Positions 1 through 64,000 of a stretch of DNA of 64,000 bases are shown here, piece after piece. Origin of the DNA: Hyphomicrobiales bacterium (GTDB lineage Bacteria; Pseudomonadota; Alphaproteobacteria; Rhizobiales; Beijerinckiaceae); assembly GCA_017302635.1 (NCBI GenBank), contig JAFLCX010000001.1, positions 434,001 to 498,000 on the forward strand. The letters are read 5' to 3'. How positions within the stretch are numbered: position 1 is the first letter of the stretch; the number at the start of each line of letters is the position of its first letter. Under the pieces are notes generated by a model. It was not told the origin of the DNA and did not search any database. It worked only from the letters and a program-made list of their open reading frames with translations. The position numbers and the translations under genes were made by a program.

Positions 1-178
1 TCACACGATACCAGAATCGGTAGATGCCCAGCGTTATGAGCGTGAGGAGAGTGCCTTTGACCACGATTCCCGCGAGCGGCGCATCGAACGGTTCCAGCCG
101 GATCGCCTCTTCGGGAGCGCGTGGCCTGCCCCAGGGCGATGCGGCGCCGGGGCCACGGTCGATCGTCGGTACGCGCAT
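1..178 (-). CDS. DUF898 (YjgN-like) membrane protein, 5' part only
   Basis: The reverse strand opens with ATG at 178 and stays open to the window edge, giving 59 residues that end in a hydrophobic stretch with the signature TLGIYRFWYR. That motif is typical of the first membrane segment of DUF898/YjgN family proteins, multi-pass inner-membrane proteins of unknown function. The N-terminus (about 35 residues) is polar and proline-rich, as expected for a cytosolic lead-in. The rest of the gene lies beyond base 1. It is divergent from the MarR gene at 308, so the 129 bp between them should hold promoters for both. The family call rests on one motif but that motif is distinctive. Confidence 0.7.
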   Translation of the reverse strand, partial: MRVPTIDRGPGAASPWGRPRAPEEAIRLEPFDAPLAGIVVKGTLLTLITLGIYRFWYRV

Positions 179-307
179 GAAATTCCCCTGCCCCGCATGC
201 TCGATGTTTTCCACGCCTTTCTGGCATGTCGAACCGGGTTCTGGAAGGGTTCGGCCGAGATCAGCGCTTGAAAAGCCGCGCAAGGCGCGCCAAAGGTTTC
301 GCCCAAC

Positions 308-757
308 ATGACTGAGAGAAGCGTCACGCCGTCCCGCATTTGGTTCCGCTTTCTGCGGATGCATCAGCGTGGCCATTCGGCCATGTCCTCGCGGCTGCGC
401 GCCATCGGCCTCTCGGTCGCGCAGTTCGATCTGCTCTCCACGCTCACCGAAGCTGAAGGCATCACCCAGCGTGATCTCGCCGAAAGGCTTTATGTCACGA
501 AGGGCAATGTCTCGGGCCTCGTGGACCGGCTGGTCGAGGCGGGTCTTGTCGATCGCAAGCCAATCCCTGGCGACCGACGCTCTCACGCGCTGCATCTCAC
601 CTCGGAAGGCCGCCGCCTCGCCCGCGAGGGCATGGACGTGCAGCGTCGTTTTGTCGACGAGACGATCGGGCAGCTTGCGACTGACGATCTCGAGAAGCTG
701 GATGTTGTCATCTCCCGCTGGCGCGAGACCTTCCGCGCCATGGAAGACAAGGGCTGA
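308..757 (+). CDS. MarR family transcriptional regulator
   Basis: 149 residues with the winged-helix layout of MarR dimers: a helical N-terminus (RIWFRFLRMHQRGHSAM), the LTEAEGITQRDLAERLYVTK helix-turn-helix at about residues 47-67, and the wing around the PGDRRSHALHLTSEGRR segment at about 93-110. MarR proteins are usually ligand-responsive repressors of a neighbouring gene. Here the divergent neighbour is the DUF898 gene, but nothing in the sequence identifies the ligand. A weak inverted repeat CGAACC-N12-GGTTCG (230-253) lies between the two genes and could be an operator. Length is normal for the family. Confidence 0.85.
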   Translation: MTERSVTPSRIWFRFLRMHQRGHSAMSSRLRAIGLSVAQFDLLSTLTEAEGITQRDLAERLYVTKGNVSGLVDRLVEAGLVDRKPIPGDRRSHALHLTSEGRRLAREGMDVQRRFVDETIGQLATDDLEKLDVVISRWRETFRAMEDKG

Positions 758-913
758 ACCCGCCCGCCGGGATTGATCGCTGCTTCTGCGCAAAAATTAA
801 CCAATTTGCCGCGCTGTCACCACAATTGGGCCAAAGCGAATTCAAAAAGCGCGGGCAAAACGCTTCTCAATCCGGGTCCACCCGGTCCAAGAAAGAAATT
901 GAGGAAACCCTCC

Positions 914-1120
914 ATGACGACCGCCTCTCTGATTGCCGAGAGCCTTCGCCATCACGAAACAATTGAAAAAGCGCGCGAGCGCCTTTCGGCTGCGCCTCTG
1001 GTCGCGCAGTATTATTCCGCGATCCGCCTGCCGGCCCTGGCTGCCGCTGCGGCGCGGATTGCGGAGCGTCGCCGGGTCCGGCGCAAGCTTGGTGATACGA
1101 CGGCCACTGCCTCGAACTGA
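914..1120 (+). CDS. small basic protein of unknown function
   Basis: 68 residues starting at ATG 914, behind a GAGGAAA ribosome-binding sequence about 4-8 bases upstream. The protein is helix-prone and rich in Ala, Arg and Glu (for example EKARERLSAAPLVAQYY and ARIAERRRVRRKLG), with no signal peptide or membrane segment. I recognise no family. The good ribosome-binding site and its isolated position, 156 bp after the MarR gene and facing the L,D-transpeptidase gene, argue for a real small gene. It could be a small nucleic-acid-binding or regulatory protein, but that is a guess from composition only. Confidence 0.5.
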   Translation: MTTASLIAESLRHHETIEKARERLSAAPLVAQYYSAIRLPALAAAAARIAERRRVRRKLGDTTATASN

Positions 1121-1151
1121 ACCCGCCGGCGCGGCCAAGCGAAAAACAAAA

Positions 1152-1173
1152 AAGGCGGCCCGAGAGCCGCCTT
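1152..1173 (-). terminator. intrinsic terminator of the L,D-transpeptidase gene
   Basis: Reading the minus strand, AAGGCGGC, a 6-nt loop and GCCGCCTT form an 8-bp stem followed directly by a T-rich run (the plus-strand A tract at 1145-1153). It sits 22 bases after the stop of the minus-strand gene at 1196, so its orientation fits that gene. Confidence 0.8.
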
Positions 1174-1195
1174 GATCATTTCCAGCCGCTGCAAC

Positions 1196-1816
1196 TCAGC
1201 GAACGATGACCTTGGCCCCCAACTGCACGCGGGCATAAAGATCGATCACATCGATATTGTGCATCCGGATACAGCCCAAAGAAACCGGCTGGCCGATCAT
1301 ATCCGGCTCGTTGGTGCCGTGAATGCGGTATTCGGTGTCCCGTCCGCGCTCGTCATAGAGGTAGAGGCCACGCGCGCCGAGCGGGTTGTTCGGGCCGCCG
1401 GTCACAGTCGCCGGCAGGCCGGGAGCCATGCTCCGCGCTTCCTTGCCGGGCGTCCACGACGGCCATTCGACCTTCCGGCCGACAGTCGCCGTGCCGCGCC
1501 ACTGGTGCGACTCCATGCCGGGGGAGATTTCATACCGCAGAACGGTCTGTGCATCCTCGACGAAGTAGAGGAAGCGCGCATCATTCTCGATGATGATCGT
1601 GCCGGGTGTCTTCTCACCGGTCGAGTTCGGCATGCGCATGCGGGCGCGCGCCGGATCGAGGTCCCGCGAGAGGGATTGCGGCGAGAGCGCCAGCAATTCC
1701 ACGTCTCTCTTCGAGAGGCTCGGATCGGGGAAGGAGGTATAGGTGGAGCAAGCGGCGGCCGCCAGCGAAACGCAAGCCGCAACACATGCTTTCAGAACGC
1801 GAGACTTGTTGAACAT
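1196..1816 (-). CDS. L,D-transpeptidase (YkuD domain), exported
   Basis: 206 residues. The catalytic YkuD signature is clear near the C-terminus: IHGTNEPDMIGQPVSLGCIR gives the His, Ser-x-Gly-Cys nucleophile and Arg. The enzyme forms 3-3 crosslinks in peptidoglycan or anchors proteins to it, in the periplasm. The N-terminus has a basic start, a hydrophobic core and a cysteine in LAAAACST, so it is either a lipoprotein or cut by signal peptidase I. ATG 1816 is preferred because it puts the signal peptide at the very N-terminus. An in-frame ATG at 1840 would add eight residues and has no better ribosome-binding site. Confidence 0.88.
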   Translation of the reverse strand: MFNKSRVLKACVAACVSLAAAACSTYTSFPDPSLSKRDVELLALSPQSLSRDLDPARARMRMPNSTGEKTPGTIIIENDARFLYFVEDAQTVLRYEISPGMESHQWRGTATVGRKVEWPSWTPGKEARSMAPGLPATVTGGPNNPLGARGLYLYDERGRDTEYRIHGTNEPDMIGQPVSLGCIRMHNIDVIDLYARVQLGAKVIVR

Positions 1817-2056
1817 GGTTTCTGATTGGTGCCTGATCATGATTGAAAAGTGCTTAACGTCGAGAGGATTTCGTGGCCAGTGCATGAAAGTCACACCCCG
1901 GATTTCATTGTTGCAGCGCACGCAAATTTCTCGCGCTTGACGCTGGATGCACGGCACGCTCAATCACAACACCAACTGTCTCGTCAGACGCGAATGGTTC
2001 CGGGGTACCCGCCGCCGGGGCCAATCACGCAGAATCGCAAACAGGATCGAAGCGGA

Positions 2057-2986
2057 ATGACCACACTTCTGATCACCGACTCGGTGTTTCTAGACCATTT
2101 GACGCCGGCGGGCCACCCCGAACGACCGGAACGGATGAGAGCGATTGGTCGCGCCCTTGACGATGTTGCTTTCGCCAATCTGCGGCGCGAATCCGCGCCG
2201 CCTGCCCCGATCGAGGCAGCCATGCTCGCCCACCCTGAGGATTATGTCCGGCTGATTGAAGGAGCATCGCCGGAGACAGGATTCCGGTTTCTCGACAACG
2301 ACACCTCGATGTCACCCGGATCGCTCCTTGCAGCCCTTTCTGCGATCGGCTCAGCGCAGCGCGCTGTCGATGCCGTGATCGGCCGCGAGGTCGCCAATGC
2401 CTTCGTGGCCTGCCGCCCGCCGGGCCACCATGCGGAGCGCGCGACAGCGATGGGATTTTGCCTCTTCAACACCATCGCGATTGCCGCAAGACATGCGCAG
2501 GTCGCGCATGGCCTGAAGCGCATCGCGATCCTCGATTGGGATGTGCATCACGGCAACGGCACACAGGATATCTTCTGGGAAAACCGGGATGTGCTCTTCA
2601 TCTCCAGCCATGAGATGCCGCTCTATCCCGGCTCCGGCGCCGAGCATGAGACGGGCACGCACGGCATGATCCACAACGTCCCGCTCATGGCAGGAACGGA
2701 TGGCGCGATGTTCCGTGCGATCTACGAGGCGAAGGTATTTCCCCGCCTGGAGGCGCACCAGCCAGAATTGATTCTGATTTCAGCCGGTTTCGACGCCCAT
2801 CGGCGCGATCCGCTCGCGAACCTTCGGCTGGAGGCCGAGGATTTCGCCTGGGTCACGAGCCGGGTGATGGAGATCGCGGCAAGAACCTGCGGCGGGAGAA
2901 TCGTCAGCCTGCTTGAGGGAGGCTACGATCTCGAAGGGCTCGCGAGTTCAGTCGCAGCACATGTGCGGGAACTGATGCGGGGTTGA
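2057..2986 (+). CDS. histone deacetylase family protein (acetylpolyamine amidohydrolase type)
   Basis: 309 residues. The arginase/deacetylase fold is identified by GHPERPERM near the N-terminus, RPPGHHAE (the active-site His pair), LDWDVHHGNGTQDIFW (zinc-binding Asp and His), and SAGFDAHRRDPLANL (second zinc Asp). These bacterial enzymes remove acetyl groups from polyamines or other small acetylated amines; the true substrate cannot be read from sequence. ATG 2057 is chosen because the family begins at MTTLLITDSVFLDH and AGGATCGAAGCGGA lies just upstream. The gene ends one base before the convergent ribB gene. Confidence 0.9.
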   Translation: MTTLLITDSVFLDHLTPAGHPERPERMRAIGRALDDVAFANLRRESAPPAPIEAAMLAHPEDYVRLIEGASPETGFRFLDNDTSMSPGSLLAALSAIGSAQRAVDAVIGREVANAFVACRPPGHHAERATAMGFCLFNTIAIAARHAQVAHGLKRIAILDWDVHHGNGTQDIFWENRDVLFISSHEMPLYPGSGAEHETGTHGMIHNVPLMAGTDGAMFRAIYEAKVFPRLEAHQPELILISAGFDAHRRDPLANLRLEAEDFAWVTSRVMEIAARTCGGRIVSLLEGGYDLEGLASSVAAHVRELMRG

Positions 2987-4069
2987 TCAGAGCGCCTCCG
3001 TGCCCGCAATCTCGATACCGAACGAGTTCAGCCCCACAAAGGCTCGCGCGCCCCCGGTGGACAGATTGCGGATCGATTTCACGCCGAGATCGCGCAGGAT
3101 CTGGGCTCCTAGTCCCACTTCCCGCCAGGCTGTTGCCCGCTGCTGGTCCGAATTCTGGGCGGCTGTGAGAGCAGCGCTCGGCACACCGGCTGTTCCATCG
3201 CGCAGGTAGACGAGCACGCCCTGCCCTTCCTTCTTGAAACGCCTCAGCGCGGCATCCACGGCCTTGCCGCCGCCGAACACATCCGTGATCGCGTTGGCCC
3301 GATGAAGCCTTGTCAGCACGTTCTTGCCATCGCCCACATCGCCATAAACGAGCGCAATGTGCTGAACCTCGTCGAAAGGTGTCGTGAAGGCATGGCCTGT
3401 GAGCGTGCCGATCACGGTCTCGACAGCAAAAGTCGAAACGCGCTCCACCAGCTTCTCCCGCGCCTGCCGATAGGCGATCATATCCGCAATCGTGATGCGG
3501 ACGAGCTTGTGCTTTTCGGCAAAATCAACGACCTGCTGACCCTTGGTTACCGTGCCATCGTCGTTCACGAGTTCCGAAATCACACCGATCGGCGGCAATC
3601 CCGCGAGCCGGCACAGGTCAACCGCCGCTTCCGTGTGGCCGGAGCGCATCAAGACCCCCCCTTCGCGGGCGATCAGCGGAAAGATATGGCCGGGGCGGAC
3701 GAAATCGCCCGCCTGCACGTTGCCATTGGTGAGTGCGCGCACAGTCGCGGTGCGCTCATCCGCCGAAATTCCGGTCGTGAGCCCTTCGCGATAATCGATC
3801 GAGACCGTGAAAGCGGTGGTGTGCGCCGAGTCGTTTACTGCGACCATCGGATCGAGCCGCAGGCGGCGCGCATCGGCGATGGGCAGCGGCGCGCAGACAA
3901 TGCCGCTCGTGTGGCGCACGATAAAGGCCATCTTCTCGGGCGTGCAGAGCGACGCCGCGACGATGAGATCCCCCTCGCCTTCGCGATCATCGTCATCGGT
4001 GACGACGACAATCTCCCCGCGCTTGAAAGCATCAATGGCGGCCTGAACGCGGGCGGTGATCTCGGGCAT
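2987..4069 (-). CDS. ribB: 3,4-dihydroxy-2-butanone 4-phosphate synthase with degenerate GTP cyclohydrolase II-like domain
   Basis: 360 residues in two parts. Residues 1 to about 205 are a complete DHBP synthase (DDDDREGEGDLI acidic loop, HTSGIVC, RSGHTEAAVDL), which turns ribulose 5-phosphate into the four-carbon unit of riboflavin. The remaining part aligns with RibA by order and length, but where RibA has its zinc-binding cysteine cluster this protein reads HRANAITDVFGGG, and no Cys occurs after residue about 160. It should therefore not open GTP. Such RibB fusions with an altered RibA half (RibBX-like) are known from alphaproteobacteria. It lies 34 bp downstream of aroC, probably in the same transcript. 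Confidence 0.9.
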   Translation of the reverse strand: MPEITARVQAAIDAFKRGEIVVVTDDDDREGEGDLIVAASLCTPEKMAFIVRHTSGIVCAPLPIADARRLRLDPMVAVNDSAHTTAFTVSIDYREGLTTGISADERTATVRALTNGNVQAGDFVRPGHIFPLIAREGGVLMRSGHTEAAVDLCRLAGLPPIGVISELVNDDGTVTKGQQVVDFAEKHKLVRITIADMIAYRQAREKLVERVSTFAVETVIGTLTGHAFTTPFDEVQHIALVYGDVGDGKNVLTRLHRANAITDVFGGGKAVDAALRRFKKEGQGVLVYLRDGTAGVPSAALTAAQNSDQQRATAWREVGLGAQILRDLGVKSIRNLSTGGARAFVGLNSFGIEIAGTEAL

Positions 4070-4103
4070 CGAAACAATCCTTGAAAATGATGGAACGGAA
4101 GGC

Positions 4104-5189
4104 TCAGCCCACCTGCCCGCGATGCCTCAGATAATGATCCGCCAGCACAATCGCCAGCATCGCCTCGCCAACCGGAACTGCACGAATGCCCACGCAGGGA
4201 TCATGACGCCCTTTGGTGCGGATTTCGGTCTCGTTGCCGAAGCGATCGATCGTGGCGCGCGGCGTGAGGATGGAGGAGGTCGGCTTTACCGCAAAGCGCG
4301 CGACAATCGGCTGGCCGGTCGAAATGCCTCCCAGAATGCCGCCCGCATGGTTTTCGAGGAAAACGGGCTTGCCGTCATTGCCGATGCGAATCTCATCCGC
4401 ATTTTCCTCGCCCGAAAGCTCGGCTGCGCCGAAGCCCGCACCGATCTCGACACCCTTTACCGCGTTGATCGACATCAGCGCCGAAGCAATATCGCTGTCG
4501 AGCTTGCCATAGATCGGCGCACCCCATCCTGCCGGCACACCCTCCGCGACAATCTCCAGCACGGCGCCGATGGAGGAGCCATTCTTGCGGATGCCATCGA
4601 GGTAGTCCGCGAAAAATTCGGCCGCCTTCGCATCGGGGCAGAAGAAGGGATTACGGTTTACTTCCTCCCAATCCCAATTGGCTCGATCAATCCGGTGCGG
4701 ACCTATTTGCACCAGCGCGCCGCGCACGCGGATATCGGGGATGACCTTGCGGGCAATTGCACCGGCCGCGACGCGCATCGCGGTCTCACGCGCAGAGGAA
4801 CGCCCGCCACCGCGCGGATCGCGGATGCCGTATTTCGCGTCATAGGTGAAATCGGCGTGGCCCGGCCGGAAGCTCGCGGAAATCTCGGAATAGTCTTTCG
4901 AGCGCTGGTCGACATTCTCGATCATGAGCCCGATCGAGGTGCCGGTGGTGCGCTGGATGCCATCGGCTTCGGTGAACACACCGGAGATGATTTTCACCTG
5001 ATCCGGCTCTTGCCGTTGCGTTGTGAATTTCGACTGGCCCGGTCGGCGGCGATCGAGATCGCGCTGGATATCCTCGGCGTTGAGTGGAATCAGCGGCGGG
5101 CAGCCATCGACCACGCAGCCAATGGCCGGACCGTGGCTCTCGCCGAAGGTGGTGAAACGGAAAAGATGCCCGAAGGAATTATGCGACAT
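4104..5189 (-). CDS. aroC: chorismate synthase
   Basis: 361 residues, the usual length. It begins [24 protein letters not shown], the conserved FMN/EPSP-binding start, and carries [14 protein letters not shown] and GRSSARETA, both family signatures. The enzyme converts 5-enolpyruvylshikimate 3-phosphate to chorismate using reduced FMN, the last common step to aromatic amino acids, folate and ubiquinone precursors. It sits between the Pls-like gene and ribB on the minus strand. Pairing with ribB makes sense because the cofactor is a flavin. Confidence 0.97.
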
Positions 5190-5236
5190 GCGAGGCGTTT
5201 AGCGGGAATTGGCGCTTTTTGCCAATCCCCCGATTT

Positions 5237-8200
5237 TCAATGCACCGCCACGGATGGCACAGCCGGCGCACCGCCCCAGATGGTGCTGGCCGGAAGCTGC
5301 TCGCCCTTCATCACCAGCGTGAGCGGCTGGAGCCGGGCGAAATCGCCGACTTTCGTGTCGTAGAGCACCGTCGAGAACGACCCAATCGTTACACCCTCGC
5401 CGATCTCGATCCGGCCCACCTTCATCACGCGATCTTCGTAAAGATGCGTCTGAAGGCAGGACAAGTCATTCATGGCCACGTGATCGCCGATGGTCACGCA
5501 ATCGAATTCCGTGATGTCGGTCGTATCCATGTAGACACCCGAGCCGATCCGGCAGCCGAAAAAGCGCAGGATGAAGGGCAGGAAGGCGGTGCCCCGCAGG
5601 TGCTCGAGCAGCACCTTGCCTCCCAGACCCCAATAGAGCACGGCCACTGCCTCGGTGCGCATGGCCCACCAACTCCACATCGGCCGCGCGAGCGGTTTGT
5701 AGACGCCCATCAGGCTCCATTTGATGGCGCAGACACAAGCCACCATGATCACCGGCATCACCACGCTTGCCGCGACAAACCAACCGGCTGCTGCCAGAAG
5801 ATCGCGTTTCTCCAGCGCCGGATAGACGAAGAAGAACATGGTGATCGAACCCAGCGTGAGGAACAGCATGGTCGGGAACGTGGTGTGCATGGCCTCGAAC
5901 ACCGCGCGCCACAATTTCATGCGGAAGGGCGGCTCATAGGTCCAGTTTGCAGCGACACCCTCGAATTTCTGGCGCACGGGAAACTTGATCGGCGGCGAGC
6001 CGAACCAGGTTTCGTCGCGCTGGGTTTCGCCATGTTCCGGCGCCTTCGATTTCACGCCGATCAGCGTGCCCTCGCGCAGATGCGTGCCATGCCCGATCAC
6101 GGCGTTGTTGCCCACGAAAACACGGTCTTCGATATGGGTGCTCTTGAAGGTCACCCAGCCGCGATGGATATCCTCGTCGCCGAGCGAGCATTCATCCGCC
6201 ATGAAGCTCTTCGACCCGATCGAGATCAGGTCATAGCGCGCTCCGATATTGGTCGAGATTTCCGCGCCTTTGCCGATCCGGCAGCCCATCAGGCGATACC
6301 ATGCGCGCATGTAGACGGTGGCATAGAGCGAAGAAAGGGTGTCGAGCGACACCTCCGTGCACAGGTTCACGATCCACTGACGCAGGTAGAGCCATGAATG
6401 AAGCGAATAGGTGCCGGGCTGCAAACGCCTCGGCATCAAGACCCAGCGCACGATAATGACGAAACCGATCGTGAAGACCACAAGCGCCGCACCCATGATC
6501 CAGGCGACAATCGGCAGCACATGGTACCATTGCACCCAGTCAAACATGCTGACGAGATTGGTTTCCACGTAATCATAGACAAAAAAAGCCGGGAAAAGCG
6601 GCATCAAGCCAATGCCCGAGACGGCAATGATCAGCAGGCCATAGACCCAATACTGCAGATGCCGCCAGATCGGGCCGGGAATCGACCGCTCGGGCAATGT
6701 GGCGGGATCGACCATGCCGATTTTTTTCGCGGGTGAGCCATCCCATATTTCGAAAGGCGCAACCTGATGGTTTGGCGTGAGGGCCGACATATCCTCGATG
6801 CGCGCATCATGGCCGATATGGCAACCCGAAGGCACCATCACCTGATTGCCGATATAGGCATCCTTGCCGATCACCACTTCACCGATGATGAGTTCACCGG
6901 CAACAATCTCGGCATTGGCGATATTGGCCTTATGGCCGATGGAGGCGCCAGCGCCGATTTTCGTCAGGTCCGCCGCACCAAACTGCGCATGCGCGACCAT
7001 GACGCCCGACCCCACCTTCGCCCCGAGAAGGCGCAGATAGAAACGCATGATCGGGGAATTGGCGAGATAGCTCGGATGCGCCAAAGCGTAGAGCCGCTGC
7101 ACGAACCACCAGCGGAAGAAATAGGCTCCCCAGAGCGGATAGCGCCCCGGCTTTGTGCGCCCGATCACGAGCCATTTCAACAGAACCACGACGATCAGCG
7201 TGCCGAATTTGATGGCTGCATAGGCCGAACACAGGATGCCGACCTGCTTCCAGAACGAGAAATTCATCTCGTGGATCATCATGTAGGTCAGGAAGACCCC
7301 GAGCCATTGCAGGGTCGAGATGGTGAGGATCACCGGCATCGCGAACGCTTGCGCGATCGTGCAGAGCACACGCCGGGCGAGCGGCGGTGGCGCGAAGGAG
7401 AGATCCGGCGGCGGGCCCTTGAGATGCCCGAATTTCTCGTCGAGCATCGTGGCGATCTTGCGCAGGGTGCGCAGGTTGTAGATGTCCTGCAGCGTGATGC
7501 CGGCAAAAGCGGGGCTCTGGCGCACGATCGAGATGAACTGGGCCGCGATCAGCGAGTGACCACCAAGATCGAGGAAGAAATCGGCCTCGAACCCGATGGC
7601 GCGGCCGGGCATCACCTGTTTCGCGGCTTCGAGCAATAGCGCTTCGGTATCCGTCTGCGGGGGCTCTTCCGAGCCGGGCGCAATCACCGCTTCGGCGAGC
7701 GGCATGGCTTTGAGCGCCTTGCGGTCGACCTTGCCGGAGGTGAGGCGCGGCAATTCAGCCACCGTCTCGAACCGTTCGGGGATCATGTAGGGCGGCAGGC
7801 GGCGGCGAAGCTCCTCGCGCAGGGTGGAGGCCGCCACGATCGCCTTCGGCTCGGGCACGCAGAAGGCCACGAGCCTTTCAAGCCCCGAGTCCTTGCGCAC
7901 CACCACAGCCGCCTGAAGCACATCATCGCAATCGACAAGCGCACTTTCGATCTCGCCCAACTCCACACGGAAACCGCGGATTTTGACCTGATCGTCAATC
8001 CGCCCGTGGAACGCGATATTCCCCTCGGCATTGAGGCTCACCGCATCGCCCGAGCGGTAGAGCACGGGGTCGTGCCCTGCTCCGCCGAACGGGTTGGGGA
8101 TGAATTTCTCGTTGGTGAGGTCCGGCCGCGCGAGATAGCCCTGCGCCACACCGGGGCCTCCGATGAGCAACTCTCCCTCTTTGCCCGGACCGAGAAGGTT

Positions 8201-9256
8201 GAGGGCCTCATCGACAATGTAACAGGTGTAGTTCGGGATGGGCCGGCCGATGGTGACCGGCTTTCCGACCTGCACTTCCTCGACTGTGGCCACGACGGTC
8301 GCCTCGGTCGGGCCATAGGTGTTGAAAATGCGCCGGCCCGGCCGCGCCCATTTTTCGACCAGAGCGGGCGGCAAAGCCTCACCGCCGAGCAGGATCAGCC
8401 GAAGACTCGGGATATCATTCGGGATAACCGAAAGCAGGGTCGGCACAGTATCGATCACCGTCACCTTCTCGGCGGTGAGCAAGGCCGGCAGCTTCTCGAT
8501 ATCCGAGAGGATTTCGGGTGTTGCGACCGATAAAGTCGCGCCCACGAGATAGGGCACCCAGATCTCCTCCATCGAGAGATCGAAGGCCACGGAAGCACTC
8601 TGGAAGACAATATCATCTTCCCGCACGCCATAAACCGCGTTCCCCGAACGCAGGAAATGGCAGATATTGGCCTGGCTGATCACGATGCCTTTCGGCACGC
8701 CGGTCGAGCCGGATGTGTAGATCATATAGGCGGCGTTGTCGGGTGTGGCCGCCTGAGGCTCCACCTCGTCGAGCGCGATGTCGCCGAACATCGTCGGTGT
8801 GCCGTGATGCGCCACCGGGATCGATTTGCCTTTGACGAGGCCGGTCTCGTCGGTCACGAGGCCGATCGCGGCGCAGTCGTCGAGACAGGTGGCGATGCGA
8901 TCCACCGGCGCATCCCAGTCGAACGGCAGGAAGGCTGCCCCCGTCTTGGTGATGGCAATCTGAGCGAGGAGCAGGTCGATACCGCGCGGCAGCCACAGAC
9001 CGAGAACCTTGCCGGGCCCGGCACCAAGGGCCGCGAGCCGACGCGCAGCGCGATCGGTCAACCGATCCGCCTCGGCATAGGTCATTGCGCGTGCGCCGGA
9101 ACGATAAAGCACCTTGCCGGCATGATGCGCCGCGCTGGCCCGGAAAATATCGGCCAAAGTCTCCCGGCGCAGGAGAGCAGGATCAATCGGACCCGCGAGG
9201 ATGGCCGCTTGAGGCAAATCCGCCGCGGCTTTAAACCCAGCTTCAGGAGTGTTCAT
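5237..9256 (-). CDS. Pls/PosA-type NRPS: adenylation, carrier and three membrane acyltransferase-like modules
   Basis: 1339 residues. Residues about 30-515 are an adenylation domain with core motifs YTSGSTGVPKG (180), AFDLSMEEIW (224), NTYGPTEATV (312), YRSGDAV (400), GRIDDQVKIRGFRVELGEIE (418) and SGKVDRKAL (507). The Asp at 226 is the residue that holds the alpha-amino group of an amino-acid substrate. Residues 535-610 are a carrier domain, DLGGHSL, with phosphopantetheine Ser568. From 630 on, membrane helices alternate with three hexapeptide-repeat (left-handed beta-helix) modules, starting near LRLLGAKVGSG, YRLMGCRIGKG and LRFFGCRIGSG. This is the layout of epsilon-poly-L-lysine synthetase (Pls). 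There is no condensation or thioesterase domain. Substrate and product are unknown. ATG 9256 follows GGGGACGGA. Confidence 0.9.
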   Translation of the reverse strand: MNTPEAGFKAAADLPQAAILAGPIDPALLRRETLADIFRASAAHHAGKVLYRSGARAMTYAEADRLTDRAARRLAALGAGPGKVLGLWLPRGIDLLLAQIAITKTGAAFLPFDWDAPVDRIATCLDDCAAIGLVTDETGLVKGKSIPVAHHGTPTMFGDIALDEVEPQAATPDNAAYMIYTSGSTGVPKGIVISQANICHFLRSGNAVYGVREDDIVFQSASVAFDLSMEEIWVPYLVGATLSVATPEILSDIEKLPALLTAEKVTVIDTVPTLLSVIPNDIPSLRLILLGGEALPPALVEKWARPGRRIFNTYGPTEATVVATVEEVQVGKPVTIGRPIPNYTCYIVDEALNLLGPGKEGELLIGGPGVAQGYLARPDLTNEKFIPNPFGGAGHDPVLYRSGDAVSLNAEGNIAFHGRIDDQVKIRGFRVELGEIESALVDCDDVLQAAVVVRKDSGLERLVAFCVPEPKAIVAASTLREELRRRLPPYMIPERFETVAELPRLTSGKVDRKALKAMPLAEAVIAPGSEEPPQTDTEALLLEAAKQVMPGRAIGFEADFFLDLGGHSLIAAQFISIVRQSPAFAGITLQDIYNLRTLRKIATMLDEKFGHLKGPPPDLSFAPPPLARRVLCTIAQAFAMPVILTISTLQWLGVFLTYMMIHEMNFSFWKQVGILCSAYAAIKFGTLIVVVLLKWLVIGRTKPGRYPLWGAYFFRWWFVQRLYALAHPSYLANSPIMRFYLRLLGAKVGSGVMVAHAQFGAADLTKIGAGASIGHKANIANAEIVAGELIIGEVVIGKDAYIGNQVMVPSGCHIGHDARIEDMSALTPNHQVAPFEIWDGSPAKKIGMVDPATLPERSIPGPIWRHLQYWVYGLLIIAVSGIGLMPLFPAFFVYDYVETNLVSMFDWVQWYHVLPIVAWIMGAALVVFTIGFVIIVRWVLMPRRLQPGTYSLHSWLYLRQWIVNLCTEVSLDTLSSLYATVYMRAWYRLMGCRIGKGAEISTNIGARYDLISIGSKSFMADECSLGDEDIHRGWVTFKSTHIEDRVFVGNNAVIGHGTHLREGTLIGVKSKAPEHGETQRDETWFGSPPIKFPVRQKFEGVAANWTYEPPFRMKLWRAVFEAMHTTFPTMLFLTLGSITMFFFVYPALEKRDLLAAAGWFVAASVVMPVIMVACVCAIKWSLMGVYKPLARPMWSWWAMRTEAVAVLYWGLGGKVLLEHLRGTAFLPFILRFFGCRIGSGVYMDTTDITEFDCVTIGDHVAMNDLSCLQTHLYEDRVMKVGRIEIGEGVTIGSFSTVLYDTKVGDFARLQPLTLVMKGEQLPASTIWGGAPAVPSVAVH

Positions 9257-9349
9257 TCCGTCCCCGCTCTGCCGGATTTGCACCCGGCTCTCCATCCCGC
9301 AGGCGGATAGACGCCAAAAACCACGCAGCCGTCAATCCGCAGGCACCCC

Positions 9350-9452
9350 TCAGCCCCTGTCGAATGCACGAAAACCAGTTGAGGCGCTTAACTGGTGCGC
9401 AATTCGATCAAGTCGAGCGCGCCATGTGCCATTCCGCTTGAACAGGGGCTGA
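9350..9452. promoter_or_regulatory. nested inverted repeats upstream of the Pls-like gene
   Basis: The 215-bp gap between the Pls-like gene and the phosphatase gene holds an outer perfect 11-bp inverted repeat, TCAGCCCCTGT at 9350-9360 and ACAGGGGCTGA at 9442-9452. Inside it is a 21-bp near-palindrome at 9375-9395 (CCAGTT...AACTGG, with AG/CT inside and one G-T pair). Both could fold in the leader of the Pls-like mRNA, act as a terminator of the upstream transcript, or be protein-binding sites. No T tract follows, so a simple terminator is less likely. No gene was seen in this gap. Confidence 0.4.
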
Positions 9453-9471
9453 ATGCCGCAGGGCTAGCGAA

Positions 9472-10092
9472 TCACGGATCGAGATGTCCCGGCCCCGGCA
9501 ACCAGTCATGATCACCCTCGCCGAGACGGAGTAGCTTGCCCTGCCACACATCGGCCGAAACCGCACGTTTGCGCGGAAGATCCGCCAGCAGCACCAGCAA
9601 GACGCGGGCAATGCCACCATGAGCCACGATGCAGGCATCACCTGTCAGGGTCGACAGCCATTCCGCGACACGGCTTTGCACGATCTCATAGCTCTCGCCG
9701 CCCGGTGGCACGTAATTCCACTTGTCGCGTTCCCGCGCCTGTGAACCGCCGGGGTCACGCTCCTGGATTTCGCGCCAGACACTGCCCTCCCATCGCCCGA
9801 ATCCGATCTCCTTGAGACGATCATCAACGGCGTAGCCTTGAGCGGAGAAACCCAGCCCGTCCCGCACGATTTCCATCGTCTCCCGGGCGCGGCTCATCGG
9901 GCTTGCGACGAAGGGCAGTCCGGTAAGCGTTTCCACCGAAACCCCCGAGATATGCCCCGCGCGGATCGACCGCGCGATGCCTGCCGCCTGCGCCCGGCCC
10001 TTGTCGTTCAGCGGAATGTCGGTCTGGCCCTGAAGACGCCCTTCGGCGTTCCAGTCGGTCTCGCCATGACGCAGGAAATACAAGGTCGGCAT
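9472..10092 (-). CDS. histidine phosphatase family protein (phosphoglycerate mutase-like)
   Basis: 206 residues beginning LYFLRHGETDWNAEGRLQGQTDIPLN, the RHG active-site motif of the branch-1 histidine phosphatases. The second catalytic His lies in IVAHGGIARVLL, and the conserved Glu in the LKEIGFGRWEG region. The family includes phosphoglycerate mutases and many small-molecule phosphatases; the short length and isolated context favour a phosphatase, substrate unknown. It starts 7 bases after the stop of the secreted protein gene at 10100, so it is probably co-transcribed with fabI. Confidence 0.88.
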   Translation of the reverse strand: MPTLYFLRHGETDWNAEGRLQGQTDIPLNDKGRAQAAGIARSIRAGHISGVSVETLTGLPFVASPMSRARETMEIVRDGLGFSAQGYAVDDRLKEIGFGRWEGSVWREIQERDPGGSQARERDKWNYVPPGGESYEIVQSRVAEWLSTLTGDACIVAHGGIARVLLVLLADLPRKRAVSADVWQGKLLRLGEGDHDWLPGPGHLDP

Positions 10093-10099
10093 AGGAGGA

Positions 10100-10603
10100 C
10101 TATTCGACCATGACGGTGGCGCTGACCTCGCGCGTATCGCCGTTGGGGTAAGTCAGGGTAAACTGGATTTTTTCCTCACCCTTGAAGCGGCGATCCGCGC
10201 GATAGAGCACCGCCAGCCCGTTCGGCGAGGTGCCGATGCAGGTGCGGCGCGGCGCCCCCGGCACGTCTCGAAGGTTGATCGGGTGCGGGCGCGTCCGCAT
10301 CTTGCCGTTTTTCGGCTCCAATGCGTAGGTCACCTTCGGCGCTTCACCGATTTTGCATTCGCGGTCGAGTGTCAGGTAGATGCCGAGAAAAACATCGTTG
10401 TTCGGCCGACCTTTGCGGGTGACCTCCGTCTTTGTGGCAACCGGCTGGCGCGGCGTGACGGCCGCCTGAGTTGCAGCACCCGGCGCCGGTGTCTGCCCTT
10501 GCTGCGGGCGCGGCACCGGCGTGATCGACTGGGCCGCAGCGGCTGCCATTCCGGCCAGCAGGACCGGAAGGACCAGAACCGCGCTGCGCAAAATCCTCGC
10601 CAT
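10100..10603 (-). CDS. secreted protein of unknown function
   Basis: 167 residues. A cleavable signal peptide is evident (MARILRSAVLVLPVLLAGMAAAAAQS). It is followed by a Pro/Gln/Thr-rich linker and a compact domain with two cysteines (LDRECKIGEAP, RTCIGTSPNG) that could form a disulfide in the periplasm. I do not recognise the family. An alternative start at 10615 would overlap the fabI stop as ATGA, but the AAGGA sequence there touches that ATG, so the 10603 start is preferred. It lies between fabI and the phosphatase in one minus-strand series. Confidence 0.65.
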   Translation of the reverse strand: MARILRSAVLVLPVLLAGMAAAAAQSITPVPRPQQGQTPAPGAATQAAVTPRQPVATKTEVTRKGRPNNDVFLGIYLTLDRECKIGEAPKVTYALEPKNGKMRTRPHPINLRDVPGAPRRTCIGTSPNGLAVLYRADRRFKGEEKIQFTLTYPNGDTREVSATVMVE

Positions 10604-10611
10604 CGGATCGA

Positions 10612-11454
10612 TCATTCCTTGTCGAGCAGGAGGTCGGGCGCGTCCGGGTTCTTCATGCCTACGACATGATACCCCGAATCGACATGCATGACCTCGCCGG
10701 TGACACCGCGCGAGAGGTCCGAGAGCAGGTAAAGCGCGCTGTCGCCCACCTCCTCGATCGTCACGGTGCGGCGCAGGGGCGCGTTGTATTCGTTCCATTT
10801 CAGGATGTAGCGGAAATCACCGATGCCCGAGGCCGCAAGCGTCTTGATGGGCCCGGCGGAAATCGCGTTGACGCGGATATTCTGGGGCCCGAGATCGGCG
10901 GCGAGGTAACGCACGCTCGCTTCCAGCGCAGCCTTGGCAACGCCCATGACATTATAATGCGGCATCCACTTTTCAGCGCCGTAATAGGTGAGCGTGATGA
11001 TCGAGCCACCGTCGGTCATCAGCTTTTCGGCACGCTGCGTGATCGCCGTCAGCGAATAGCACGAAATCAGCATCGACTTCGTGAAATTGCCCTCGGTCGT
11101 CTCGAGGTAGCGACCTGTCAGCTCGTCCTTGTCCGCAAACGCGATGGCGTGGACGACGAAATCGAGCTTGCCCCAGACGCGATTGATCTCGGCGAAAACG
11201 GCATCGATCGAGGCCGCGTCGGTCACATCACAATGACCGGCGACGATGCCACCCATCTCGGCTGCGAGCGGCTCGACGCGCTTCTTCAGCGCATCGCCCT
11301 GATAGGTGAAGGCGAGTTCGGCACCCGCAGCGCGGCAGGCCTTGGCAATCCCCCAGGCAATGGAGCGATTGTTGGCAAGGCCCATGATCAGGCCGCGCTT
11401 GCCGCGCATCAGCCCGTTGCCGCCCTCTGCACCCGATATTTCAACCATCGTCAT
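10612..11454 (-). CDS. fabI: enoyl-[acyl-carrier-protein] reductase (NADH)
   Basis: 280 residues. LMRGKRGLIMGLANNRSIAWGIAKA is the FabI nucleotide-binding start, and YGAEKWMPHYNVMGVAKAAL carries the catalytic Tyr-x6-Lys. VDSGYHVVGM near the end is also family-typical. The enzyme performs the last reduction of each fatty-acid elongation cycle in the cytosol. The start is placed at ATG 11454; upstream in-frame sequence does not look FabI-like. An ATG six bases further in (11448) is possible. The ACP substrate gives a loose theme with the carrier-domain enzyme further down the same strand. Confidence 0.95.
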   Translation of the reverse strand: MTMVEISGAEGGNGLMRGKRGLIMGLANNRSIAWGIAKACRAAGAELAFTYQGDALKKRVEPLAAEMGGIVAGHCDVTDAASIDAVFAEINRVWGKLDFVVHAIAFADKDELTGRYLETTEGNFTKSMLISCYSLTAITQRAEKLMTDGGSIITLTYYGAEKWMPHYNVMGVAKAALEASVRYLAADLGPQNIRVNAISAGPIKTLAASGIGDFRYILKWNEYNAPLRRTVTIEEVGDSALYLLSDLSRGVTGEVMHVDSGYHVVGMKNPDAPDLLLDKE

Positions 11455-11607
11455 CGATCCCAGAACTGCCAGACCTTCAGCGCGCAGGTCGGGAACGAAG
11501 CCGGCAGGGCTTACGACGAACGGCGCAATCGAGCCGTCTTCCATAAACTTTCCGGCGCGCTGCGCAAGCGGGTCGCACGCGCGATCGGGTGAAATCCCGG
11601 CGAAAAC

Positions 11608-12528
11608 TCAACCGGGACGACGACGGAAAAAGCCTTCGACTTCCGGGTCGGGCGCGCCGAGATCAATGTCGAGAGAGACGAACAGATCGCCGGTCCCATC
11701 CTTCAAAGGCAGGCCACGGCCGCGCATCCGCAGGGTTTTTCCGCCGCTGGTCCAGGGCGGAACGGTCATCTCGGCCTCGCCGGAAAGTGTCGGAACACGC
11801 ACAGCGCCCCCGATCACGGCATCCTTGATCGGCACGGCAACAGAAACCCGCAAATCCGCACCCTCGACCGTAAACCGCGGATGACGCTGATACCGGATGG
11901 TCACCAGCGCATCGCCCGGCATGGCTCCGAAGGGTGAAGGTCTGCCACGACCCTTGAGCCGCATGGTTGCCCCGGCGGCAATACCTTTGGGAACATTGAT
12001 CTCAACGGCACCGCCATCCGGCAGGCTCACCCGATGCGCGCCCCCTGTCGCTACGAGTTCAAGCGGTATGGCGGTTTCAACCGAGATATCCTCACCCGGC
12101 GGCGGGCCTGATCGCCCGGAACCCCGTCGCGCCTGCGCTGCGAACGGATCCTGCGGACCGCCCTCGAATTGCCGGAAGAGATCGGAGAACATATCGCGCG
12201 GATTACCACCCCCGCCATGGCCAAAATCAAACCGGAAGCCGCCGGGCCCCGCACCACCACCAAAACCCGGCCCGCCGCCGGAAAAATCTGAATAGGCCGC
12301 ACGAGGCTTGCCTTCGGCATCAATCTCGCCGCGATCGAAACTCTTGCGTTTGGCCTGATCCCCAAGGATTTCATAGGCGTTGTTGGCTTCGGCGAACCGG
12401 GCAGCAGCCTTCGCATCCCCGCGATTGGTATCCGGGTGATAGGCTTTCGCGAGCTTGCGATAGGCGCGCTTGATCTCCTCCGCCGAGGCATCGCGCTTCA
12501 CGCCGAGGACTTGGTAGGGGTCGGGCAT
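11608..12528 (-). CDS. DnaJ-type cochaperone (CbpA-like, no zinc domain)
   Basis: 306 residues. An N-terminal J domain (DPYQVLGVKRDASAEEIKRAYRKLA, with HPD in AYHPDTNRGD) is followed by a Gly/Phe-rich linker (GGGPGFGGGAGPGGFRF) and a DnaJ C-terminal substrate-binding region (ETAIPLELVATGGAHRVSLP, INVPKGIAAGATMRLKGRG). The CXXCXGXG zinc modules of full DnaJ are absent, which makes it CbpA/DjlA-like. It would stimulate DnaK ATPase. ATG 12528 (MPDPYQVLG) fits the family; a GTG three codons earlier is also preceded by GGAGG. Confidence 0.92.
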   Translation of the reverse strand: MPDPYQVLGVKRDASAEEIKRAYRKLAKAYHPDTNRGDAKAAARFAEANNAYEILGDQAKRKSFDRGEIDAEGKPRAAYSDFSGGGPGFGGGAGPGGFRFDFGHGGGGNPRDMFSDLFRQFEGGPQDPFAAQARRGSGRSGPPPGEDISVETAIPLELVATGGAHRVSLPDGGAVEINVPKGIAAGATMRLKGRGRPSPFGAMPGDALVTIRYQRHPRFTVEGADLRVSVAVPIKDAVIGGAVRVPTLSGEAEMTVPPWTSGGKTLRMRGRGLPLKDGTGDLFVSLDIDLGAPDPEVEGFFRRRPG

Positions 12529-12635
12529 GGTCTTCACTCACCTCCGGCCGATCTGAACCGGTCGATATCACTCTCGGAAATGGTGTTGAAGGGCGGCGGT
12601 TGCAAGGCTTGGTGTGGCCTTGCCGCAACGCCGGT

Positions 12636-13199
12636 TCAATCGCGCCGGGGCGGTGTTTGCAAGATCGCGGGCACAGCGGGCGGCAGTTTCTGGCTGGCCT
12701 CGCCGGACGACGCCACAAGCCCGGCCGGCTTCACATCGCGCATGGCCCATTCCCCGGGGCCCATCCGGCAAGCCTGGCCGATATGCTGGCTCTCTTTCAG
12801 GCCATCCACCAGCTTCGCCTTGAAGGGGCGGCAGAGTGTGTGCCCGACAAGCGCAAGCGCGCCACTCTGCTCAAAGCTGCCGCGCTTTTTCGAGGCAGGA
12901 TTGTCCCAGTTCACCGGAAGGCCCGCGCCCTGCGGATCGACCGCGAGCGCCAGAGCCGCATTCACGCGCCGCCAATCCTCATCATCGAGCGGGACCGGAA
13001 AAACGGAAGTCTGCGGCGCGATGCTAGCGGTTGTCTCTTCTTCGCCTGAAAAGCCGGTGAGATTCATGGTGAGGCTGCAACCGGAGGCGAGCAGCGCGAT
13101 GGCAAGCGAAAGAAACGCGAATTGAGCCCGCGCGCGGCGATTGCGCGACTGAGCCCCTTTCCTGTATCCCTCAACCACCCGACCCGGACGCGACAGCAC
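12636..13199 (-). CDS. RT0821/Lpp0805-type surface lipoprotein
   Basis: 187 residues. A long basic N-terminus leads into FAFLSLAIALLASGCSLTMN, a strong lipobox with Cys at the cleavage site. The rest contains EDWRRVNAALALAVDPQGAGLPVNWDNPASKKRGSF and a conserved-looking Cys near GHTLCRPF. This pattern matches small alphaproteobacterial outer-surface proteins of the RT0821/Lpp0805 type, whose role is unknown. Start is GTG 13199 with GGAG nine bases upstream; a second GTG at codon 8 is possible. Divergent from pdxH with 51 bp between. Confidence 0.65.
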   Translation of the reverse strand: MLSRPGRVVEGYRKGAQSRNRRARAQFAFLSLAIALLASGCSLTMNLTGFSGEEETTASIAPQTSVFPVPLDDEDWRRVNAALALAVDPQGAGLPVNWDNPASKKRGSFEQSGALALVGHTLCRPFKAKLVDGLKESQHIGQACRMGPGEWAMRDVKPAGLVASSGEASQKLPPAVPAILQTPPRRD

Positions 13200-13250
13200 A
13201 CGACTTCTCCGAAGTGCCCCTAGTGTCGGTATTAGAAACGGAAAGCGTTA

Positions 13251-13853
13251 ATGAGCGGTGAGCCCGAACCCCTTCCCGATCCATTTGTTCTGTTCGAGCA
13301 ATGGTTCGCTGAGGCACGCGCGAAGGAGATCAATGATCCGAACGCCATGGCGCTCGCGACCAGCGATGCCGACGGCCTGCCCAATGTGCGGATGGTGCTG
13401 ATGAAAGATATTTCGCCTGAGGGCGTGGTTTTCTACACCAATACCGAGAGCGCCAAGGGCACGGAGATCCTCGCCAACCCACAGGCGGCCGTCGTGTTTC
13501 ACTGGAAATCCTTGCGACGGCAGGTGCGCTTCCGGGGAAAATTGGCCCGTGTGAGCGATTCCGAGGCCGATGCCTATTTCGCCTCGCGCCCGCGAGACAG
13601 CCGCATCGGTGCCTGGGCCTCGCAGCAATCGCGCCCGCTGGAAGATCGTTTTGCCCTTGAGAAAGCTGTTGCACGCGAAACCTTGCGATTCGGGCTCGGC
13701 GAGGTGCAGCGTCCTCCGCATTGGACCGGCTTTCGACTCACGCCCATCTATATTGAGTTCTGGCAGGACAAGCCGTTCCGCCTGCATGACCGACTGGTCT
13801 TCCGGCGCAGGAGCGCGAGCGGGGCCTTCTCGACCGAGCGTCTTTACCCGTAA
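13251..13853 (+). CDS. pdxH: pyridoxamine 5'-phosphate oxidase
   Basis: 200 residues, normal length. [27 protein letters not shown] is the FMN-binding signature and [13 protein letters not shown] follows in the expected place. The C-terminus closes with [11 protein letters not shown] and RLYP, which are typical of PdxH. The enzyme oxidises pyridoxine or pyridoxamine phosphate to pyridoxal phosphate with FMN and O2. It is followed after 14 bp by an SDR gene. The fabI-dnaJ and pdxH neighbourhood is a recurring arrangement in Hyphomicrobiales, as far as I recall. Confidence 0.95.
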
Positions 13854-13867
13854 ACAGGAGCGCGACC

Positions 13868-14629
13868 ATGATGGACAAATCCGGCTCCAACACGCCCGGC
13901 GAAAAGCGCACTCTGCTTCTCACGGGGGCTTCGCGCGGTATCGGGCACGCGACCGTGAAGCGTTTCGCCTCGGCGGGCTGGCGGGTGATTGCCTGTTCGC
14001 GCCAGCCCTTCCCGGAAAACTGCCCTTGGGAAGGTGGACAGGATGACCACATCCAGGTCGATCTCGCCAACCCGGAAGATACGCTTCGCGCGATCGAGGA
14101 AATCCGCAACCGCCTGCCCGATGGCAAGCTGCATGGCCTCGTGAACAATGCCGGCATCTCGCCCAAGGGGCCGGGCGGCGCGCGCATGGGTGCGATCCAG
14201 ACCCCGCTCGTGGATTGGCAGCAGGTTTTTCAGGTGAATTTCTTCGCGCCGATCATGCTCGCGCGCGGCTTGATCGATGAGCTCAAAGCCACGCGCGGCG
14301 CGGTGGTGAACGTGACATCCATTGCTGGCGTGCATGTGCATCCTTTCGCCGGCGCCGCCTACGCGACATCCAAGGCCGCCCTCGCCGCTTTGACGCGCGA
14401 GATGGCGGCCGATTTCGGCCCCTTCGGCATTCGGGTGAATTCGATCTCGCCCGGCGAGATCGACACCTCGATCCTGTCGCCCGGCACCGAGAAGATCGTC
14501 GAGACCTTGCCCCTGCGCCGCCTCGGCACGCCCGAAGAAGTCGCGAAAGCCATCTATTTCCTGTGCACAGACGCTTCGTCTTACGTGACCGGCGCGGAAC
14601 TGCACATCAATGGCGGGCAGCATGTCTGA
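13868..14629 (+). CDS. SDR family oxidoreductase
   Basis: 253 residues with the classical short-chain dehydrogenase layout: TGASRGIGHATVKRF (TGxxxGIG dinucleotide site), NNAGISPKG, VNVTSIAG, and YATSKAALAAL (Tyr-x3-Lys catalytic pair). The C-terminus with YVTGAELHINGGQHV is also typical. The substrate is unknown. The last codons overlap the start of the NUDIX gene (ATG 14622), so these genes are probably one translation-coupled operon with pdxH upstream and TIGR02301 downstream. Confidence 0.92.
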   Translation: MMDKSGSNTPGEKRTLLLTGASRGIGHATVKRFASAGWRVIACSRQPFPENCPWEGGQDDHIQVDLANPEDTLRAIEEIRNRLPDGKLHGLVNNAGISPKGPGGARMGAIQTPLVDWQQVFQVNFFAPIMLARGLIDELKATRGAVVNVTSIAGVHVHPFAGAAYATSKAALAALTREMAADFGPFGIRVNSISPGEIDTSILSPGTEKIVETLPLRRLGTPEEVAKAIYFLCTDASSYVTGAELHINGGQHV

Positions 14630-15065
14630 GCCGAAGCGCCCGGTTCTGGCGGCCTCGATCGCGGTGTTTCGCGATGGCAAGGTGCTGCTGGCACGGCGCG
14701 GCAAGGCCCCGGCCCTCGGCCTCTATTCCCTGCCCGGCGGGCGGATCGAGCCGGGCGAGCGGATGCAGGATGCCGTTCTGCGCGAGCTTTTCGAGGAAGT
14801 CGGCCTCAGGGCGAGCCTCGTCGGCTTTGTCGATCATGTCGAGCATATCGAGCACGCGGAAGACGGCACCTTGCGGGCTCATGCCGTAATCTGCGCCTTC
14901 GCGGGCCATTGGGAAGCGGGTGAACCTCGGCTTTCGGACGAAGCGACTGACCTTCTCTGGGTTGATCCACTCTTTCCCGGCGAACTTCCGATGACACGCG
15001 GCTTGCCGGAAATTCTGCGCAAGGCGTCGATCATCATCGGCAATCGCACGAGCGAGGCGGCATGA
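14622..15065 (+). CDS. NUDIX hydrolase
   Basis: 147 residues. The Nudix box is intact: GGRIEPGERMQDAVLRELFEEVGL fits GX5EX7REUXEEXGU. It hydrolyses a nucleoside diphosphate linked to another group, with Mg2+. The substrate cannot be told from sequence. ATG 14622 lies within the end of the SDR gene, and the stop overlaps the start of the next gene at 15062, so translation of the three is likely coupled. Confidence 0.92.
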   Translation: MSEPKRPVLAASIAVFRDGKVLLARRGKAPALGLYSLPGGRIEPGERMQDAVLRELFEEVGLRASLVGFVDHVEHIEHAEDGTLRAHAVICAFAGHWEAGEPRLSDEATDLLWVDPLFPGELPMTRGLPEILRKASIIIGNRTSEAA

Positions 15066-15499
15066 AACGCTGGTGCTGCCTTGTTGCCGCGAGCCTGCTG
15101 GCGAGTTCGGCCTGCTTCGCGCAGCAACCGCAACCCCGACGCCAGCCTGCCGCACCTGCCGCACAGCCAGCCACGCCACCTCGGAGTGTGTTGCCGGCGG
15201 AATACGAGCGACCCATTCTCGAACTCTCCGAAACAATGGGCTCGCTCGCTTTTCTCACGACGCTCTGCCGACCGGCTCCGGGGCAGAACCCGTGGCGGCG
15301 GCGGATGGAGGAACTGGTCGAGAGCGAGGGCAGCGCCAACGCCAATCGCGAGAAGCTGATGGGAGCCTACAACCAGGGCTTCTCGGCCTTTTCCACCACC
15401 TACCGCCAATGCACCGATGCGGCGCGGGCCGCGCGATCGGTGCTGGTGCGTGAAGCGGCCCGGCTCGCGCGCGAGATCGAACGGCGCTACGGCGGCTGA
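15062..15499 (+). CDS. TIGR02301 family secreted protein
   Basis: 145 residues. A signal peptide (MKRWCCLVAASLLASSACFAQ) is followed by a Pro/Gln/Ala-rich linker and the core ERPILELSETMGSLAFLTTLC, GQNPWRRRMEELV, and CTDAARAARSVLVREAARLAREIERRYGG. This matches a periplasmic family (TIGR02301) found almost only in Hyphomicrobiales and usually next to a NUDIX gene, as here. Two cysteines (in TTLC and YRQC) could form a disulfide. Function is unknown. Confidence 0.85.
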   Translation: MKRWCCLVAASLLASSACFAQQPQPRRQPAAPAAQPATPPRSVLPAEYERPILELSETMGSLAFLTTLCRPAPGQNPWRRRMEELVESEGSANANREKLMGAYNQGFSAFSTTYRQCTDAARAARSVLVREAARLAREIERRYGG

Positions 15500-15637
15500 C
15501 GTTTTCTGGTTCATCGCATTTTCTTCACGCGAACCGGCCTCCACTTCGCTTGAAAATGCTCAAGCGTTCAACTTTCCACAGAAGGCAATCGCCCGCGTTA
15601 ACGTTTTCGCAACAGATTGCTCGCCTTCCCCCGTTTC

Positions 15638-15688
15638 ACCCGCTAGGGTCTTTTCAACGGCGGCGAGAGCGGGTGGGGACCCTTTTTT
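15638..15688 (+). terminator. probable terminator with two competing hairpins
   Basis: ACCCGCT (15638-15644) pairs with AGCGGGT (15668-15674), and the overlapping GGGTC (15646-15650) pairs with GACCC (15678-15682), which is followed at once by six T residues. The second hairpin plus T run is terminator-like and would close the pdxH-TIGR02301 series. The first would compete with it. The rest of the 15500-15754 gap shows no gene. Confidence 0.45.
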
Positions 15689-15754
15689 GCAGGCCAAATC
15701 TGGAGCGAAAGATCGTTCCTGTTCAGTCACTTTGCGTATGGATTGGGTAGAACC

Positions 15755-16015
15755 GTGCAGATTGCCAAGCCGATGGGCACCGCCAGCGACACGCATTTCG
15801 CAGAACAGCGCCGCGCCGCCTATGGCTATATCAATGAGGCTTTTGCCGAGGGACGGCATGACGGCATTGATGGCGATTGCCTCGCCCACGCCGCGCTCTT
15901 CGCCGCCTTCGTGGAACTCGTCGCGACCTACGGCGAGGATGCCGTCTCGAAATTCTCCGAGCGCCTGCCGGAGCGCATCCGCTCGGGCGAATATTCAGTG
16001 CGGATGAAGAATTGA
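15755..16015 (+). CDS. small conserved-looking protein of unknown function
   Basis: About 86 residues from GTG 15755; an ATG at 15773 (MGTASDTHFAEQRR) and a TTG at 15743 are alternatives, and none has a strong ribosome-binding site. The core AAYGYINEAFAEGRHDGIDGDCLAHAALFAAFVELVATYGEDAV is helical and acidic with no signal or membrane segment. Codon usage resembles the neighbours. I do not recognise the family. It stands alone, between the TIGR02301 gene and the convergent pyrC gene. Confidence 0.55.
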   Translation: MQIAKPMGTASDTHFAEQRRAAYGYINEAFAEGRHDGIDGDCLAHAALFAAFVELVATYGEDAVSKFSERLPERIRSGEYSVRMKN

Positions 16016-16073
16016 GCTGAGTTGCTCGCCATTCCGACGAATGTCGACGTTTCTTGGGGCGAGAGCAGCGCCT

Positions 16074-17408
16074 TCACCCCCCCAAAGTCTCCCCGAACCG
16101 CACCACCTCGCCTTGTGAAGGCGTGACCAGTTCTCCTTCCCACATCACGCGGCGGCCACGCACGAAGGTGCCCACCGGCCAGCCCGTGACCTCCACGCCA
16201 TCATAGGGCGTCCAGCCGGCGCGGCTGGCGGTCCAGGCATTGGTGATGGTCTCGCGGCGCTTGAGGTCCACGATGGTGAGGTCCGCGTCAAACCCTTCGG
16301 CGATCCGCCCCTTTGCGGCGATGTTGAAGAGCCGTGCCGGGCCGTGGCTCGTGAGGTCGACAAAGCGCTCCAGCGTGAGTTTCCCTTTGGAAACATGGTC
16401 GAGCATCGTGGGCACGAGCGTCTGCACGCCGGTCATGCCCGAATGCGAAGCCGGGTAAGCGTGGTGCTTCTCCTCGTGTGTATGCGGCGCGTGGTCCGAG
16501 CCGAGAATATCGATCACGCCCTGCCGCACGCCCTCCCAGATGATGGCCTGATGGCTCGCATCCCGCACGGGCGGGTTCATCTGCGCGTAGGTGCCGAGCC
16601 GCTGGTAGCAATCGGGCGCCACAAGCGTGAGGTGATGCGGCGTCGCCTCGGCGCTCGCGACATCCTTGTGCTTCGCGAGGAACCCGATCTCCTCGCCGGT
16701 CGAGATATGCAGCACATGCACCCGCTTGCCGTATTTCCGCGCGATCGCGATGAGGCGCTCGGTGGCCATCAGGGCCGCGACCGGATCACGCCAGACCGGA
16801 TGCGATGACGGATCACCCGGCACGCGCAGATGCATCCGCTCGCGCAGGCGCGGCTCGTCCTCGCAATGGAACGAGGCGCGGCGCGAGATGTTCTTCAGGA
16901 TGCGCGCGAGGTTCGCGTCATCCTCCACCAGCAGATTGCCGGTCGAGGAACCGATGAAGACCTTGATGCCCGCAGCGCCCGGCAAGCGCTCGAGTTCGCC
17001 GACACGATCGGCATTTTCCGCCGTGCCGCCGACGAAGAACGCGAAATCGCAATGCATGCGGTGATGCCCGGCGGCGACCTTCGCCCGGAGCGTTTCCTCG
17101 CTGGTCGTCAGCGGATTGGTGTTCGGCATCTCGAACACCGCTGTCACACCGCCCATCACCGCCGAGCGCGAGCCGCTTTCGAGATCTTCTTTGTGCGTCA
17201 GGCCCGGTTCGCGGAAATGCACCTGGGTATCGATCACGCCCGGCAGAATCGTGAGACCACGGGCATCGATGGTCTCTTCGGCTTGATCGGGCGAAAACGA
17301 GCCGATTCCGGCGATCTTGCCGTCGCGGATAGCGAGGTCGCGCAGGCCACGACCATCCTGATTGACGATTTCACCGCCCTTGAGGACGAGATCGAAGGTC
17401 GGCTTCAT
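16074..17408 (-). CDS. pyrC: dihydroorotase
   Basis: 444 residues with the amidohydrolase fold. The metal-site segments are visible as DTQVHFREPG (residues 60-69), ASFHCEDE, RVHVLHISTGEE and LGSDHAPHT, and the C-terminus has the usual DADLTIVDL strand. It closes carbamoyl-aspartate to dihydroorotate in pyrimidine synthesis. Unusually the first His of the usual HxH metal pair is Gln62 (QVH instead of HVH). Relatives in Hyphomicrobiales appear to share this, so it may be a lineage trait or a change of role. GGGAG precedes the ATG. Divergent from ygfZ with 43 bp between. Confidence 0.88.
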   Translation of the reverse strand: MKPTFDLVLKGGEIVNQDGRGLRDLAIRDGKIAGIGSFSPDQAEETIDARGLTILPGVIDTQVHFREPGLTHKEDLESGSRSAVMGGVTAVFEMPNTNPLTTSEETLRAKVAAGHHRMHCDFAFFVGGTAENADRVGELERLPGAAGIKVFIGSSTGNLLVEDDANLARILKNISRRASFHCEDEPRLRERMHLRVPGDPSSHPVWRDPVAALMATERLIAIARKYGKRVHVLHISTGEEIGFLAKHKDVASAEATPHHLTLVAPDCYQRLGTYAQMNPPVRDASHQAIIWEGVRQGVIDILGSDHAPHTHEEKHHAYPASHSGMTGVQTLVPTMLDHVSKGKLTLERFVDLTSHGPARLFNIAAKGRIAEGFDADLTIVDLKRRETITNAWTASRAGWTPYDGVEVTGWPVGTFVRGRRVMWEGELVTPSQGEVVRFGETLGG

Positions 17409-17451
17409 GGCGGGCTCCCTTGCTGAGTGGCTCTCGGTTGCTTATCTGCCG

Positions 17452-18381
17452 ATGAAACCCGAAACAAGCGGAAGCGAGCGCGACGTGCCCCAGTTCATCC
17501 CCCTGCCCGAGCGCGCGCTGCTGGTTGTCGCAGGGAAGGACGCCGCCCATTTCCTCCACAACCTCGTCACCGCCAATATCGAGACACTCGCTCCTGGCGC
17601 GATGCGCTCGGCAGCTCTGCTGACCCCGCAAGGCAAGATCATCACCGAGATTCTGATCGCCAATGCCGGCGAGGCGGGCGATGCGGAGGGACTGTTCCTG
17701 ATTGATGTGTCGTTCGGCTATGCCGATGATCTTCTGAGCCGCCTCGCGGCCTACAAGCTGCGCGCGGAAGTCACCATCGGCCACGCACCGGAAGGTACAT
17801 CGGTCGCGGTGCTGCTCGATGCGCCGGACTATGCGAGCGAGGATATCTACGCCTTTGACGACCCGCGCCATGCCACACTCGGCAAAAGGTTGGTCGGGCC
17901 TCGCGATATCCTCCAGTCGATCGGCGAGGGCTTCGCGTGCGCCGAACCCGCGGCCTATCACCTGCGCCGTGTGAGCCTTGGCGTGCCGGAAATGGGCAAG
18001 GATTACCCTTCGATCGACGCCTTTCCACATGAGGTCCTGCTCGATCAGCTGGGCGGCGTGGATTTCAGGAAAGGGTGTTATGTCGGGCAGGAGGTTGTGA
18101 GCCGGATGGAGCATCGCGGCTCGGCGCGCACCCGTTCCCTGCCAGTGCGGTTTCTCAACGGGTTCGGCGTTCTGGGTGGCGCAACGGTGCGAGCGGGTGA
18201 GGTCACCCTCGGATCGATCGGCGAGAGCTTCGGCGACCGGGCGATTGCGCGGCTGCGGCTCGACAAGCTCGAAGACGCGCTCCAATCCGGCGCCGAAGTG
18301 GTGGCTGGCGGCGTGCCAATCTCGGCCTCGAAGCCCGATTTCGTGACCTTTGATGTCCCCGGAGTGAGCGCGAGCTCTTGA
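17452..18381 (+). CDS. ygfZ: YgfZ/GcvT-type folate-binding protein
   Basis: 309 residues. FLHNLVTANIETLAPGAMRSAALLTPQGK is the N-terminal folate-binding start and FRKGCYVGQEVVSRMEHRG is the diagnostic KGCYxGQE motif with its conserved Cys. YgfZ uses tetrahydrofolate in the maturation or repair of iron-sulfur enzymes. ATG 17452 gives a normal-length protein. It leads a plus-strand series with an HD hydrolase, a tyrosine phosphatase and an NrtR-like regulator. Confidence 0.9.
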   Translation: MKPETSGSERDVPQFIPLPERALLVVAGKDAAHFLHNLVTANIETLAPGAMRSAALLTPQGKIITEILIANAGEAGDAEGLFLIDVSFGYADDLLSRLAAYKLRAEVTIGHAPEGTSVAVLLDAPDYASEDIYAFDDPRHATLGKRLVGPRDILQSIGEGFACAEPAAYHLRRVSLGVPEMGKDYPSIDAFPHEVLLDQLGGVDFRKGCYVGQEVVSRMEHRGSARTRSLPVRFLNGFGVLGGATVRAGEVTLGSIGESFGDRAIARLRLDKLEDALQSGAEVVAGGVPISASKPDFVTFDVPGVSASS

Positions 18382-18413
18382 AACTGTGAGCCACGCTCGC
18401 GATAAGGCGGGAT

Positions 18414-19046
18414 ATGCCCAGATCCATCGCCCCTCGTCGCTCGCAAGCTCCGGCGCCCCGCGCCTGGCAGCGCATGCTCTCGGGGCGGCGGCTGAACCTG
18501 CTCGACCCCTCGCCGCTTGATATCGAGATTGAGGACATCGCCCACGGCCTCGCCCGCGTCGCGCGCTGGAACGGCCAGACTTTGGGTGCCCACATCTATT
18601 CGGTCGCGCAGCATTCCTTGCTGGTTGATGAGATTGCCGGCGCACTTTCGCCTTCCGTCTCGCTCGTCACCCGCCGCGCGGTCCTGCTGCATGATGCAGC
18701 GGAATATGTGATCGGCGATATGATCTCGCCCTTCAAGGCGGTGATCGGCGGAGCTTATCGCGAGACGGAAGCCCGCATCCTTGATGCCATCCTTCGTCGA
18801 TTCGATCTGCCGGCTCCCATGAGCCGGATCGCGGCTGACCTTGCGAAAAAGGCCGATCGGGCCGCCGCCTACCTTGAGGCCACGCGGCTCGCGGGTTTTT
18901 CGGAGACCGAGGCCCGCCCGATTTTCGGCGAGCCTCCCGCTTTGGGCTCCGGCATTCTGGCGCTGCTCTCGCCCTGGAGCGCCGAGGAAGCCAAAGCCCG
19001 TTTTCTCGCCCGTTTCGCGGAACTCTCCATCGTCACGAAAGCCTGA
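18414..19046 (+). CDS. HD-domain phosphohydrolase (YfbR-like)
   Basis: 210 residues. Metal ligands of an HD domain are visible: His in YSVAQHSLLV, His-Asp in LLHDAAEYVIGD, and a downstream Asp in EARILDAILRRFDLP. The layout resembles YfbR-type 5'-nucleotidases, which cut deoxynucleoside monophosphates. The exact substrate is not known. AAGGCGGG lies just before the ATG. Its stop is 3 bp before the tyrosine phosphatase gene, suggesting a shared transcript. Confidence 0.85.
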   Translation: MPRSIAPRRSQAPAPRAWQRMLSGRRLNLLDPSPLDIEIEDIAHGLARVARWNGQTLGAHIYSVAQHSLLVDEIAGALSPSVSLVTRRAVLLHDAAEYVIGDMISPFKAVIGGAYRETEARILDAILRRFDLPAPMSRIAADLAKKADRAAAYLEATRLAGFSETEARPIFGEPPALGSGILALLSPWSAEEAKARFLARFAELSIVTKA

Positions 19047-19049
19047 TCC

Positions 19050-19580
19050 ATGCCGCGTATCCATGTCTGCTCGCTCGATCGCCTTCACACCACCGTGCGT
19101 CAGACGGGCGCGCGCGACGTGCTGACCGTGATCAAGAACATCGATCAGGTCATCACCCCGCAGGGCGTGGAGGAAGCGCGGCACCTGAAGCTCGATTTCG
19201 CCGATATCTGGCAACCCACAGCCGGCGAGGTGATGGCCAATGCCGATCACGTCGCGGAAATCCTCGGCTTCATCCGCCGCTGGGATCGGGCAAACCCGCT
19301 CGTCGTCCATTGCTATGCCGGTGTCAGCCGTTCAACCGCCAGCGCCTATATCGCAGCCTGTGCGTTGCGGCCCGATACCAGCGAGGCCGAATGGGCCGAA
19401 CGCATCCGGCTTGCCTCCCCCACCGCGACTCCGAATATCCATATCGTCCGTCTAGGCGATTCCATCCTTGAGCGTGGCGGGCGCATGGTCAAAGCCATCG
19501 AACGCATCGGCCGGGGCGAAGATTGTTATGAAGGCGTGCCGTTTGCGCTCGATATCGGCCCGCCGGGGCGCCCTGCATGA
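19050..19580 (+). CDS. protein tyrosine phosphatase-like protein
   Basis: 176 residues. VHCYAGVSRSTASAYIAAC is the HC-x5-R-S/T phosphatase loop, with Cys as nucleophile and Arg for phosphate binding. FADIWQP upstream may supply the general acid Asp. It belongs with the dual-specificity/tyrosine phosphatases, but in this setting the substrate could be a small molecule instead of a protein. The stop overlaps the start of the NrtR-like gene by 4 bp, so the two are translation-coupled. Confidence 0.85.
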   Translation: MPRIHVCSLDRLHTTVRQTGARDVLTVIKNIDQVITPQGVEEARHLKLDFADIWQPTAGEVMANADHVAEILGFIRRWDRANPLVVHCYAGVSRSTASAYIAACALRPDTSEAEWAERIRLASPTATPNIHIVRLGDSILERGGRMVKAIERIGRGEDCYEGVPFALDIGPPGRPA

Positions 19581-20566
19581 AAGCTCCCGGTGGCAGCGCG
19601 CTGGAGATCAATCTCACCGCCGTCATCCTGATGATCGAGCGGGACATGCCGCAGGTCTATGCGTCGGCTTTCGATGTCGCCGGCAGTCCGGGCCTGCCGT
19701 CAGGACCCTTCGAGCCGATGACCCATCGCACGCTTGAGCTTGGGCTGCGCGCCTTCGCCTCCGAGCAGGCGGGCCTCAGCCTCGGATATGTCGAGCAGCT
19801 GTACACCTTCGGGGATCGCGGGCGGCATGCCGACGAGCGGACCCCCGCCGCGCCAGATGACAATCCGCATGTCGTCTCGATCGGTTATCTCGCGCTGACC
19901 CGGATCGAGGGGCGCGAGCGCGCGAAATCGGCCTTGCACAATGTCTACAGTTTCTTCCCGTGGGAGGATTGGCGCGGCGGCCGCCCTGCCATGCTTGATG
20001 CCGACATCGCTCCACGCCTCAGCCAATGGGCCGAAGCCGCGCGTGACGATACCTCCCGTGGTGACAAGCAGGCGCTGACCCGGATGGAGCGTGCGCGCAT
20101 GCTGTTCGGGCTCGAAGGCCGCCCATTCGACGAAGAGAAAGTGCTCGAGCGCTACGAATTGCTCTATGAAGCAGGCCTTGTCGAGGAAGCCGCGCGCGAT
20201 GGCCGCCCGGCAGCGCAGAACTGGTCCGAGCGGCCACGCCTCGGGCGGATGATGCAGTTCGACCATCGCCGCATACTGGCAACGGCTCTCGGCCGGTTGC
20301 GCGGCAAGCTGAAATATCGCCCGCTGGTGTTTGAATTGCTTGAGTCGAGCTTCACGCTCACGGCCCTGCAAACCAAGGTCGAGGCGATTTCCGGCCATCA
20401 TCTGCACAAGCAGAATTTCCGCCGCCTCGTGGAGGGCACCGGGCTCGTGGAAGCCACTGGCGAGCAGATCACCACCGGCGGGCGCCCCGCGGCCTTGTTC
20501 CGGTTCCGCCGCGATGTGTTGCTGGAGCGCCCGGCTCCGGGCCTGCGTTTTGGCGTACGCGCCTGA
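19577..20566 (+). CDS. NrtR-like regulator: degenerate Nudix domain plus winged helix
   Basis: 329 residues. Residues 1 to about 165 have a Nudix fold outline, but the box region reads SGPFEPMTHRTLELGLRAFASEQAGL, lacking the REUXEE metal site, so it should bind rather than cut its ligand. Residues about 225-310 are a winged helix (RRILATALGRLRGKLKYRPLVFELL, HLHKQNFRRLVEGTGLV). This is the plan of NrtR, which senses ADP-ribose-type NAD metabolites and represses NAD synthesis or salvage genes. Alphaproteobacterial versions are often named NAD regulator. The operon partners suggest it controls or responds to nucleotide turnover. Confidence 0.8.
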   Translation: MKAPGGSALEINLTAVILMIERDMPQVYASAFDVAGSPGLPSGPFEPMTHRTLELGLRAFASEQAGLSLGYVEQLYTFGDRGRHADERTPAAPDDNPHVVSIGYLALTRIEGRERAKSALHNVYSFFPWEDWRGGRPAMLDADIAPRLSQWAEAARDDTSRGDKQALTRMERARMLFGLEGRPFDEEKVLERYELLYEAGLVEEAARDGRPAAQNWSERPRLGRMMQFDHRRILATALGRLRGKLKYRPLVFELLESSFTLTALQTKVEAISGHHLHKQNFRRLVEGTGLVEATGEQITTGGRPAALFRFRRDVLLERPAPGLRFGVRA

Positions 20567-20631
20567 ACGGCCTTGGGATAAACCGGGGAAAACGGGTTCA
20601 ATTCAGGCTCCATGTCGTCTAGGTTGCCAGC

Positions 20632-20889
20632 ATGAGCAAAGACAACGCCCCCGACGAGACCGCCATTTCAGCCCTGCCTTTCGAGGAGGCCATGCGCCAG
20701 CTTGAGTCCATCGTCACCGAACTGGAGCGCGGTGACGTCAAGCTCGAAGCCTCGATTGCGCTTTACGAAAAAGGCGAAGCACTGAAGAAGCGCTGCGAGG
20801 CCCTGCTGGCCGAGGCGCAGATGCGCATCGAGAAGATCACCCTCGGCGCAGATGGAAAGCCCTCCGGCAAGGTGCCGCTCGACAACTGA
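20632..20889 (+). CDS. xseB: exodeoxyribonuclease VII small subunit
   Basis: 85 residues. [53 protein letters not shown] is the whole XseB helical hairpin with the conserved LExIVxxLE and SxxLYExG elements. It joins several copies with XseA to form the nuclease that degrades single-stranded DNA in both directions. xseA is not in this window. In many relatives xseB lies directly before dxs; here four genes lie between them. Confidence 0.93.
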
Positions 20890-21026
20890 ATCGGCGATCG
20901 AGCAATATATTTTGCCTGAATTCGATAAATCTTTGCGTTTTTACAATTTTAATTGCCGCGCCTTGTTCTCTTGCGCCGCCTCGCCATCTGGTCTGACATG
21001 TTCTGCGCCAAGCCAGAGAGGCCCTG

Positions 21027-21944
21027 ATGTCGTCCCTCCCTCATGATGATCCGAACCCAGGCGATGCGCGGGCCTGTGCCGCCATCGAACAGGTGATTGT
21101 GCCGCGCGCCCGCGATATCGGCGGGTTCGAAGTGCGGCGCGCCCTGCCCTCCGTGGGCAAGAAGATGGTCGGGCCATTCGTGTTTTTCGATCAGATGGGG
21201 CCGAGCGAATTCCTGCTGGGGCAGGGCCTCGATGTGCGACCGCACCCGCATATCGGGCTCTCGACCGTGACCTACCTCTTCGACGGCTCGATCGTTCATC
21301 GCGACAGTCTCGGGGTCGTGAAGGAAATCACGCCCGGCGCACTGAACCTGATGACGGCCGGGCGCGGTGTCACCCATTCCGAGCGCACGGGCGAAGCCGC
21401 ACGTGCCACCGGCCAGCGGCTTTACGGCATTCAGGCCTGGGCGGCTCTGCCGAAAGGCTTCGAGGAACAGGACCCGGCCTTCATTCATCATCCGGAGGCT
21501 GATCTTCCCCGCGTCGTCGGAGAGGGCAAGCGCGTCCGGCTCATGATGGGTGAAGCTTACGGGCAGCGCTCTCCGGTCGAGTTCCCGCACCCGGCCCTCT
21601 ATGCCGAGGCGATCCTCGCGCCGGGCGCGATCCTCCCGCTCGATCCGGATTATGACGAGCGCGCGATCTACACCGTTTCAGGCGAAATCGACATCGCGGG
21701 CGATGTGTTCGGGCCGGGCCAGCTGCTGATCCTGAAACCCGGCGACCGGATTTCGATCCTCGCGCAGACGAATGCCCGCCTGATGATTTTCGGCGGCGAG
21801 CCAATGGATGGCCCGCGCCATATCTGGTGGAATTTCGTGTCGTCGAGCAAGGAGCGCATCGACCAGGCCAAGGCCGATTGGGCCGCCGGGCGGTTCGACA
21901 GCGTGCCGGGCGAGAGCGAGTTCATTCCGCTGCCCGAGAGATGA
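21027..21944 (+). CDS. pirin family protein
   Basis: 305 residues, a bicupin. The metal-binding cupin segment reads VRPHPHIGLSTVTYLFDGSIVHRDSLG, and LMTAGRGVTHSERT follows. Pirins bind Fe(II); some bacterial members act as quercetin dioxygenases and others as partners of metabolic enzymes, so the role is open. It follows an AT-rich 137-bp gap after xseB that probably holds its promoter. It ends 3 bp from the convergent AhpD-like gene. Confidence 0.92.
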   Translation: MSSLPHDDPNPGDARACAAIEQVIVPRARDIGGFEVRRALPSVGKKMVGPFVFFDQMGPSEFLLGQGLDVRPHPHIGLSTVTYLFDGSIVHRDSLGVVKEITPGALNLMTAGRGVTHSERTGEAARATGQRLYGIQAWAALPKGFEEQDPAFIHHPEADLPRVVGEGKRVRLMMGEAYGQRSPVEFPHPALYAEAILAPGAILPLDPDYDERAIYTVSGEIDIAGDVFGPGQLLILKPGDRISILAQTNARLMIFGGEPMDGPRHIWWNFVSSSKERIDQAKADWAAGRFDSVPGESEFIPLPER

Positions 21945-21947
21945 CTC

Positions 21948-22298
21948 TCAAGCCGCCTTCTGCCCCTCGAACTGCAGGAAGGCCGTCATCGCATCCGCCG
22001 CATACATCAAGGAGGGGCCACCGCCCATCTGCACGGCGACGGCGAGAACTTCGGCCAGTTCCTGCCGGGTGGCGCCCAACTTCACGAGGGCTTCGGCATG
22101 ATAGCCGAGGCAGGCATCGCAACGCGCAGCCACACCGAGAGCCATAGCGATGAATTCCTTGGTTTTCTTGTCGAGAACCCCTTCTTTCATCGCCTCACGG
22201 GTGAGCTGGCTGAAACCGGCCAGCGGCTCGGCGGCATCTTTGCGCAATTCGCGAAGACCGGCGGAGGTGGATTTCGTGATTTCGAGATAGTTTTTCAT
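21948..22298 (-). CDS. carboxymuconolactone decarboxylase / AhpD-like protein
   Basis: 116 residues. The AhpD-type redox motif is present as ARCDACLGYHAEALV (CxxC-x3-H). SLMYAADAMTAFLQF is also typical of small CMD-domain proteins. Members act as peroxidase partners or thiol disulfide reductases. The gene is divergent from the rhodanese gene, with a shared 111-bp upstream region containing an ATTC-N8-GAAT repeat, which suggests joint control and a thiol or sulfur stress theme. Confidence 0.9.
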   Translation of the reverse strand: MKNYLEITKSTSAGLRELRKDAAEPLAGFSQLTREAMKEGVLDKKTKEFIAMALGVAARCDACLGYHAEALVKLGATRQELAEVLAVAVQMGGGPSLMYAADAMTAFLQFEGQKAA

Positions 22299-22333
22299 GG
22301 CAGGTCTCTCCGGTTCCGGTCTTGTCAGGACAA

Positions 22334-22355
22334 CATATTCCTATTATTGAATGCG
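22334..22355. promoter_or_regulatory. inverted repeat between the AhpD-like and rhodanese genes
   Basis: CATATTC (22334-22340) and GAATGCG (22349-22355), 8 bp apart, form an imperfect inverted repeat with perfect ATTC/GAAT core arms, centred in the divergent promoter region. It could be the operator of a dimeric regulator acting on both genes. The regulator is not known. Confidence 0.35.
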
Positions 22356-22409
22356 TATGATGCGGCGGTTGGAATTGCAACCCCCTCCGCCCAACGCGAG
22401 GATGACACC

Positions 22410-22946
22410 ATGCGCGAGATCGATGCTGCAACGGCCATGAACTGGCTCGCGAAAGGCGAAGCGCGTATTTTGGATGTGCGCGAGCCGGCCGAATTCGCAT
22501 CCGAACACATCCGCGGTGCGCAATCCTTGCCGCTCGGGCAGATCGGTTCCGTGCGGATTGCACCTCAAGCTGGCGAGAAGCTTGTGCTGGTCTGTGCCAG
22601 CGGCCGCCGCTCCGGCATGGCCTGTGAACGCCTCGCGGCCGAAGGAATGGAGGTCTATTCGCTGAAAGCAGGGATTTCAGGGTGGAAATCTGCCGGGGGA
22701 TCGGTGGAAACCTCGTCGCGCAAAGTGATTCCACTGGAGCGGCAGGTGCTGCTTGGTGCGGGATTTCTGGTGCTTGCCGGTGTCATTCTCTCGTTGCTGA
22801 CGCACCCTTATTGGATTGCTCTGCCGGCATTCGTCGGGGCCGGGCTGATGTTCGCGGGCCTCACGGGTTTCTGCGGCATGGCTCTCTTGCTGGCGCGGGC
22901 ACCCTGGAACCAGCGCGGAGCGGCCACGCCCGTTTCGAAAAGTTGA
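22410..22946 (+). CDS. rhodanese domain protein with DUF2892 membrane tail (YgaP-like)
   Basis: 178 residues. The rhodanese domain covers residues 1 to about 100 with LDVREPAEFASEHIRGAQSLPLG and the active loop VCASGRRSGMA (Cys persulfide site). Two membrane helices follow (VLLGAGFLVLAGVILSLL and ALPAFVGAGLMFAGLTGF), matching the DUF2892 part of YgaP. It would move sulfane sulfur at the inner membrane. ATG 22410 starts the domain cleanly. Confidence 0.9.
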   Translation: MREIDAATAMNWLAKGEARILDVREPAEFASEHIRGAQSLPLGQIGSVRIAPQAGEKLVLVCASGRRSGMACERLAAEGMEVYSLKAGISGWKSAGGSVETSSRKVIPLERQVLLGAGFLVLAGVILSLLTHPYWIALPAFVGAGLMFAGLTGFCGMALLLARAPWNQRGAATPVSKS

Positions 22947-22967
22947 GTTCTGTCAGCGTCAAACGCG

Positions 22968-22999
22968 TTGCTGATGCGGCCAAAGCGGCTATATAGCCG
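22968..22999 (+). promoter_or_regulatory. candidate dxs promoter overlapping a 14-bp palindrome
   Basis: TTGCTG (22968-22973) and TATATA (22990-22995) are spaced 16 bp, as a housekeeping promoter. The -10 hexamer is the core of a perfect palindrome, CGGCTATATAGCCG (22986-22999), which ends 3 bp before the dxs ATG. A start site about 7 bp after the -10 would fall at or next to the ATG, which fits the absence of a ribosome-binding site and suggests a leaderless or near-leaderless mRNA. Confidence 0.4.
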
Positions 23000-23002
23000 G
23001 GC

Positions 23003-24922
23003 ATGACCCAGCGCCCGGCAACTCCCCTGCTCGACACCGTCGAGTTTCCCTCCGATCTCCGTCGCCTGCCGGAGAGCGATTTGCAGCAGGTGGCCGATGA
23101 ATTGCGTGCCGAAACCATTGATGCTGTTTCGGTTACGGGCGGGCATCTGGGCGCCGGTCTCGGCGTTGTCGAGTTGACGGTCGCCCTGCACCATGTGTTC
23201 AACACGCCCGAAGATCGGCTGATCTGGGACGTGGGCCATCAGGCTTATCCGCACAAGATTCTTACCGGTCGACGCGAGCGCATCCGCACCTTGCGGCAGG
23301 GCGGTGGCCTCTCGGGCTTCACCAAGCGCTCGGAGAGCGAATACGATCCCTTCGGCGCGGCGCATTCCTCGACCTCGATCTCGGCAGGCCTTGGCATGGC
23401 CGTCGCGCGCGATCTCGCGGGCGGCGACAACCATGTGATCGCGGTCATCGGCGATGGCGCGATGTCAGCGGGCATGGCCTACGAAGCCATGAACAACGCC
23501 GGCGCGCTGGGTTCGCGCCTCATCGTGATCCTGAACGACAACGACATGTCGATCGCCCCGCCCGTGGGCGCGATGTCGGCCTATCTGGCACGGCTCGGTT
23601 CGGGCCGCGCCTATCTGAAACTGCGCGATATCGGCAAACAGCTTTCGGCCCAGTTGCCGCGTCGCCTCGACAGCGCCATCACCCGCGCCGTCGAGCATGC
23701 ACGTGGCTATGTGACCGGCGGCACGATGTTCGAGGAACTCGGCTTCTACTATGTCGGGCCGATCGACGGACATAATCTCGACCACCTTCTGCCCGTACTG
23801 AAGAACGTGCGTGACGCCGATATCGGGCCGATCATGGTTCATGTCGTGACCCAGAAAGGGAAGGGTTACGCCCCTGCCGAGGCGAGCGCCGACAAATATC
23901 ACGGTGTTCAGAAGTTCGATGTCATCACCGGCAAGCAGGCGAAGCCGGCTTCGAACGCTCCGAGCTATACCAAGGTTTTCGCGCAGAGCCTGATGGCGGA
24001 AGCCGAGGCAGACGAGAAGATTGTCGCCATCACTGCCGCCATGCCCTCGGGAACAGGGCTCGACCTTTTCGGACAGGCTTTTCCGAAGCGCACCTTCGAT
24101 GTCGGCATCGCCGAACAGCACGCCGTGACTTTCGCCGCCGGCATGGCGACCGAAGGCTACAAGCCGTTCTGCGCCATTTACTCGACCTTCCTCCAGCGCG
24201 GCTACGATCAACTCGTCCATGATGTCGCGATCCAGAACCTGCCCGTGCGTTTCGCACTGGATCGCGCCGGGCTGGTCGGAGCCGATGGCGCGACCCATGC
24301 CGGGGCCTTCGACCTCGCTTATCTCTGCTGCCTGCCCAACATGGTTGTAATGGCGGCTGCAGACGAGGCGGAACTCGTTCACATGGTGCGCACCGCGGCC
24401 GCGCATGAATCCGGACCGATCGCCCTGCGCTATCCGCGCGGCGACGGGCGCGGTGTCGAGATGCCCGAGCGGGGCGAAGTGCTGGAAATTGGCAAGGGGC
24501 GAGTCATCCGCGAAGGAAGCCATGTCGCGCTCCTGTCGCTCGGCACCCGGCTTCAGGAAGCCGAGAAAGCCGCGGATGAGCTGGAAAAACTCGGCCTTTC
24601 CACCACCATCGCCGATGCCCGTTTCGCCAAGCCGCTCGACGAGGCGCTGATCCGCGATCTCGCGCTGAACCACGACATGCTGATCAGCATCGAGGAAGGC
24701 TCGAAGGGCGGTTTCGGCGCGATGGTGCTGCATTTCCTCGCCGAGGAGGGTCTTCTGGATCAGGGCCTTGTTGTGCGCACCCTGACGCTGCCGGATCTCT
24801 ATCAGGATCAGGACAGCCCCTTGAGGCAATATGCCGAGGCCGGTCTAGATGCCGCAGCCATCGTGAAAACCGTGCAGGATATTCTGGCACGGCAGAAGGC
24901 GAGCGCCTCAGCGCGGGCCTGA
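23003..24922 (+). CDS. dxs: 1-deoxy-D-xylulose-5-phosphate synthase
   Basis: 639 residues, full length. Diagnostic parts are [24 protein letters not shown] sequence (here [11 protein letters not shown]), [16 protein letters not shown], the thiamine diphosphate motif [15 protein letters not shown]...[12 protein letters not shown], and FVGPIDGH-like YVGPIDGHN. It condenses pyruvate and glyceraldehyde 3-phosphate, the first step of the MEP isoprenoid pathway. ispE and a polyprenyl synthase lie further along in this window. Confidence 0.97.
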
Positions 24923-24940
24923 GCTGGCACTTGCAAAAAT

Positions 24941-24955
24941 GTTCCCTCTATGTTC
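24941..24955 (+). promoter_or_regulatory. LexA (SOS) box, alphaproteobacterial type
   Basis: GTTCCCTCTATGTTC is an exact GTTC-N7-GTTC match, and the flanks (A/T before and TTTTT after) resemble known alphaproteobacterial boxes. It lies 41 bp before the start of the NTF2-like gene at 24997 and after the dxs stop, so it should act on that gene. Confidence 0.65.
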
Positions 24956-24996
24956 TTTTTTCCTCGCAGAACAACGAGTGAGGGAATCGGGGACAC

Positions 24997-25446
24997 ATGC
25001 GCAATCACGAACAGGATCGGGCGGCACTCAGCGCTCTCAACGCGAAGTTCATCCATAATTTCGTGACATGCGATGTGGCATCGCATGATGCGATCATCCA
25101 TCCTCGCTTCGTCTGTCTGTCCTCCTCGGGTTCGGTGCATGGCCGCGCCGAGTATCTGAAGGACTGGGCGACGGATTTTGATCCCGAAGTCATTCTCTAT
25201 TGGGACATGCGCGACGAGCACATCGAGATTTTCGGCGATGTCGCTCTGGTCCGCGCCAACACGAAATGGGTGCGTCGGCTCAATGGCGAGGATGTTACCG
25301 GGATGACCATGTATACCGATACATACTGGTACGAGACGGATCGCTGGCTCTGCGTGCAGGCGCAACTCACGCCGGTTTCACCCCAGAATTTCACGGCCGA
25401 TACGGCCATCGTCTGTCGTTATATCAAGGGCGTGCTCCAGCCTTGA
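24997..25446 (+). CDS. SnoaL/NTF2-like protein, probably SOS-controlled
   Basis: 149 residues with the cone-shaped NTF2 fold outline seen in DUF4440/SnoaL proteins: an N-terminal helix (DRAALSALNAKFIHNFVTCDV), the HDAIIHPRFVCLSSSGSVHGRAEYLKDW segment, and strands ending in WLCVQAQLTPV. Members include small enzymes and binding proteins; none of the visible residues fixes a reaction. GGGGACAC precedes ATG 24997. The LexA-type box at 24941-24955 suggests induction on DNA damage, unusual for this family. Convergent with the superoxide dismutase gene. Confidence 0.8.
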   Translation: MRNHEQDRAALSALNAKFIHNFVTCDVASHDAIIHPRFVCLSSSGSVHGRAEYLKDWATDFDPEVILYWDMRDEHIEIFGDVALVRANTKWVRRLNGEDVTGMTMYTDTYWYETDRWLCVQAQLTPVSPQNFTADTAIVCRYIKGVLQP

Positions 25447-25455
25447 AGCACGCCC
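25428..25455. terminator. hairpin between convergent genes
   Basis: GGGCGTGCT (25428-25436) and AGCACGCCC (25447-25455) form a perfect 9-bp stem with a 10-nt loop that contains the stop codon of the NTF2-like gene. There is no T tract, so it is a weak terminator candidate serving the convergent pair. Confidence 0.5.
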
Positions 25456-25470
25456 TGAATTGCCTTCCGC

Positions 25471-26211
25471 TCAGATCGCGAGTTTGCCCGCTTTCGCCGC
25501 AGCAAAACGCTCGCCGATTTTCGACCAGTTGGCGACATTCCACCAGTTGGCGAGGTATTCGGCACGACGGTTCTGGTACTTGAGATAATAGGCGTGTTCC
25601 CACACGTCATTGCCGAACAGCACCATCTGCCCGTCCATCAGCGGCGTATCCTGCCCCGGCTTTGAGACCATCGCGAGTTTGCCTTCTTTCGAAACCGTCA
25701 CGAACACCCAGCCCGATCCGAAGACCCGGCCGCCGGCACCGTTGAAGTCGGCCTTCATCTTGTCGAAGCCGCCGAGATCACGGTCGATCGCCGCCTTGAG
25801 CTCGCCCTCCGGGGTTTTCGCGCCACCGGGAGTCATGATCTGCCAGAACATCGTGTGGTTCGCATGGCCTCCGAGCGAGTTCTTCGCACCGACACGGATC
25901 GACTCAGGCAGCTGCTGCCATTCTGCCAGCAGTTTCGGCACAGAACCGTTGGCGATCACGCCGTGATCTTTCGCGAAATTGTTCAGGTTCGTGATGAAAG
26001 CACCGTGATGACGCTGCGAATGGATTTCCATCGTCATGGCATCGATATGCGGTTCGAGTGCGTTGAAGGCATAGCCGAGTTGCGGCAACGCGAACGCTCC
26101 GGCGGGGGCGGGCGCAGCGGCCTGAGCAAAGACGGCTTTCGGCAACACGCTTGCACCAGCCGCGACGCTGGCACCGGCGAGAAACAGGCGACGCGAGAGT
26201 TGGGTATTCAT
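25471..26211 (-). CDS. superoxide dismutase (Mn type), Tat-exported
   Basis: 246 residues. The N-terminus carries a twin-arginine signal (SRRLFLAG then a hydrophobic run to AQA), so the folded metalloenzyme should reach the periplasm. Metal ligands are His64 (MEIH), His119 (GGHANHTMFW), Asp202 and His206 (DVWEHAYY). Gln187 in GQDTPL and the Gly pair before HANH indicate the manganese form. The gateway Tyr34 of the family is replaced by Phe72 (HHGAFITNL). GGAGGA lies 4 bases before ATG 26211. Divergent from tlyA. Confidence 0.93.
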   Translation of the reverse strand: MNTQLSRRLFLAGASVAAGASVLPKAVFAQAAAPAPAGAFALPQLGYAFNALEPHIDAMTMEIHSQRHHGAFITNLNNFAKDHGVIANGSVPKLLAEWQQLPESIRVGAKNSLGGHANHTMFWQIMTPGGAKTPEGELKAAIDRDLGGFDKMKADFNGAGGRVFGSGWVFVTVSKEGKLAMVSKPGQDTPLMDGQMVLFGNDVWEHAYYLKYQNRRAEYLANWWNVANWSKIGERFAAAKAGKLAI

Positions 26212-26341
26212 GACATCCTCCTTCGGGTTCGAGCTTCGCGCCGCTGCGATTGGAATGCCGCAACGCAAGCTTCTTGTGCTTGAACACGCAAGGTCGCATA
26301 GCGGATGCAGAAAGCACGACAGAAATTTCGAACCCGCGACC

Positions 26342-27070
26342 ATGAGCCGCCTCCGGATTGATCAACTCCTTGTCGAACGGGGCCTTTTCGAAAGCCGCGC
26401 GCTGGCGAAGGCTGCCATTGAAGCCGGTCTTGTCCGGGTGGATGGCGTGCCGATCGACAAGCCATCGCGCGGCGTGATGCGCGATGCCACCATCGACGCC
26501 GCGCGCCCGTTCGAAACCGTTTCGCGCGGTGGCGTGAAGCTCGGCGCGGCGCTGGATGCGTTCGGCGTGAACCCTGGGGAGCGCATTTGCCTCGATCTCG
26601 GCGCTTCAACCGGCGGCTTTTCGGACTGCCTCATCAGGCGCGATGCGCGGAAGGTTTATGCGGTGGATGTCGGCCACGGGCAGCTTCACCTGAGCCTTCA
26701 GGCGCATCCACGCGTCATAAGCCTTGAGGGGCTCGATGCGCGGGCCGTTTCGCGAGAGCATATCCCCGATCCGGTGAGCCTCATCGTGGCGGACCTCTCG
26801 TTCATTGGTCTCGCAAAGGCGCTTCCTGCTGGCCTACGCCTGTTGGAACCGGGCGGCGACCTTGTGGCTCTCATAAAGCCGCAATTCGAAGCCGGGCCAA
26901 AGGCCAGCAAGGACGGCGTCATCCGCGATACTGCTCTCCAGCGCGAGATTGCCGAGCGCGTTGCGACAGAAATCGCCGGGCTAGGACTGGACATTTGCGG
27001 GCTGATCCCCTCACCGATTGAGGGCGGCGATGGCAACCGCGAATTCCTCTTGCATGCGCGAAAGCCCTGA
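26342..27070 (+). CDS. tlyA: TlyA family 2'-O-methyltransferase (S4 + FtsJ domains)
   Basis: 242 residues. An S4 RNA-binding domain (RIDQLLVERGLFESRALAKAAIEAGLVRVDG) is followed by a FtsJ-type methyltransferase with the SAM motif LDLGASTGGFSDCLIRR. Relatives methylate 16S and 23S rRNA ribose. The stop overlaps the start of the next RNA methyltransferase gene (ATGA at 27067-27070), so the pair is translation-coupled. In many relatives this gene follows dxs. Confidence 0.93.
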   Translation: MSRLRIDQLLVERGLFESRALAKAAIEAGLVRVDGVPIDKPSRGVMRDATIDAARPFETVSRGGVKLGAALDAFGVNPGERICLDLGASTGGFSDCLIRRDARKVYAVDVGHGQLHLSLQAHPRVISLEGLDARAVSREHIPDPVSLIVADLSFIGLAKALPAGLRLLEPGGDLVALIKPQFEAGPKASKDGVIRDTALQREIAERVATEIAGLGLDICGLIPSPIEGGDGNREFLLHARKP

Positions 27071-28308
27071 TGAAACCGCAGACCATTGAAATCAGCGCGA
27101 TCGGCGCGCGTGGCGATGGCCTCGGCGAGATCGGGGGCGCGCGTGTCATCGTCCCCTTCGCCCTGCCCGGCGAGCACGTCAGCATCACGCGGGAAGGCGA
27201 GCGCGCGACCTTGGTGGAAATCCTCGCACCGAGTGCCGACCGCATCGCGCCCGAATGCACCCATTTTGGCACCTGTGGCGGCTGCGTCGTGCAGCATTGG
27301 CGCGCCGAGAAGGTCGCCGAATGGAAGCGCGGCCGCATCCGGCAAGCGTTATCGCGCGCTAGGCTTGAAGCGGAAATCCTGCCTACCGTGGACGCTCATG
27401 GAGCCGGACGGCGGCGCGTGACCTTGCATGTCCGCTACCCAAAAGTCGCCGGCGGGCCCATTGAGGCCGGCTTCATGCAGGCGAGAAGCCACGCGCTGGT
27501 AGATCTCGATTCCTGCCCGCTGCTCGTGCCGGCGCTCGCAAAAGCTCCGGATATCGCGCGGGGCATCGGGCATGTCTTGCGCGGTATGGCGAAGCCTCTC
27601 GATGCGCAGGTGACGGCCTGTGATCAGGGCCTCGATATCGATATTCGCGGCGCGGGCGCGATTGCCGAAGGATTGCGCCAGAAGCTGATCGCCTTCGCGA
27701 AATCCCATGATCTCGCACGACTCACCTTGCATGGCGAGCGCCTCATCGAGGAGCGCGCGCCGCAGCTTTCCTATGACGGGCTGGTTGCCTTTCTCCCCGC
27801 CGGCTCGTTCCTGCAGGCCACGGAAACGGCAGAGACTCTTCTCGCGGATTACGCGAAGAACGCGCTGAACGGCTCGAAAAACGTCGCCGATCTGTTCTGC
27901 GGTCTGGGACCGTTTGCACTGCGCCTCGCGCGCCGGATGAAGGTCACGGCCATCGATTCCGACAAACAGGCGATCGCAGCGTTGCAACGCTCGATCCGCG
28001 CCAATCCGGGTGGTAGACCGATGGTGGCCGAGGCGCGCGATCTCTTTCGCCGTCCACTTTTCGCGCCCGAGTTGAAGCCGTTCGACGCCGTGCTTCTCGA
28101 TCCACCCAGGCAGGGGGCCGAAGCGCAGATGCGCGAGATCGCAAAATCGAAACTGGCGCGGGTTGTCTCGATTTCCTGCGACGCCGAAAGTTTCGCGCGT
28201 GATGCCCGCATTCTGGTCGATGCCGGGTTCAGGCTCGGGCCAGTGACGCCTTTCGACCAGTTCCGCCACGCGGCGCATGTGGAAATGGCAGCTGTGCTGG
28301 AGCGTTAG
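27070..28308 (+). CDS. class I RNA m5U methyltransferase (RlmC/RlmD/TrmA family)
   Basis: 412 residues. A TRAM-like N-terminus (GDGLGEIGGARVIVPFALPGE) leads to an iron-sulfur cluster motif CTHFGTCGGCVVQHW, then the SAM fold NVADLFCGLGPFALRLA and catalytic region LLDPPRQGA and VSISCDAESFARD. Members make 5-methyluridine in rRNA or tRNA; which position cannot be told. It ends with its stop codon overlapping the stop of the convergent YedK gene. Confidence 0.93.
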   Translation: MKPQTIEISAIGARGDGLGEIGGARVIVPFALPGEHVSITREGERATLVEILAPSADRIAPECTHFGTCGGCVVQHWRAEKVAEWKRGRIRQALSRARLEAEILPTVDAHGAGRRRVTLHVRYPKVAGGPIEAGFMQARSHALVDLDSCPLLVPALAKAPDIARGIGHVLRGMAKPLDAQVTACDQGLDIDIRGAGAIAEGLRQKLIAFAKSHDLARLTLHGERLIEERAPQLSYDGLVAFLPAGSFLQATETAETLLADYAKNALNGSKNVADLFCGLGPFALRLARRMKVTAIDSDKQAIAALQRSIRANPGGRPMVAEARDLFRRPLFAPELKPFDAVLLDPPRQGAEAQMREIAKSKLARVVSISCDAESFARDARILVDAGFRLGPVTPFDQFRHAAHVEMAAVLER

Positions 28309-28952
28309 AGCAACCGCTCATCCTCGTCGCCCACGCGCTCGATCGGCTCCATCACGAGTGCCGCTTCGTCCGCCGGACGCATGAGGCGCTGCACCTCATC
28401 CTGCCCTGTCTCGGGCGCAAGCCACGCATCAAAATCCCGCGCATCGAGGATCACCGGCATCCGGTCATGGATCGCGGCAACAAGGCCGTTCGCGCCAGTG
28501 GTGAGGATGGCGCAGGTATCGATTTCCGAGCCATTCGGACTCACCCATGTCTCGTAAATTCCGCCCATCGCCAGCGGCTCCCCCCCGCGACGAAAAATGC
28601 GATAGGGGCGCTTGAACTTCCCCTTGGGGTCGAGCTTCATCCACTCATAGAACGCGTCGGCCACGAACAGGCAGCGCCTCCGCCGGATGGCGTTGCGGAA
28701 GCTCGGCTTCTCGAACACCGTTTCACTGCGCGCATTGATCAGGAGCGGAAATTCCTTCTCGTCCTTCACGAAACCGGGGATGAAACCCCAGCGCATCAGC
28801 ATGAAGTGCCGCGCGCCGTCGGAAAGGGTCACCACCGGCACGGGCTGGGTCGGCCGGATGTCCGGACGCGGTGGAAAATTCGGGAACTCGCCATAACGGA
28901 AATAGGCGCGCGTGGCTTCAGGCGGCAGCGTCAGCGCAAATCGTCCGCACAT
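28305..28952 (-). CDS. HMCES/YedK (SRAP) DNA-protein crosslink protein
   Basis: 215 residues starting MCGRFALT. Cys2 is the residue that forms a thiazolidine crosslink with abasic sites in single-stranded DNA. FVADAFYEWMK and LTTGANGLVAAIHDRMPVIL are the other SRAP signatures, including the catalytic Glu and His. It shields abasic sites during replication. Despite the family name 'SOS response associated', I see no GTTC-N7-GTTC box in the 57 bp before it. Confidence 0.94.
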   Translation of the reverse strand: MCGRFALTLPPEATRAYFRYGEFPNFPPRPDIRPTQPVPVVTLSDGARHFMLMRWGFIPGFVKDEKEFPLLINARSETVFEKPSFRNAIRRRRCLFVADAFYEWMKLDPKGKFKRPYRIFRRGGEPLAMGGIYETWVSPNGSEIDTCAILTTGANGLVAAIHDRMPVILDARDFDAWLAPETGQDEVQRLMRPADEAALVMEPIERVGDEDERLL

Positions 28953-29009
28953 TGTCTTTTGCCCCTCGCACAGGCACGGACGGCCATTCTGCCGACGTCT
29001 GCTGCACCC

Positions 29010-30005
29010 CTACAACCACCGCTTCATCTTGAAGAAGCTGTAAGTGCCCACAGCTGCGAGCACCATGAGGCCGATCGCCATCGGGTAACCTGCGGCCCAT
29101 TCCAGTTCGGGCATCGCCTTGAAATTCATGCCGTAAATCGAGGCGATGAGCGTCGGGGGAAGAAAAATCACCGCCGCCACCGAGAAAATCTTGATGATCT
29201 TGTTCTGCTCCAGACTCACCAGCCCGAGCGTCGCATCGAGCAGGAACTGAATCTTCGAGGTCAGGAACGTCGCGTGGTCCTCGAGGCTTTGCAAGTCGCG
29301 AAGGGTGGTGCGCACTTCCTGCCTCAGGTTATCGGGCAAGGTGGAACCAGCGGTGTTCGCGGTGAGAAACAGCAGCATGCGCTCGATCGAGACGAGGCTC
29401 TCACGCACCTTGGAGATGCGCGCCCCTTCAAGGCCAAGCGTTTGCAGCGTTTCGCGGAAAACACGCGGATCATTCTCGTTGGCGCCGCCCTTGCCGAACA
29501 CCATCGGCGAAACATCGTCGATGCGCTCACCGGCCATCCGGAGCAATTCGGCGGCGCGGTCGATCACCGTTTCGAAGAGTGAAATCAGCATGTGGTCGCC
29601 CGTGGGCGTGCAGGCCGAGGGCCGCGCCATGCGGTTGATGAACATCTGGAACGAGCGCGGCTCGTCGTAACGCACGGTGACGAGATGATGATCCTTCAGG
29701 ATGAAGGAAATCGGCGCAAGCTGCGGTGTCTCGCTCTCAGACTGGCACAAGATGCGCGCAGACATATAGCGTACGCCATTCTCGACATAGAGCACTTCGG
29801 ACGGCTCGATATTCTCGCTCTCCTCGCGCGTCGGGATAGAGATGCCGAGCCGGGCCTCGACGCGGGCATCCTCCTCACGCGAGGGGTTGAGCATGTCGAT
29901 CCAGATGACATCGGCAGGCACAGGTTCGCCTTCGCCGATGATCCGCCGCTCGAAGTGACAGCGGGTTTCCGGGCTCGCATGGCCGGGGAGATAGGCGACG
30001 ATCAT
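29010..30005 (-). CDS. CorA family Mg2+/Co2+ transporter
   Basis: 331 residues. A large cytosolic domain precedes two C-terminal membrane helices; the first ends with the pore signature YGMNF, and the second is MAIGLMVLAAVGTYSFF followed by a basic tail. Members are pentameric channels for divalent cations. GGGGGAG precedes ATG 30005 by 7 bases. It appears to stand alone, 80 bp from the SDR gene upstream. Confidence 0.93.
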   Translation of the reverse strand: MIVAYLPGHASPETRCHFERRIIGEGEPVPADVIWIDMLNPSREEDARVEARLGISIPTREESENIEPSEVLYVENGVRYMSARILCQSESETPQLAPISFILKDHHLVTVRYDEPRSFQMFINRMARPSACTPTGDHMLISLFETVIDRAAELLRMAGERIDDVSPMVFGKGGANENDPRVFRETLQTLGLEGARISKVRESLVSIERMLLFLTANTAGSTLPDNLRQEVRTTLRDLQSLEDHATFLTSKIQFLLDATLGLVSLEQNKIIKIFSVAAVIFLPPTLIASIYGMNFKAMPELEWAAGYPMAIGLMVLAAVGTYSFFKMKRWL

Positions 30006-30085
30006 TCTGACGCTCCCCCCGATTCACCAGCCGCGACGTCCGGCCGGATTTGAGCCGCGTGGGGGCGGCGAAATCAAGCGAAATC

Positions 30086-30952
30086 TCAGGCCTTCAGAGG
30101 TCCGTAGGTCGCAACGGAGGGCGGCAGGATGTCATCGGGAACAAAGAAATCGGGTGCGAGTGCCGAGGTCGGGTCATTCCGGTAGATATCGAAATCCGTG
30201 ACGCCCTCGCCCGCCATAAAGGTGTCATCGATGATGAAATTGCCAGTGAAGGTCTTCGCATCCTTGTTGAAGATCATGTAGGCGGCATCGGCGAGAATTT
30301 GCGGCGTGCGCGAGGCGCGCATCAAGGCTTCGCCACCGAGCAGGTTGTTCACTGCTGCGGTCGCGATGGTGGTGCGCGGCCAGAGCGCATTGACGCCGAT
30401 TCGTCCCTTGGTTTCGCCGGCAAGGCCCAGAACCACGAGACTCATCCCGAATTTCGCCATGGAATACCCCGTGTGCCCGGCGAACCACTTGGTCTTCATG
30501 TCGAGCGGAGGAGAAAGCATCAGGATATGCGGATTGCCGGCTTTTGCGAGGTAAGGCAGCCCGCAGCGCGAGACGAGATAGGTGCCGCGCGCGTTAATCT
30601 GGTGCATCAGGTCGAAGCGTTTCATTTCCAGCTTCTCGACCGGTGCGAGATTGATCGCGGAAGCGTTGTTGACGACGATATCGATGCCGCCGAAATGCTG
30701 CGCCGCCTTCGCGAAAGCTGCCTCCGTTGCCTCGTCATCGCGAATATCGAGCTGGATCGGCAGCGCTTTGCCGCCGGCCTTTTCGATCTCTTCGGCGGCG
30801 GTGAAAATCGTGCCCTCGAGCTTGGCATGCGCCACTGCGGTTTTCGCGGCCACGACAATATTCGCGCCATCACGGGCTGCGCGGAGCGCAATCGCGAGGC
30901 CAATGCCGCGCGAGGCGCCGGTGATGAAGAGGGTCTTGCCGGAAAGGCTCAT
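30086..30952 (-). CDS. SDR family oxidoreductase (HSDL2-like)
   Basis: 288 residues. LFITGASRGIGLAIALRAARDGANIVVAAKT and NNASAINLAPVE follow the HSDL2 subgroup, and YSMAKFGMSLVVLGLAGE holds the Tyr-x3-Lys pair. The C-terminal NFIIDDTFMAGEGVTDFDIY segment is also typical of this group. Human and bacterial relatives are tied to fatty-acid metabolism without a settled substrate. It is third in the acyl-CoA oxidation operon, 18 bp after the enoyl-CoA hydratase gene. Confidence 0.87.
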   Translation of the reverse strand: MSLSGKTLFITGASRGIGLAIALRAARDGANIVVAAKTAVAHAKLEGTIFTAAEEIEKAGGKALPIQLDIRDDEATEAAFAKAAQHFGGIDIVVNNASAINLAPVEKLEMKRFDLMHQINARGTYLVSRCGLPYLAKAGNPHILMLSPPLDMKTKWFAGHTGYSMAKFGMSLVVLGLAGETKGRIGVNALWPRTTIATAAVNNLLGGEALMRASRTPQILADAAYMIFNKDAKTFTGNFIIDDTFMAGEGVTDFDIYRNDPTSALAPDFFVPDDILPPSVATYGPLKA

Positions 30953-30970
30953 GATATTCTCCAGTTCGGA

Positions 30971-31726
30971 TCAGGATTTGCCCTTGGCGAGAAACGCTTC
31001 GAACGCCTGGCGCGCTTCTTTTGACATCAGTCGCTCGGAAAAGAGCTTCGCCTCCTCATCAATGCGCAGGAGGATGGCGGATTGATCGCCACGAATGAGC
31101 TTGCGGGCGAGCTTCACCGCTTCGCGCGGCTTGGCTGCGATCGCTTCAGCGGTTTCCCGCACTACCGTTTCAAGCGTGTCGAGTTCAGCAATAGTGTTGA
31201 CCAGTCCGGTCTCGCGGGCGCGCTCGGCGCTGAATTTCGCGCCCATCGCCAGCATCTCGAAGGCGAGCCGATTGCCCATGAGCTGCGGCACGATCAAGCT
31301 CGAAGCCGCCTCCGGCACAAGACCGAGATCGACAAAAGGTGTGGCGAACACCGCGCGCGGCGAGGCGATCGCATAATCGCAATGCAGGATCATCGTGGTG
31401 CCGATGCCGATGGCCGCGCCATCCACGCCCGCCACGAGCGGTTTCTCGTTGGCCACCAGAGCGCGCAGAAAATCGAGAATCGGCTGACCGATGCCCCCGC
31501 CCATCGCAAAGGCGATGAAATCCTTGATATCATTGCCCGCACAGAAGATGCCAGGCTGCCCGAGAATGACGATCGCTCCGATTCCATCATCGGCATTGGC
31601 TGCCTTCAGCCCCTCGGTGAGGGCCGAGTACATCGCGCCGGTGAGCGCGTTTTTCTTCTCCGCGCGGTTCATGCGCAGGGTCAGAACCTCGCCGTCGCGG
31701 CTGGTCAGAACATCGCTCATCATCAT
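30971..31726 (-). CDS. enoyl-CoA hydratase/isomerase family protein
   Basis: 251 residues of crotonase fold. NALTGAMYSALTEGLKAA, the oxyanion-hole strand CAGNDIKDF and DGAAIGIGTTMILHCDYAIASPRAVFATPFVDLGLVPEAASS are clear. The residue after LGLVPE gives one acidic catalytic side chain, so hydratase or isomerase activity is possible. Three ATGs in a row make the exact start uncertain by up to two codons. It lies 9 bp after the acyl-CoA dehydrogenase gene. Confidence 0.92.
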   Translation of the reverse strand: MMMSDVLTSRDGEVLTLRMNRAEKKNALTGAMYSALTEGLKAANADDGIGAIVILGQPGIFCAGNDIKDFIAFAMGGGIGQPILDFLRALVANEKPLVAGVDGAAIGIGTTMILHCDYAIASPRAVFATPFVDLGLVPEAASSLIVPQLMGNRLAFEMLAMGAKFSAERARETGLVNTIAELDTLETVVRETAEAIAAKPREAVKLARKLIRGDQSAILLRIDEEAKLFSERLMSKEARQAFEAFLAKGKS

Positions 31727-31735
31727 GGTCCCGGA

Positions 31736-33520
31736 TTATTCGGCCGCTGTTTCGTAGGCGGCATTGACGGATTCAGCACCTTCGAGAATGGTGGTCTCGA
31801 GCCCACCCGCCGCCGTCACGAGGTTCTCGGCGAAGAACCGCGCATCTTCGATGCGCATGGCGTGGCGCGGGTCGGTCTCGCCCGCGCCGAGCCCCGCATG
31901 GGCCGCAAGCGCCTGATCGGCGAGATAGGCGCCGCCCGCCACAAGCCCGAAAAGCCGCGCATAAGGCGTGGCACCAGCGAGCACATCATTCGATTTCGAG
32001 GCGAGATTCGCGAGCATGTATTCGGTTGTGCGCGTCAGCGCCGCGAGCCCTTCGCCGAGCCTCTGCCCGATTCGTGCGAAGGCCGGGTGATTGATGGCGC
32101 GGGTTGCCTCGACGGTCTTCGCATAGCGCGCCAGCACGCCCCTGACGCAAGCACCATTCGAAAGCGGCAGCTTTCGCATGACGAGGTCGATCGCCTGAAT
32201 GCCGTTCGTACCCTCATAAATCGCGAGAATGCGCGCATCGCGATAATGCTGTGCCGCACCGGTTTCCTCGACAAAGCCCATGCCGCCGTGAATCTGGACC
32301 CCGAGCGAGGCAACCTCAATGCCGATATCGGTCGAGAAGCCTTTCGCGACAGGCGTCAGCAGGCTCGCCTCCTCATGCGCCGCCTTCGAGGCCGCGCCCT
32401 CCAGCCGGTGATAACCATCGAGACCGGCGGCCGTGACGAGGCAGATCGCGCGCGCGGCAGCCGTTTTCGAGCGCATTTCAAGCAACATGCGCTTCACATC
32501 GGGATGCGCGATGATCGGGCTGGCATTCGCCGCGCCCACCGCCTTACCCTGCTTGCGATCCTGCGCATAGGCAAGCGCCTGCTGATAGGCGCGATCGGCC
32601 ACGGCCACACCCTGCACGCCCACTGCGAGGCGAGCGTTGTTCATCATCGTGAACATGCAGGCGAGGCCCTTGTTCTCTTCGCCGACCAGCCAGCCGATTG
32701 CGCCGCCCTTGTCGCCATAAATCATGGTCGCGGTGGGCGAGGCATGGATGCCGAGCTTGTGCTCGAGCGCGTGGCAGCGCACATCATTTGCTTCGCCCGG
32801 CGAACCATCCGCTTTGGGGATGAATTTCGGCACCACGAAGAGCGAAATGCCGCGTGTGCCGGGAGGCGCATCCGGCAGGCGGGCGAGCACGAGATGGACG
32901 ATATTCTCGGTCAGGTCGTGATCGCCATAGGTGATGAAGATTTTCTGCCCGAAAATCCGGTACGTGCCATCGCCATTGCGCTCGGCACGGCTCGTGAGGA
33001 GCGCGAGGTCCGAGCCCGCCTGCGGCTCGGTGAGGTTCATCGTTCCGGTCCATTCGCCGGAAATAAGCTTCGCGAGATAGGTGGACTTGAGATGCTCCGA
33101 CCCATGCGCAGTGAGCGCTTCGACCGCGCCCATCGTGAGGAGCGGATTGAGCGCGAAGGCAAGATTCGCCGCGTTCCAGAGTTCCGTGCAGCCAATGTTG
33201 AGCAGCACCGGCAGCCCCTGCCCCCCGAAATCGGGCTCGGCAGCGACACCGGCCCAGCCGCCGGCGGCCCAATCGGCGTAGGCCTCCTTGAATCCCTTGG
33301 GCGTGATCACCTTGCCGTCGACGAGCCGCGAGGTTTCCTTGTCCCCCGTGCGGTTGAGAGGGGCGATCCGGCTCTCGGCAAATTTTGCGGCCTCTTCGAG
33401 CACGGCCTCAGCCATGTCATCAGCGAGATCGGCGAAAAGCCCGCTCTCGATGCCCTGATCAAGCCCCGCCGCATGGCGCATGGCGAACAGGATATCCTCA
33501 ACCGGCGCGCGATAGCTCAT
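31736..33520 (-). CDS. acyl-CoA dehydrogenase
   Basis: 594 residues, the long form. It begins with a helical extension (YRAPVEDILFAMRHAAGLD), then the FAD/acyl-CoA core (GTMNLTEPQAGSDLALL, RISLFVVPKF-like GISLFVVPKFIP), and YEGTNGIQAIDLVMRKLP with the catalytic Glu. A C-terminal helical domain follows. It oxidises an acyl-CoA and passes electrons to ETF, which ETF-QO (47809-49485) then empties into quinone. GGAGG lies 5 bases before ATG 33520. First gene of a three-gene operon. Confidence 0.93.
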   Translation of the reverse strand: MSYRAPVEDILFAMRHAAGLDQGIESGLFADLADDMAEAVLEEAAKFAESRIAPLNRTGDKETSRLVDGKVITPKGFKEAYADWAAGGWAGVAAEPDFGGQGLPVLLNIGCTELWNAANLAFALNPLLTMGAVEALTAHGSEHLKSTYLAKLISGEWTGTMNLTEPQAGSDLALLTSRAERNGDGTYRIFGQKIFITYGDHDLTENIVHLVLARLPDAPPGTRGISLFVVPKFIPKADGSPGEANDVRCHALEHKLGIHASPTATMIYGDKGGAIGWLVGEENKGLACMFTMMNNARLAVGVQGVAVADRAYQQALAYAQDRKQGKAVGAANASPIIAHPDVKRMLLEMRSKTAAARAICLVTAAGLDGYHRLEGAASKAAHEEASLLTPVAKGFSTDIGIEVASLGVQIHGGMGFVEETGAAQHYRDARILAIYEGTNGIQAIDLVMRKLPLSNGACVRGVLARYAKTVEATRAINHPAFARIGQRLGEGLAALTRTTEYMLANLASKSNDVLAGATPYARLFGLVAGGAYLADQALAAHAGLGAGETDPRHAMRIEDARFFAENLVTAAGGLETTILEGAESVNAAYETAAE

Positions 33521-33655
33521 GCTAGCCTCCATCCCTCAAGAGCCGGGGCCTTGCCGCCCTCTTCGCCGATCACGATAAAAGCGCTCGCGCGCCGTGACCA
33601 GACGGATTTGCCTCTCGTGACGCAACTCTCTAGGAAAGCGCCGGGAGGCAAGATT

Positions 33656-33669
33656 GTTTATATATAAAC
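33656..33669. promoter_or_regulatory. palindrome GTTTATATATAAAC on the acyl-CoA dehydrogenase promoter
   Basis: A perfect 14-bp palindrome; matches extend outward three more pairs after one mismatch (33652-33673). On the minus strand TTTACA (33684-33679) and TATAAA (33662-33657), 16 bp apart, form a good promoter for the acyl-CoA dehydrogenase gene, with the palindrome on the -10. The same 14-mer lies before the ETF-QO gene at 49530. The tsaC-like gene starts 36 bp away on the other side and may also be affected. Confidence 0.6.
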
Positions 33670-33705
33670 TATCTGACTTGTAAACACCCACCTTGAACGA
33701 AATCG

Positions 33706-34674
33706 ATGATGACGACGCGCCTTGCTACGGACACCTGTTCCCTCGCCGAAGCCGGTCGGCTCCTGGCCGAAGGTGCGCTTGTCGCGTTTCCGACCGAGAC
33801 GGTTTACGGACTCGGAGCCGATGCTACAGACCCCAAGGCCGTGGCGCGGATTTACTCGGCGAAGGGTCGTCCCAGTTTCAATCCTCTGATCGCGCATGTC
33901 GGCACGGTGGAAGCGGCGCTCAGGCTCGGTGTTTTCAATGACGATGCCCGGAAGCTCGCGGCCACCTTCTGGCCGGGTCCGATGACGCTGGTCGTGCCGG
34001 CGGCGCGCGATTGTGCGGTTTGCGATCTGGCCCGGGCCGGGCTGGATACCGTCGCGATCCGCGTTCCGGTCGATCCGGTCGCGCGCGCCATCCTGCAGTC
34101 GGCCGGTCGGCCGATCGCCGCACCGAGCGCCAACGTCTCGGGCCATGTCTCACCTTCCGAGGCGCAGCACGTGCTGGCCGATCTCGATGGAAAGATCGAC
34201 GCGATCGTGATGGGGAGCGCTAGCAGAGTGGGTGTCGAGTCATCGATCTTTGCGTGCCTGAAGGGCGACACGATCCAGCTGCGCCCCGGAGCCGTGACGC
34301 GAGCCGAGGCCGAGCAGGTCATCGGGCGCGCGATCGCGATACCGGACGAGGTCAGCGAGACGAGCCCGCTTTCACCCGGCCGCCTCGCCTCGCATTATGC
34401 CCCGCGCGCACCGCTGCGGCTCAATGCCCTTGAAGTCCGACCCGGAGAGGCCTGCCTTGCATTCGGGCAAGAAATACCTCCGGGAGCAACAGCGGCGCTG
34501 ACCCGCAATCTCTCGCCTTCCGGCAGCCTCGAGGAGGCCGCAGCGAACCTCTATGCCAGTTTGCGGCATTTGGATTCACTTTCTCCTACAGGCATCGCAG
34601 TGGTCAAATTTTCCGAGGAAGGGCTTGGAGAAGCAATATTTGACCGCTTATTGAGAGCTGCCAGCCCTCGGTAA
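33706..34674 (+). CDS. L-threonylcarbamoyladenylate synthase (Sua5/YrdC/TsaC type)
   Basis: 322 residues: an N-terminal YrdC domain (GALVAFPTETVYGLGADATDP, KGRPSFNPLIAHVG, PSANVSGHVSP) and a C-terminal Sua5-type domain (LSPGRLASHYAPRAPLRLNA). It makes threonylcarbamoyl-AMP for the t6A37 modification of tRNAs reading ANN codons. No clear ribosome-binding site precedes ATG 33706. The gene is divergent from the acyl-CoA dehydrogenase operon. Confidence 0.93.
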   Translation: MMTTRLATDTCSLAEAGRLLAEGALVAFPTETVYGLGADATDPKAVARIYSAKGRPSFNPLIAHVGTVEAALRLGVFNDDARKLAATFWPGPMTLVVPAARDCAVCDLARAGLDTVAIRVPVDPVARAILQSAGRPIAAPSANVSGHVSPSEAQHVLADLDGKIDAIVMGSASRVGVESSIFACLKGDTIQLRPGAVTRAEAEQVIGRAIAIPDEVSETSPLSPGRLASHYAPRAPLRLNALEVRPGEACLAFGQEIPPGATAALTRNLSPSGSLEEAAANLYASLRHLDSLSPTGIAVVKFSEEGLGEAIFDRLLRAASPR

Positions 34675-34738
34675 ACCACTCGTTTATGACTTAAGTTCAA
34701 TGCGACTCAGGGTTTCACCCCCTGTCATCGGCAGTTTG

Positions 34739-34752
34739 GTTGCTATATAAAC
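34739..34752. promoter_or_regulatory. degenerate copy of the GTTTATATATAAAC motif before the LysR gene
   Basis: GTTGCTATATAAAC matches the palindrome of 33656 and 49530 at 12 of 14 positions, with one half-site intact. TATATA here (34744-34749) with CTGTCA (34722-34727), 16 bp apart, would be a promoter for the LysR gene starting at 34801. If the motif is an operator, this is its third copy within 16 kb. Confidence 0.4.
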
Positions 34753-34800
34753 TGGTTTGGGACGGTTTTGCGAAACCAACAAGAACCTCGGCGGAACCCG

Positions 34801-35715
34801 ATGACTCAACCCCTTGCCTGGGATGATTTTCGCCTTGTGAAGGCCATTGCGGATGCGCGCTCGCTGGGTGGCGCAGCCGAGGCCCTGACGGTGAACAACT
34901 CGACCGTCTTCCGGCGTCTCAACACGCTGGAAGATCAGCTCGGTGTTCGCATTTTTGAGCGCGCGCGCACCGGATACATGCTGACCTCAGCGGGCGAGGA
35001 AATGGTGGCTCTGGCAACGCGCATGTCGGAGTCGATCATCGAATTCGAGCGTCGGATTGCCGGTCAGGATGTGCGCCCCTCGGGCGAGTTGCGGGTCACG
35101 ACCACCGATACGATGTTCTCGGATCTGATTGCACCGGCTTTCTGCGCTTTTCGCGAGAAATTTCCGGAGATTCTGCTCGATTTCATCATCGACAACCGGC
35201 CGCTCAATCTCTCGCGTCGGGATGCGGATGTCGCCATTCGCGCGGCCGTCGATCCGCCGGAGACTCTGGTGGGTCGCCGCGTCGGTTCGATCGCCTGGAG
35301 CGCCTATGCGTCGAAAGCGCTGATAGCCCAGCACAAGCTGGACCCGAAGGACCCGGCGGGCTTTTTGACCTCCGGCATCCCGTGGATCGGGATGAGCTAC
35401 CCCATGCATTCGATGACTCCGACGAAATGGCTGGAGGACAACATTCCGCCGGAAAATTTTGTGGCGAAAGTCAGCGCCGTGTCGGCGGTGGAAGATGCGA
35501 TTGTGGCCGGCATCGGCGCCGGAATACTGCCCTGTTTCATGGGGGCGAAGAGGCCGGCTCTGGTCAAGCTTCCGCTGACGCCGAAGGCCGATTCCAGCCT
35601 CTGGATTCTCACCCATCCGGATCTGAAAAAGGCCGCGCGTGTACGCGCGTTCCTCGATTTCTTCGGTCACGAACTCACGCGCCAGCGGCGTCTGCTCGAA
35701 GGCGAGGAAGGCTGA
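34801..35715 (+). CDS. LysR family transcriptional regulator
   Basis: 304 residues. The N-terminal helix-turn-helix is WDDFRLVKAIADARSLGGAAEALTVNNSTVFRRLNTLEDQLGVRIF, and the C-terminal part is a periplasmic-binding-like effector domain (PSGELRVTTTDTMFSDLIAPAFCAF). Ligand unknown. ATG 34801 is preferred over an in-frame ATG at 34768 because it follows GGCGGA and matches the usual LysR start. The stop is 12 bp from the convergent MFS gene, which is a possible but unproven target. Confidence 0.93.
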   Translation: MTQPLAWDDFRLVKAIADARSLGGAAEALTVNNSTVFRRLNTLEDQLGVRIFERARTGYMLTSAGEEMVALATRMSESIIEFERRIAGQDVRPSGELRVTTTDTMFSDLIAPAFCAFREKFPEILLDFIIDNRPLNLSRRDADVAIRAAVDPPETLVGRRVGSIAWSAYASKALIAQHKLDPKDPAGFLTSGIPWIGMSYPMHSMTPTKWLEDNIPPENFVAKVSAVSAVEDAIVAGIGAGILPCFMGAKRPALVKLPLTPKADSSLWILTHPDLKKAARVRAFLDFFGHELTRQRRLLEGEEG

Positions 35716-35727
35716 GTTTCAGGGGCT

Positions 35728-37014
35728 TCAGGCCGGTTGTGGCGCGAGCCCATCACGCGGCGCGGGCTTCTCGCTGATCGGCAGGTTGATGAGCGCCGAG
35801 GCGACCCCCAGCCCGATCGAGAGCCACCAGACGACATCGTAACTGCCGGTCTTCTCGAACAAAATTCCGCCGAGAAACACACCGAGAAACCCGCCCACCT
35901 GATGCGAGAAGAAGGCGAAACCATAGAGCATCGCCATGTAGCGCGGGCCGAACATGATGGAAACGAGCGCAGCTGTCGGCGGGACGGTCGAGAGCCATAA
36001 AAGCCCCGTGAAGGCCCCGAACAGCATGGCGGAAACCACGCCGACTGTGGTGGCGTAACCGAACACCGTGATCGGCTGATGCACATAGGCGAATGAGGCC
36101 AGCAGCCCCAAGGTCGCGACGGATCGCGCGATATAGATAATCGCGAGAATCCAGCGCTTCGGCATGCGATTGCCGAGCCACCCGGCTGAGAGTGAGCCGA
36201 CAATATTGAACAATCCCACCAGCGCGAGCGTGATGCCTCCCACCTCGGGCGGCAGGCCGACATCCTTGAAATAGCTCGGCAAATGCACCGTGATGAAGGC
36301 AAGCTGGAAGCCGCAGGTGAAGAAGCCCAGCACCAGCAGCACATAGGAGCGATGCCGGAAGGCTTCGGCCAGCGCCTGCCGCACAGTCTGGCCCGGCACG
36401 TTTTCGTTGGCCGCTGAAGATGCCTTCCCGCCCTGCGGCTTTGTGGCGAGAGCAATGGCCAGCGGCATGGCCAGCAATGTCAGCGCGGCGAACACGATCA
36501 GCGCGTTCTGCCAGCCATAATCGCGGATCAGCACCACCGAGAGCGGCGAGAACAGGAACTGCCCGAAAGAGCCGGCCGCGGTGCCGAAGCCGAAGGCCAT
36601 GCTGCGCTTCTCGGGCGGCAGCAGCTTGGTGAAGGCCGCCAGCACCAGATTGAAACTGGATCCCGCAAGGCCGAACCCGATCAGCACGCCCGCCGTGAGG
36701 TTGAGCGTGAGCGGGTCCGTCGCGACGGTCATGAAATAAAGCCCGAGCGCATAGAGCGCCAACCCCGCCCAGAGCACACGCAGAGTGCCGAAGCGATCGG
36801 CGATCGCCCCCATGAAAGGCTGCCCCACACCCCACAGGAGGTTCTGCACCGCGAGCGCCAGCGCGAAGACATCGCGCCCCCAGCCATTCGCCGAAATGAT
36901 CGGCTGCTGAAAAAAGCCCATCGAGGCGCGCGGCCCGAAGCCGATCGTCGCGATCATGCAGCCGCACAGGATGATGAGGCCCGCAGGCACGACGCGGGTG
37001 GTGGTAGAATTCAT
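35728..37014 (-). CDS. MFS transporter
   Basis: 428 residues with about 12 membrane helices. GFFQQPIISANGWGRDVFALALAVQNLLWGVGQPFMGAIADRFG contains the loop 2-3 motif region of the major facilitator superfamily. The sequence style resembles the monocarboxylate/oxalate-formate group, so an organic acid is a likely cargo, but this is inference. It is convergent with the LysR gene. The 156-bp stretch between it and glyS shows no further gene. Confidence 0.9.
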   Translation of the reverse strand: MNSTTTRVVPAGLIILCGCMIATIGFGPRASMGFFQQPIISANGWGRDVFALALAVQNLLWGVGQPFMGAIADRFGTLRVLWAGLALYALGLYFMTVATDPLTLNLTAGVLIGFGLAGSSFNLVLAAFTKLLPPEKRSMAFGFGTAAGSFGQFLFSPLSVVLIRDYGWQNALIVFAALTLLAMPLAIALATKPQGGKASSAANENVPGQTVRQALAEAFRHRSYVLLVLGFFTCGFQLAFITVHLPSYFKDVGLPPEVGGITLALVGLFNIVGSLSAGWLGNRMPKRWILAIIYIARSVATLGLLASFAYVHQPITVFGYATTVGVVSAMLFGAFTGLLWLSTVPPTAALVSIMFGPRYMAMLYGFAFFSHQVGGFLGVFLGGILFEKTGSYDVVWWLSIGLGVASALINLPISEKPAPRDGLAPQPA

Positions 37015-37170
37015 TCGGCTCGCCCTCCCGCCCGCGCCAGCTCAGCGCCGCATCTTCGCGACGCTAGCCTGCTTTCCTGCATTCCAAAAGCGGATTGATG
37101 GAATGAAATGATCAGAACGGCGAATGGATAGAGGCGCCACCGAAATCGTCTCGCAAGGATAGGAAAGCCC

Positions 37171-39534
37171 CTAACCCGCGATTTTCGTGAAATCTGCAAC
37201 CTGCCGCGTCACACGCCGAAGGGTGGCGAGAAGCGCCAGACGATTGCGGCGGATGGCCGGATCATCAGTATTGACCATGACAGCCTCGAAGAAGGCATCA
37301 ACCGGGCCACGGAGCGACGACATCACCCGCATCGCGGCCTCGAAGTCCTGCTTCCCGAGCGCGTGCAAGGCGGCCTCGCCCGCCGTCAAGAGCGCGGCGT
37401 GCAGCGCCTTCTCGCTCGGCTCGCGGAGCAAGGCTGGGTCGGCCGCAGCTTCGAACGCGCCCTCGCCGTCTTTCTTTTCCTCGGCGCGCAGGATGTTCGT
37501 CGCGCGCTTGGCTCCGGCGAGCAGGGATTTTCCGTCTTCCGTGGCGAGGAATTCGCCGAGAGCTTCCACGCGGCGCACAACGAGGAGGAGATCATCATTC
37601 GCTTCGCCATTGGCGAGCACGGCATCCACCAGATCATGCCGCGCGCCCTGGTCGCGGAGCATGACTTTCAGGCGATCATGGAAGAAGGAGAGGAGGTCAA
37701 CTGACTTGTATTTCGAAATTTTCCTAAGCTCGATCGCAACAAAGTGAAATCGGCCCAAGTCTTCAAATGTCGATTGCTCCAAAAATTCGATCCAGTGCTG
37801 CGCAGCAATACGATTCATACAGTCTGGGTCAATTGGTGGAATTTTATCTGAAACAAATTCATATAGCTCTTGGAGCCTCGAAGTTTCGCCAGCAGCTTGT
37901 ATTACCTGATCTGCCAATCCGGCATGTATCCAGTGACCGAAAAAGTTTTCGACGGATGACCACCCCACCCTCACCCCATTCTCCACCACAAGGCGGATCA
38001 CCCCCAAAGCCGCTCGCCTGAGCGCATAGGGGTCTTTCGAGCCGGTGGGTTTCTCATCGATGGCCCAGAAGCCCACGAGGGTATCGAGCTTGTCGGCGAG
38101 GGCGACCGTGATCGAGACCGGGTCGCGCGGCACCGTGTCGTTCGGGCCAACGGGCTTGTAATGCTCCTCGCAGGCGGCGGCCACGGAAGCATGCTCGCCG
38201 ATGAGCCCCGCGTAAACACGACCCATGAAGCCTTGCAGTTCGGGAAACTCGCCCACGACTTCCGTCTGCAAATCCGCCTTGCAGATGCGAGCCGCGAGAT
38301 CGACCTCGGCGGGGTCCACCCCCGTGACCTTGCACAGTTCCTTCGCCAGCGCGCGGATGCGCTCAATCCGGTCCCACTGGCTGCCGAGCTTCTCGTGGAA
38401 GGTGACGTTCCTGAAGCGCTCCAGCCGCTTGAAGTCGCGATCCTCGGCCCAGACGCGCTTGTCGGTCTCCCAGAAAAACTTCGCGTCCGAGAGCCGCGCG
38501 CGGATCACGCGCTCATTGCCACCGATGATGACCTTGCCGCCATCTTTCGCTTCCACATTCGCGGTGAGCAGGAAGCGATTGGCGAGCTTTCCATCGCTCT
38601 TTTTCAGCACGAAACACTTCTGGTTCGCGCGGATCGTGGCGCGGATCACTTCCGCCGGCACATCGAGGAAGGCTTCCTCGAAAGCACCCATCAGCACGAC
38701 CGGCCATTCGACAAGGCCCGCGACCTCTTCGAGCAGGCCCTCATCTTCCACCACCTCAAACCCCTGCGCGAAGGCGAGGTTCTGTGCATCGGTCTTGATG
38801 ATTTCCTTGCGGCGATCGGCATCCAGCACGACCTTCGCGGCCTCGAGTTTCATAACGTAATCATCGAAGCGGCGGATGCGAATTTCGCCGGGGGCCATGA
38901 AACGGTGACCGTAAGTCACGTTCCCGGCCTTCAGCCCATCCACTTCGAAGGGAACGATCTCGGTGTCCTCGGTTTCAGCACCGAAAGTCGCGAGAATCGA
39001 GCGCAAGGGTCTCACCCAGCGCAAGCTGCCCGGCGCGGCGCTCGCGGCACCCCAGCGCATCGATTTCGGCCAGGGGAAAGCGCGGATAATGCCGGGGAGA
39101 ATCTCGGCCAGCACATCCAGCGTCGGCTGCCCGGATTTCTCGATGATGGCGAAGGCCGTGGCATCCTTGCCGGTGCCACGCACCTCGACCGACAACCCGC
39201 GCTCGGGCAGGGAGACCGAATGCCCCTCATAGAGCTCGAAGCGATGAAACTCGCTTTCCGGCACGCCAATGGATTTCAGAAAGCCGAGACGCGCGGCCTC
39301 CGGCGCGGAAATCCGCGGGCCTTTCTTCTCCTCGCGCACATCCGGCTGGCGTGCGGGCAGGCCGGCAATGGTGAGCGCGAGGCGGCGCGGCGTCGCGAAG
39401 GCCTTCGCACCCTCATAGGTGAGCCCACGATCGACCAGAGCGTTGGTGACGAGCTTGCGCAAATCCTCCGCGGCCTGCCTTTGCATGCGGGCGGGGATTT
39501 CTTCGGAGAAGAGTTCGAGCAGGAGATCGGGCAT
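37171..39534 (-). CDS. glyS: glycyl-tRNA synthetase beta subunit
   Basis: 787 residues. [27 protein letters not shown] is the standard start and [26 protein letters not shown] and GAKRATNIL are standard C-terminal parts. With GlyQ it forms the alpha2-beta2 enzyme charging tRNA-Gly. Residues about 528-611, between the conserved [12 protein letters not shown] and LLSFFHDRL segments, are unlike the rest. The DNA there (37701-37950) is about 43% GC by hand count against 60-63% in the flanks, with the frame intact. The gene begins 4 bp after the isochorismatase-like gene and has no ribosome-binding site of its own. Confidence 0.95.
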
Positions 39535-39538
39535 GGAT

Positions 39539-40141
39539 TCAGATCTGGGCGGAAAGGAAGGTCGCGCAGGAGAAAATTCCCGCAAAGCGATCGGAGAGAG
39601 CGGCAAGCTCGGCACGATGCAGGGTCTCGGCGCTCACCACGCCACCATCGCCGTCGGGCAGGTCCCGCGTGGCGCAGGCATCGGCGAGAATGGTGGTCGA
39701 GAAGCCGAGATCGAGCGCGGCGCGCGCGGTGGATGAGACGCACATATGCGTCATGAAACCAATCATCACGAGCTTGGTGCGGTCCGTAGCAGCAACAGCC
39801 TCGGTGAGCGCGGTTTTCGCAAACGAGTTCGGCAGCGGCTTCTCGATCACGGTTTCGCCAGCCACCGGCGCAAGCGCATCGACAATCTGCCCGCGGGGCG
39901 CATCGCGATCGAAAGCGCCGCCGGGACGACCTTTGTGCGCGATGTGGATCACCGGAGCACCCGCCGCGCGGTAGGCGGCCAACACGGACGCGCATTGCGC
40001 GATAGCCGGGGCAACGCCGGTGAGGGCCAGCGGGCCTTCAAGATATTCGTTCTGGGCATCGATGATGACGAGAACGCTTTCCGAAATCGGGGGCGGAACG
40101 GGCATGGCACCCGCCATGTCGAGGAGTGTTCTGGGGGGCAT
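39539..40141 (-). CDS. isochorismatase-like cysteine hydrolase
   Basis: 200 residues. [19 protein letters not shown] supplies the catalytic Asp, [12 protein letters not shown] the Lys, and [21 protein letters not shown] the Cys nucleophile. The family covers nicotinamidase, ureidoacrylate hydrolase and many orphans, so the substrate is open. It starts one base after the stop of the VOC gene and ends 4 bp before glyS, so it is embedded in the glyQ-glyS transcript. Confidence 0.9.
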
Positions 40142-40142
40142 G

Positions 40143-40544
40143 TCAGCTTTCCCTTCCGATCTCACCCTGGAGATCCTGCCCAAAGGCAATGTGATGGCCG
40201 TCAGGCGTCTCGATCATGAATTCGATGACACCATAGGGCTGTTTTTCAAGCGGGGCAGCGAATGTGCAGGCACTTCGGGTCAAATCGTCATGCAGGGCTT
40301 GTGCATCGTCGACCCAGAAATAGGCGTCCATCAGCCCGGATCGCTGGTCACGCCGCAACATTGGCGGACCGGAGCGCGCCATTCCGATCATCTGATAGGC
40401 ACAATCACGCCTCAGAATCGCGAATTCAGGCGGCGAGCCGAAGGTCTCCACCACCGAGAACCCGAGTTTCCCGATCCAGAAGGCCACTGAACCCGCGACA
40501 TCAACAGAAGTCAGCACGCCCGAATGAGCGACGACGCGCGCCAT
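40143..40544 (-). CDS. VOC family protein (glyoxalase/bleomycin resistance fold)
   Basis: 133 residues with the paired beta-alpha-beta3 modules of the vicinal oxygen chelate fold: SVDVAGSVAFWIGKLGFSVVETFG, AYFWVDDAQALHDDLTRSA and IEFMIETPDGHHIAFGQ. Metal ligands are only partly recognisable, so it could be an enzyme or a binding protein. Its ATG shares its A with the glyQ stop (TGATG), so translation is coupled to glyQ. Confidence 0.87.
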   Translation of the reverse strand: MARVVAHSGVLTSVDVAGSVAFWIGKLGFSVVETFGSPPEFAILRRDCAYQMIGMARSGPPMLRRDQRSGLMDAYFWVDDAQALHDDLTRSACTFAAPLEKQPYGVIEFMIETPDGHHIAFGQDLQGEIGRES

Positions 40545-41482
40545 CACCCGCCCCCCGCTTCTGTCTGCACCCAAGCCGCGCCGCAGGCTTTCGCGAGTTC
40601 GCGCACCTTGAGGATATAGCCTTGCCGCTCGGTCACCGAGATCACGCCGCGCGCATCAAGCAGATTGAAGGCGTGAGAGGCCTTGATGCATTGGTCATAG
40701 GCCGGCAGCACCTGCTTGTGACGCTGATCTGAGCCCTCCGGCGGTGCGCCGGCGGCGAGGAGCGCGAGGCATTCCTTCTCGGCTTCGGCAAAGTTCCGGA
40801 AGAGCTTCTCGGTATCGGCATACTCGAAGTTATGGCGAGAATATTCCGCCTCAGCCTGTTTGAACACGTCACCGTAAGTGACCTTGCCCTCGCCTTCGAG
40901 GCCGTTGAAGTTCAACTCGAAGCCGTTATCAACCCCCTGCAGATACATGGCGAGGCGTTCGAGTCCGTAGGTGAGTTCACCCGCGACCGGCGCGCATTCC
41001 TGCCCGGCCACCTGCTGGAAATAGGTGAACTGGCTCACCTCCATGCCGTCGCACCAGCATTCCCAGCCCAATCCCCACGCCCCGAGCGTCGGACTCTCCC
41101 AATCATCCTCCACGAAGCGCAGATCGTGCACGCCGGGGTCGATGCCGATCGCGTAGAGGCTTTCGAGATAAAGTTCCTGAAGATCGGGTGGCGATGGCTT
41201 CAGGATGACCTGAAACTGGTAATAATGCTGGAAACGGTTCGGGTTTTCACCGTAGCGGCCGTCCTTCGGACGACGCGAGGGCTGGACATAGGCCGCATTC
41301 CACGCCCTTGGGCCAAGGGCACGAAGCGTTGTTGCCGGGTGAAAGGTGCCGGCCCCCACCTCCATGTCGTAGGGCTGAAGGATCACGCACCCCTTCGAGG
41401 CCCAGAAATTCTGCAAGGTCAGGATCAGCCCCTGGAAGGAGCGGGTGGGGTCAAGAGAGGCGGGAACGGCCATCGCAGTCAT
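40544..41482 (-). CDS. glyQ: glycyl-tRNA synthetase alpha subunit
   Basis: 312 residues. [44 protein letters not shown] and [20 protein letters not shown] are unmistakable class II GlyQ sequences. It holds the catalytic site for glycyl-adenylate formation. ATG 41482 is chosen because GGAG sits 7 bases upstream; an ATG three codons later is also possible. Two small genes separate it from glyS. Confidence 0.97.
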
Positions 41483-41595
41483 GAACAACTCCAGCAGAAT
41501 CAGGGCCATCCTGATCGGGATGCGGCTCCATCGGAGCGCATCGATCTCCAGTCGGATCAACCGACGTGACCCGAAAAGCCCTGTTTCGAGAGAGT

Positions 41596-41628
41596 TGCTC
41601 TAGAGCACTTTTCACCGGCTGCGAAAAG
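41596..41628. repeat. palindromic intergenic element
   Basis: TGCTCTAGAGCA (41596-41607) is a perfect 12-bp palindrome followed directly by CTTTTC (41608-41613) and GAAAAG (41623-41628), a second stem. The combination TCTAGAGCA plus a TTTTC...GAAAA arm resembles dispersed intergenic repeats known in Hyphomicrobiales genomes. It lies in the 250-bp gap before the Gly-rich secreted protein gene. Confidence 0.4.
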
Positions 41629-41732
41629 GGTCTCGAAAAAAATCACTCCGACCTTTGAACCTCCTGTCGTGCCGCCGCGACCAAGAGGCATCGGGGGCAT
41701 TGGTGCCCTTGCGCGAAAATCAGGAGGAACAC

Positions 41733-42026
41733 ATGAACACGATCTCGAAATTTGCGGCCATCGCCTTCACGGTTCTGGCTCTGGGTGCCTCGGTGCAGGC
41801 CCAATCACAGGGTGGCGGCAATGGCGGCGGCCGGGGTGGCGGTGAAGGCGGCGGGGGTGCCGAGCCCGCCGGGGTGATGCTGGCTGCCGGAGGGCCGATC
41901 ACCCACGTGGTCGCTCGCGAGCGCACCCAGCGCGTTGACCAGAAGGTGCGTGACATCCCGATCTACAATTGCGGCGAAGGGATCAGCATCTCTTCCGGTC
42001 GCATGTGCCAACCGGTTCTTCGCTGA
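41733..42026 (+). CDS. glycine-rich small secreted protein
   Basis: 97 residues. A signal peptide (MNTISKFAAIAFTVLALGASVQAQ) is followed by a low-complexity Gly stretch and a conserved-looking tail RERTQRVDQKVRDIPIYNCGEGISISSGRMCQPVLR with two Cys that could pair. AGGAGG precedes ATG 41733 by 5-6 bases, a strong ribosome-binding site. Family not recognised. A likely cell-envelope or surface protein. Confidence 0.7.
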   Translation: MNTISKFAAIAFTVLALGASVQAQSQGGGNGGGRGGGEGGGGAEPAGVMLAAGGPITHVVARERTQRVDQKVRDIPIYNCGEGISISSGRMCQPVLR

Positions 42027-42035
42027 GCCGACTTT

Positions 42036-42066
42036 GCCTCCCGGTGCGCTCTCCCCGCCGGGAGGC
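42036..42066 (+). terminator. hairpin after the Gly-rich protein gene
   Basis: GCCTCCCGG (42036-42044) pairs perfectly with CCGGGAGGC (42058-42066) around a 13-nt loop, 10 bp after the stop codon. Only a short T run follows (GTTTGG some bases later), so termination may be partial. Confidence 0.5.
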
Positions 42067-42137
42067 GCGCCGTTTGGCTGGCGTTCAGAAATGCGGGCAT
42101 AACTTTCGCTTGGGCGATCAAAGAAAGAGGACACAAC

Positions 42138-42506
42138 ATGCTTGGGTTTTCACGCCTTCTCGCAGCCTTCGTCATGGCCACCCTGATGGCTCTGACTTTC
42201 GCGCCGGCCCGCGCGGCCGGTATTCCCGCAGGCTCTGCTCTGGCGCTCGAACAGGCCGGACGCATCGACGCGGGGCAGGTGCAATACCGCTATCGTCACT
42301 ATCATGGCCGACCGGTTTACCGGCATCGCGGCTATTACGGTCGACCGGTCTATCATCATCGCCGTGTTTATCGTCCGCGCTATTACGGAGCGCCGGTCTA
42401 TTACGGTGGCCCGGTCTATGTCGGTCGGCGCTGCTTCAACCGCGTACGCTGGGTCCGGACACCCTACGGCCCTCAGCGGCGCGTGGTGCGCGTCTGCCGC
42501 TGGTAA
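42138..42506 (+). CDS. Tyr/Arg/His-rich repetitive secreted protein
   Basis: 122 residues. A signal peptide (LLAAFVMATLMALTFAPARA) precedes a repetitive region built on the unit (Y)GRPVYxHR: GRPVYRHRGYY, GRPVYHHRRVY, GAPVYYGGPVY. Two Cys lie in GRRCFNRVRW and VVRVCRW. The mix is strongly basic and aromatic, as in proteins that bind polysaccharide, metals or the outer envelope. Function unknown. AAAGAGGAC lies just before the ATG. It may share a theme with the preceding Gly-rich protein. Confidence 0.7.
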   Translation: MLGFSRLLAAFVMATLMALTFAPARAAGIPAGSALALEQAGRIDAGQVQYRYRHYHGRPVYRHRGYYGRPVYHHRRVYRPRYYGAPVYYGGPVYVGRRCFNRVRWVRTPYGPQRRVVRVCRW

Positions 42507-42513
42507 GGGACGA

Positions 42514-43266
42514 TCATTCGAACAGGGGCAGGTTTGCCTTGCCCCTGTTCAGGCCCTCGGCGAAAGGTGTGAAGCAGCCGTCGCTTTCGTGCAGCACGAG
42601 CGGCGGGAGGATGGAGAGTGGCGCGCGCGATGCTTTGGTGGCGCCCGCAAGCACGCGGATAGCCGGCTCGTCCTGCCTCGGATGAACGAATATGAGGCGA
42701 ATTCCACCGAATCGTCCTTTGAGTGCCTCGAGAACCGCACCAATCTCGTCGGCTCGATGGATCAAGACAAGCCTGCCTTTCGGCGCGAGAACGGATGTGG
42801 CCCGCCGGAGCCAGACTTGCAGACCGGAGCCTCCACCCTGCGGCTTCATCACATAGGCGGCTGATTTCGCAGTCGGCATTCGGGTCCGGCCCGCCTCATG
42901 AAACGGCGGATTCGAGAGTACGCAATCGAAGGCTTCGCGCCACGTTGTCAGCGTGCCGGGTTCCAGAATGTCGCGCTGGGCGACCTCGACGCGCCCATCG
43001 AGATCATTCGTCGCGATGTTGGCTCGAGCCAGGGCTGCAATCTCCGCGTCCTGCTCGAACAGGGTGACACGCGCCTGCGGGTTAATCTGCGCCGCACGCA
43101 AGCCCACCAAGCCGCTGGAGGCCCCGAAATCGGCTATACGAACCGCATCCGCTGGTGTCGCGGCTGCCAGCAGCACACCATCTGTGCCGGCACGGTGGCC
43201 CTTCGGCGGCTGGCTAAGCCGCAGAAGGCCACCGAAAAGCATGTCAGGTGCCGGGCAATCGATCAT
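42514..43266 (-). CDS. TrmN6-like tRNA1(Val) A37 N6-methyltransferase
   Basis: 250 residues. RIADFGASSGLVGLRAAQ is the SAM-binding start and CVLSNPPFHEAG is the NPPF/Y motif of N6-adenine methyltransferases. The opening LFGGLLRLSQPPKGHRAGTDGVLLAAA is typical of the TrmN6/YfiC group, which methylates A37 of tRNA1(Val). The start is placed at ATG 43266; no good ribosome-binding site is visible. Divergent from the polyprenyl synthase gene. Confidence 0.85.
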   Translation of the reverse strand: MIDCPAPDMLFGGLLRLSQPPKGHRAGTDGVLLAAATPADAVRIADFGASSGLVGLRAAQINPQARVTLFEQDAEIAALARANIATNDLDGRVEVAQRDILEPGTLTTWREAFDCVLSNPPFHEAGRTRMPTAKSAAYVMKPQGGGSGLQVWLRRATSVLAPKGRLVLIHRADEIGAVLEALKGRFGGIRLIFVHPRQDEPAIRVLAGATKASRAPLSILPPLVLHESDGCFTPFAEGLNRGKANLPLFE

Positions 43267-43368
43267 CGAAAAGGCAGTCCATTGCAAAGTAGGGCCATCC
43301 GCCACGTTGCAATTGTGCGTGAGAGCGTGCAAGCCTCAGCGTGAAAATGAAAAACGGGGAGCAGGACA

Positions 43369-44382
43369 TTGGGCGTCGTCGTTTCGTTCAATGAGAAGGT
43401 CGGCACCGAGGGCATCGAGCGGCTTGTTGCCCTTGTGCGCGACGACATGAACCGCGTGAACGAGATGATCCTCTCGCGGACCGGCTCGGATGTCACGATG
43501 ATCCCGGAAGTGGCGCAGCATCTGATCTCGTCCGGCGGGAAGCGTCTGCGGCCGATGCTGACACTCGCGACGGCCCAACTCGCAGGCGCAAGCGGCAATG
43601 GCCATATCCGGCTCGCGGCGGCAGTCGAGTTCATGCATACCGCAACCCTTCTGCACGATGACGTGGTGGACGAGAGCGACTTGCGGCGCGGCAAGCCCTC
43701 AGCGCGCAAGGTCTGGGGCAACGAAGCCAGCGTGCTGGTGGGCGATTTCCTGCTCGGGCAAGCTTTCCGGATGATGGTGGAGGTGGGCTCCCTCCCCTGC
43801 CTCGATGTGCTCTCGACAGCAGCAGCTGTGATCGCCGAAGGCGAGGTGATGCAACTCGCCGCCGCCAAGAACACCGCGACGACCGAGGATGATTACCTCG
43901 CCGTCATTCGTTCAAAAACCGCCGCCCTGTTCGCCGCGGCGGCGGAAGTGGGGCCTTTGCTGGCGGAAACCGGCGAAGCGCAGCGCCGGGCCTGCCGGTC
44001 CTACGGCATGAATCTCGGTGTGGCCTTCCAGCTCATCGACGATGCTCTTGATTATGGCGGATCGGGCGCCAAGCTCGGCAAGAATGTGGGCGATGATTTC
44101 CGCGAGGGGAAAATCACCTTGCCCGTCGTGCTCGCCTTCCGGCGTGGCTCGGATGAGGAGCGTGCCTTCTGGAAATCGGCGCTGGAGCAGGGCCAGAATG
44201 ATGACGCCCAGCTCGACCGCGCAGTCGAACTCCTGAAAAAGCATCGCGCGCTGGAAGATACGGTCGAGCGCGCCCGCCATTATGGCGAAGTCGCGAAAGA
44301 TGCCCTGGCGCTCTTCCCGGCCTCACCCATGCGCGAGGCCTTGGGCGAGGTGGTCGATTTCTGCATCAGCCGGGCACATTGA
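43369..44382 (+). CDS. polyprenyl diphosphate synthase (octaprenyl/decaprenyl type)
   Basis: 337 residues. Both Asp-rich motifs are present: LLHDDVVDESDLRRGKPS and LIDDALDYGGSG. It extends farnesyl diphosphate with isopentenyl diphosphate to the ubiquinone side chain; chain length cannot be read safely. The best start is TTG 43369, since GGGGAG lies 7 bases upstream and no ATG occurs in frame until codon 27. It draws on the MEP pathway (dxs and ispE are in this window) and feeds the quinone pool that ETF-QO reduces. Confidence 0.92.
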   Translation: MGVVVSFNEKVGTEGIERLVALVRDDMNRVNEMILSRTGSDVTMIPEVAQHLISSGGKRLRPMLTLATAQLAGASGNGHIRLAAAVEFMHTATLLHDDVVDESDLRRGKPSARKVWGNEASVLVGDFLLGQAFRMMVEVGSLPCLDVLSTAAAVIAEGEVMQLAAAKNTATTEDDYLAVIRSKTAALFAAAAEVGPLLAETGEAQRRACRSYGMNLGVAFQLIDDALDYGGSGAKLGKNVGDDFREGKITLPVVLAFRRGSDEERAFWKSALEQGQNDDAQLDRAVELLKKHRALEDTVERARHYGEVAKDALALFPASPMREALGEVVDFCISRAH

Positions 44383-44388
44383 GGCGCT

Positions 44389-45255
44389 TCAACTCGGCAG
44401 TTTGATGAAACAGGTCTGGGCCCACCAGTCGGGTTGATCCCGGTTTATTGCCTCGGCAGCGTGCTGCGCACGCGCGACCGAGTCAAAAATCGCGAAACAG
44501 GTCGCGCCGGAACCGGACATGCGAGCGAACTGACAGCCTTCTCTGCTCCTGAGGTGCTGAAGGACCTCGAGGATATCCGGCGCGATCCTGATCGCCGCTT
44601 CCTCGAGATCGTTGCGCGTAGCGGCCAGGATATCGAGGCCGCCGTCCTTGCTGCTTGTCGACTCCGGCTTTTCTGGCTTGTGGCGCTCCCCGTTCGCCAG
44701 CCCGAGGGCCGCGAAGACAGCCTGGGTCTCGATGGGAACTCCCGGATTGACCAGCAAAGCAGGATAGCGAAACCCGTGCAGTCGATTGCCGAGTTCGTGC
44801 CCGATGCCCTGCATCAGGCGAGGTGCTGCGGGATCAAGGCAGACCGGCACGTCGGCCCCAAGGGTGCGGGCTGCATCAAAAATCCGATGGTCGCTCAAGG
44901 GTATGCCATTCGCCTCGGCGAGTAGCCGCAACGCGGCGGCGGCGTCCGACGAACCACCACCGATGCCCGACGCCACAGGGAGGTTCTTGATCAGATGAAA
45001 GCGCCCCGTTTTCACTCGGCCGAAGCTCGCGGAAAAGGCGCGCACCGCTTTCATAACGAGGTTGTCATTCCCCGAGAGGCCGAAGGAAAACGGCCCTGAA
45101 AGGCCGAGCGATGCGGCATCTCCGGGCTCGAGGGACAGTTCATCCCCGATATCGGCGAAACTCACGAGGCTTTCGAGATGGTGATAGCCATCGTCTCGAC
45201 GCCCGAGGACGTGCAGGAAAAGATTGATCTTCGCCGGAGCGAATTCACGCAGCAT
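44389..45255 (-). CDS. ispE: 4-diphosphocytidyl-2-C-methyl-D-erythritol kinase
   Basis: 288 residues of GHMP kinase fold. EFAPAKINLFLHVLGRRDDGYHHLESLV is the IspE start and LPVASGIGGGSSDAAAALR is the ATP-binding loop; RMSGSGATCFAIF is the third GHMP motif. It phosphorylates CDP-methylerythritol in isoprenoid synthesis. It lies 17 bp after the TPR gene, probably co-transcribed, and is convergent with the polyprenyl synthase gene. Confidence 0.96.
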   Translation of the reverse strand: MLREFAPAKINLFLHVLGRRDDGYHHLESLVSFADIGDELSLEPGDAASLGLSGPFSFGLSGNDNLVMKAVRAFSASFGRVKTGRFHLIKNLPVASGIGGGSSDAAAALRLLAEANGIPLSDHRIFDAARTLGADVPVCLDPAAPRLMQGIGHELGNRLHGFRYPALLVNPGVPIETQAVFAALGLANGERHKPEKPESTSSKDGGLDILAATRNDLEEAAIRIAPDILEVLQHLRSREGCQFARMSGSGATCFAIFDSVARAQHAAEAINRDQPDWWAQTCFIKLPS

Positions 45256-45272
45256 GAAAGGGCCAGCCGAGC

Positions 45273-47039
45273 TCAGCCGCCATTCGGCTTGGGCGCTGGC
45301 GCAGGAACAACCGACGCCGAGACATCTTCGAGCCCGTGTTCAAGCTTTTTCTCGATGGCGGCTTTCTCATCCGGCTCGGGCTTGAGATCAAGCGCCTGCT
45401 GCCATTTGAAGTAGGCCTCACGACGCCGGCCGACGCGCCAATAGGCGTCGCCCAGATGATCATTGATCGTGGCATCGCCCGCACGCAACAGCACGGCGCG
45501 CTCCAGTTCGCGCACGGCCTCTTCGTAGCGACCAAGGCGATAATAGGCCCAGCCGAGGCTGTCGACGATCGCTCCATCCTGCGGCGCGAGCGACACGGCT
45601 TCGCGCAGCATCTCGAATGAACGATCGATGTTGCGGTGCATGTCGACCCAGGAATAGGCGAGATAATTCAGCACCTGCGCACGCTCGGCCCGCTCGCGGT
45701 TGGTGCGCGGGCGCGGCGGCAGCAATTCCAGCGCCTTGAGAAAATCGGGCTCCGCCTTTTCCCATTGCTTCGATCGCTCGAAGCCGATGCCTCGCCCGAA
45801 AAACAGCACCCAATGCTTGTGCTCTGGCTTCGCGGTGGCGCGGATGGCGGCATCATAAACCTCGATCGAGGCGAGCCAATCCTTCTTCACGCGGAAGATC
45901 GAGCCGAGCGTGTCCGCTGCTTCGATATCTTCCGGGTGGAGCGCCAGCAGCGCCTTCAGCGCGCCGATCGCCTCGTCGGTCTTCTCCAGCCGCTCGAGCG
46001 CGGCCGCGCGACCGATCGCGGCCCTGTTGCCGAACACCGAAGAGGGCGGAATGAGAGCGTAGGTATCGGCCGCGCGCTGATGCTGGCGCAACTGCTCGTA
46101 ATACTCGGCAATGGTGAGGGTGACGAACTCATCATCCGGTGCGAGGAAATGCGCGAATTGCATGTAGACCAGAGCCGTCAGCGGATCGCGCGCGGCGGAG
46201 CCCAAAGTCGACAGGCTGTAAAAGACCTCCGCGACCCCTTCCCCGACATCGCGCGCCAGCGGTTCGAGAACCTCGCCCTTGAACAGGGCGAGCGAGGGAG
46301 CATCGAGGAAGGCAAGACCCGGATTGCGCTCTTTCCATTGCGAGTAGATCGCCTGCGCCTCAACCGCCTTGCCGCGCCGCGAAAGCATGCGCGCATAGGC
46401 ATCGGTGAAGCGCAGACTGGCCGGATCGCTCTCATAGGCGCTTTTCAGGCGCCTTTCGGCCTCGTTCGGCCTCTTGCCGATTTCGGCCATCAGCCCGCCG
46501 AAGAAATCGCGGAAAGGGCGCAGTTCCGGATCGGAGAACCGGTCGACCGTCCGCAGGGCTCCGTCGAGATCACCCGATCCGACCTGAGTCCAGGCGCGAA
46601 GCAACGAGGTGGTGATGTCAGTGCGCCGCTCATCGCCACCGGCTCGGTCAAACGCCGCGCGGGCCTTCACAAATTCCTTGGCTTTCAGCGCCCGGACACC
46701 GAGAGAGACATGCGCCAGCGAATTGCCCTTGTCCCGCTGGACCAGCCGTTCCGCAAGACGGAAAGCATCACTCAGCCGGCCATCCACGAGGTTGGCGACG
46801 AAGGCTTGATCCAGCAATTCCGTGTTGCGCGGGTCTGCGCGCAAGGCCTGCGCAAAATACTCGGCCGCCGCTCCCAGATCACGCGAGGTGTTCGCAACAA
46901 CGCCTGCGACAAAATTGCCGGAAGCGCCGAGCGCCTCGAGCCGACGCGGCCCACCTGTCGGTGCGGCGATTGCCGCTGTGGCCAAGGCTCCGAGCGCAAG
47001 GCCCGCGAGAAGGCGCAAGCGCCAGCCCGAGCTGATCAT
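45273..47039 (-). CDS. exported tetratricopeptide repeat protein
   Basis: 588 residues. A signal peptide (LRLLAGLALGALATAAIAA) is followed by many TPR units, such as AAEYFAQALRADPRNTELLDQAF and AIVDSLGWAYYRLGRYEEAVRELERAV, LGDAYWRVGRRREAYFKWQQALDL. TPR arrays bind partner proteins. The plan (two TPR blocks, periplasmic) is common in alphaproteobacteria but no function is fixed. GGGAGAA precedes ATG 47039. Upstream lies a 264-bp divergent gap shared with the thioredoxin-like gene; no other gene was seen there. Confidence 0.85.
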   Translation of the reverse strand: MISSGWRLRLLAGLALGALATAAIAAPTGGPRRLEALGASGNFVAGVVANTSRDLGAAAEYFAQALRADPRNTELLDQAFVANLVDGRLSDAFRLAERLVQRDKGNSLAHVSLGVRALKAKEFVKARAAFDRAGGDERRTDITTSLLRAWTQVGSGDLDGALRTVDRFSDPELRPFRDFFGGLMAEIGKRPNEAERRLKSAYESDPASLRFTDAYARMLSRRGKAVEAQAIYSQWKERNPGLAFLDAPSLALFKGEVLEPLARDVGEGVAEVFYSLSTLGSAARDPLTALVYMQFAHFLAPDDEFVTLTIAEYYEQLRQHQRAADTYALIPPSSVFGNRAAIGRAAALERLEKTDEAIGALKALLALHPEDIEAADTLGSIFRVKKDWLASIEVYDAAIRATAKPEHKHWVLFFGRGIGFERSKQWEKAEPDFLKALELLPPRPRTNRERAERAQVLNYLAYSWVDMHRNIDRSFEMLREAVSLAPQDGAIVDSLGWAYYRLGRYEEAVRELERAVLLRAGDATINDHLGDAYWRVGRRREAYFKWQQALDLKPEPDEKAAIEKKLEHGLEDVSASVVPAPAPKPNGG

Positions 47040-47303
47040 GCGGTATGTTCTCCCGTGCTGCACAGGCATGGCCTCCCGGCCTTTTGCCGAAGCAAATCAA
47101 GTTGTCGCTGGGTTTCCGGGTAGCATCGAATAGCGTCAAGACAAAGGTCTTTCGCATTCGCGCGTAACCTCGGGGATCGGTGCTGACGAACTCGTGATAG
47201 GGCGGAGAGCGGTCGTGAAATGACGCAGTTTGTTTTTTAGGGCATGACAGTCTCGAGAAGCCTGCAAGGCTCCGGATCAAGACGCTCAAAAGAGGAAGAG
47301 CCC

Positions 47304-47711
47304 ATGTCGATGTCGCGCCGCACCATTCTGGCAGTTTCCGGTCTTGCCCTGACGGCAGGGCTTTTCAGCGCCGCTGCCGCCCTGCCGCCGGGCTTTGGCG
47401 ACTACACCAAGGAGAAATTCGAGGCAGCCCTGAAGGGTTCGAAGCCTGTTCTGGTGCATGTGCATGCGGATTGGTGCCCGGTCTGCGTCCGGCAGGAGCG
47501 CGCCTTCAAGGAATTGTCCGAGAGTGCTGATTTCAAGAAGTTCACCGCGGTGCAGGTGAATTTCGACATGGACACCGATTTTCGCAAAACCCACAACGTG
47601 AACAACCAGTCGGTGATCATGGTTTTCAAGGGCGGGAAGGAAACCGGACGCATCGGCGGCGTGACCGAGACGGCCAAGATTGCCGAATTCCTCGCGAAAG
47701 CCGCGCAGTAA
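47304..47711 (+). CDS. exported thioredoxin-like protein
   Basis: 135 residues. The N-terminus SMSRRTILAVSGLALTAGLFSAAAA is a signal peptide with a twin Arg, so either Sec or Tat export is possible. PVLVHVHADWCPVCVRQERAF carries the redox WCxxC, and VNNQSVIMVFKGGKETGRIGG follows the thioredoxin pattern, with Gln-Ser instead of the cis-Pro-Thr found in standard thioredoxins. A periplasmic thiol redox role is likely. AGAGGAAGAG precedes ATG 47304. Confidence 0.87.
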   Translation: MSMSRRTILAVSGLALTAGLFSAAAALPPGFGDYTKEKFEAALKGSKPVLVHVHADWCPVCVRQERAFKELSESADFKKFTAVQVNFDMDTDFRKTHNVNNQSVIMVFKGGKETGRIGGVTETAKIAEFLAKAAQ

Positions 47712-47734
47712 ATCCGCCTTTTCACGAATGAATA

Positions 47735-47764
47735 GAATGGCGAGGTCGCGCGACCTCGCCATTC
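47735..47764. terminator. 30-bp perfect palindrome between convergent genes
   Basis: Bases 47735-47749 and 47750-47764 are exact reverse complements (arms GAATGGCGAGGTCGC and its mirror). It lies 24 bp after the thioredoxin-like stop and 45 bp before the ETF-QO stop on the other strand. The strong hairpin fits a bidirectional terminator, though no long T tract follows on either side. Confidence 0.65.
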
Positions 47765-47808
47765 CTGCCGTTCCAGACCTTCGCGAGGCTCGATCGGGCC
47801 TCGGCCGA

Positions 47809-49485
47809 TCACATGTTCGGGTAAGTCGGCCCGCCGCCGCCCTCAGGGGCTACCCAGTTGATGTTCTGGGCGGGATCCTTGATGTCGCAGGTTTTGCAAT
47901 GCACGCAGTTCTGCGCATTGATCACGAAGCGCGGGTCAGTTTTTGAAGCTTCGTCCTTGTAGACGACCTCATAAACTCCGGCCGGGCAGTAAAGCCGCGC
48001 CGGTTCGCCATAAACGGGAAGGTTCTTCGCGATCGGCACACTCGCATCTTTCAGCGTGAGGTGGATCGGCTGGTCCTCCTCGTGATTGGTGCCGGAGAGG
48101 AAAACCGAAGAGAGCTTGTCGAACGAGATCATACCATCCGGCTTCGGGTATGTGATGGGTTTCACCTCCGAAATCGGCTTCAGGGTCTCGCTGTCGCGCT
48201 TGCCATGCTTGCGCGTGCCGAAAAGCGAGAAGCCGAACAGCTCGTTCGTCCACATATCGAGCGCGCCGAGTGGAATGCCGAGCCACGTGCCGAACCTCGA
48301 CCAGAGCGGCTTGACATTGCGCACCTTCCACAAATCCTTGCCGATCTCGGAAGCGCGCCAGCTTTCCTCATAGGCCACCACTTCATCATGCGCGCGACCG
48401 GCGCTGAGCGCCGCGCCGAGGTGGTCAGCCGCGAGCATGCCGGAGAGCATCGCATTGTGGCTGCCCTTGATGCGCGGCACGTTCACGAAACCGGCCGAGC
48501 AGCCGATCAGCGCGCCACCGGGGAAGCTGAGGCGCGGCACACTCTGGTATCCGCCCTCGGTAATCGCGCGCGCGCCATAGGAGAGGCGCTTGCCGCCCTC
48601 GAATGTTTCGCGGATCACGGGGTGCGTCTTGAAACGCTGGAACTCGTCGAAAGGCGACAGCGTCGGGTTCTCGTAATTAAGGTGCACCACGAAGCCGACG
48701 GCGACGAGATTGTCGTCGAAATGATAGAGGAACGAGCCGCCGCCTGTTTTCGAGTCAAGCGGCCAGCCGAAGGAATGCTGCACCAGCCCCTTCTTGTGCT
48801 TCTTCGGGTCGATCTGCCACAACTCCTTGAGCCCGATGCCGAATTTCGGCACATCGCTGTTGCGGTCGAGCCCGAATTTCGCGATGAGCTGCTTCGAGAG
48901 GTGCCCCCGCACACCCTCGGCAAACAACGTGTACTTGCCCATCAGCGCCATGCCGCGCGTGTAGCCGTCTTTCATCTCGCCGGAGCGCGCGATGCCCATA
49001 TCGCCGGTCGCGATGCCGATCACCGCGCCGTTCTCGTTGTAAAGCACCTCCTGCGCGGCAAAGCCGGGATAGATCTCCACGCCGAGCGCTTCGGCTCGCG
49101 TCGCGAGCCAACGGCACAGATTGCCCAGCGAAATGATGTAGTTGCCGTGATTGCCAAGAAGCTTGGGCATCGCGAAGTTCGGCAGGCGGATGCTGCCCGC
49201 CGGGCCGAGAAAGAGAAAATGGTCGTCGGTCACCGGCGTTTTCAGCGGGCAATCGGCATCCTCGCGCCAATCCGGAATGAGCTTGTCGAGGCCGATGGGA
49301 TCGATCACCGCACCGGAAAGGATATGCGCGCCGACCTCGGAGCCCTTTTCCACCACGACAACGGAAATCTCCGTGCCCTTCTCGGTGGCAAGCTGCTTGA
49401 GCCGGATCGCTGCGGAAAGGCCGGCAGGCCCCGCTCCGACGATAACGACGTCATATTCCATCGCGTCGCGTTCCGGCAGTTCCAT
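47809..49485 (-). CDS. electron transfer flavoprotein-ubiquinone oxidoreductase
   Basis: 558 residues. YDVVIVGAGPAGLSAAIRLKQLA binds FAD. The membrane/quinone middle part carries GGYQSVPRLSFPGGALIGCSAGFVNVPRIKGSHNAM. The C-terminus holds a 4Fe-4S site with Cys in CPAGVYE and NCVHCKTCDIKDP. It takes electrons from ETF, loaded by acyl-CoA and other dehydrogenases, and reduces ubiquinone. GAGAGGG precedes ATG 49485. Its predicted promoter contains the same palindrome as the acyl-CoA dehydrogenase operon. Confidence 0.96.
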   Translation of the reverse strand: MELPERDAMEYDVVIVGAGPAGLSAAIRLKQLATEKGTEISVVVVEKGSEVGAHILSGAVIDPIGLDKLIPDWREDADCPLKTPVTDDHFLFLGPAGSIRLPNFAMPKLLGNHGNYIISLGNLCRWLATRAEALGVEIYPGFAAQEVLYNENGAVIGIATGDMGIARSGEMKDGYTRGMALMGKYTLFAEGVRGHLSKQLIAKFGLDRNSDVPKFGIGLKELWQIDPKKHKKGLVQHSFGWPLDSKTGGGSFLYHFDDNLVAVGFVVHLNYENPTLSPFDEFQRFKTHPVIRETFEGGKRLSYGARAITEGGYQSVPRLSFPGGALIGCSAGFVNVPRIKGSHNAMLSGMLAADHLGAALSAGRAHDEVVAYEESWRASEIGKDLWKVRNVKPLWSRFGTWLGIPLGALDMWTNELFGFSLFGTRKHGKRDSETLKPISEVKPITYPKPDGMISFDKLSSVFLSGTNHEEDQPIHLTLKDASVPIAKNLPVYGEPARLYCPAGVYEVVYKDEASKTDPRFVINAQNCVHCKTCDIKDPAQNINWVAPEGGGGPTYPNM

Positions 49486-49529
49486 AGCCCTCTCCCCTGG
49501 CGCGTTCCTTCGTTCGTGAACGGCATATA

Positions 49530-49543
49530 GTTTATATATAAAC
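49530..49543. promoter_or_regulatory. palindrome GTTTATATATAAAC in the ETF-QO promoter
   Basis: This perfect 14-bp palindrome is identical to the one at 33656-33669. On the minus strand TTGCGA (49552-49547) and TATATG (49529-49524) are spaced exactly 17 bp and the palindrome fills most of the spacer, touching the -10. That is a classic repressor position. The divergent uracil-DNA glycosylase gene starts 79 bp away. Confidence 0.6.
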
Positions 49544-49622
49544 CAATCGCAATCCGATCCTTGTTTTGGATACGGCGGCACCGTAGAAAAGCAAGCCTTG
49601 GGCAAGGAATGGAGCGCGGGAA

Positions 49623-50438
49623 ATGGAGGATGTCGTGTCGTCGCATCGCCAGATTCTCGAATTCCAGCTTGCGGCGGGGCTTGATCTGCCGCTGGAAGAT
49701 GTGCCGGTTGATCGCTTTGCGGTCTCGGCGGAAGCCATCGCCAAGGCGGAAGCCGCCCGTCCGCCGCCTCCCGAGCGCCGAAACGAGAGCCGCGTTGCAA
49801 CCGCCCCGACCGCCGTCCCCGCTCCGCTCGCGCCTGATGCGGCGATCATGGAGGCGCGGCGCCTCGCGGCATCGGCACCTGACCTCGAAACCCTGCGCCG
49901 GTTGCTCGAGGATTTCGATGGCTGCACGCTGAAGTCGACGGCGTCCCGTCTCGTTTTCGCCGATGGCCGCCCCGGCGCGCCCATCATGATCGTCGGCGAG
50001 GCGCCGGGGCGCGACGAGGATGAGATCGGCAAGCCCTTCGTGGGCCGGGCCGGGCAATTGCTCGACAAGATGCTCACGTCCATCGGGCTCTCGCGCGATG
50101 ATGTCTACATCGCCAATACCGTTCCGTGGCGACCGCCGGGAAACCGCACACCGACACCGCAGGAGATCGCAATCCTGCTGCCCTTCATCACAAGGCAGAT
50201 CGAGCTTTCTGGCCCGAAAGTGCTGCTCACGATGGGCGCGCCCGCCACGCAGACCCTGCTGAACCAGAAAGAGGGCATCCTGCGTCTGCGCGGCCGCTGG
50301 TTCGAGTACGCGATGGGTGGCAGAAAGATCCCCGCCCTCGCCACCTTGCACCCCGCCTACCTGCTGCGTCAGCCCTCACAGAAGGCGCTCGCCTGGCGCG
50401 ACCTGCGGGCGCTGAGGGCGAAGCTGCACGAGGCGTGA
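49623..50438 (+). CDS. family 4-like uracil-DNA glycosylase lacking iron-sulfur cysteines
   Basis: 271 residues. After an about 100-residue Pro/Ala-rich N-terminal extension comes the UDG core: GEAPGRDEDEIGKPFVGRAGQLLDKML (residues 125-151), YIANTVPWRPPGNRTPTPQE, and TLHPAYLLRQP. It removes uracil from DNA. Family 4 enzymes bind a 4Fe-4S cluster through four cysteines; this protein has a single Cys (101), and the position normally reading KCRPPxNR is PWRPPGNR. It must fold without the cluster. ATG 49623 follows GGAGCGCGGGAA. Confidence 0.9.
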   Translation: MEDVVSSHRQILEFQLAAGLDLPLEDVPVDRFAVSAEAIAKAEAARPPPPERRNESRVATAPTAVPAPLAPDAAIMEARRLAASAPDLETLRRLLEDFDGCTLKSTASRLVFADGRPGAPIMIVGEAPGRDEDEIGKPFVGRAGQLLDKMLTSIGLSRDDVYIANTVPWRPPGNRTPTPQEIAILLPFITRQIELSGPKVLLTMGAPATQTLLNQKEGILRLRGRWFEYAMGGRKIPALATLHPAYLLRQPSQKALAWRDLRALRAKLHEA

Positions 50439-50508
50439 GCCTGTCGCATTGATCAGGGGCCGCCGCGCAGGATAGAAGCGACAATCAGCGTATTTCCGGA
50501 GGCTCCCC

Positions 50509-51402
50509 ATGCGGCTCGATGACATCAGCGAAAGCAGCAACGTCGAGGACCGGCGCGGCCAGGGCGGCAGCTTTGGCGGCGGCATGCCAGGGGGCCGGGC
50601 CGGCCTCGGCTTCGGCACGATCGCGATCCTGACCATTGTCGGCTATCTCCTCGGCATCAATCCGGCGATCCTGATCGGCGGGGCGGAGATGATCGGCGCC
50701 GGGCGTGAGGCCGTGACACAGCGCACATCGGCTCCGCCACGCTCCTCGCCGCAGGAAGAACAATTGCGCACCTTCGTGGCGCGTGTGCTGAAAACCAACG
50801 AGGATGTATGGCAGCAGGTTCTGCCGCAGCAGGCGGGCGTGCCGTTCCGGCCTGCTCCGCTGGTGATTTTCCGTGGCGCGACCCGCTCTGCCTGCGGCGG
50901 CGCGCAATCGGCGATGGGGCCATTCTATTGCCCGGCCGATACGCGCATCTATCTCGACATGAGCTTCTTCGAGGAAATGCGCACCAAGATGCGGGCGGGT
51001 GGTGACTTCGCCTATGCCTACGTGATTGCGCACGAAATGGGCCATCACATCGAGAACCTGCTCGGCATTCTGCCGAAGGTGCAGGCTGCCCAGCAACGCC
51101 TCTCGCGGCGCGAGGCCAATGCCCTCTCGGTGCGGGTGGAGCTGATGGCGGATTGCCTGGCGGGCGTCTGGGCGCATCACGCCAACAACCGCTGGCGCAT
51201 TCTCGAACAGGGTGATCTCGAAGAAGCCCTCGCCGCTGCCGCTGCCATCGGCGACGATCGTTTGCAAAAGGCCTCGCAGGGCTATGTCGTGCCCGACAGT
51301 TTCACGCATGGCTCCTCGGAGCAGCGTGTGCGCTGGCTCACCCAGGGCCTGCGCACCGGCGATGTCCGCCAGTGCGACACCTTCAACAGCCGGGTGATCT
51401 GA
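50509..51402 (+). CDS. YpfJ/KPN_02809-type neutral zinc metallopeptidase
   Basis: 297 residues. MRLDDISESSNVEDRRGQGG is the family start, one membrane helix follows (IAILTIVGYLLGINPAILIGG), and AYVIAHEMGHHIENLLGI holds the HExxH zinc motif. RVELMADCLAGVWAHH gives the third ligand region. Membrane-anchored with the catalytic part probably outside the cytosol; substrate unknown. GGAGG precedes the ATG. The TGATG overlap with moaB indicates coupled translation. Confidence 0.92.
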   Translation: MRLDDISESSNVEDRRGQGGSFGGGMPGGRAGLGFGTIAILTIVGYLLGINPAILIGGAEMIGAGREAVTQRTSAPPRSSPQEEQLRTFVARVLKTNEDVWQQVLPQQAGVPFRPAPLVIFRGATRSACGGAQSAMGPFYCPADTRIYLDMSFFEEMRTKMRAGGDFAYAYVIAHEMGHHIENLLGILPKVQAAQQRLSRREANALSVRVELMADCLAGVWAHHANNRWRILEQGDLEEALAAAAAIGDDRLQKASQGYVVPDSFTHGSSEQRVRWLTQGLRTGDVRQCDTFNSRVI

Positions 51403-51965
51403 TGTCCCGCATCGACGAGAGCCGCACCTTCGTACCGCTCAACATCGCGGTGCTGACGATCTCGGATACGCGCACGCTTGATGACGACAAATCGGGCAAC
51501 ACGCTCGTCGAGCGGCTTGAAGGTGCCGGCCACAGGCTCGCCGACCGCGCCATCGTCCCCGATGATGTCGGGATGATCCGTTCGAAGGTGAAAGGCTGGA
51601 TCGCCGACAAGGGCATTGATGTCGTCATCAGCACGGGCGGCACGGGCTTTACCGGCCGCGACGTCACTCCGGAGGCCGTCGAACCGCTGTTCGAGAAGCG
51701 GATGGAGGGGTTTTCGGTGCTCTTCCACCACATTTCCATCCCCAAGATCGGCTCTTCAACCATCCAGTCGAGGGCGACAGCGGGGGTTGCGGGTGCGACC
51801 TATATCTTCTGCCTGCCGGGTTCGCCGGGGGCTTGCAAGGATGCCTGGGACGGTATTCTGGGCAATCAGCTCGACTATCGCCACCGTCCCTGCAATTTCG
51901 TCGAAATCATGCCACGGCTCGACGAGCATTTGCGCAGGCCCAAGGCAGCGGGCGCCACGGCCTGA
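51402..51965 (+). CDS. moaB: molybdenum cofactor biosynthesis protein B
   Basis: 187 residues. NIAVLTISDTRTLDDDKSGNTLVERLEGAGH and STGGTGFTGRDVTPEAVEPLF are the MPT-binding MoaB/MogA signatures; the PGSPGACKDAW segment is also standard. It adenylates molybdopterin before molybdenum insertion, or is the MoaB form of unclear role. Its start overlaps the metallopeptidase stop, and a small cytochrome c gene follows 33 bp later. Confidence 0.93.
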   Translation: MSRIDESRTFVPLNIAVLTISDTRTLDDDKSGNTLVERLEGAGHRLADRAIVPDDVGMIRSKVKGWIADKGIDVVISTGGTGFTGRDVTPEAVEPLFEKRMEGFSVLFHHISIPKIGSSTIQSRATAGVAGATYIFCLPGSPGACKDAWDGILGNQLDYRHRPCNFVEIMPRLDEHLRRPKAAGATA

Positions 51966-51998
51966 TAGTTGTCCTCCTGCACGGACAGGGAGAATTTC

Positions 51999-52310
51999 AT
52001 GCGCTTCGTTCTGGCAACGATTGTTCTGGCCCTCACCGCAAGCTTCGCGCTCGCGCAGGAGCGCCAGCCGAGGCGCGACCTCATCATCGAATGCATGGCC
52101 TGCCATGGCGATGATGGCATCGCTAAAGACCGGGAGGTGCCGCATCTCGCCGGACAGAATTACGACTACCTGCTGAAGCAGCTTCGTGACTTCCAGAGAG
52201 GGCGCCGTCCGCACAAGGAGATGCGGGTGATGAGTCGCCTGCTGACGGATTTCGAACTGGCCGAAATTGCCGATTTTTACGCCCGCCTGCCGCGAGAGCC
52301 GAAGCCGTGA
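51999..52310 (+). CDS. small class I cytochrome c
   Basis: 103 residues. A signal peptide (MRFVLATIVLALTASFALAQ) precedes the haem site CMACHGDDG (CxxCH) and a candidate axial Met in KEMRVMSRLL. The sequence IECMACHGDDGIAKDREVPHLAGQNYDYLLKQLRDF is like cytochrome c553 domains. A periplasmic electron carrier with unknown partners. Ends 3 bp from the convergent gene. Confidence 0.9.
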   Translation: MRFVLATIVLALTASFALAQERQPRRDLIIECMACHGDDGIAKDREVPHLAGQNYDYLLKQLRDFQRGRRPHKEMRVMSRLLTDFELAEIADFYARLPREPKP

Positions 52311-52313
52311 ACC

Positions 52314-52844
52314 CTATTCCGGCACGCGCCGGGTGCTGACCGGCAGGATTTCCAGCCTTGCATCGAAGCGGTGCTGCCAGGGATCGGTTTTCGCCTGAGC
52401 CAGTTTGCGGGCGAAGGAGCCCGGCAGCAGCAGCACCTGATCACGGCTCACGGCGCGCGAGCGGCGCAAAGCGCGCATGGTGAGAATTTCCGCGAGCCTG
52501 TTGGACCGCAGCGGTGCAGTCGATGCGGGGCGGTCGGCCAGCATCGGGAGTGAGTCCGCGAGGACAGGCCAGAATTCCTGCCCCAGGATCACGCCCGTAT
52601 CCACGACGAGCAGAGGCGCCCCGGCAGAGATCGCGACCGCGCGCGCGAACCCCTCTGTCCAGTCACGCGCCACCACCACCCGGCAACCGGCCGAATCGGC
52701 AATCTCGTCGATTTCGCTGTTGCGGCTCGACGTGACCATCATGGCCGAACCGACCAGGCCTTCCACCACGCCGCGCACAAGCGGACCAAGCGTGGCCGTG
52801 AGCGGCATGGGGGCAGGACGGGCATGGATCACGGCGTGAAACAT
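52314..52844 (-). CDS. uncharacterised Rossmann-like protein
   Basis: 176 residues. The pattern LTATLGPLVRGVVEGLVGSAMMVTSS...IADSAGCRVVVARDWTEGFARAVAISAGAPLLVVDTGVILGQEFW looks like the N-terminal half of a nucleotidyl- or glycosyltransferase, with a single Asp in VVDTG where those enzymes bind metal. I cannot name the family with confidence. It is convergent with the cytochrome c gene and next to moaB, so a MobA-like role comes to mind, but the GGxSxRxG motif of MobA is absent. Divergent from the radical SAM gene. Confidence 0.6.
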   Translation of the reverse strand: MFHAVIHARPAPMPLTATLGPLVRGVVEGLVGSAMMVTSSRNSEIDEIADSAGCRVVVARDWTEGFARAVAISAGAPLLVVDTGVILGQEFWPVLADSLPMLADRPASTAPLRSNRLAEILTMRALRRSRAVSRDQVLLLPGSFARKLAQAKTDPWQHRFDARLEILPVSTRRVPE

Positions 52845-52935
52845 ACCAGCATATTGCACTGCACAATCATCAAAATGCAACGCCCCTGACGTCGCAGTGT
52901 CATGAACTCGGAATCAAGGTTGACGCGACTCGAAT

Positions 52936-52950
52936 GTTCGTTTTTTGTTC
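52936..52950 (+). promoter_or_regulatory. LexA (SOS) box, alphaproteobacterial type
   Basis: GTTCGTTTTTTGTTC is an exact GTTC-N7-GTTC match ending 4 bp before ATG 52955. A TTGACG -35 candidate lies at 52920-52925, so the box would cover the -10 region. LexA bound here would block transcription of the radical SAM gene. Confidence 0.6.
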
Positions 52951-52954
52951 GTCC

Positions 52955-54079
52955 ATGATCAAGCCCGTGGCCCGCCTCGCCTCCACCGCGCTGGATGAAC
53001 GAAACCACAGCGCTCTCGCCGACAGCAATCGCGCCAAACGTGGCAGCATCACCAACCTTGCCGGGCGCTATGAACGCGAGATCCGCGAGATTTTCGACGA
53101 CGGCTGGAGCGAGGATGAAGCCCCGCTCCCCTTGAAAACCGAGACGAGCTTCGAGCGGGCGCGCACAATCATCACCCGAAACCAATCGCCCGATATTCCG
53201 TTTGATCGCTCCATCAACCCTTACAGAGGTTGCGAGCATGGCTGCTCCTATTGCTATGCGCGCCCCACACACGCCTATCTCGGCCTCTCGCCGGGTCTCG
53301 ATTTCGAGACGAAGCTGACCGTGAAACCCGATGCGGCAGCCTTGCTCGAGCGCGAACTGGCTGCGCCGGGTTACCAACCTCGACCGATCGCGCTCGGTTC
53401 GAACACCGATCCCTACCAGCCGATCGAGCGTGAGCATCGCATCACGCGCGCCATTCTCGAGGTGCTGTCGCAATACAATCACCCGGTGACGATCGTGACC
53501 AAGAGCGCGCTGGTGGCGCGCGACATTGATATTCTCGCACCGATGGCGGAGCGCGGCCTGGTTCGGGTGGCGATTTCGCTCACGACCCTCGATCGGCACC
53601 TCGCCCGCACGATGGAACCGCGCGCCACAACGCCAGCACGACGGGTGGAAACGATGCGGTTGCTTTCATCTGCCGGCATCCCGGTCTCGGTGATGACGGC
53701 CCCGATCATCCCGGCGCTGAGCGATCATGAAATCGAAAGCCTTCTGGAAGCCTCGCATGCAGCGGGGGCAACGGGTGCGGGCTATGTTCTGCTGCGATTG
53801 CCGCTCGAACTGCGCGACCTCTTCCGCGAATGGCTGCTCGCGCACCATCCGGGCAAATTGAGGCATGTCATGAGCATGGTGCAATCGACGCGAGGCGGAC
53901 GCGATTACATCCCGGATTTCGCGAGCCGCCAGAAAGGCACAGGTCTTTACGCCGAACTCATCGGCAAGCGGCACAAGCTCGCCTGCACGCGGCTTGGCCT
54001 CAATGTAAAAAATCCCAAACTGCGGACTGATCTCTTCACGCCACCCACCCGACCGGGGCAGCAGCTCAGCCTCTTCTGA
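52955..54079 (+). CDS. PA0069 family radical SAM protein (SplB-like)
   Basis: 374 residues. INPYRGCEHGCSYCYARPTHAYLGLSPGLDFE carries the CxxxCxxC cluster site, and ALGSNTDPYQPIEREHRITR is typical of the PA0069 group, related to spore photoproduct lyase. The reaction is unknown. An ATG at 52934 is in frame but would overlap the LexA-type box and lie before the likely transcription start, so ATG 52955 is preferred. The box suggests a role after DNA damage. The stop directly abuts the next convergent gene. Confidence 0.93.
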   Translation: MIKPVARLASTALDERNHSALADSNRAKRGSITNLAGRYEREIREIFDDGWSEDEAPLPLKTETSFERARTIITRNQSPDIPFDRSINPYRGCEHGCSYCYARPTHAYLGLSPGLDFETKLTVKPDAAALLERELAAPGYQPRPIALGSNTDPYQPIEREHRITRAILEVLSQYNHPVTIVTKSALVARDIDILAPMAERGLVRVAISLTTLDRHLARTMEPRATTPARRVETMRLLSSAGIPVSVMTAPIIPALSDHEIESLLEASHAAGATGAGYVLLRLPLELRDLFREWLLAHHPGKLRHVMSMVQSTRGGRDYIPDFASRQKGTGLYAELIGKRHKLACTRLGLNVKNPKLRTDLFTPPTRPGQQLSLF

Positions 54080-54571
54080 TCACGACCGGACGACGAAAAT
54101 CCGCAAAGCGAGAGCGGTTACCACAACAGCGAGGCCCAACATCAGCAAACGCCAGAAGAGACCTTTCCAGTTGAGTGGCTGATCCGGATTTTCGACCGCG
54201 AACCCGGTGGAAAATCCCCAGGGCCAGAACCAGGTGCGCAACCGTTTCGGCTTTTTTTCTGGCATCACAAGCGCGGGAGCGGGCGCCTCGGATGGAACGG
54301 AGATCAACAGAGCGGCCTGCTCGCGATAGCTGTTGAGCCTTCGCTCGGCGCTTTCTCCCATCAGGAACAGGCGCATTTCGCCGGTATCCGGCCTGCGACC
54401 TTCCACCCTCTCGAAAACTTCCATCCAGTCGAGCACGGCACGGCGATGCAGGGCGAAAGCGAGGTGCCCCTCGGCATCGTCCGATCCGGCAACGAGCCGC
54501 GCGAGCATGTCGCGTTCGAGCGCGAGCATGTCGAGCGGCTGTGCCACCGTCTGTTGCGTCGTCTGCGTCAT
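54080..54571 (-). CDS. membrane-anchored protein of unknown function
   Basis: 163 residues. A polar helical N-terminal part (PLDMLALERDMLARLVAGSDDAEGHLAFALHRRAVLDWMEVFERVEGR) is followed by a basic Pro-rich linker and one C-terminal membrane helix (LFWRLLMLGLAVVVTALALRIFVV). It resembles tail-anchored proteins with a cytosolic domain. Family not recognised. ATG 54571 gives the cleanest start. Divergent from the RNase HII gene, with 83 bp between. Confidence 0.6.
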   Translation of the reverse strand: MTQTTQQTVAQPLDMLALERDMLARLVAGSDDAEGHLAFALHRRAVLDWMEVFERVEGRRPDTGEMRLFLMGESAERRLNSYREQAALLISVPSEAPAPALVMPEKKPKRLRTWFWPWGFSTGFAVENPDQPLNWKGLFWRLLMLGLAVVVTALALRIFVVRS

Positions 54572-54654
54572 TGACCCTCTCACCGGACTTGACCTTCTCG
54601 CCATTGTGTCGCGAAACGTCGAGGGATCAACCGTGAAGATGAGGTCTGGCAGTC

Positions 54655-56540
<1,886 letters not shown>

Positions 56541-56542
56541 AC

Positions 56543-57613
56543 TCAATTCAGCGCGCGCAAACCCACCTCGATCACCTTGCGAAACAGGGTCGGCAACGGT
56601 TCGGCATTCAGTTTCGCGACCTCCACCCAGCGCATACCATCCGGAGGGGGGATAGGGCCCGCAATCCTCGTCACTGCGATCTCCATGCTCAACTCGATAT
56701 GTGTGAAAATGTGGATCACCGGTTGGTTGAGTCGACGCCATTCAGCGCTGAGCGGCTGGGCTTCCAGCCCGCCGGCCTGCGCGGCCCAATGAGAATTCGG
56801 CACTTCGGCCATTCCGGCCAGCAAGCCTTTGGCGGGGCGAGTGGAGAGCAGCAGGCGATTCTTGCCATCGAGCGCCACAAAAGCGAGACTCCTCAGCACC
56901 TTCTTCCCCTTTTTCGGCGGCTTGACCGGAAAATCCGTCATCTGGCCGCGCGCTTTGGCGATGCAGGTAACCGCGAGCGGGCACAGGAGGCAGGACGGAG
57001 ATTTCGGCGTGCAGATCGTAGCACCCAGATCCATCAAGCCTTGCGCGAAATCGCCGGGTCGATCAGCGGGAACAAGCCCTTCCAGCACGTCGCGGATCTC
57101 TCCCTTCACCTTTGGCAGAGGCGTGTCGATGGCTTCCAGCCGCGTGATCACGCGCTCGATATTGCCATCGATCACGATGGCCCGTTCGCCGAACGCAATC
57201 GCCGCGATGGCCGCTGCCGTGTAAGCACCGATGCCCGGAAGGGCACGCAGACCAGCCTCGGTATCGGGAAAATTTCCCCCGAAATCACGCGATACAATCC
57301 TAGCGCAGGCGATGAGATTGCGTGCCCGGGCATAATATCCCAGCCCCGCCCATGCGGTCAGCACCACCTGATCTTCGGCCGCAGCCAGCGCATTCACATC
57401 CGGAAAAAGCGCGAGAAACTTCGCGAAATATGGTTTGACCGCCTCAACTGTTGTCTGCTGCAACATGATTTCGGAAAGCCAGACGCGATAGGGATCGGCC
57501 CGGCCCTGCTTCACCCGCCAGGGCAGATCACGGCCCTCTCGATCATACCAGGCGAGCAGGGCCCGTGTGCGAGCGCGTGAGGCCTTCACGGAGGCGGACG
57601 AAATCTCTAGCAT
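56543..57613 (-). CDS. mutY: A/G-specific adenine glycosylase
   Basis: 356 residues. WYDREGRDLPWR, SEIMLQQTTVEAV (catalytic Glu), the helix-hairpin-helix LPGIGAYTAAAIAAIAFG with DGN Asp, and the 4Fe-4S ligands CTPKSPSCLLCPLAVTC are in order. A Nudix-like C-terminal domain recognises 8-oxoG (SLAFVALDGKNRLLLSTRPAKGLLAGMAEVP). It removes A opposite 8-oxoG. Divergent from dciA with 83 bp between; convergent with ccrM. Confidence 0.96.
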   Translation of the reverse strand: MLEISSASVKASRARTRALLAWYDREGRDLPWRVKQGRADPYRVWLSEIMLQQTTVEAVKPYFAKFLALFPDVNALAAAEDQVVLTAWAGLGYYARARNLIACARIVSRDFGGNFPDTEAGLRALPGIGAYTAAAIAAIAFGERAIVIDGNIERVITRLEAIDTPLPKVKGEIRDVLEGLVPADRPGDFAQGLMDLGATICTPKSPSCLLCPLAVTCIAKARGQMTDFPVKPPKKGKKVLRSLAFVALDGKNRLLLSTRPAKGLLAGMAEVPNSHWAAQAGGLEAQPLSAEWRRLNQPVIHIFTHIELSMEIAVTRIAGPIPPPDGMRWVEVAKLNAEPLPTLFRKVIEVGLRALN

Positions 57614-57696
57614 GGTCACAACATGGAGAGGAGCTGCGGCGAGGCCAAGCCGGAGTGCCTCGCTTTCCCCGTCAATATCGCCCCGAATGCGAGCCG

Positions 57697-58257
57697 ATGG
57701 CATCCGAGCCCGACAAATCCTCGTTGCTGCGCAAGCGACCACGCGTCAACCGGCTGGCAGCGCTCGTGCCGGAGATGATCGAGCCCGCGTTGCGCCAGCG
57801 TGGCTTCGCTTCGACCGCCGTTCTCACAGAATGGCGCGAGATTGTGGGCGAGGCCTTGGCCGAGCGCACGGCACCGCTGGAAATCCGCTGGCCCAAACGC
57901 CGTAACCCGGCGCAGGACGCCCGCCCCAACCAGGGCCGCATGCAGGAGAAAGCGGAGGGCGCGACCCTCGTGATCCACTGCCCCGGCGCTTTCGCGCTCG
58001 AAGCGCAGATGGCCTCGGGCCGGATCATCGAGGCAACCAATCGCCGTCTCGGTTTTCGTGCAATCACCCGGATCGAAATCCGGCAGGCGGAATTGCCGAA
58101 GCCTGTGACCGCAAGGGTCGAACAACCGCTTTCCGAGGCGCAGATCGCGGAAATTGCCGCGGAACTGGACGACATTTCCGACGAATCGCTCAAACGGGCG
58201 CTGGCGGAACTGGGCGCGGGCATCGCTCGGAAAGGCCGTCGCTCAACGGGATTGTGA
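57697..58257 (+). CDS. DUF721 protein, DciA-like helicase loader
   Basis: 186 residues. LAALVPEMIEPALRQRGFASTAVLTEWREIVGEALAERTAPLEIRWP is the DUF721 core with its conserved Trp, and the C-terminal half is a helical tail. Proteins with this domain (DciA) help load the DnaB replicative helicase in bacteria lacking DnaC. An insert of about 20 residues (RRNPAQDARPNQGRMQEKAE) splits the core strands. Followed by dsbA-like and smc, a usual alphaproteobacterial order. Confidence 0.87.
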   Translation: MASEPDKSSLLRKRPRVNRLAALVPEMIEPALRQRGFASTAVLTEWREIVGEALAERTAPLEIRWPKRRNPAQDARPNQGRMQEKAEGATLVIHCPGAFALEAQMASGRIIEATNRRLGFRAITRIEIRQAELPKPVTARVEQPLSEAQIAEIAAELDDISDESLKRALAELGAGIARKGRRSTGL

Positions 58258-58351
58258 ACGCGCAAAGCTTGCGGGCTTCACGCATTCCACCTATCTCGGT
58301 TCTGCCATGATTGACCGCCATCGTGAGCGTGAACCGGAGATTTTCTGACCC

Positions 58352-59017
58352 ATGATGCCTTCGAGCCCTGTCATTGCCCGCCGCTCCACCCTTCTGGCGA
58401 TGGCGGCACTTGCGCTTCCGCTCCTGTTCGTCCCGGTCGGCACAACGCAGGCCCAAAATGCGAACACCGTGCCGCTGAAGGACCTGATGCAGCCCGGCCC
58501 TCTCGGCGATCGTGTTCTCGGCAAGGATGACGCACCGGTGACGATTGTGGAATACGCCTCTTTCACCTGTGTGCATTGCGCGAACTTCCATCTCGGCACG
58601 ATGCCGGGCCTGAAGGAGAAATACATCGACAGCGGCAAGGTGAAGCTCGTGTTCCGCGAATTCCCGTTCGACGCAATGGCGACCGCCATGTCGATGCTCG
58701 CGCGCTGCACGCCGGCCGAACGCTATTATCCGCTGATCGACCTGTTCTTCCGCCGGCAGGAAGCGATCATGACCTCGCAAAAGCCGCTGGATGAATTGCA
58801 GGCAGCGGCGCGCCTTGCCGGTTTCACACAGGAAAGCTTCGAAGCCTGCTTGAAAAATCAGACCATTTATGACGGCGTGAATGCTGTGAAGAAGCACGGC
58901 GCTGAAACGCTGGGCGTCAATTCCACGCCCACCTTCTTCATCAATGGCAAGCGGGTCGGCGGCAACCAGTCCCTCGCGGATCTGGACAAGCTGCTGGAGC
59001 CCCTGCTCCCGAAATAA
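58352..59017 (+). CDS. DsbA family thiol:disulfide protein
   Basis: 221 residues. A signal peptide (STLLAMAALALPLLFVPVGTTQAQ) precedes the thioredoxin domain with EYASFTCVHCANFH (CVHC active site) and the cis-Pro loop VNSTPTFFINGKRVGG. A helical insertion lies between. It forms or shuffles disulfides in the periplasm, in the style of BdbD/DsbA proteins next to smc. Two neighbouring ATGs leave the start uncertain by one codon. Confidence 0.92.
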   Translation: MMPSSPVIARRSTLLAMAALALPLLFVPVGTTQAQNANTVPLKDLMQPGPLGDRVLGKDDAPVTIVEYASFTCVHCANFHLGTMPGLKEKYIDSGKVKLVFREFPFDAMATAMSMLARCTPAERYYPLIDLFFRRQEAIMTSQKPLDELQAAARLAGFTQESFEACLKNQTIYDGVNAVKKHGAETLGVNSTPTFFINGKRVGGNQSLADLDKLLEPLLPK

Positions 59018-59034
59018 ACCCCGCAACGGGGTTT
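59016..59034 (+). terminator. hairpin between dsbA-like gene and smc
   Basis: AAACCCCG (59016-59023), loop CAA, CGGGGTTT (59027-59034): an 8-bp stem that begins inside the stop codon of the DsbA gene and ends in TTT. It is 43 bp before the smc start, so it may reduce read-through into smc. Confidence 0.6.
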
Positions 59035-59077
59035 GCTCCCGGAGCCGGGCCTCCTCCGCCAAGGGGGCATTGATCGC

Positions 59078-62000
59078 GTGAAGTTCGAGCGGCTGCGGCT
59101 TTCCGGTTTCAAGACCTTCGTCGATGCGACGGAGCTTGTCATCGCGCCCGGCCTTACCGGTATCGTCGGGCCGAATGGCTGCGGAAAATCCAATCTCGTG
59201 GAAGCCTTGCGCTGGGCGATGGGGGAGACCTCGTCGAAATCCTTGCGCGGGGCCGAAATGGATGACGTGATTTTCGCCGGTGCCGGCACGCGACCGGGGC
59301 GCAATCATGCCGAGGTTTCGCTTCGCCTGACCGAACCTCCGCAGGACCTGCCGGGTCACCTCGCCAACGCAGACATGCTTGAAATCTCACGCAAGATCGT
59401 GCGCGAGCAGGGCTCGACCTTCCGGATCAACGGGCGCGAGGTGCGTGCACGCGATGTGCAGATTCTCTTCGCCGATGCGGCTTCCGGTGCCCGCTCCCCC
59501 TCGCTCGTGCGGCAAGGCCAGATCAGCGAGATCATCAACGCCAAGCCACAGCATCGCCGCCGGATTCTTGAAGATGCCGCTGGCACGGCCGGGCTTCACG
59601 CCCGCCGCCATGAAGCAGAATTGAGACTGCGTCAGGCTGAGGGCAACCTGACGCGCGCAGAGGATGTGCTCATCCAGCTCGATCGTCAGGCCGGTGAATT
59701 GCGCAAGCAGGCCCGGCAGGCGGAGCGCTACAAGGCTCTCGCGGCTGAAATCCGCGCGCTTGACCTGCGCCTGCTCTCCGCCTCTATGACCCGCGCGCGG
59801 ACCGAGCGGGACAGTGCTCGTGCGGCGCATGAGCAGGCCGTGCGTCAGGTCGCCGCTGCCATGGTCGCGCAGGGCGAGAGCGAGCGGAGCCGCGCCGTCG
59901 CAGCGCATGAGCTGGATCAGGCGCGCGCTCATTCGGCAGGCCAGTTGCAGGCCCTTCAGGCCCTGCTGGTGACGCGTGAAAGCCTCGATGGTGAGATTAC
60001 CCGCATTGAAGGGCGCCTCACCGATATCGCCGAGCGCCGCCGTGAATTGCAGCGGGATCGTGAAGGGGCCGAACGCGTGCTCGCCGATGCACAGGGCTCG
60101 ACAGAGACCTTGCGCAGAGAGGCCGAAGCCTTGCGCGTGAGCCTGACGGACCTCCGGGTCGAGAACCAAAAGCTCGCAGGCGACTTGCTGCAGGCCGAAA
60201 CCCTCCGCGCCACATGTGAGGGCGAGTTGCGTGCTCTCACCATCGCCCGGGCGGAAGCGGAAGCGAATTCACGCGCTGCCCAGCAAAGATACCAGAACGC
60301 CTCCAGCCGGCTCGATCGGCTCACCCATCAGCATGCGGAGGCCCAGCGTGGGCTGGCCGCTCTGGCGGCCAGTTCCGGCGCCCTGGCGGATTACGCCCGG
60401 CTTCAGGCCGATCTCGATCGTCTGACTGGCGAATTGGCCGCCGCAGGAACGCGCGCGGACTCCGCCGAAGCGGCCGCTCGCAATGCTCGAGATGCCGAGC
60501 AGGCCGCACGCCCGAAACTCGCCGAAGCCGAGCGGCTTCTCCAGCGCCTCGAGACCGAGGCCCGAACCATCCGCAAGCTGGTGGATGCCTCCGAACCCGG
60601 CCTCTGGACGCCCGCCATCGACCAGATCAGCGTCGAGCCCGGCTACGAGACTGCTCTCGCAGCGGCTCTCGGCGAAGATCTCGACGCAGCAATCGAATGG
60701 GGCGCGCCGCGTCACTGGAGCACGCGCGAAAATGCCGGAGAGCGAGCGCTGCCTCAAGGCATCAAACCGTTGATTTTATTCGTGAAAGCTCCTGCTCCAC
60801 TTCATCTGCGCTTGAGTCAGATAGGCCTCTGCACACGTGACGAGGGCGAGAAACTCGCGGCACAGCTTTCGCCGGGTCAACGGCTCGTCAGCCGAGAGGG
60901 CGACCTCTGGCGCTGGGATGGCTTCGCGGCGCGCGGAGATGCGCCTTCCGCCGCCGCCCGACGCCTTGCGGAGCGCAACCGCCTCGAAGAGCTGGAACGC
61001 GAAGCCGCGACAGCAAAATCCAAACGCGACGAGGCACGTGAACTTGTCGATCGAGCAATTCGCTCGACCCGAGAGGCTCAGGAAGCCGAGGCGCTTGCCC
61101 GCGACCATGTCCGGCGCATCACCAGAGCCCGCGAGGAGGCCAATATCGCGCTCCAGCGCGAGATGCGTCGCACGGAAGAGGCCCGGCTGAACCACGAGAG
61201 CGCGAAGCTGCGGGTCGAGACCGCCGCGCGCGATCTGGCCGAGGCTCGTCAGGATCATGCCGAAGCGGAAGCTGCACAACGCGCCCTTCCGGCCCTTGCG
61301 CCCGATGACCCTGCCCTTCCGGCGGCAGAAAAACGCCTCGCCGATGCCCGTGCCGCCGAAAATGCGGTTCGGGGCGCGATCAGCCATCGTGAGGCAGCCC
61401 GCATGGCGGCCGAGCAACGGATTGCGAGCATTGATCGCGAGATTTCAGCCTGGAACGAACGCTCCGAGCGCTCACGCTCCATGCTCGCGGAGCACGAGGC
61501 GCGCAAGACACGTCTGGAAGAGGAATTTGCGCGCCTTGAAGGCGAGCCTGCCTTGCTTGCGGCGCGTCGTCGCACGATCGAGGCCGAGATCGACGCGGCC
61601 GAGCAGGCACGCAAGCAAGCGGATGATGCATTGGCATCTCGCGAATCGGTCTTCCGCTCTGCTGATGATGCCGCGCGCGCAGCGGTTTCGGCGTTGAGCG
61701 AAGCTCGCGAGGCCTCGGGACGGCTCGATGTGGCGCGGGAGAATGCCGAAAGCCGCCTCGCCCATGTGATTGCCACGATTGAAAGCGAAATCGGGGCGCC
61801 TGTCGATAAGCTCGGCGACAAGGTCGAGACGGATGAGCAGCTCAACCCGCTCTCTCCCGACGAGATTGAGGCGCGGCTGCGCGATCTGCGATATGATCGG
61901 GATCGCCTTGGGGCGGTCAATTTGCGTGCCGATATCGAACTGGGCGAGGTCGAGGGCCAGCACGCCGACCTCTCCCGCGAACGCGCGGAGATCGAGGCGG

Positions 62001-62533
62001 CCATTGCCAAGTTTCGCCGGGCGATCGAGGCCCTCAATTCAGAAGGCCGTTCGCGGCTTCGTAGCGCTTTCGATGCTGTTCAGGGCCATTTCACACAATT
62101 GTTCACGCGACTCTTCGGCGGTGGCACGGCAGAATTGCATCTGATCGAGGCGGATGATCCGCTGGAAGCCGGGCTTGAGATCATCGCGCGGCCTCCGGGC
62201 AAAAAGCCGCAGCTCCTCTCGCTGCTCTCGGGTGGCGAGCAGGCCCTGACCGCGACGGCGTTGATCTTCGCGGTGTTTCTTACCAATCCTGCGCCGATCT
62301 GTGTGCTCGACGAGGTGGATGCGCCGCTTGATGATTCGAATGTCGAGCGCCTCTGCGCACTACTGCACGATATCGCGGCGGAAACCGGCACGCGTTTCCT
62401 CATGATCACGCACAATCCCATCAGCATGGCCGAGATGGATCGTCTCTTCGGCGTCACGATGGCGGAGCGGGGCGTGAGTCAGCTGGTCTCGGTTGATCTC
62501 GCCGAAGCCGAGCGGCTGGCTGTAGCAGTTTGA
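59078..62533 (+). CDS. smc: chromosome segregation protein SMC
   Basis: 1151 residues. The N-terminal head has FKTFVDATELVIAPGLTGIVGPNGCGKSN (Walker A); a coiled coil full of Glu, Arg and Ala leads to a hinge near residues 500-620 (LWTPAIDQISVEPGYETALAAALGEDLDAAIEWG), a second coiled coil follows, and the C-terminal head has LSLLSGGEQALTATALIF (signature) and CVLDEVDAPLDD (Walker B). It organises and separates chromosomes as an ATP-driven dimer. GTG 59078 is chosen because VKFERLRLSGFKTF is the family start and GGGGG lies about 10 bases before. Confidence 0.95.
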   Translation: MKFERLRLSGFKTFVDATELVIAPGLTGIVGPNGCGKSNLVEALRWAMGETSSKSLRGAEMDDVIFAGAGTRPGRNHAEVSLRLTEPPQDLPGHLANADMLEISRKIVREQGSTFRINGREVRARDVQILFADAASGARSPSLVRQGQISEIINAKPQHRRRILEDAAGTAGLHARRHEAELRLRQAEGNLTRAEDVLIQLDRQAGELRKQARQAERYKALAAEIRALDLRLLSASMTRARTERDSARAAHEQAVRQVAAAMVAQGESERSRAVAAHELDQARAHSAGQLQALQALLVTRESLDGEITRIEGRLTDIAERRRELQRDREGAERVLADAQGSTETLRREAEALRVSLTDLRVENQKLAGDLLQAETLRATCEGELRALTIARAEAEANSRAAQQRYQNASSRLDRLTHQHAEAQRGLAALAASSGALADYARLQADLDRLTGELAAAGTRADSAEAAARNARDAEQAARPKLAEAERLLQRLETEARTIRKLVDASEPGLWTPAIDQISVEPGYETALAAALGEDLDAAIEWGAPRHWSTRENAGERALPQGIKPLILFVKAPAPLHLRLSQIGLCTRDEGEKLAAQLSPGQRLVSREGDLWRWDGFAARGDAPSAAARRLAERNRLEELEREAATAKSKRDEARELVDRAIRSTREAQEAEALARDHVRRITRAREEANIALQREMRRTEEARLNHESAKLRVETAARDLAEARQDHAEAEAAQRALPALAPDDPALPAAEKRLADARAAENAVRGAISHREAARMAAEQRIASIDREISAWNERSERSRSMLAEHEARKTRLEEEFARLEGEPALLAARRRTIEAEIDAAEQARKQADDALASRESVFRSADDAARAAVSALSEAREASGRLDVARENAESRLAHVIATIESEIGAPVDKLGDKVETDEQLNPLSPDEIEARLRDLRYDRDRLGAVNLRADIELGEVEGQHADLSRERAEIEAAIAKFRRAIEALNSEGRSRLRSAFDAVQGHFTQLFTRLFGGGTAELHLIEADDPLEAGLEIIARPPGKKPQLLSLLSGGEQALTATALIFAVFLTNPAPICVLDEVDAPLDDSNVERLCALLHDIAAETGTRFLMITHNPISMAEMDRLFGVTMAERGVSQLVSVDLAEAERLAVAV

Positions 62534-62591
62534 ACCCGCTTTTGTGCTGCAATGCGGCAACAGCCTGTGATTTGCCCCGACAGGAGGGTTC

Positions 62592-62613
62592 ATCACCCAA
62601 AAGAACGGGTGAT
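62592..62613. promoter_or_regulatory. inverted repeat just before the atp promoter
   Basis: ATCACCC (62592-62598), 8 bp, GGGTGAT (62607-62613): perfect 7-bp arms ending 6 bp before the -35 hexamer of the atp promoter. It follows the smc stop by 58 bp. Lacking a T tract, it may be an operator instead of a terminator. Confidence 0.4.
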
Positions 62614-62619
62614 CCGTCC

Positions 62620-62647
62620 TTGACATGAGGTTACGCCCCTGTTTAAC
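62620..62647 (+). promoter_or_regulatory. sigma-70-type promoter of the atp F0 operon
   Basis: TTGACA (62620-62625) is a consensus -35, with TTTAAC (62642-62647) as -10 at 16 bp spacing. Transcription would start near 62655, about 95 bases before atpI. It is the only good promoter seen in the 216-bp smc-atpI gap. Confidence 0.6.
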
Positions 62648-62749
62648 AGCGCGCGACGAACGGGGAGGATTTCCGCTCCGGATGTGGGGATCGGCGCGAA
62701 TTTTTCGCTTCGATTGCTGCATGGGTCAGACGGGTTCGGATGCAACACC

Positions 62750-63139
62750 ATGCGTGAACCGGAGCCAGGCCAGCCGAACGCAGACAAAGCGGAAGCGGGT
62801 CGCTCGGGCGACGAGCGTGAGTTGCGCGCCAGACTCGAGGCACTGAAAGCTGATCTGAGCGAGAATGTGCGCGAAGAGCAGGCCAAGAGTGCCAAGGCCA
62901 GTTCATCGCGTGAAAGTGCGAGTGCATTGGCAACCGGGATGCGGGCCGCATCCGAGCTTTTCGCCGGCGTTCTTGTCGGGGCAGGCATCGGATATGTGCT
63001 GGATCTGCAATTCGGCACCAAACCACTGATGCTGCTCATCTTCATGATGTTCGGCATGGCGGCCGGTTTTTGGAATATTTATCGGCTGGGCACGCGCTCA
63101 TCGCGCCAAACCAGCGAGCGAAATGGGCCGAAGGCCTGA
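62750..63139 (+). CDS. atpI: ATP synthase protein I (AtpI)
   Basis: 129 residues. A charged cytosolic N-terminus with a coiled-coil stretch (RELRARLEALKADLSENVREEQAKSAKA) precedes two membrane helices (ELFAGVLVGAGIGYVLDLQFG and LLIFMMFGMAAGFWNIYRLG). AtpI helps assemble the c-ring or acts as a Mg2+ carrier. Position directly before atpB confirms the call. The basic tail with RSSRQTSERN is normal. Confidence 0.88.
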   Translation: MREPEPGQPNADKAEAGRSGDERELRARLEALKADLSENVREEQAKSAKASSSRESASALATGMRAASELFAGVLVGAGIGYVLDLQFGTKPLMLLIFMMFGMAAGFWNIYRLGTRSSRQTSERNGPKA

Positions 63140-63160
63140 CAGGAAGACAGGAAGCAAGCT

Positions 63161-63919
63161 GTGGCGAGCGGGAAAACAATCGATCCGATGCACCAGTTCG
63201 AGGTCAGCAAGATTGTTGATCTGAAATTGTTCGGGACCGACATTTCCTTCACCAACGCTTCGCTTTGGATGGTGATCGTTGTGGCTGTTGTCAGCCTGAT
63301 CATGCTCTGGGGCACCTCGTCGCGCTCTGTTGTTCCGGGCCGCCTGCAAAGCCTCGCCGAGATGTCCTACGAGTTTGTTTCCGAGCTGCTCACGGGTGTG
63401 ACCGGCAAGGAAGGCATGCGCTTTTTTCCGCTGGTTTTCTCACTTTTCATGTTTGTCCTTGCCGCCAACATGCTCGGCATGCTCCCGGGCTCGTTCACGG
63501 TTACCAGCCAGATCATCGTGACAGCGGCGTTCGCGCTTCTCGTGATCAGCACCGTGATCGTCTATGGCGTCATGAAGCATGGCACGCATTTTCTCGGGCT
63601 GTTCGTGCCCTCGGGTCTGCCGGCCCTTCTGCTTCCCTTCATCGTGCTGATCGAGATCATCTCGTTCCTCTCGCGCCCGATCAGCCTCGCCCTGCGTCTC
63701 TTCGGCAACATGTTGGCCGGCCACGTGGCGCTGAAACTGTTCGGAGCTTTCACTGTGTCATTGCTTGGGGCTGGCGCTTACGCCGCTTTGGCTCCGCTGC
63801 CGCTGGCGACTGCCGTGGCGTTGACAGCGCTCGAATTTCTCGTGGCCTTCCTGCAGGCCTACGTGTTCACCATCCTGACCTGCGTCTATCTCAACGACGC
63901 GTTGCATCCGGGCCACTAA
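63161..63919 (+). CDS. atpB: F0F1 ATP synthase subunit a
   Basis: 252 residues, six-helix membrane protein. [21 protein letters not shown] contains the essential Arg of the proton channel, and [26 protein letters not shown] is the last helix. It starts at GTG 63161 ([15 protein letters not shown]) with AGGAAG seven bases before. It carries protons past the c-ring in the inner membrane. Confidence 0.96.
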
Positions 63920-63977
63920 CGACCGGAAGCCAGGCCAAGTTTTCTCACCAGTTCCGCAAATTCCGAAGGAGATGATC

Positions 63978-64000
63978 ATGGAACTCGCAGCTGCCGTTTC
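63978..64000 (+). CDS. atpE: F0F1 ATP synthase subunit c, 5' end only
   Basis: AAGGAG (63966-63971) precedes ATG 63978 by six bases, and the seven visible codons read MELAAAV. Position right after atpB predicts the c subunit. An in-frame ATG at 63972 is possible. Too short for a motif-based call; the assignment rests on gene order. Confidence 0.6.

Follow-up and report, generated by a model that had tools for sequence, protein, structure and literature searches.

Two promoters in the window, a 64,000-nucleotide stretch of a Hyphomicrobiales (Beijerinckiaceae) genome, carry the same palindrome, one ahead of an acyl-CoA dehydrogenase gene (ACAD1) and the other ahead of the gene for electron-transfer-flavoprotein:ubiquinone oxidoreductase (ETF-QO). 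The question raised by this pair is whether a single repressor could link the oxidation of fatty acyl groups to its route into the quinone pool, as the original prediction proposed.

The palindrome pair and its promoters

The perfect 14-bp palindrome predicted at two positions of the window is present at both as an exact copy of GTTTATATATAAAC (Table 1), and there is no other exact copy in the 3.1-Mb genome. From base composition alone, a 64-kb stretch would be expected to contain ~1e-5 copies and a 3.1-Mb genome 0.0006. A third, weaker copy with 2 mismatches, GTTGCTATATAAAC, precedes the gene of a LysR-family regulator. Both exact palindromes are flanked by divergent gene pairs, in which the partner is Sua5 at ACAD1 and a uracil-DNA glycosylase at ETF-QO. 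Sua5 could be an additional target of its adjoining site, and the glycosylase is a conceivable but not likely one. Downstream of ACAD1, an enoyl-CoA hydratase gene and an SDR gene follow on the same strand after gaps of 9 and 18 bp, respectively; given such short gaps, the earlier description of this group as an operon is reasonable.

Table 1 Features of the window. Promoter elements are predictions; gene names for which Pfam or NCBIfam was not run were judged by eye from protein starts.
Feature	Position	Strand	Remark
MarR-family regulator	308..757	+	Candidate reader of the site; orthologous to Bosea MarR with site
SDR-family oxidoreductase gene	30086..30952	-	ACAD1 operon
Enoyl-CoA hydratase/crotonase-family gene	30971..31726	-	ACAD1 operon
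ACAD1, acyl-CoA dehydrogenase	31736..33532	-	Pfam Acyl-CoA_dh domains
Operator-like site, 22 bp	33652..33673	.	Core 33656-33669; between ACAD1 and Sua5
ACAD1 promoter -10, TATAAA	33657..33662	-	Prediction; within palindrome
ACAD1 promoter -35, TTTACA	33679..33684	-	Prediction
L-threonylcarbamoyladenylate synthase (Sua5)	33706..34674	+	Divergent neighbour of ACAD1
Weak palindrome copy	34739..34752	.	2 mismatches; ahead of LysR gene
LysR-family regulator	34768..35715	+	Likely start 34801; syntenic with Sua5 and ACAD1
ETF-QO	47809..49485	-	Pfam Fer4_ETF_QO and ETFQO_UQ-bd
ETF-QO promoter -10, TATATG	49524..49529	-	Prediction; immediately after palindrome
Operator-like site, 22 bp	49526..49547	.	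Core 49530-49543; ahead of ETF-QO
ETF-QO promoter -35, TTGCGA	49547..49552	-	Prediction
Uracil-DNA glycosylase family 4	49623..50438	+	Divergent neighbour of ETF-QO

The predicted core promoters agree with the layouts originally claimed. At ETF-QO the palindrome lies inside the 17-bp spacer, and at ACAD1, where the spacer is 16 bp, the -10 hexamer lies inside the palindrome. Among 35 predicted promoters, the -10 falls within the site in 22 and the site falls within the spacer in 9, an overlap that is partly built in because the AT-rich site yields -10-like hexamers unaided. In all seven ETF-QO promoters from the genus, the predicted -10 follows immediately after the palindrome.

An extended motif ahead of fatty acid genes

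The 14-bp palindrome is the core of a longer motif of ~22 bp, GATAGTTYATATATRAACTATC. This motif was built from 31 of 33 sites in the genus (without L039 and L044) and four sites of genomes G017, G023, and G024, and the flanks beyond the searched core are symmetric as well, with T at -2 in 67 of the 70 half-sites. The genome containing the window (G000) has two exact and two one-mismatch sites, with a control count of 0, and a fifth site ahead of etfBA-hbd. Outside the original pair, the three sites with at most one mismatch to the extended motif precede the operon of another acyl-CoA dehydrogenase (ACAD2), fadD, and etfBA-hbd, so that one conserved class of site precedes ACAD1, ACAD2, ETF-QO, fadD, and etfBA-hbd. 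When 3 mismatches are allowed, the genome contains 21 matches, 14 of them away from such promoters.

Within the genus, a search allowing a single mismatch gave 33 sites in 15 of 17 genomes, with a control of 0 in all 17. Inspection of all 33 placed them at ACAD1 (9), ETF-QO (7), ACAD2 (5), fadD (5), etfBA (5), and a pair of HerA-like and small genes (2). Counted apart from the genus were genomes G017 (two sites, at ETF-QO and ACAD2), G018 (one, ahead of a phasin-like gene), G019 (one, near a glycosyltransferase-like gene), G023 and G024 (one each, at ACAD2), and G027 (two, versus 5 in the control). In two tests the loci were chosen without regard to the motif. A strong site is present in the ACAD1/Sua5 intergenic region of 16 of the 17 genus genomes, the 17th region being cut by a contig end, and among 80 ETF-QO loci (993,946 bases) all 17 strong matches lie ahead of ETF-QO (16) or ACAD1 (1). 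The site is absent from 64 of these 80 loci, mostly more distant ones. It is also lacking in the ACAD1/Sua5 region of G018 (L312) and ahead of ETF-QO in Bosea sp. 117 (L138). A footprint comparison (identity of 0.80 to 0.92 over the 22-column site versus 0.29 to 0.54 in the flanks) was given no weight, since the loci had been selected by motif and two of the four alignments were best conserved at the gene start.

Five genomes, including Bosea, contain 40 sites against a control of 0, of which 34 are at genes of the fatty acid pathway or recurring partners; the other six (L227, L229, L231, L248, L249, and L255) were not counted as regulon. These genomes add fadL, a thioesterase, and methylmalonyl-CoA mutase-linked genes to the targets. 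Across the family, a perfect 20-mer is present in 189 of 397 genomes and absent from 208, with a control of 0 in every row. All 30 family loci listed are at such fatty acid genes, 29 of them from one genus; among the 30 genomes, G088, G180, and G415 are the same by coordinates as G042, G043, and G041. The scan of the genome and its relatives that had been proposed as a check thus placed the motif ahead of acyl-CoA genes, etfBA and fad among them, at a frequency well above that of the control, and the conservation sought upstream of both original genes holds at the ACAD1 and ETF-QO promoters within the genus.

We conclude that the palindrome is probably the core of an operator for a single repressor of fatty acid degradation, recurring ahead of acyl-CoA ligase, acyl-CoA dehydrogenase, ETF, and ETF-QO genes in the genus and some relatives. 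A chance origin, in which promoter cores that are AT-rich within a GC-rich genome happen to be symmetric, is consistent with the coincidence of the core with predicted -10 or spacer sequence, but it is extremely improbable: 100 dinucleotide shuffles of the window gave 0 matches to GTTTATATATAAAC at up to 2 mismatches, the controls in the genus and across the 397 family genomes were empty, and the targets are almost exclusively fatty acid genes. The caution that such cores are partly palindromic by chance is therefore refuted by the shuffle and genome controls. The narrow placement on the predicted core promoter (31 of 35) would also suit a fixed promoter element, that is, the symmetric core promoter of a special sigma factor with no operator involved. 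This is very unlikely, because the site occupies the spacer at ETF-QO in the genus but the -10 at ETF-QO in Bosea and at most ACAD promoters, with its symmetric arms unchanged, which fits a dimeric protein better.

The part of the original prediction concerning a common control site is supported by the targets, conservation, and controls, whereas repression itself is suggested by the site covering the predicted -10 or filling the spacer between -35 and -10. Judged from sequence, it is likely that one protein reads all sites and would switch the genes for fatty acid activation, oxidation, and electron transfer off together. A dimeric protein would bind the palindrome and block the core promoters of these genes, and a fatty-acyl ligand, presumably acyl-CoA or a fatty acid, would release it and free the promoters.

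Candidate readers of the site

Candidate readers were considered among regulators of the TetR, MerR, Lrp/AsnC, LysR, and MarR families. The search for a TetR gene suggested earlier gave nine genomic matches to TetR_N. None of their promoters carries a site, the best motif score near any of them (13.5) falls inside another gene, and TetR is disfavoured. Lrp/AsnC was rejected: the Lrp gene of Bosea, located past a site that adjoins a thioesterase gene, shares no more than 39% identity with any of the six AsnC_trans_reg matches in this genome. Also rejected were a Crp/Fnr-like gene (L121) that adjoins an acyl-CoA synthetase-like gene, with no site nearby, and a MarR gene (L111) preceded by tandem GTTCAANNTTGAAC repeats, a related but different motif.

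MerR operators are located in promoter spacers, and the spacer location of some sites would accordingly suit an activator, for example of the MerR type, that acts on RNA polymerase by remodelling or recruitment in the presence of fatty acids. In Bosea and G017 the ACAD2 site has a MerR gene immediately upstream, and in G045 another MerR sits behind a site with a thiolase. Such an activator is nevertheless rather unlikely. The MerR linked to ACAD2 was a promising candidate in Bosea and G017 but is excluded in the genus for want of a clear orthologue, which is missing from all 17 genus genomes and from G023 and G024, although all of these carry the site; five of seven MerR-ACAD2 pairs elsewhere have no site; and the ETF-QO spacer in the genus is a normal 17 bp, while most other promoters have the -10 covered instead. 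The LysR-family regulator encoded after Sua5 could be thought to control its own operon and the fatty acid genes, since it is present in 17 of 17 genus genomes, is preceded by the weak palindrome in the window, and belongs to a gene order (ACAD1, site, Sua5, LysR) conserved in the genus and in Bosea and, apart from ACAD1, also in G045. Its synteny is good but its presence profile is imperfect, and we regard it as an unlikely reader. At E 1e-40 it was not found in G023 and G024, though both have the site ahead of ACAD2, it does not adjoin Sua5 in L177 despite the site there, and it occurs in G020 and G021, both without a site at one mismatch. The usual LysR site is also unlike an even-centred palindrome on the core promoter.

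The best lead for the reader of the site is a MarR-family repressor, specifically the candidate encoded near the start of the window. Its Bosea orthologue (62% to 63% identity) is preceded by a site of this motif, 6 bases from the start of the gene, in two closely related genomes (L226 and L247); the window gene has no site in front of it. The protein shows sequence similarity to MarR proteins of solved structure, among them CouR, YetL, and a regulator of fatty acid biosynthesis. The known MarR regulators most comparable to this candidate reader are those of the lipid or acyl-CoA type (FabT and CouR). The YetL operator resembles the TAGTT..AACTA arms. FabT controls fatty acid synthesis, unlike the proposed control of degradation genes here. 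According to passages of PMC10458429, MarR proteins typically bind palindromes of 16 to 20 bp, and HpaR responds to CoA thioesters.

Comparison with known regulons and implications

The half-sites of the PsrA motif are in the opposite order to those of the site described here, and the FadR operator has an odd centre and a different sequence. FadR, a GntR-family protein of Escherichia coli and its relatives, represses fad genes until acyl-CoA binds, and the release by acyl-CoA proposed here would be alike. Passages of PMC5343134 describe FadR, PsrA, and FadP as fatty acid degradation regulators of gamma- and betaproteobacteria: the function class of FadR is named, the TetR-family PsrA acts on gammaproteobacterial fatty acid degradation through one operator class over operons genome-wide, and FadP, also of the TetR family, is a lineage-specific replacement regulator, unique to betaproteobacteria among the taxa studied there. 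As in the PsrA regulon, one operator class would govern fatty acid degradation operons across the genome; unlike PsrA and FadP, the site has no TetR link, as the nine TetR_N promoters indicate. LiuR, a MerR-type regulator of branched-chain amino acid and acyl-CoA oxidation, shares ETF-QO as a target, and we take the palindrome ahead of ETF-QO in Labrenzia, Stappia, and Roseibium (L164, L165, and L167) to be of LiuR type. However, that palindrome is ACGT-based and the site found here has no ACGT core; a LiuR-type MerR was not found in the genome, whose single MerR_1 match adjoins ihfA- and fabH-like genes. In the open-licence papers searched, we found no described regulator or operator of this kind for Beijerinckiaceae.

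It is possible, though doubtful, that the window MarR is a master repressor specific to Beijerinckiaceae, which reads GATAGTTYATATATRAACTATC and couples substrate activation, acyl-CoA dehydrogenation, ETF, and ETF-QO as one on/off unit, replacing FadR, PsrA, or FadP, with a secreted-looking DUF2147 protein, which matched nothing in the PDB by sequence at E 0.01, as a lipid-handling member of that unit. If a single repressor does act at these sites, ETF-QO, the enzyme of entry into the quinone pool, would be regulated together with the dehydrogenases supplying it, the DUF2147 protein and the HerA-like/small-protein pair would gain a functional setting, and the motif would be a ready bait for finding its reader in relatives that can be cultured, Bosea for example.

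Target genes in the genome and the genus

The 14-mer GTTTATATATAAAC is present in two exact copies in the window, at the promoters of an acyl-CoA dehydrogenase gene divergent from Sua5 (ACAD1) and of the electron-transfer-flavoprotein:ubiquinone oxidoreductase gene (ETF-QO), confirming the identical palindromes of the original prediction. The accompanying caution that such palindromes arise by chance was not borne out, as 100 shuffles of the window gave no match, even with two mismatches allowed, and about 0.0006 copies are expected in 3.1 Mb from base composition. The whole of G000, the genome holding the window (3,099,652 bases, four contigs), was searched, with the reversed pattern at equal stringency as control. 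Exact copies are limited to those in the window; the genome-wide scan did recover two one-mismatch sites (control, none), one before a second acyl-CoA dehydrogenase gene (ACAD2) followed by genes for a thiolase and a fused enoyl-CoA hydratase/3-hydroxyacyl-CoA dehydrogenase, the other before a FadD-type long-chain acyl-CoA ligase gene. Two mismatches added a single match, before the LysR gene of the window, versus two control matches. A fifth site, GTTCACATATGAAC, whose flanks also fit the motif, is found 91 bp upstream of etfB, in an operon that continues with etfA and a 3-hydroxyacyl-CoA dehydrogenase gene.

Coordinates of the features discussed
Feature	Location	Positions	Strand
ACAD1	window	31736..33532	-
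14-mer at ACAD1	window	33656-33669
ETF-QO	window	47809..49485	-
14-mer at ETF-QO	window	49530-49543
MarR gene	window	308-757
Tandem palindromes, putA-like/Lrp	L095	3971-4012
Site before DUF2147 gene	L097 (G000:C3:190779)	3280-3299
MerR-thiolase pair with upstream site	L238 (G045)	2439-3002
Tandem palindromes before MarR gene	L111	1815-1850
Site and region up to phasin-like gene	L059 (G018)	3074-3131

Sites with no more than one core mismatch are present in 15 of 17 genomes of the genus, and the control was empty in all 17. All 33 sites were read; they precede ACAD1 (9), ETF-QO (7), ACAD2 (5), fadD (5), etfBA (5), and a HerA-like/small-gene pair (2), and both original promoters retain the palindrome within the genus. 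When 35 sites are aligned, four of them from genomes G017, G023, and G024 and the other 31 from the set of 33, the palindrome reaches past the searched core: among 70 half-sites, T occurs at -2 in 67, A at -3 in 49, A at -1 in 45, and G at -4 in 35, with GATAGTTYATATATRAACTATC as the extended consensus. The 20-mer ATNGTTYANATNTRAACNAT, at up to three mismatches, has 233 matches versus 45 in the control, summed over the 17 genus genomes, all of which contain matches. The same search of G000 gave 21 matches versus 2. Seven of the 21 are the five sites above and two weaker ones: one, differing from the 20-mer at two positions, precedes a DUF2147 gene, and the other, with three mismatches, precedes a small gene that has methylmalonyl-CoA mutase behind it. 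The other 14, as far as read, are not at such promoters; two tandem ones among these, GTTCATGTATGACC and GTTCACTTGTGACC in locus L095, between a putA-like gene and a divergent Lrp-family gene, are similar in shape to the studied motif and look like sites of another regulator.

Occurrence beyond the genus and at independently chosen loci

Named loci gave access to five more genomes: Bosea lupini, Bosea sp. Root381, Rhizobiales bacterium 2SD, and MAGs PMG_215 and WY3.bin95. They contain 11, 6, 11, 8, and 4 sites, respectively, at up to two mismatches, with no control matches in any. All 40 were read, and 34 were assigned to the same pathway or recurring gene sets, with six elsewhere. The 34 include sites at ETF-QO, ACAD2, ACAD1/Sua5 (or an enoyl-CoA hydratase replacing ACAD1), fadD, fadL, a 4HBT thioesterase, a second acyl-CoA ligase, a HerA-like/small gene/methylmalonyl-CoA mutase set, DUF2147, and a MerR-thiolase pair. 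The perfect 20-mer is present in 189 of 397 family genomes sampled, covering 25 of 43 genera (control zero in every row). Family targets were read at 30 listed loci, one per genome and 29 belonging to a single genus that coordinate matches point to as Bosea, where the site precedes ACAD2 (13), DUF2147 (9), ETF-QO (6), ACAD1/Sua5 (1), and an acyl-CoA ligase/GDSL lipase pair (1).

Two sets of loci were chosen independently of the motif. Among those fetched with the protein of the Sua5-linked LysR, 16 of the 17 from the genus have a site scoring at least 22 on the side towards Sua5; the remaining locus (L298) ends about 600 bases ahead of LysR, short of that region. At the nine loci from outside the genus every score stays below 12, also in L312 (genome G018), where the ACAD1/Sua5 pair is intact. 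The second set, 80 loci (993,946 bases) fetched from named genomes with the ETF-QO protein, has a strong site upstream of ETF-QO in 16, six of them Bosea, and all these bases hold one other strong match, between ACAD1 and Sua5 in L177. The site is absent from 64 loci, one Bosea locus (L138) included. In L164, L165, and L167 (Labrenzia, Stappia, and Roseibium), ETF-QO is instead preceded by TAACGTTTACGTAAACGTTA or a near variant, which we take to be LiuR-type from its likeness to the LiuR motif.

Predicted repression and candidate regulators

Among 35 promoters hand-picked from five target groups, taking the best sigma70-like pair, the predicted -10 falls within the site in 22, a count biased by the AT-richness of the site; the whole site lies in the spacer in nine and elsewhere in four. 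At all seven genus ETF-QO promoters the predicted -10 starts directly after the palindrome. Because the site keeps its dyad symmetry at either position, over the -10 or between the two hexamers, we infer that a dimeric repressor would bind there and keep RNA polymerase out, with repression as the effect. FadR and PsrA respond to inducers of fatty-acyl type, and by analogy the inducer here may be an acyl-CoA or fatty acid.

By type, the system is a fatty-acid-degradation regulon comparable to those of FadR, PsrA, and FadP (PMC5343134, where FadP is described as confined, within the taxa covered, to betaproteobacteria). Self-control by a TetR protein, looked for as a PsrA/FadP trait, was not seen: none of nine TetR matches in G000 has the site at its own promoter, and the suggestion of a co-occurring TetR gene found no support. 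The LiuR features tested were likewise absent, and open-licence literature searched with the 14-mer and related terms yielded no regulator with this operator. The single MerR_1 match in G000 adjoins ihfA-like and fabH-like genes. For the MerR adjoining ACAD2 in Bosea and in G017, the 17 genus genomes offer no clear orthologue (3e-19 at best, versus 1e-33 or better for clear orthologues elsewhere), and five of seven MerR-ACAD2 pairs in fetched loci lack the site. None of the six Lrp matches in G000 is closely related to the Lrp that lies near a site in Bosea. The Sua5-linked LysR is present in 17/17 genus genomes; it was not found in G023 or G024, both with a site before ACAD2.

The best lead, short of an identification, is a MarR protein. 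In two closely related genomes (loci L226 and L247) a MarR gene, divergent from an acyl-CoA ligase gene, starts six bases after TTAGTTTACAAGTAAACGAT. Its orthologue encoded in the window is 62-63% identical, with the winged-helix segment LAERLYVTKGNVSGLVDRLV unchanged; the region in front of the window gene has no site. This window MarR is our candidate reader of the site.

Two tandem GTTCAANNTTGAAC palindromes before the MarR gene of L111 are probably that gene's own predicted operators. In G045 (MAG WY3.bin95) the site precedes a MerR-thiolase gene pair, whose regulator gene may itself be inside the regulon.

Recurrent genes adjoining the site

The DUF2147 gene also has the site in L221, L239, L250, L327, L333, L336, L337, L339, L341, L342, L348, and L350. 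The site is perfect in several Bosea genomes and the protein start resembles a signal peptide, suggesting a role around fatty acids or lipids; the protein has no sequence match in PDB. In L098, L044, L222, L235, L244, L257, and L039, a HerA-like ATPase gene shares its site with a small divergent gene (~130 aa, no Pfam match), and methylmalonyl-CoA mutase follows in all of these except L039. The G018 site, GTTTATATATGAAC, is positioned 44 bp ahead of a gene judged phasin-like by eye (no Pfam match). If this gene is a phasin, the site would provide a link to polyhydroxybutyrate storage.
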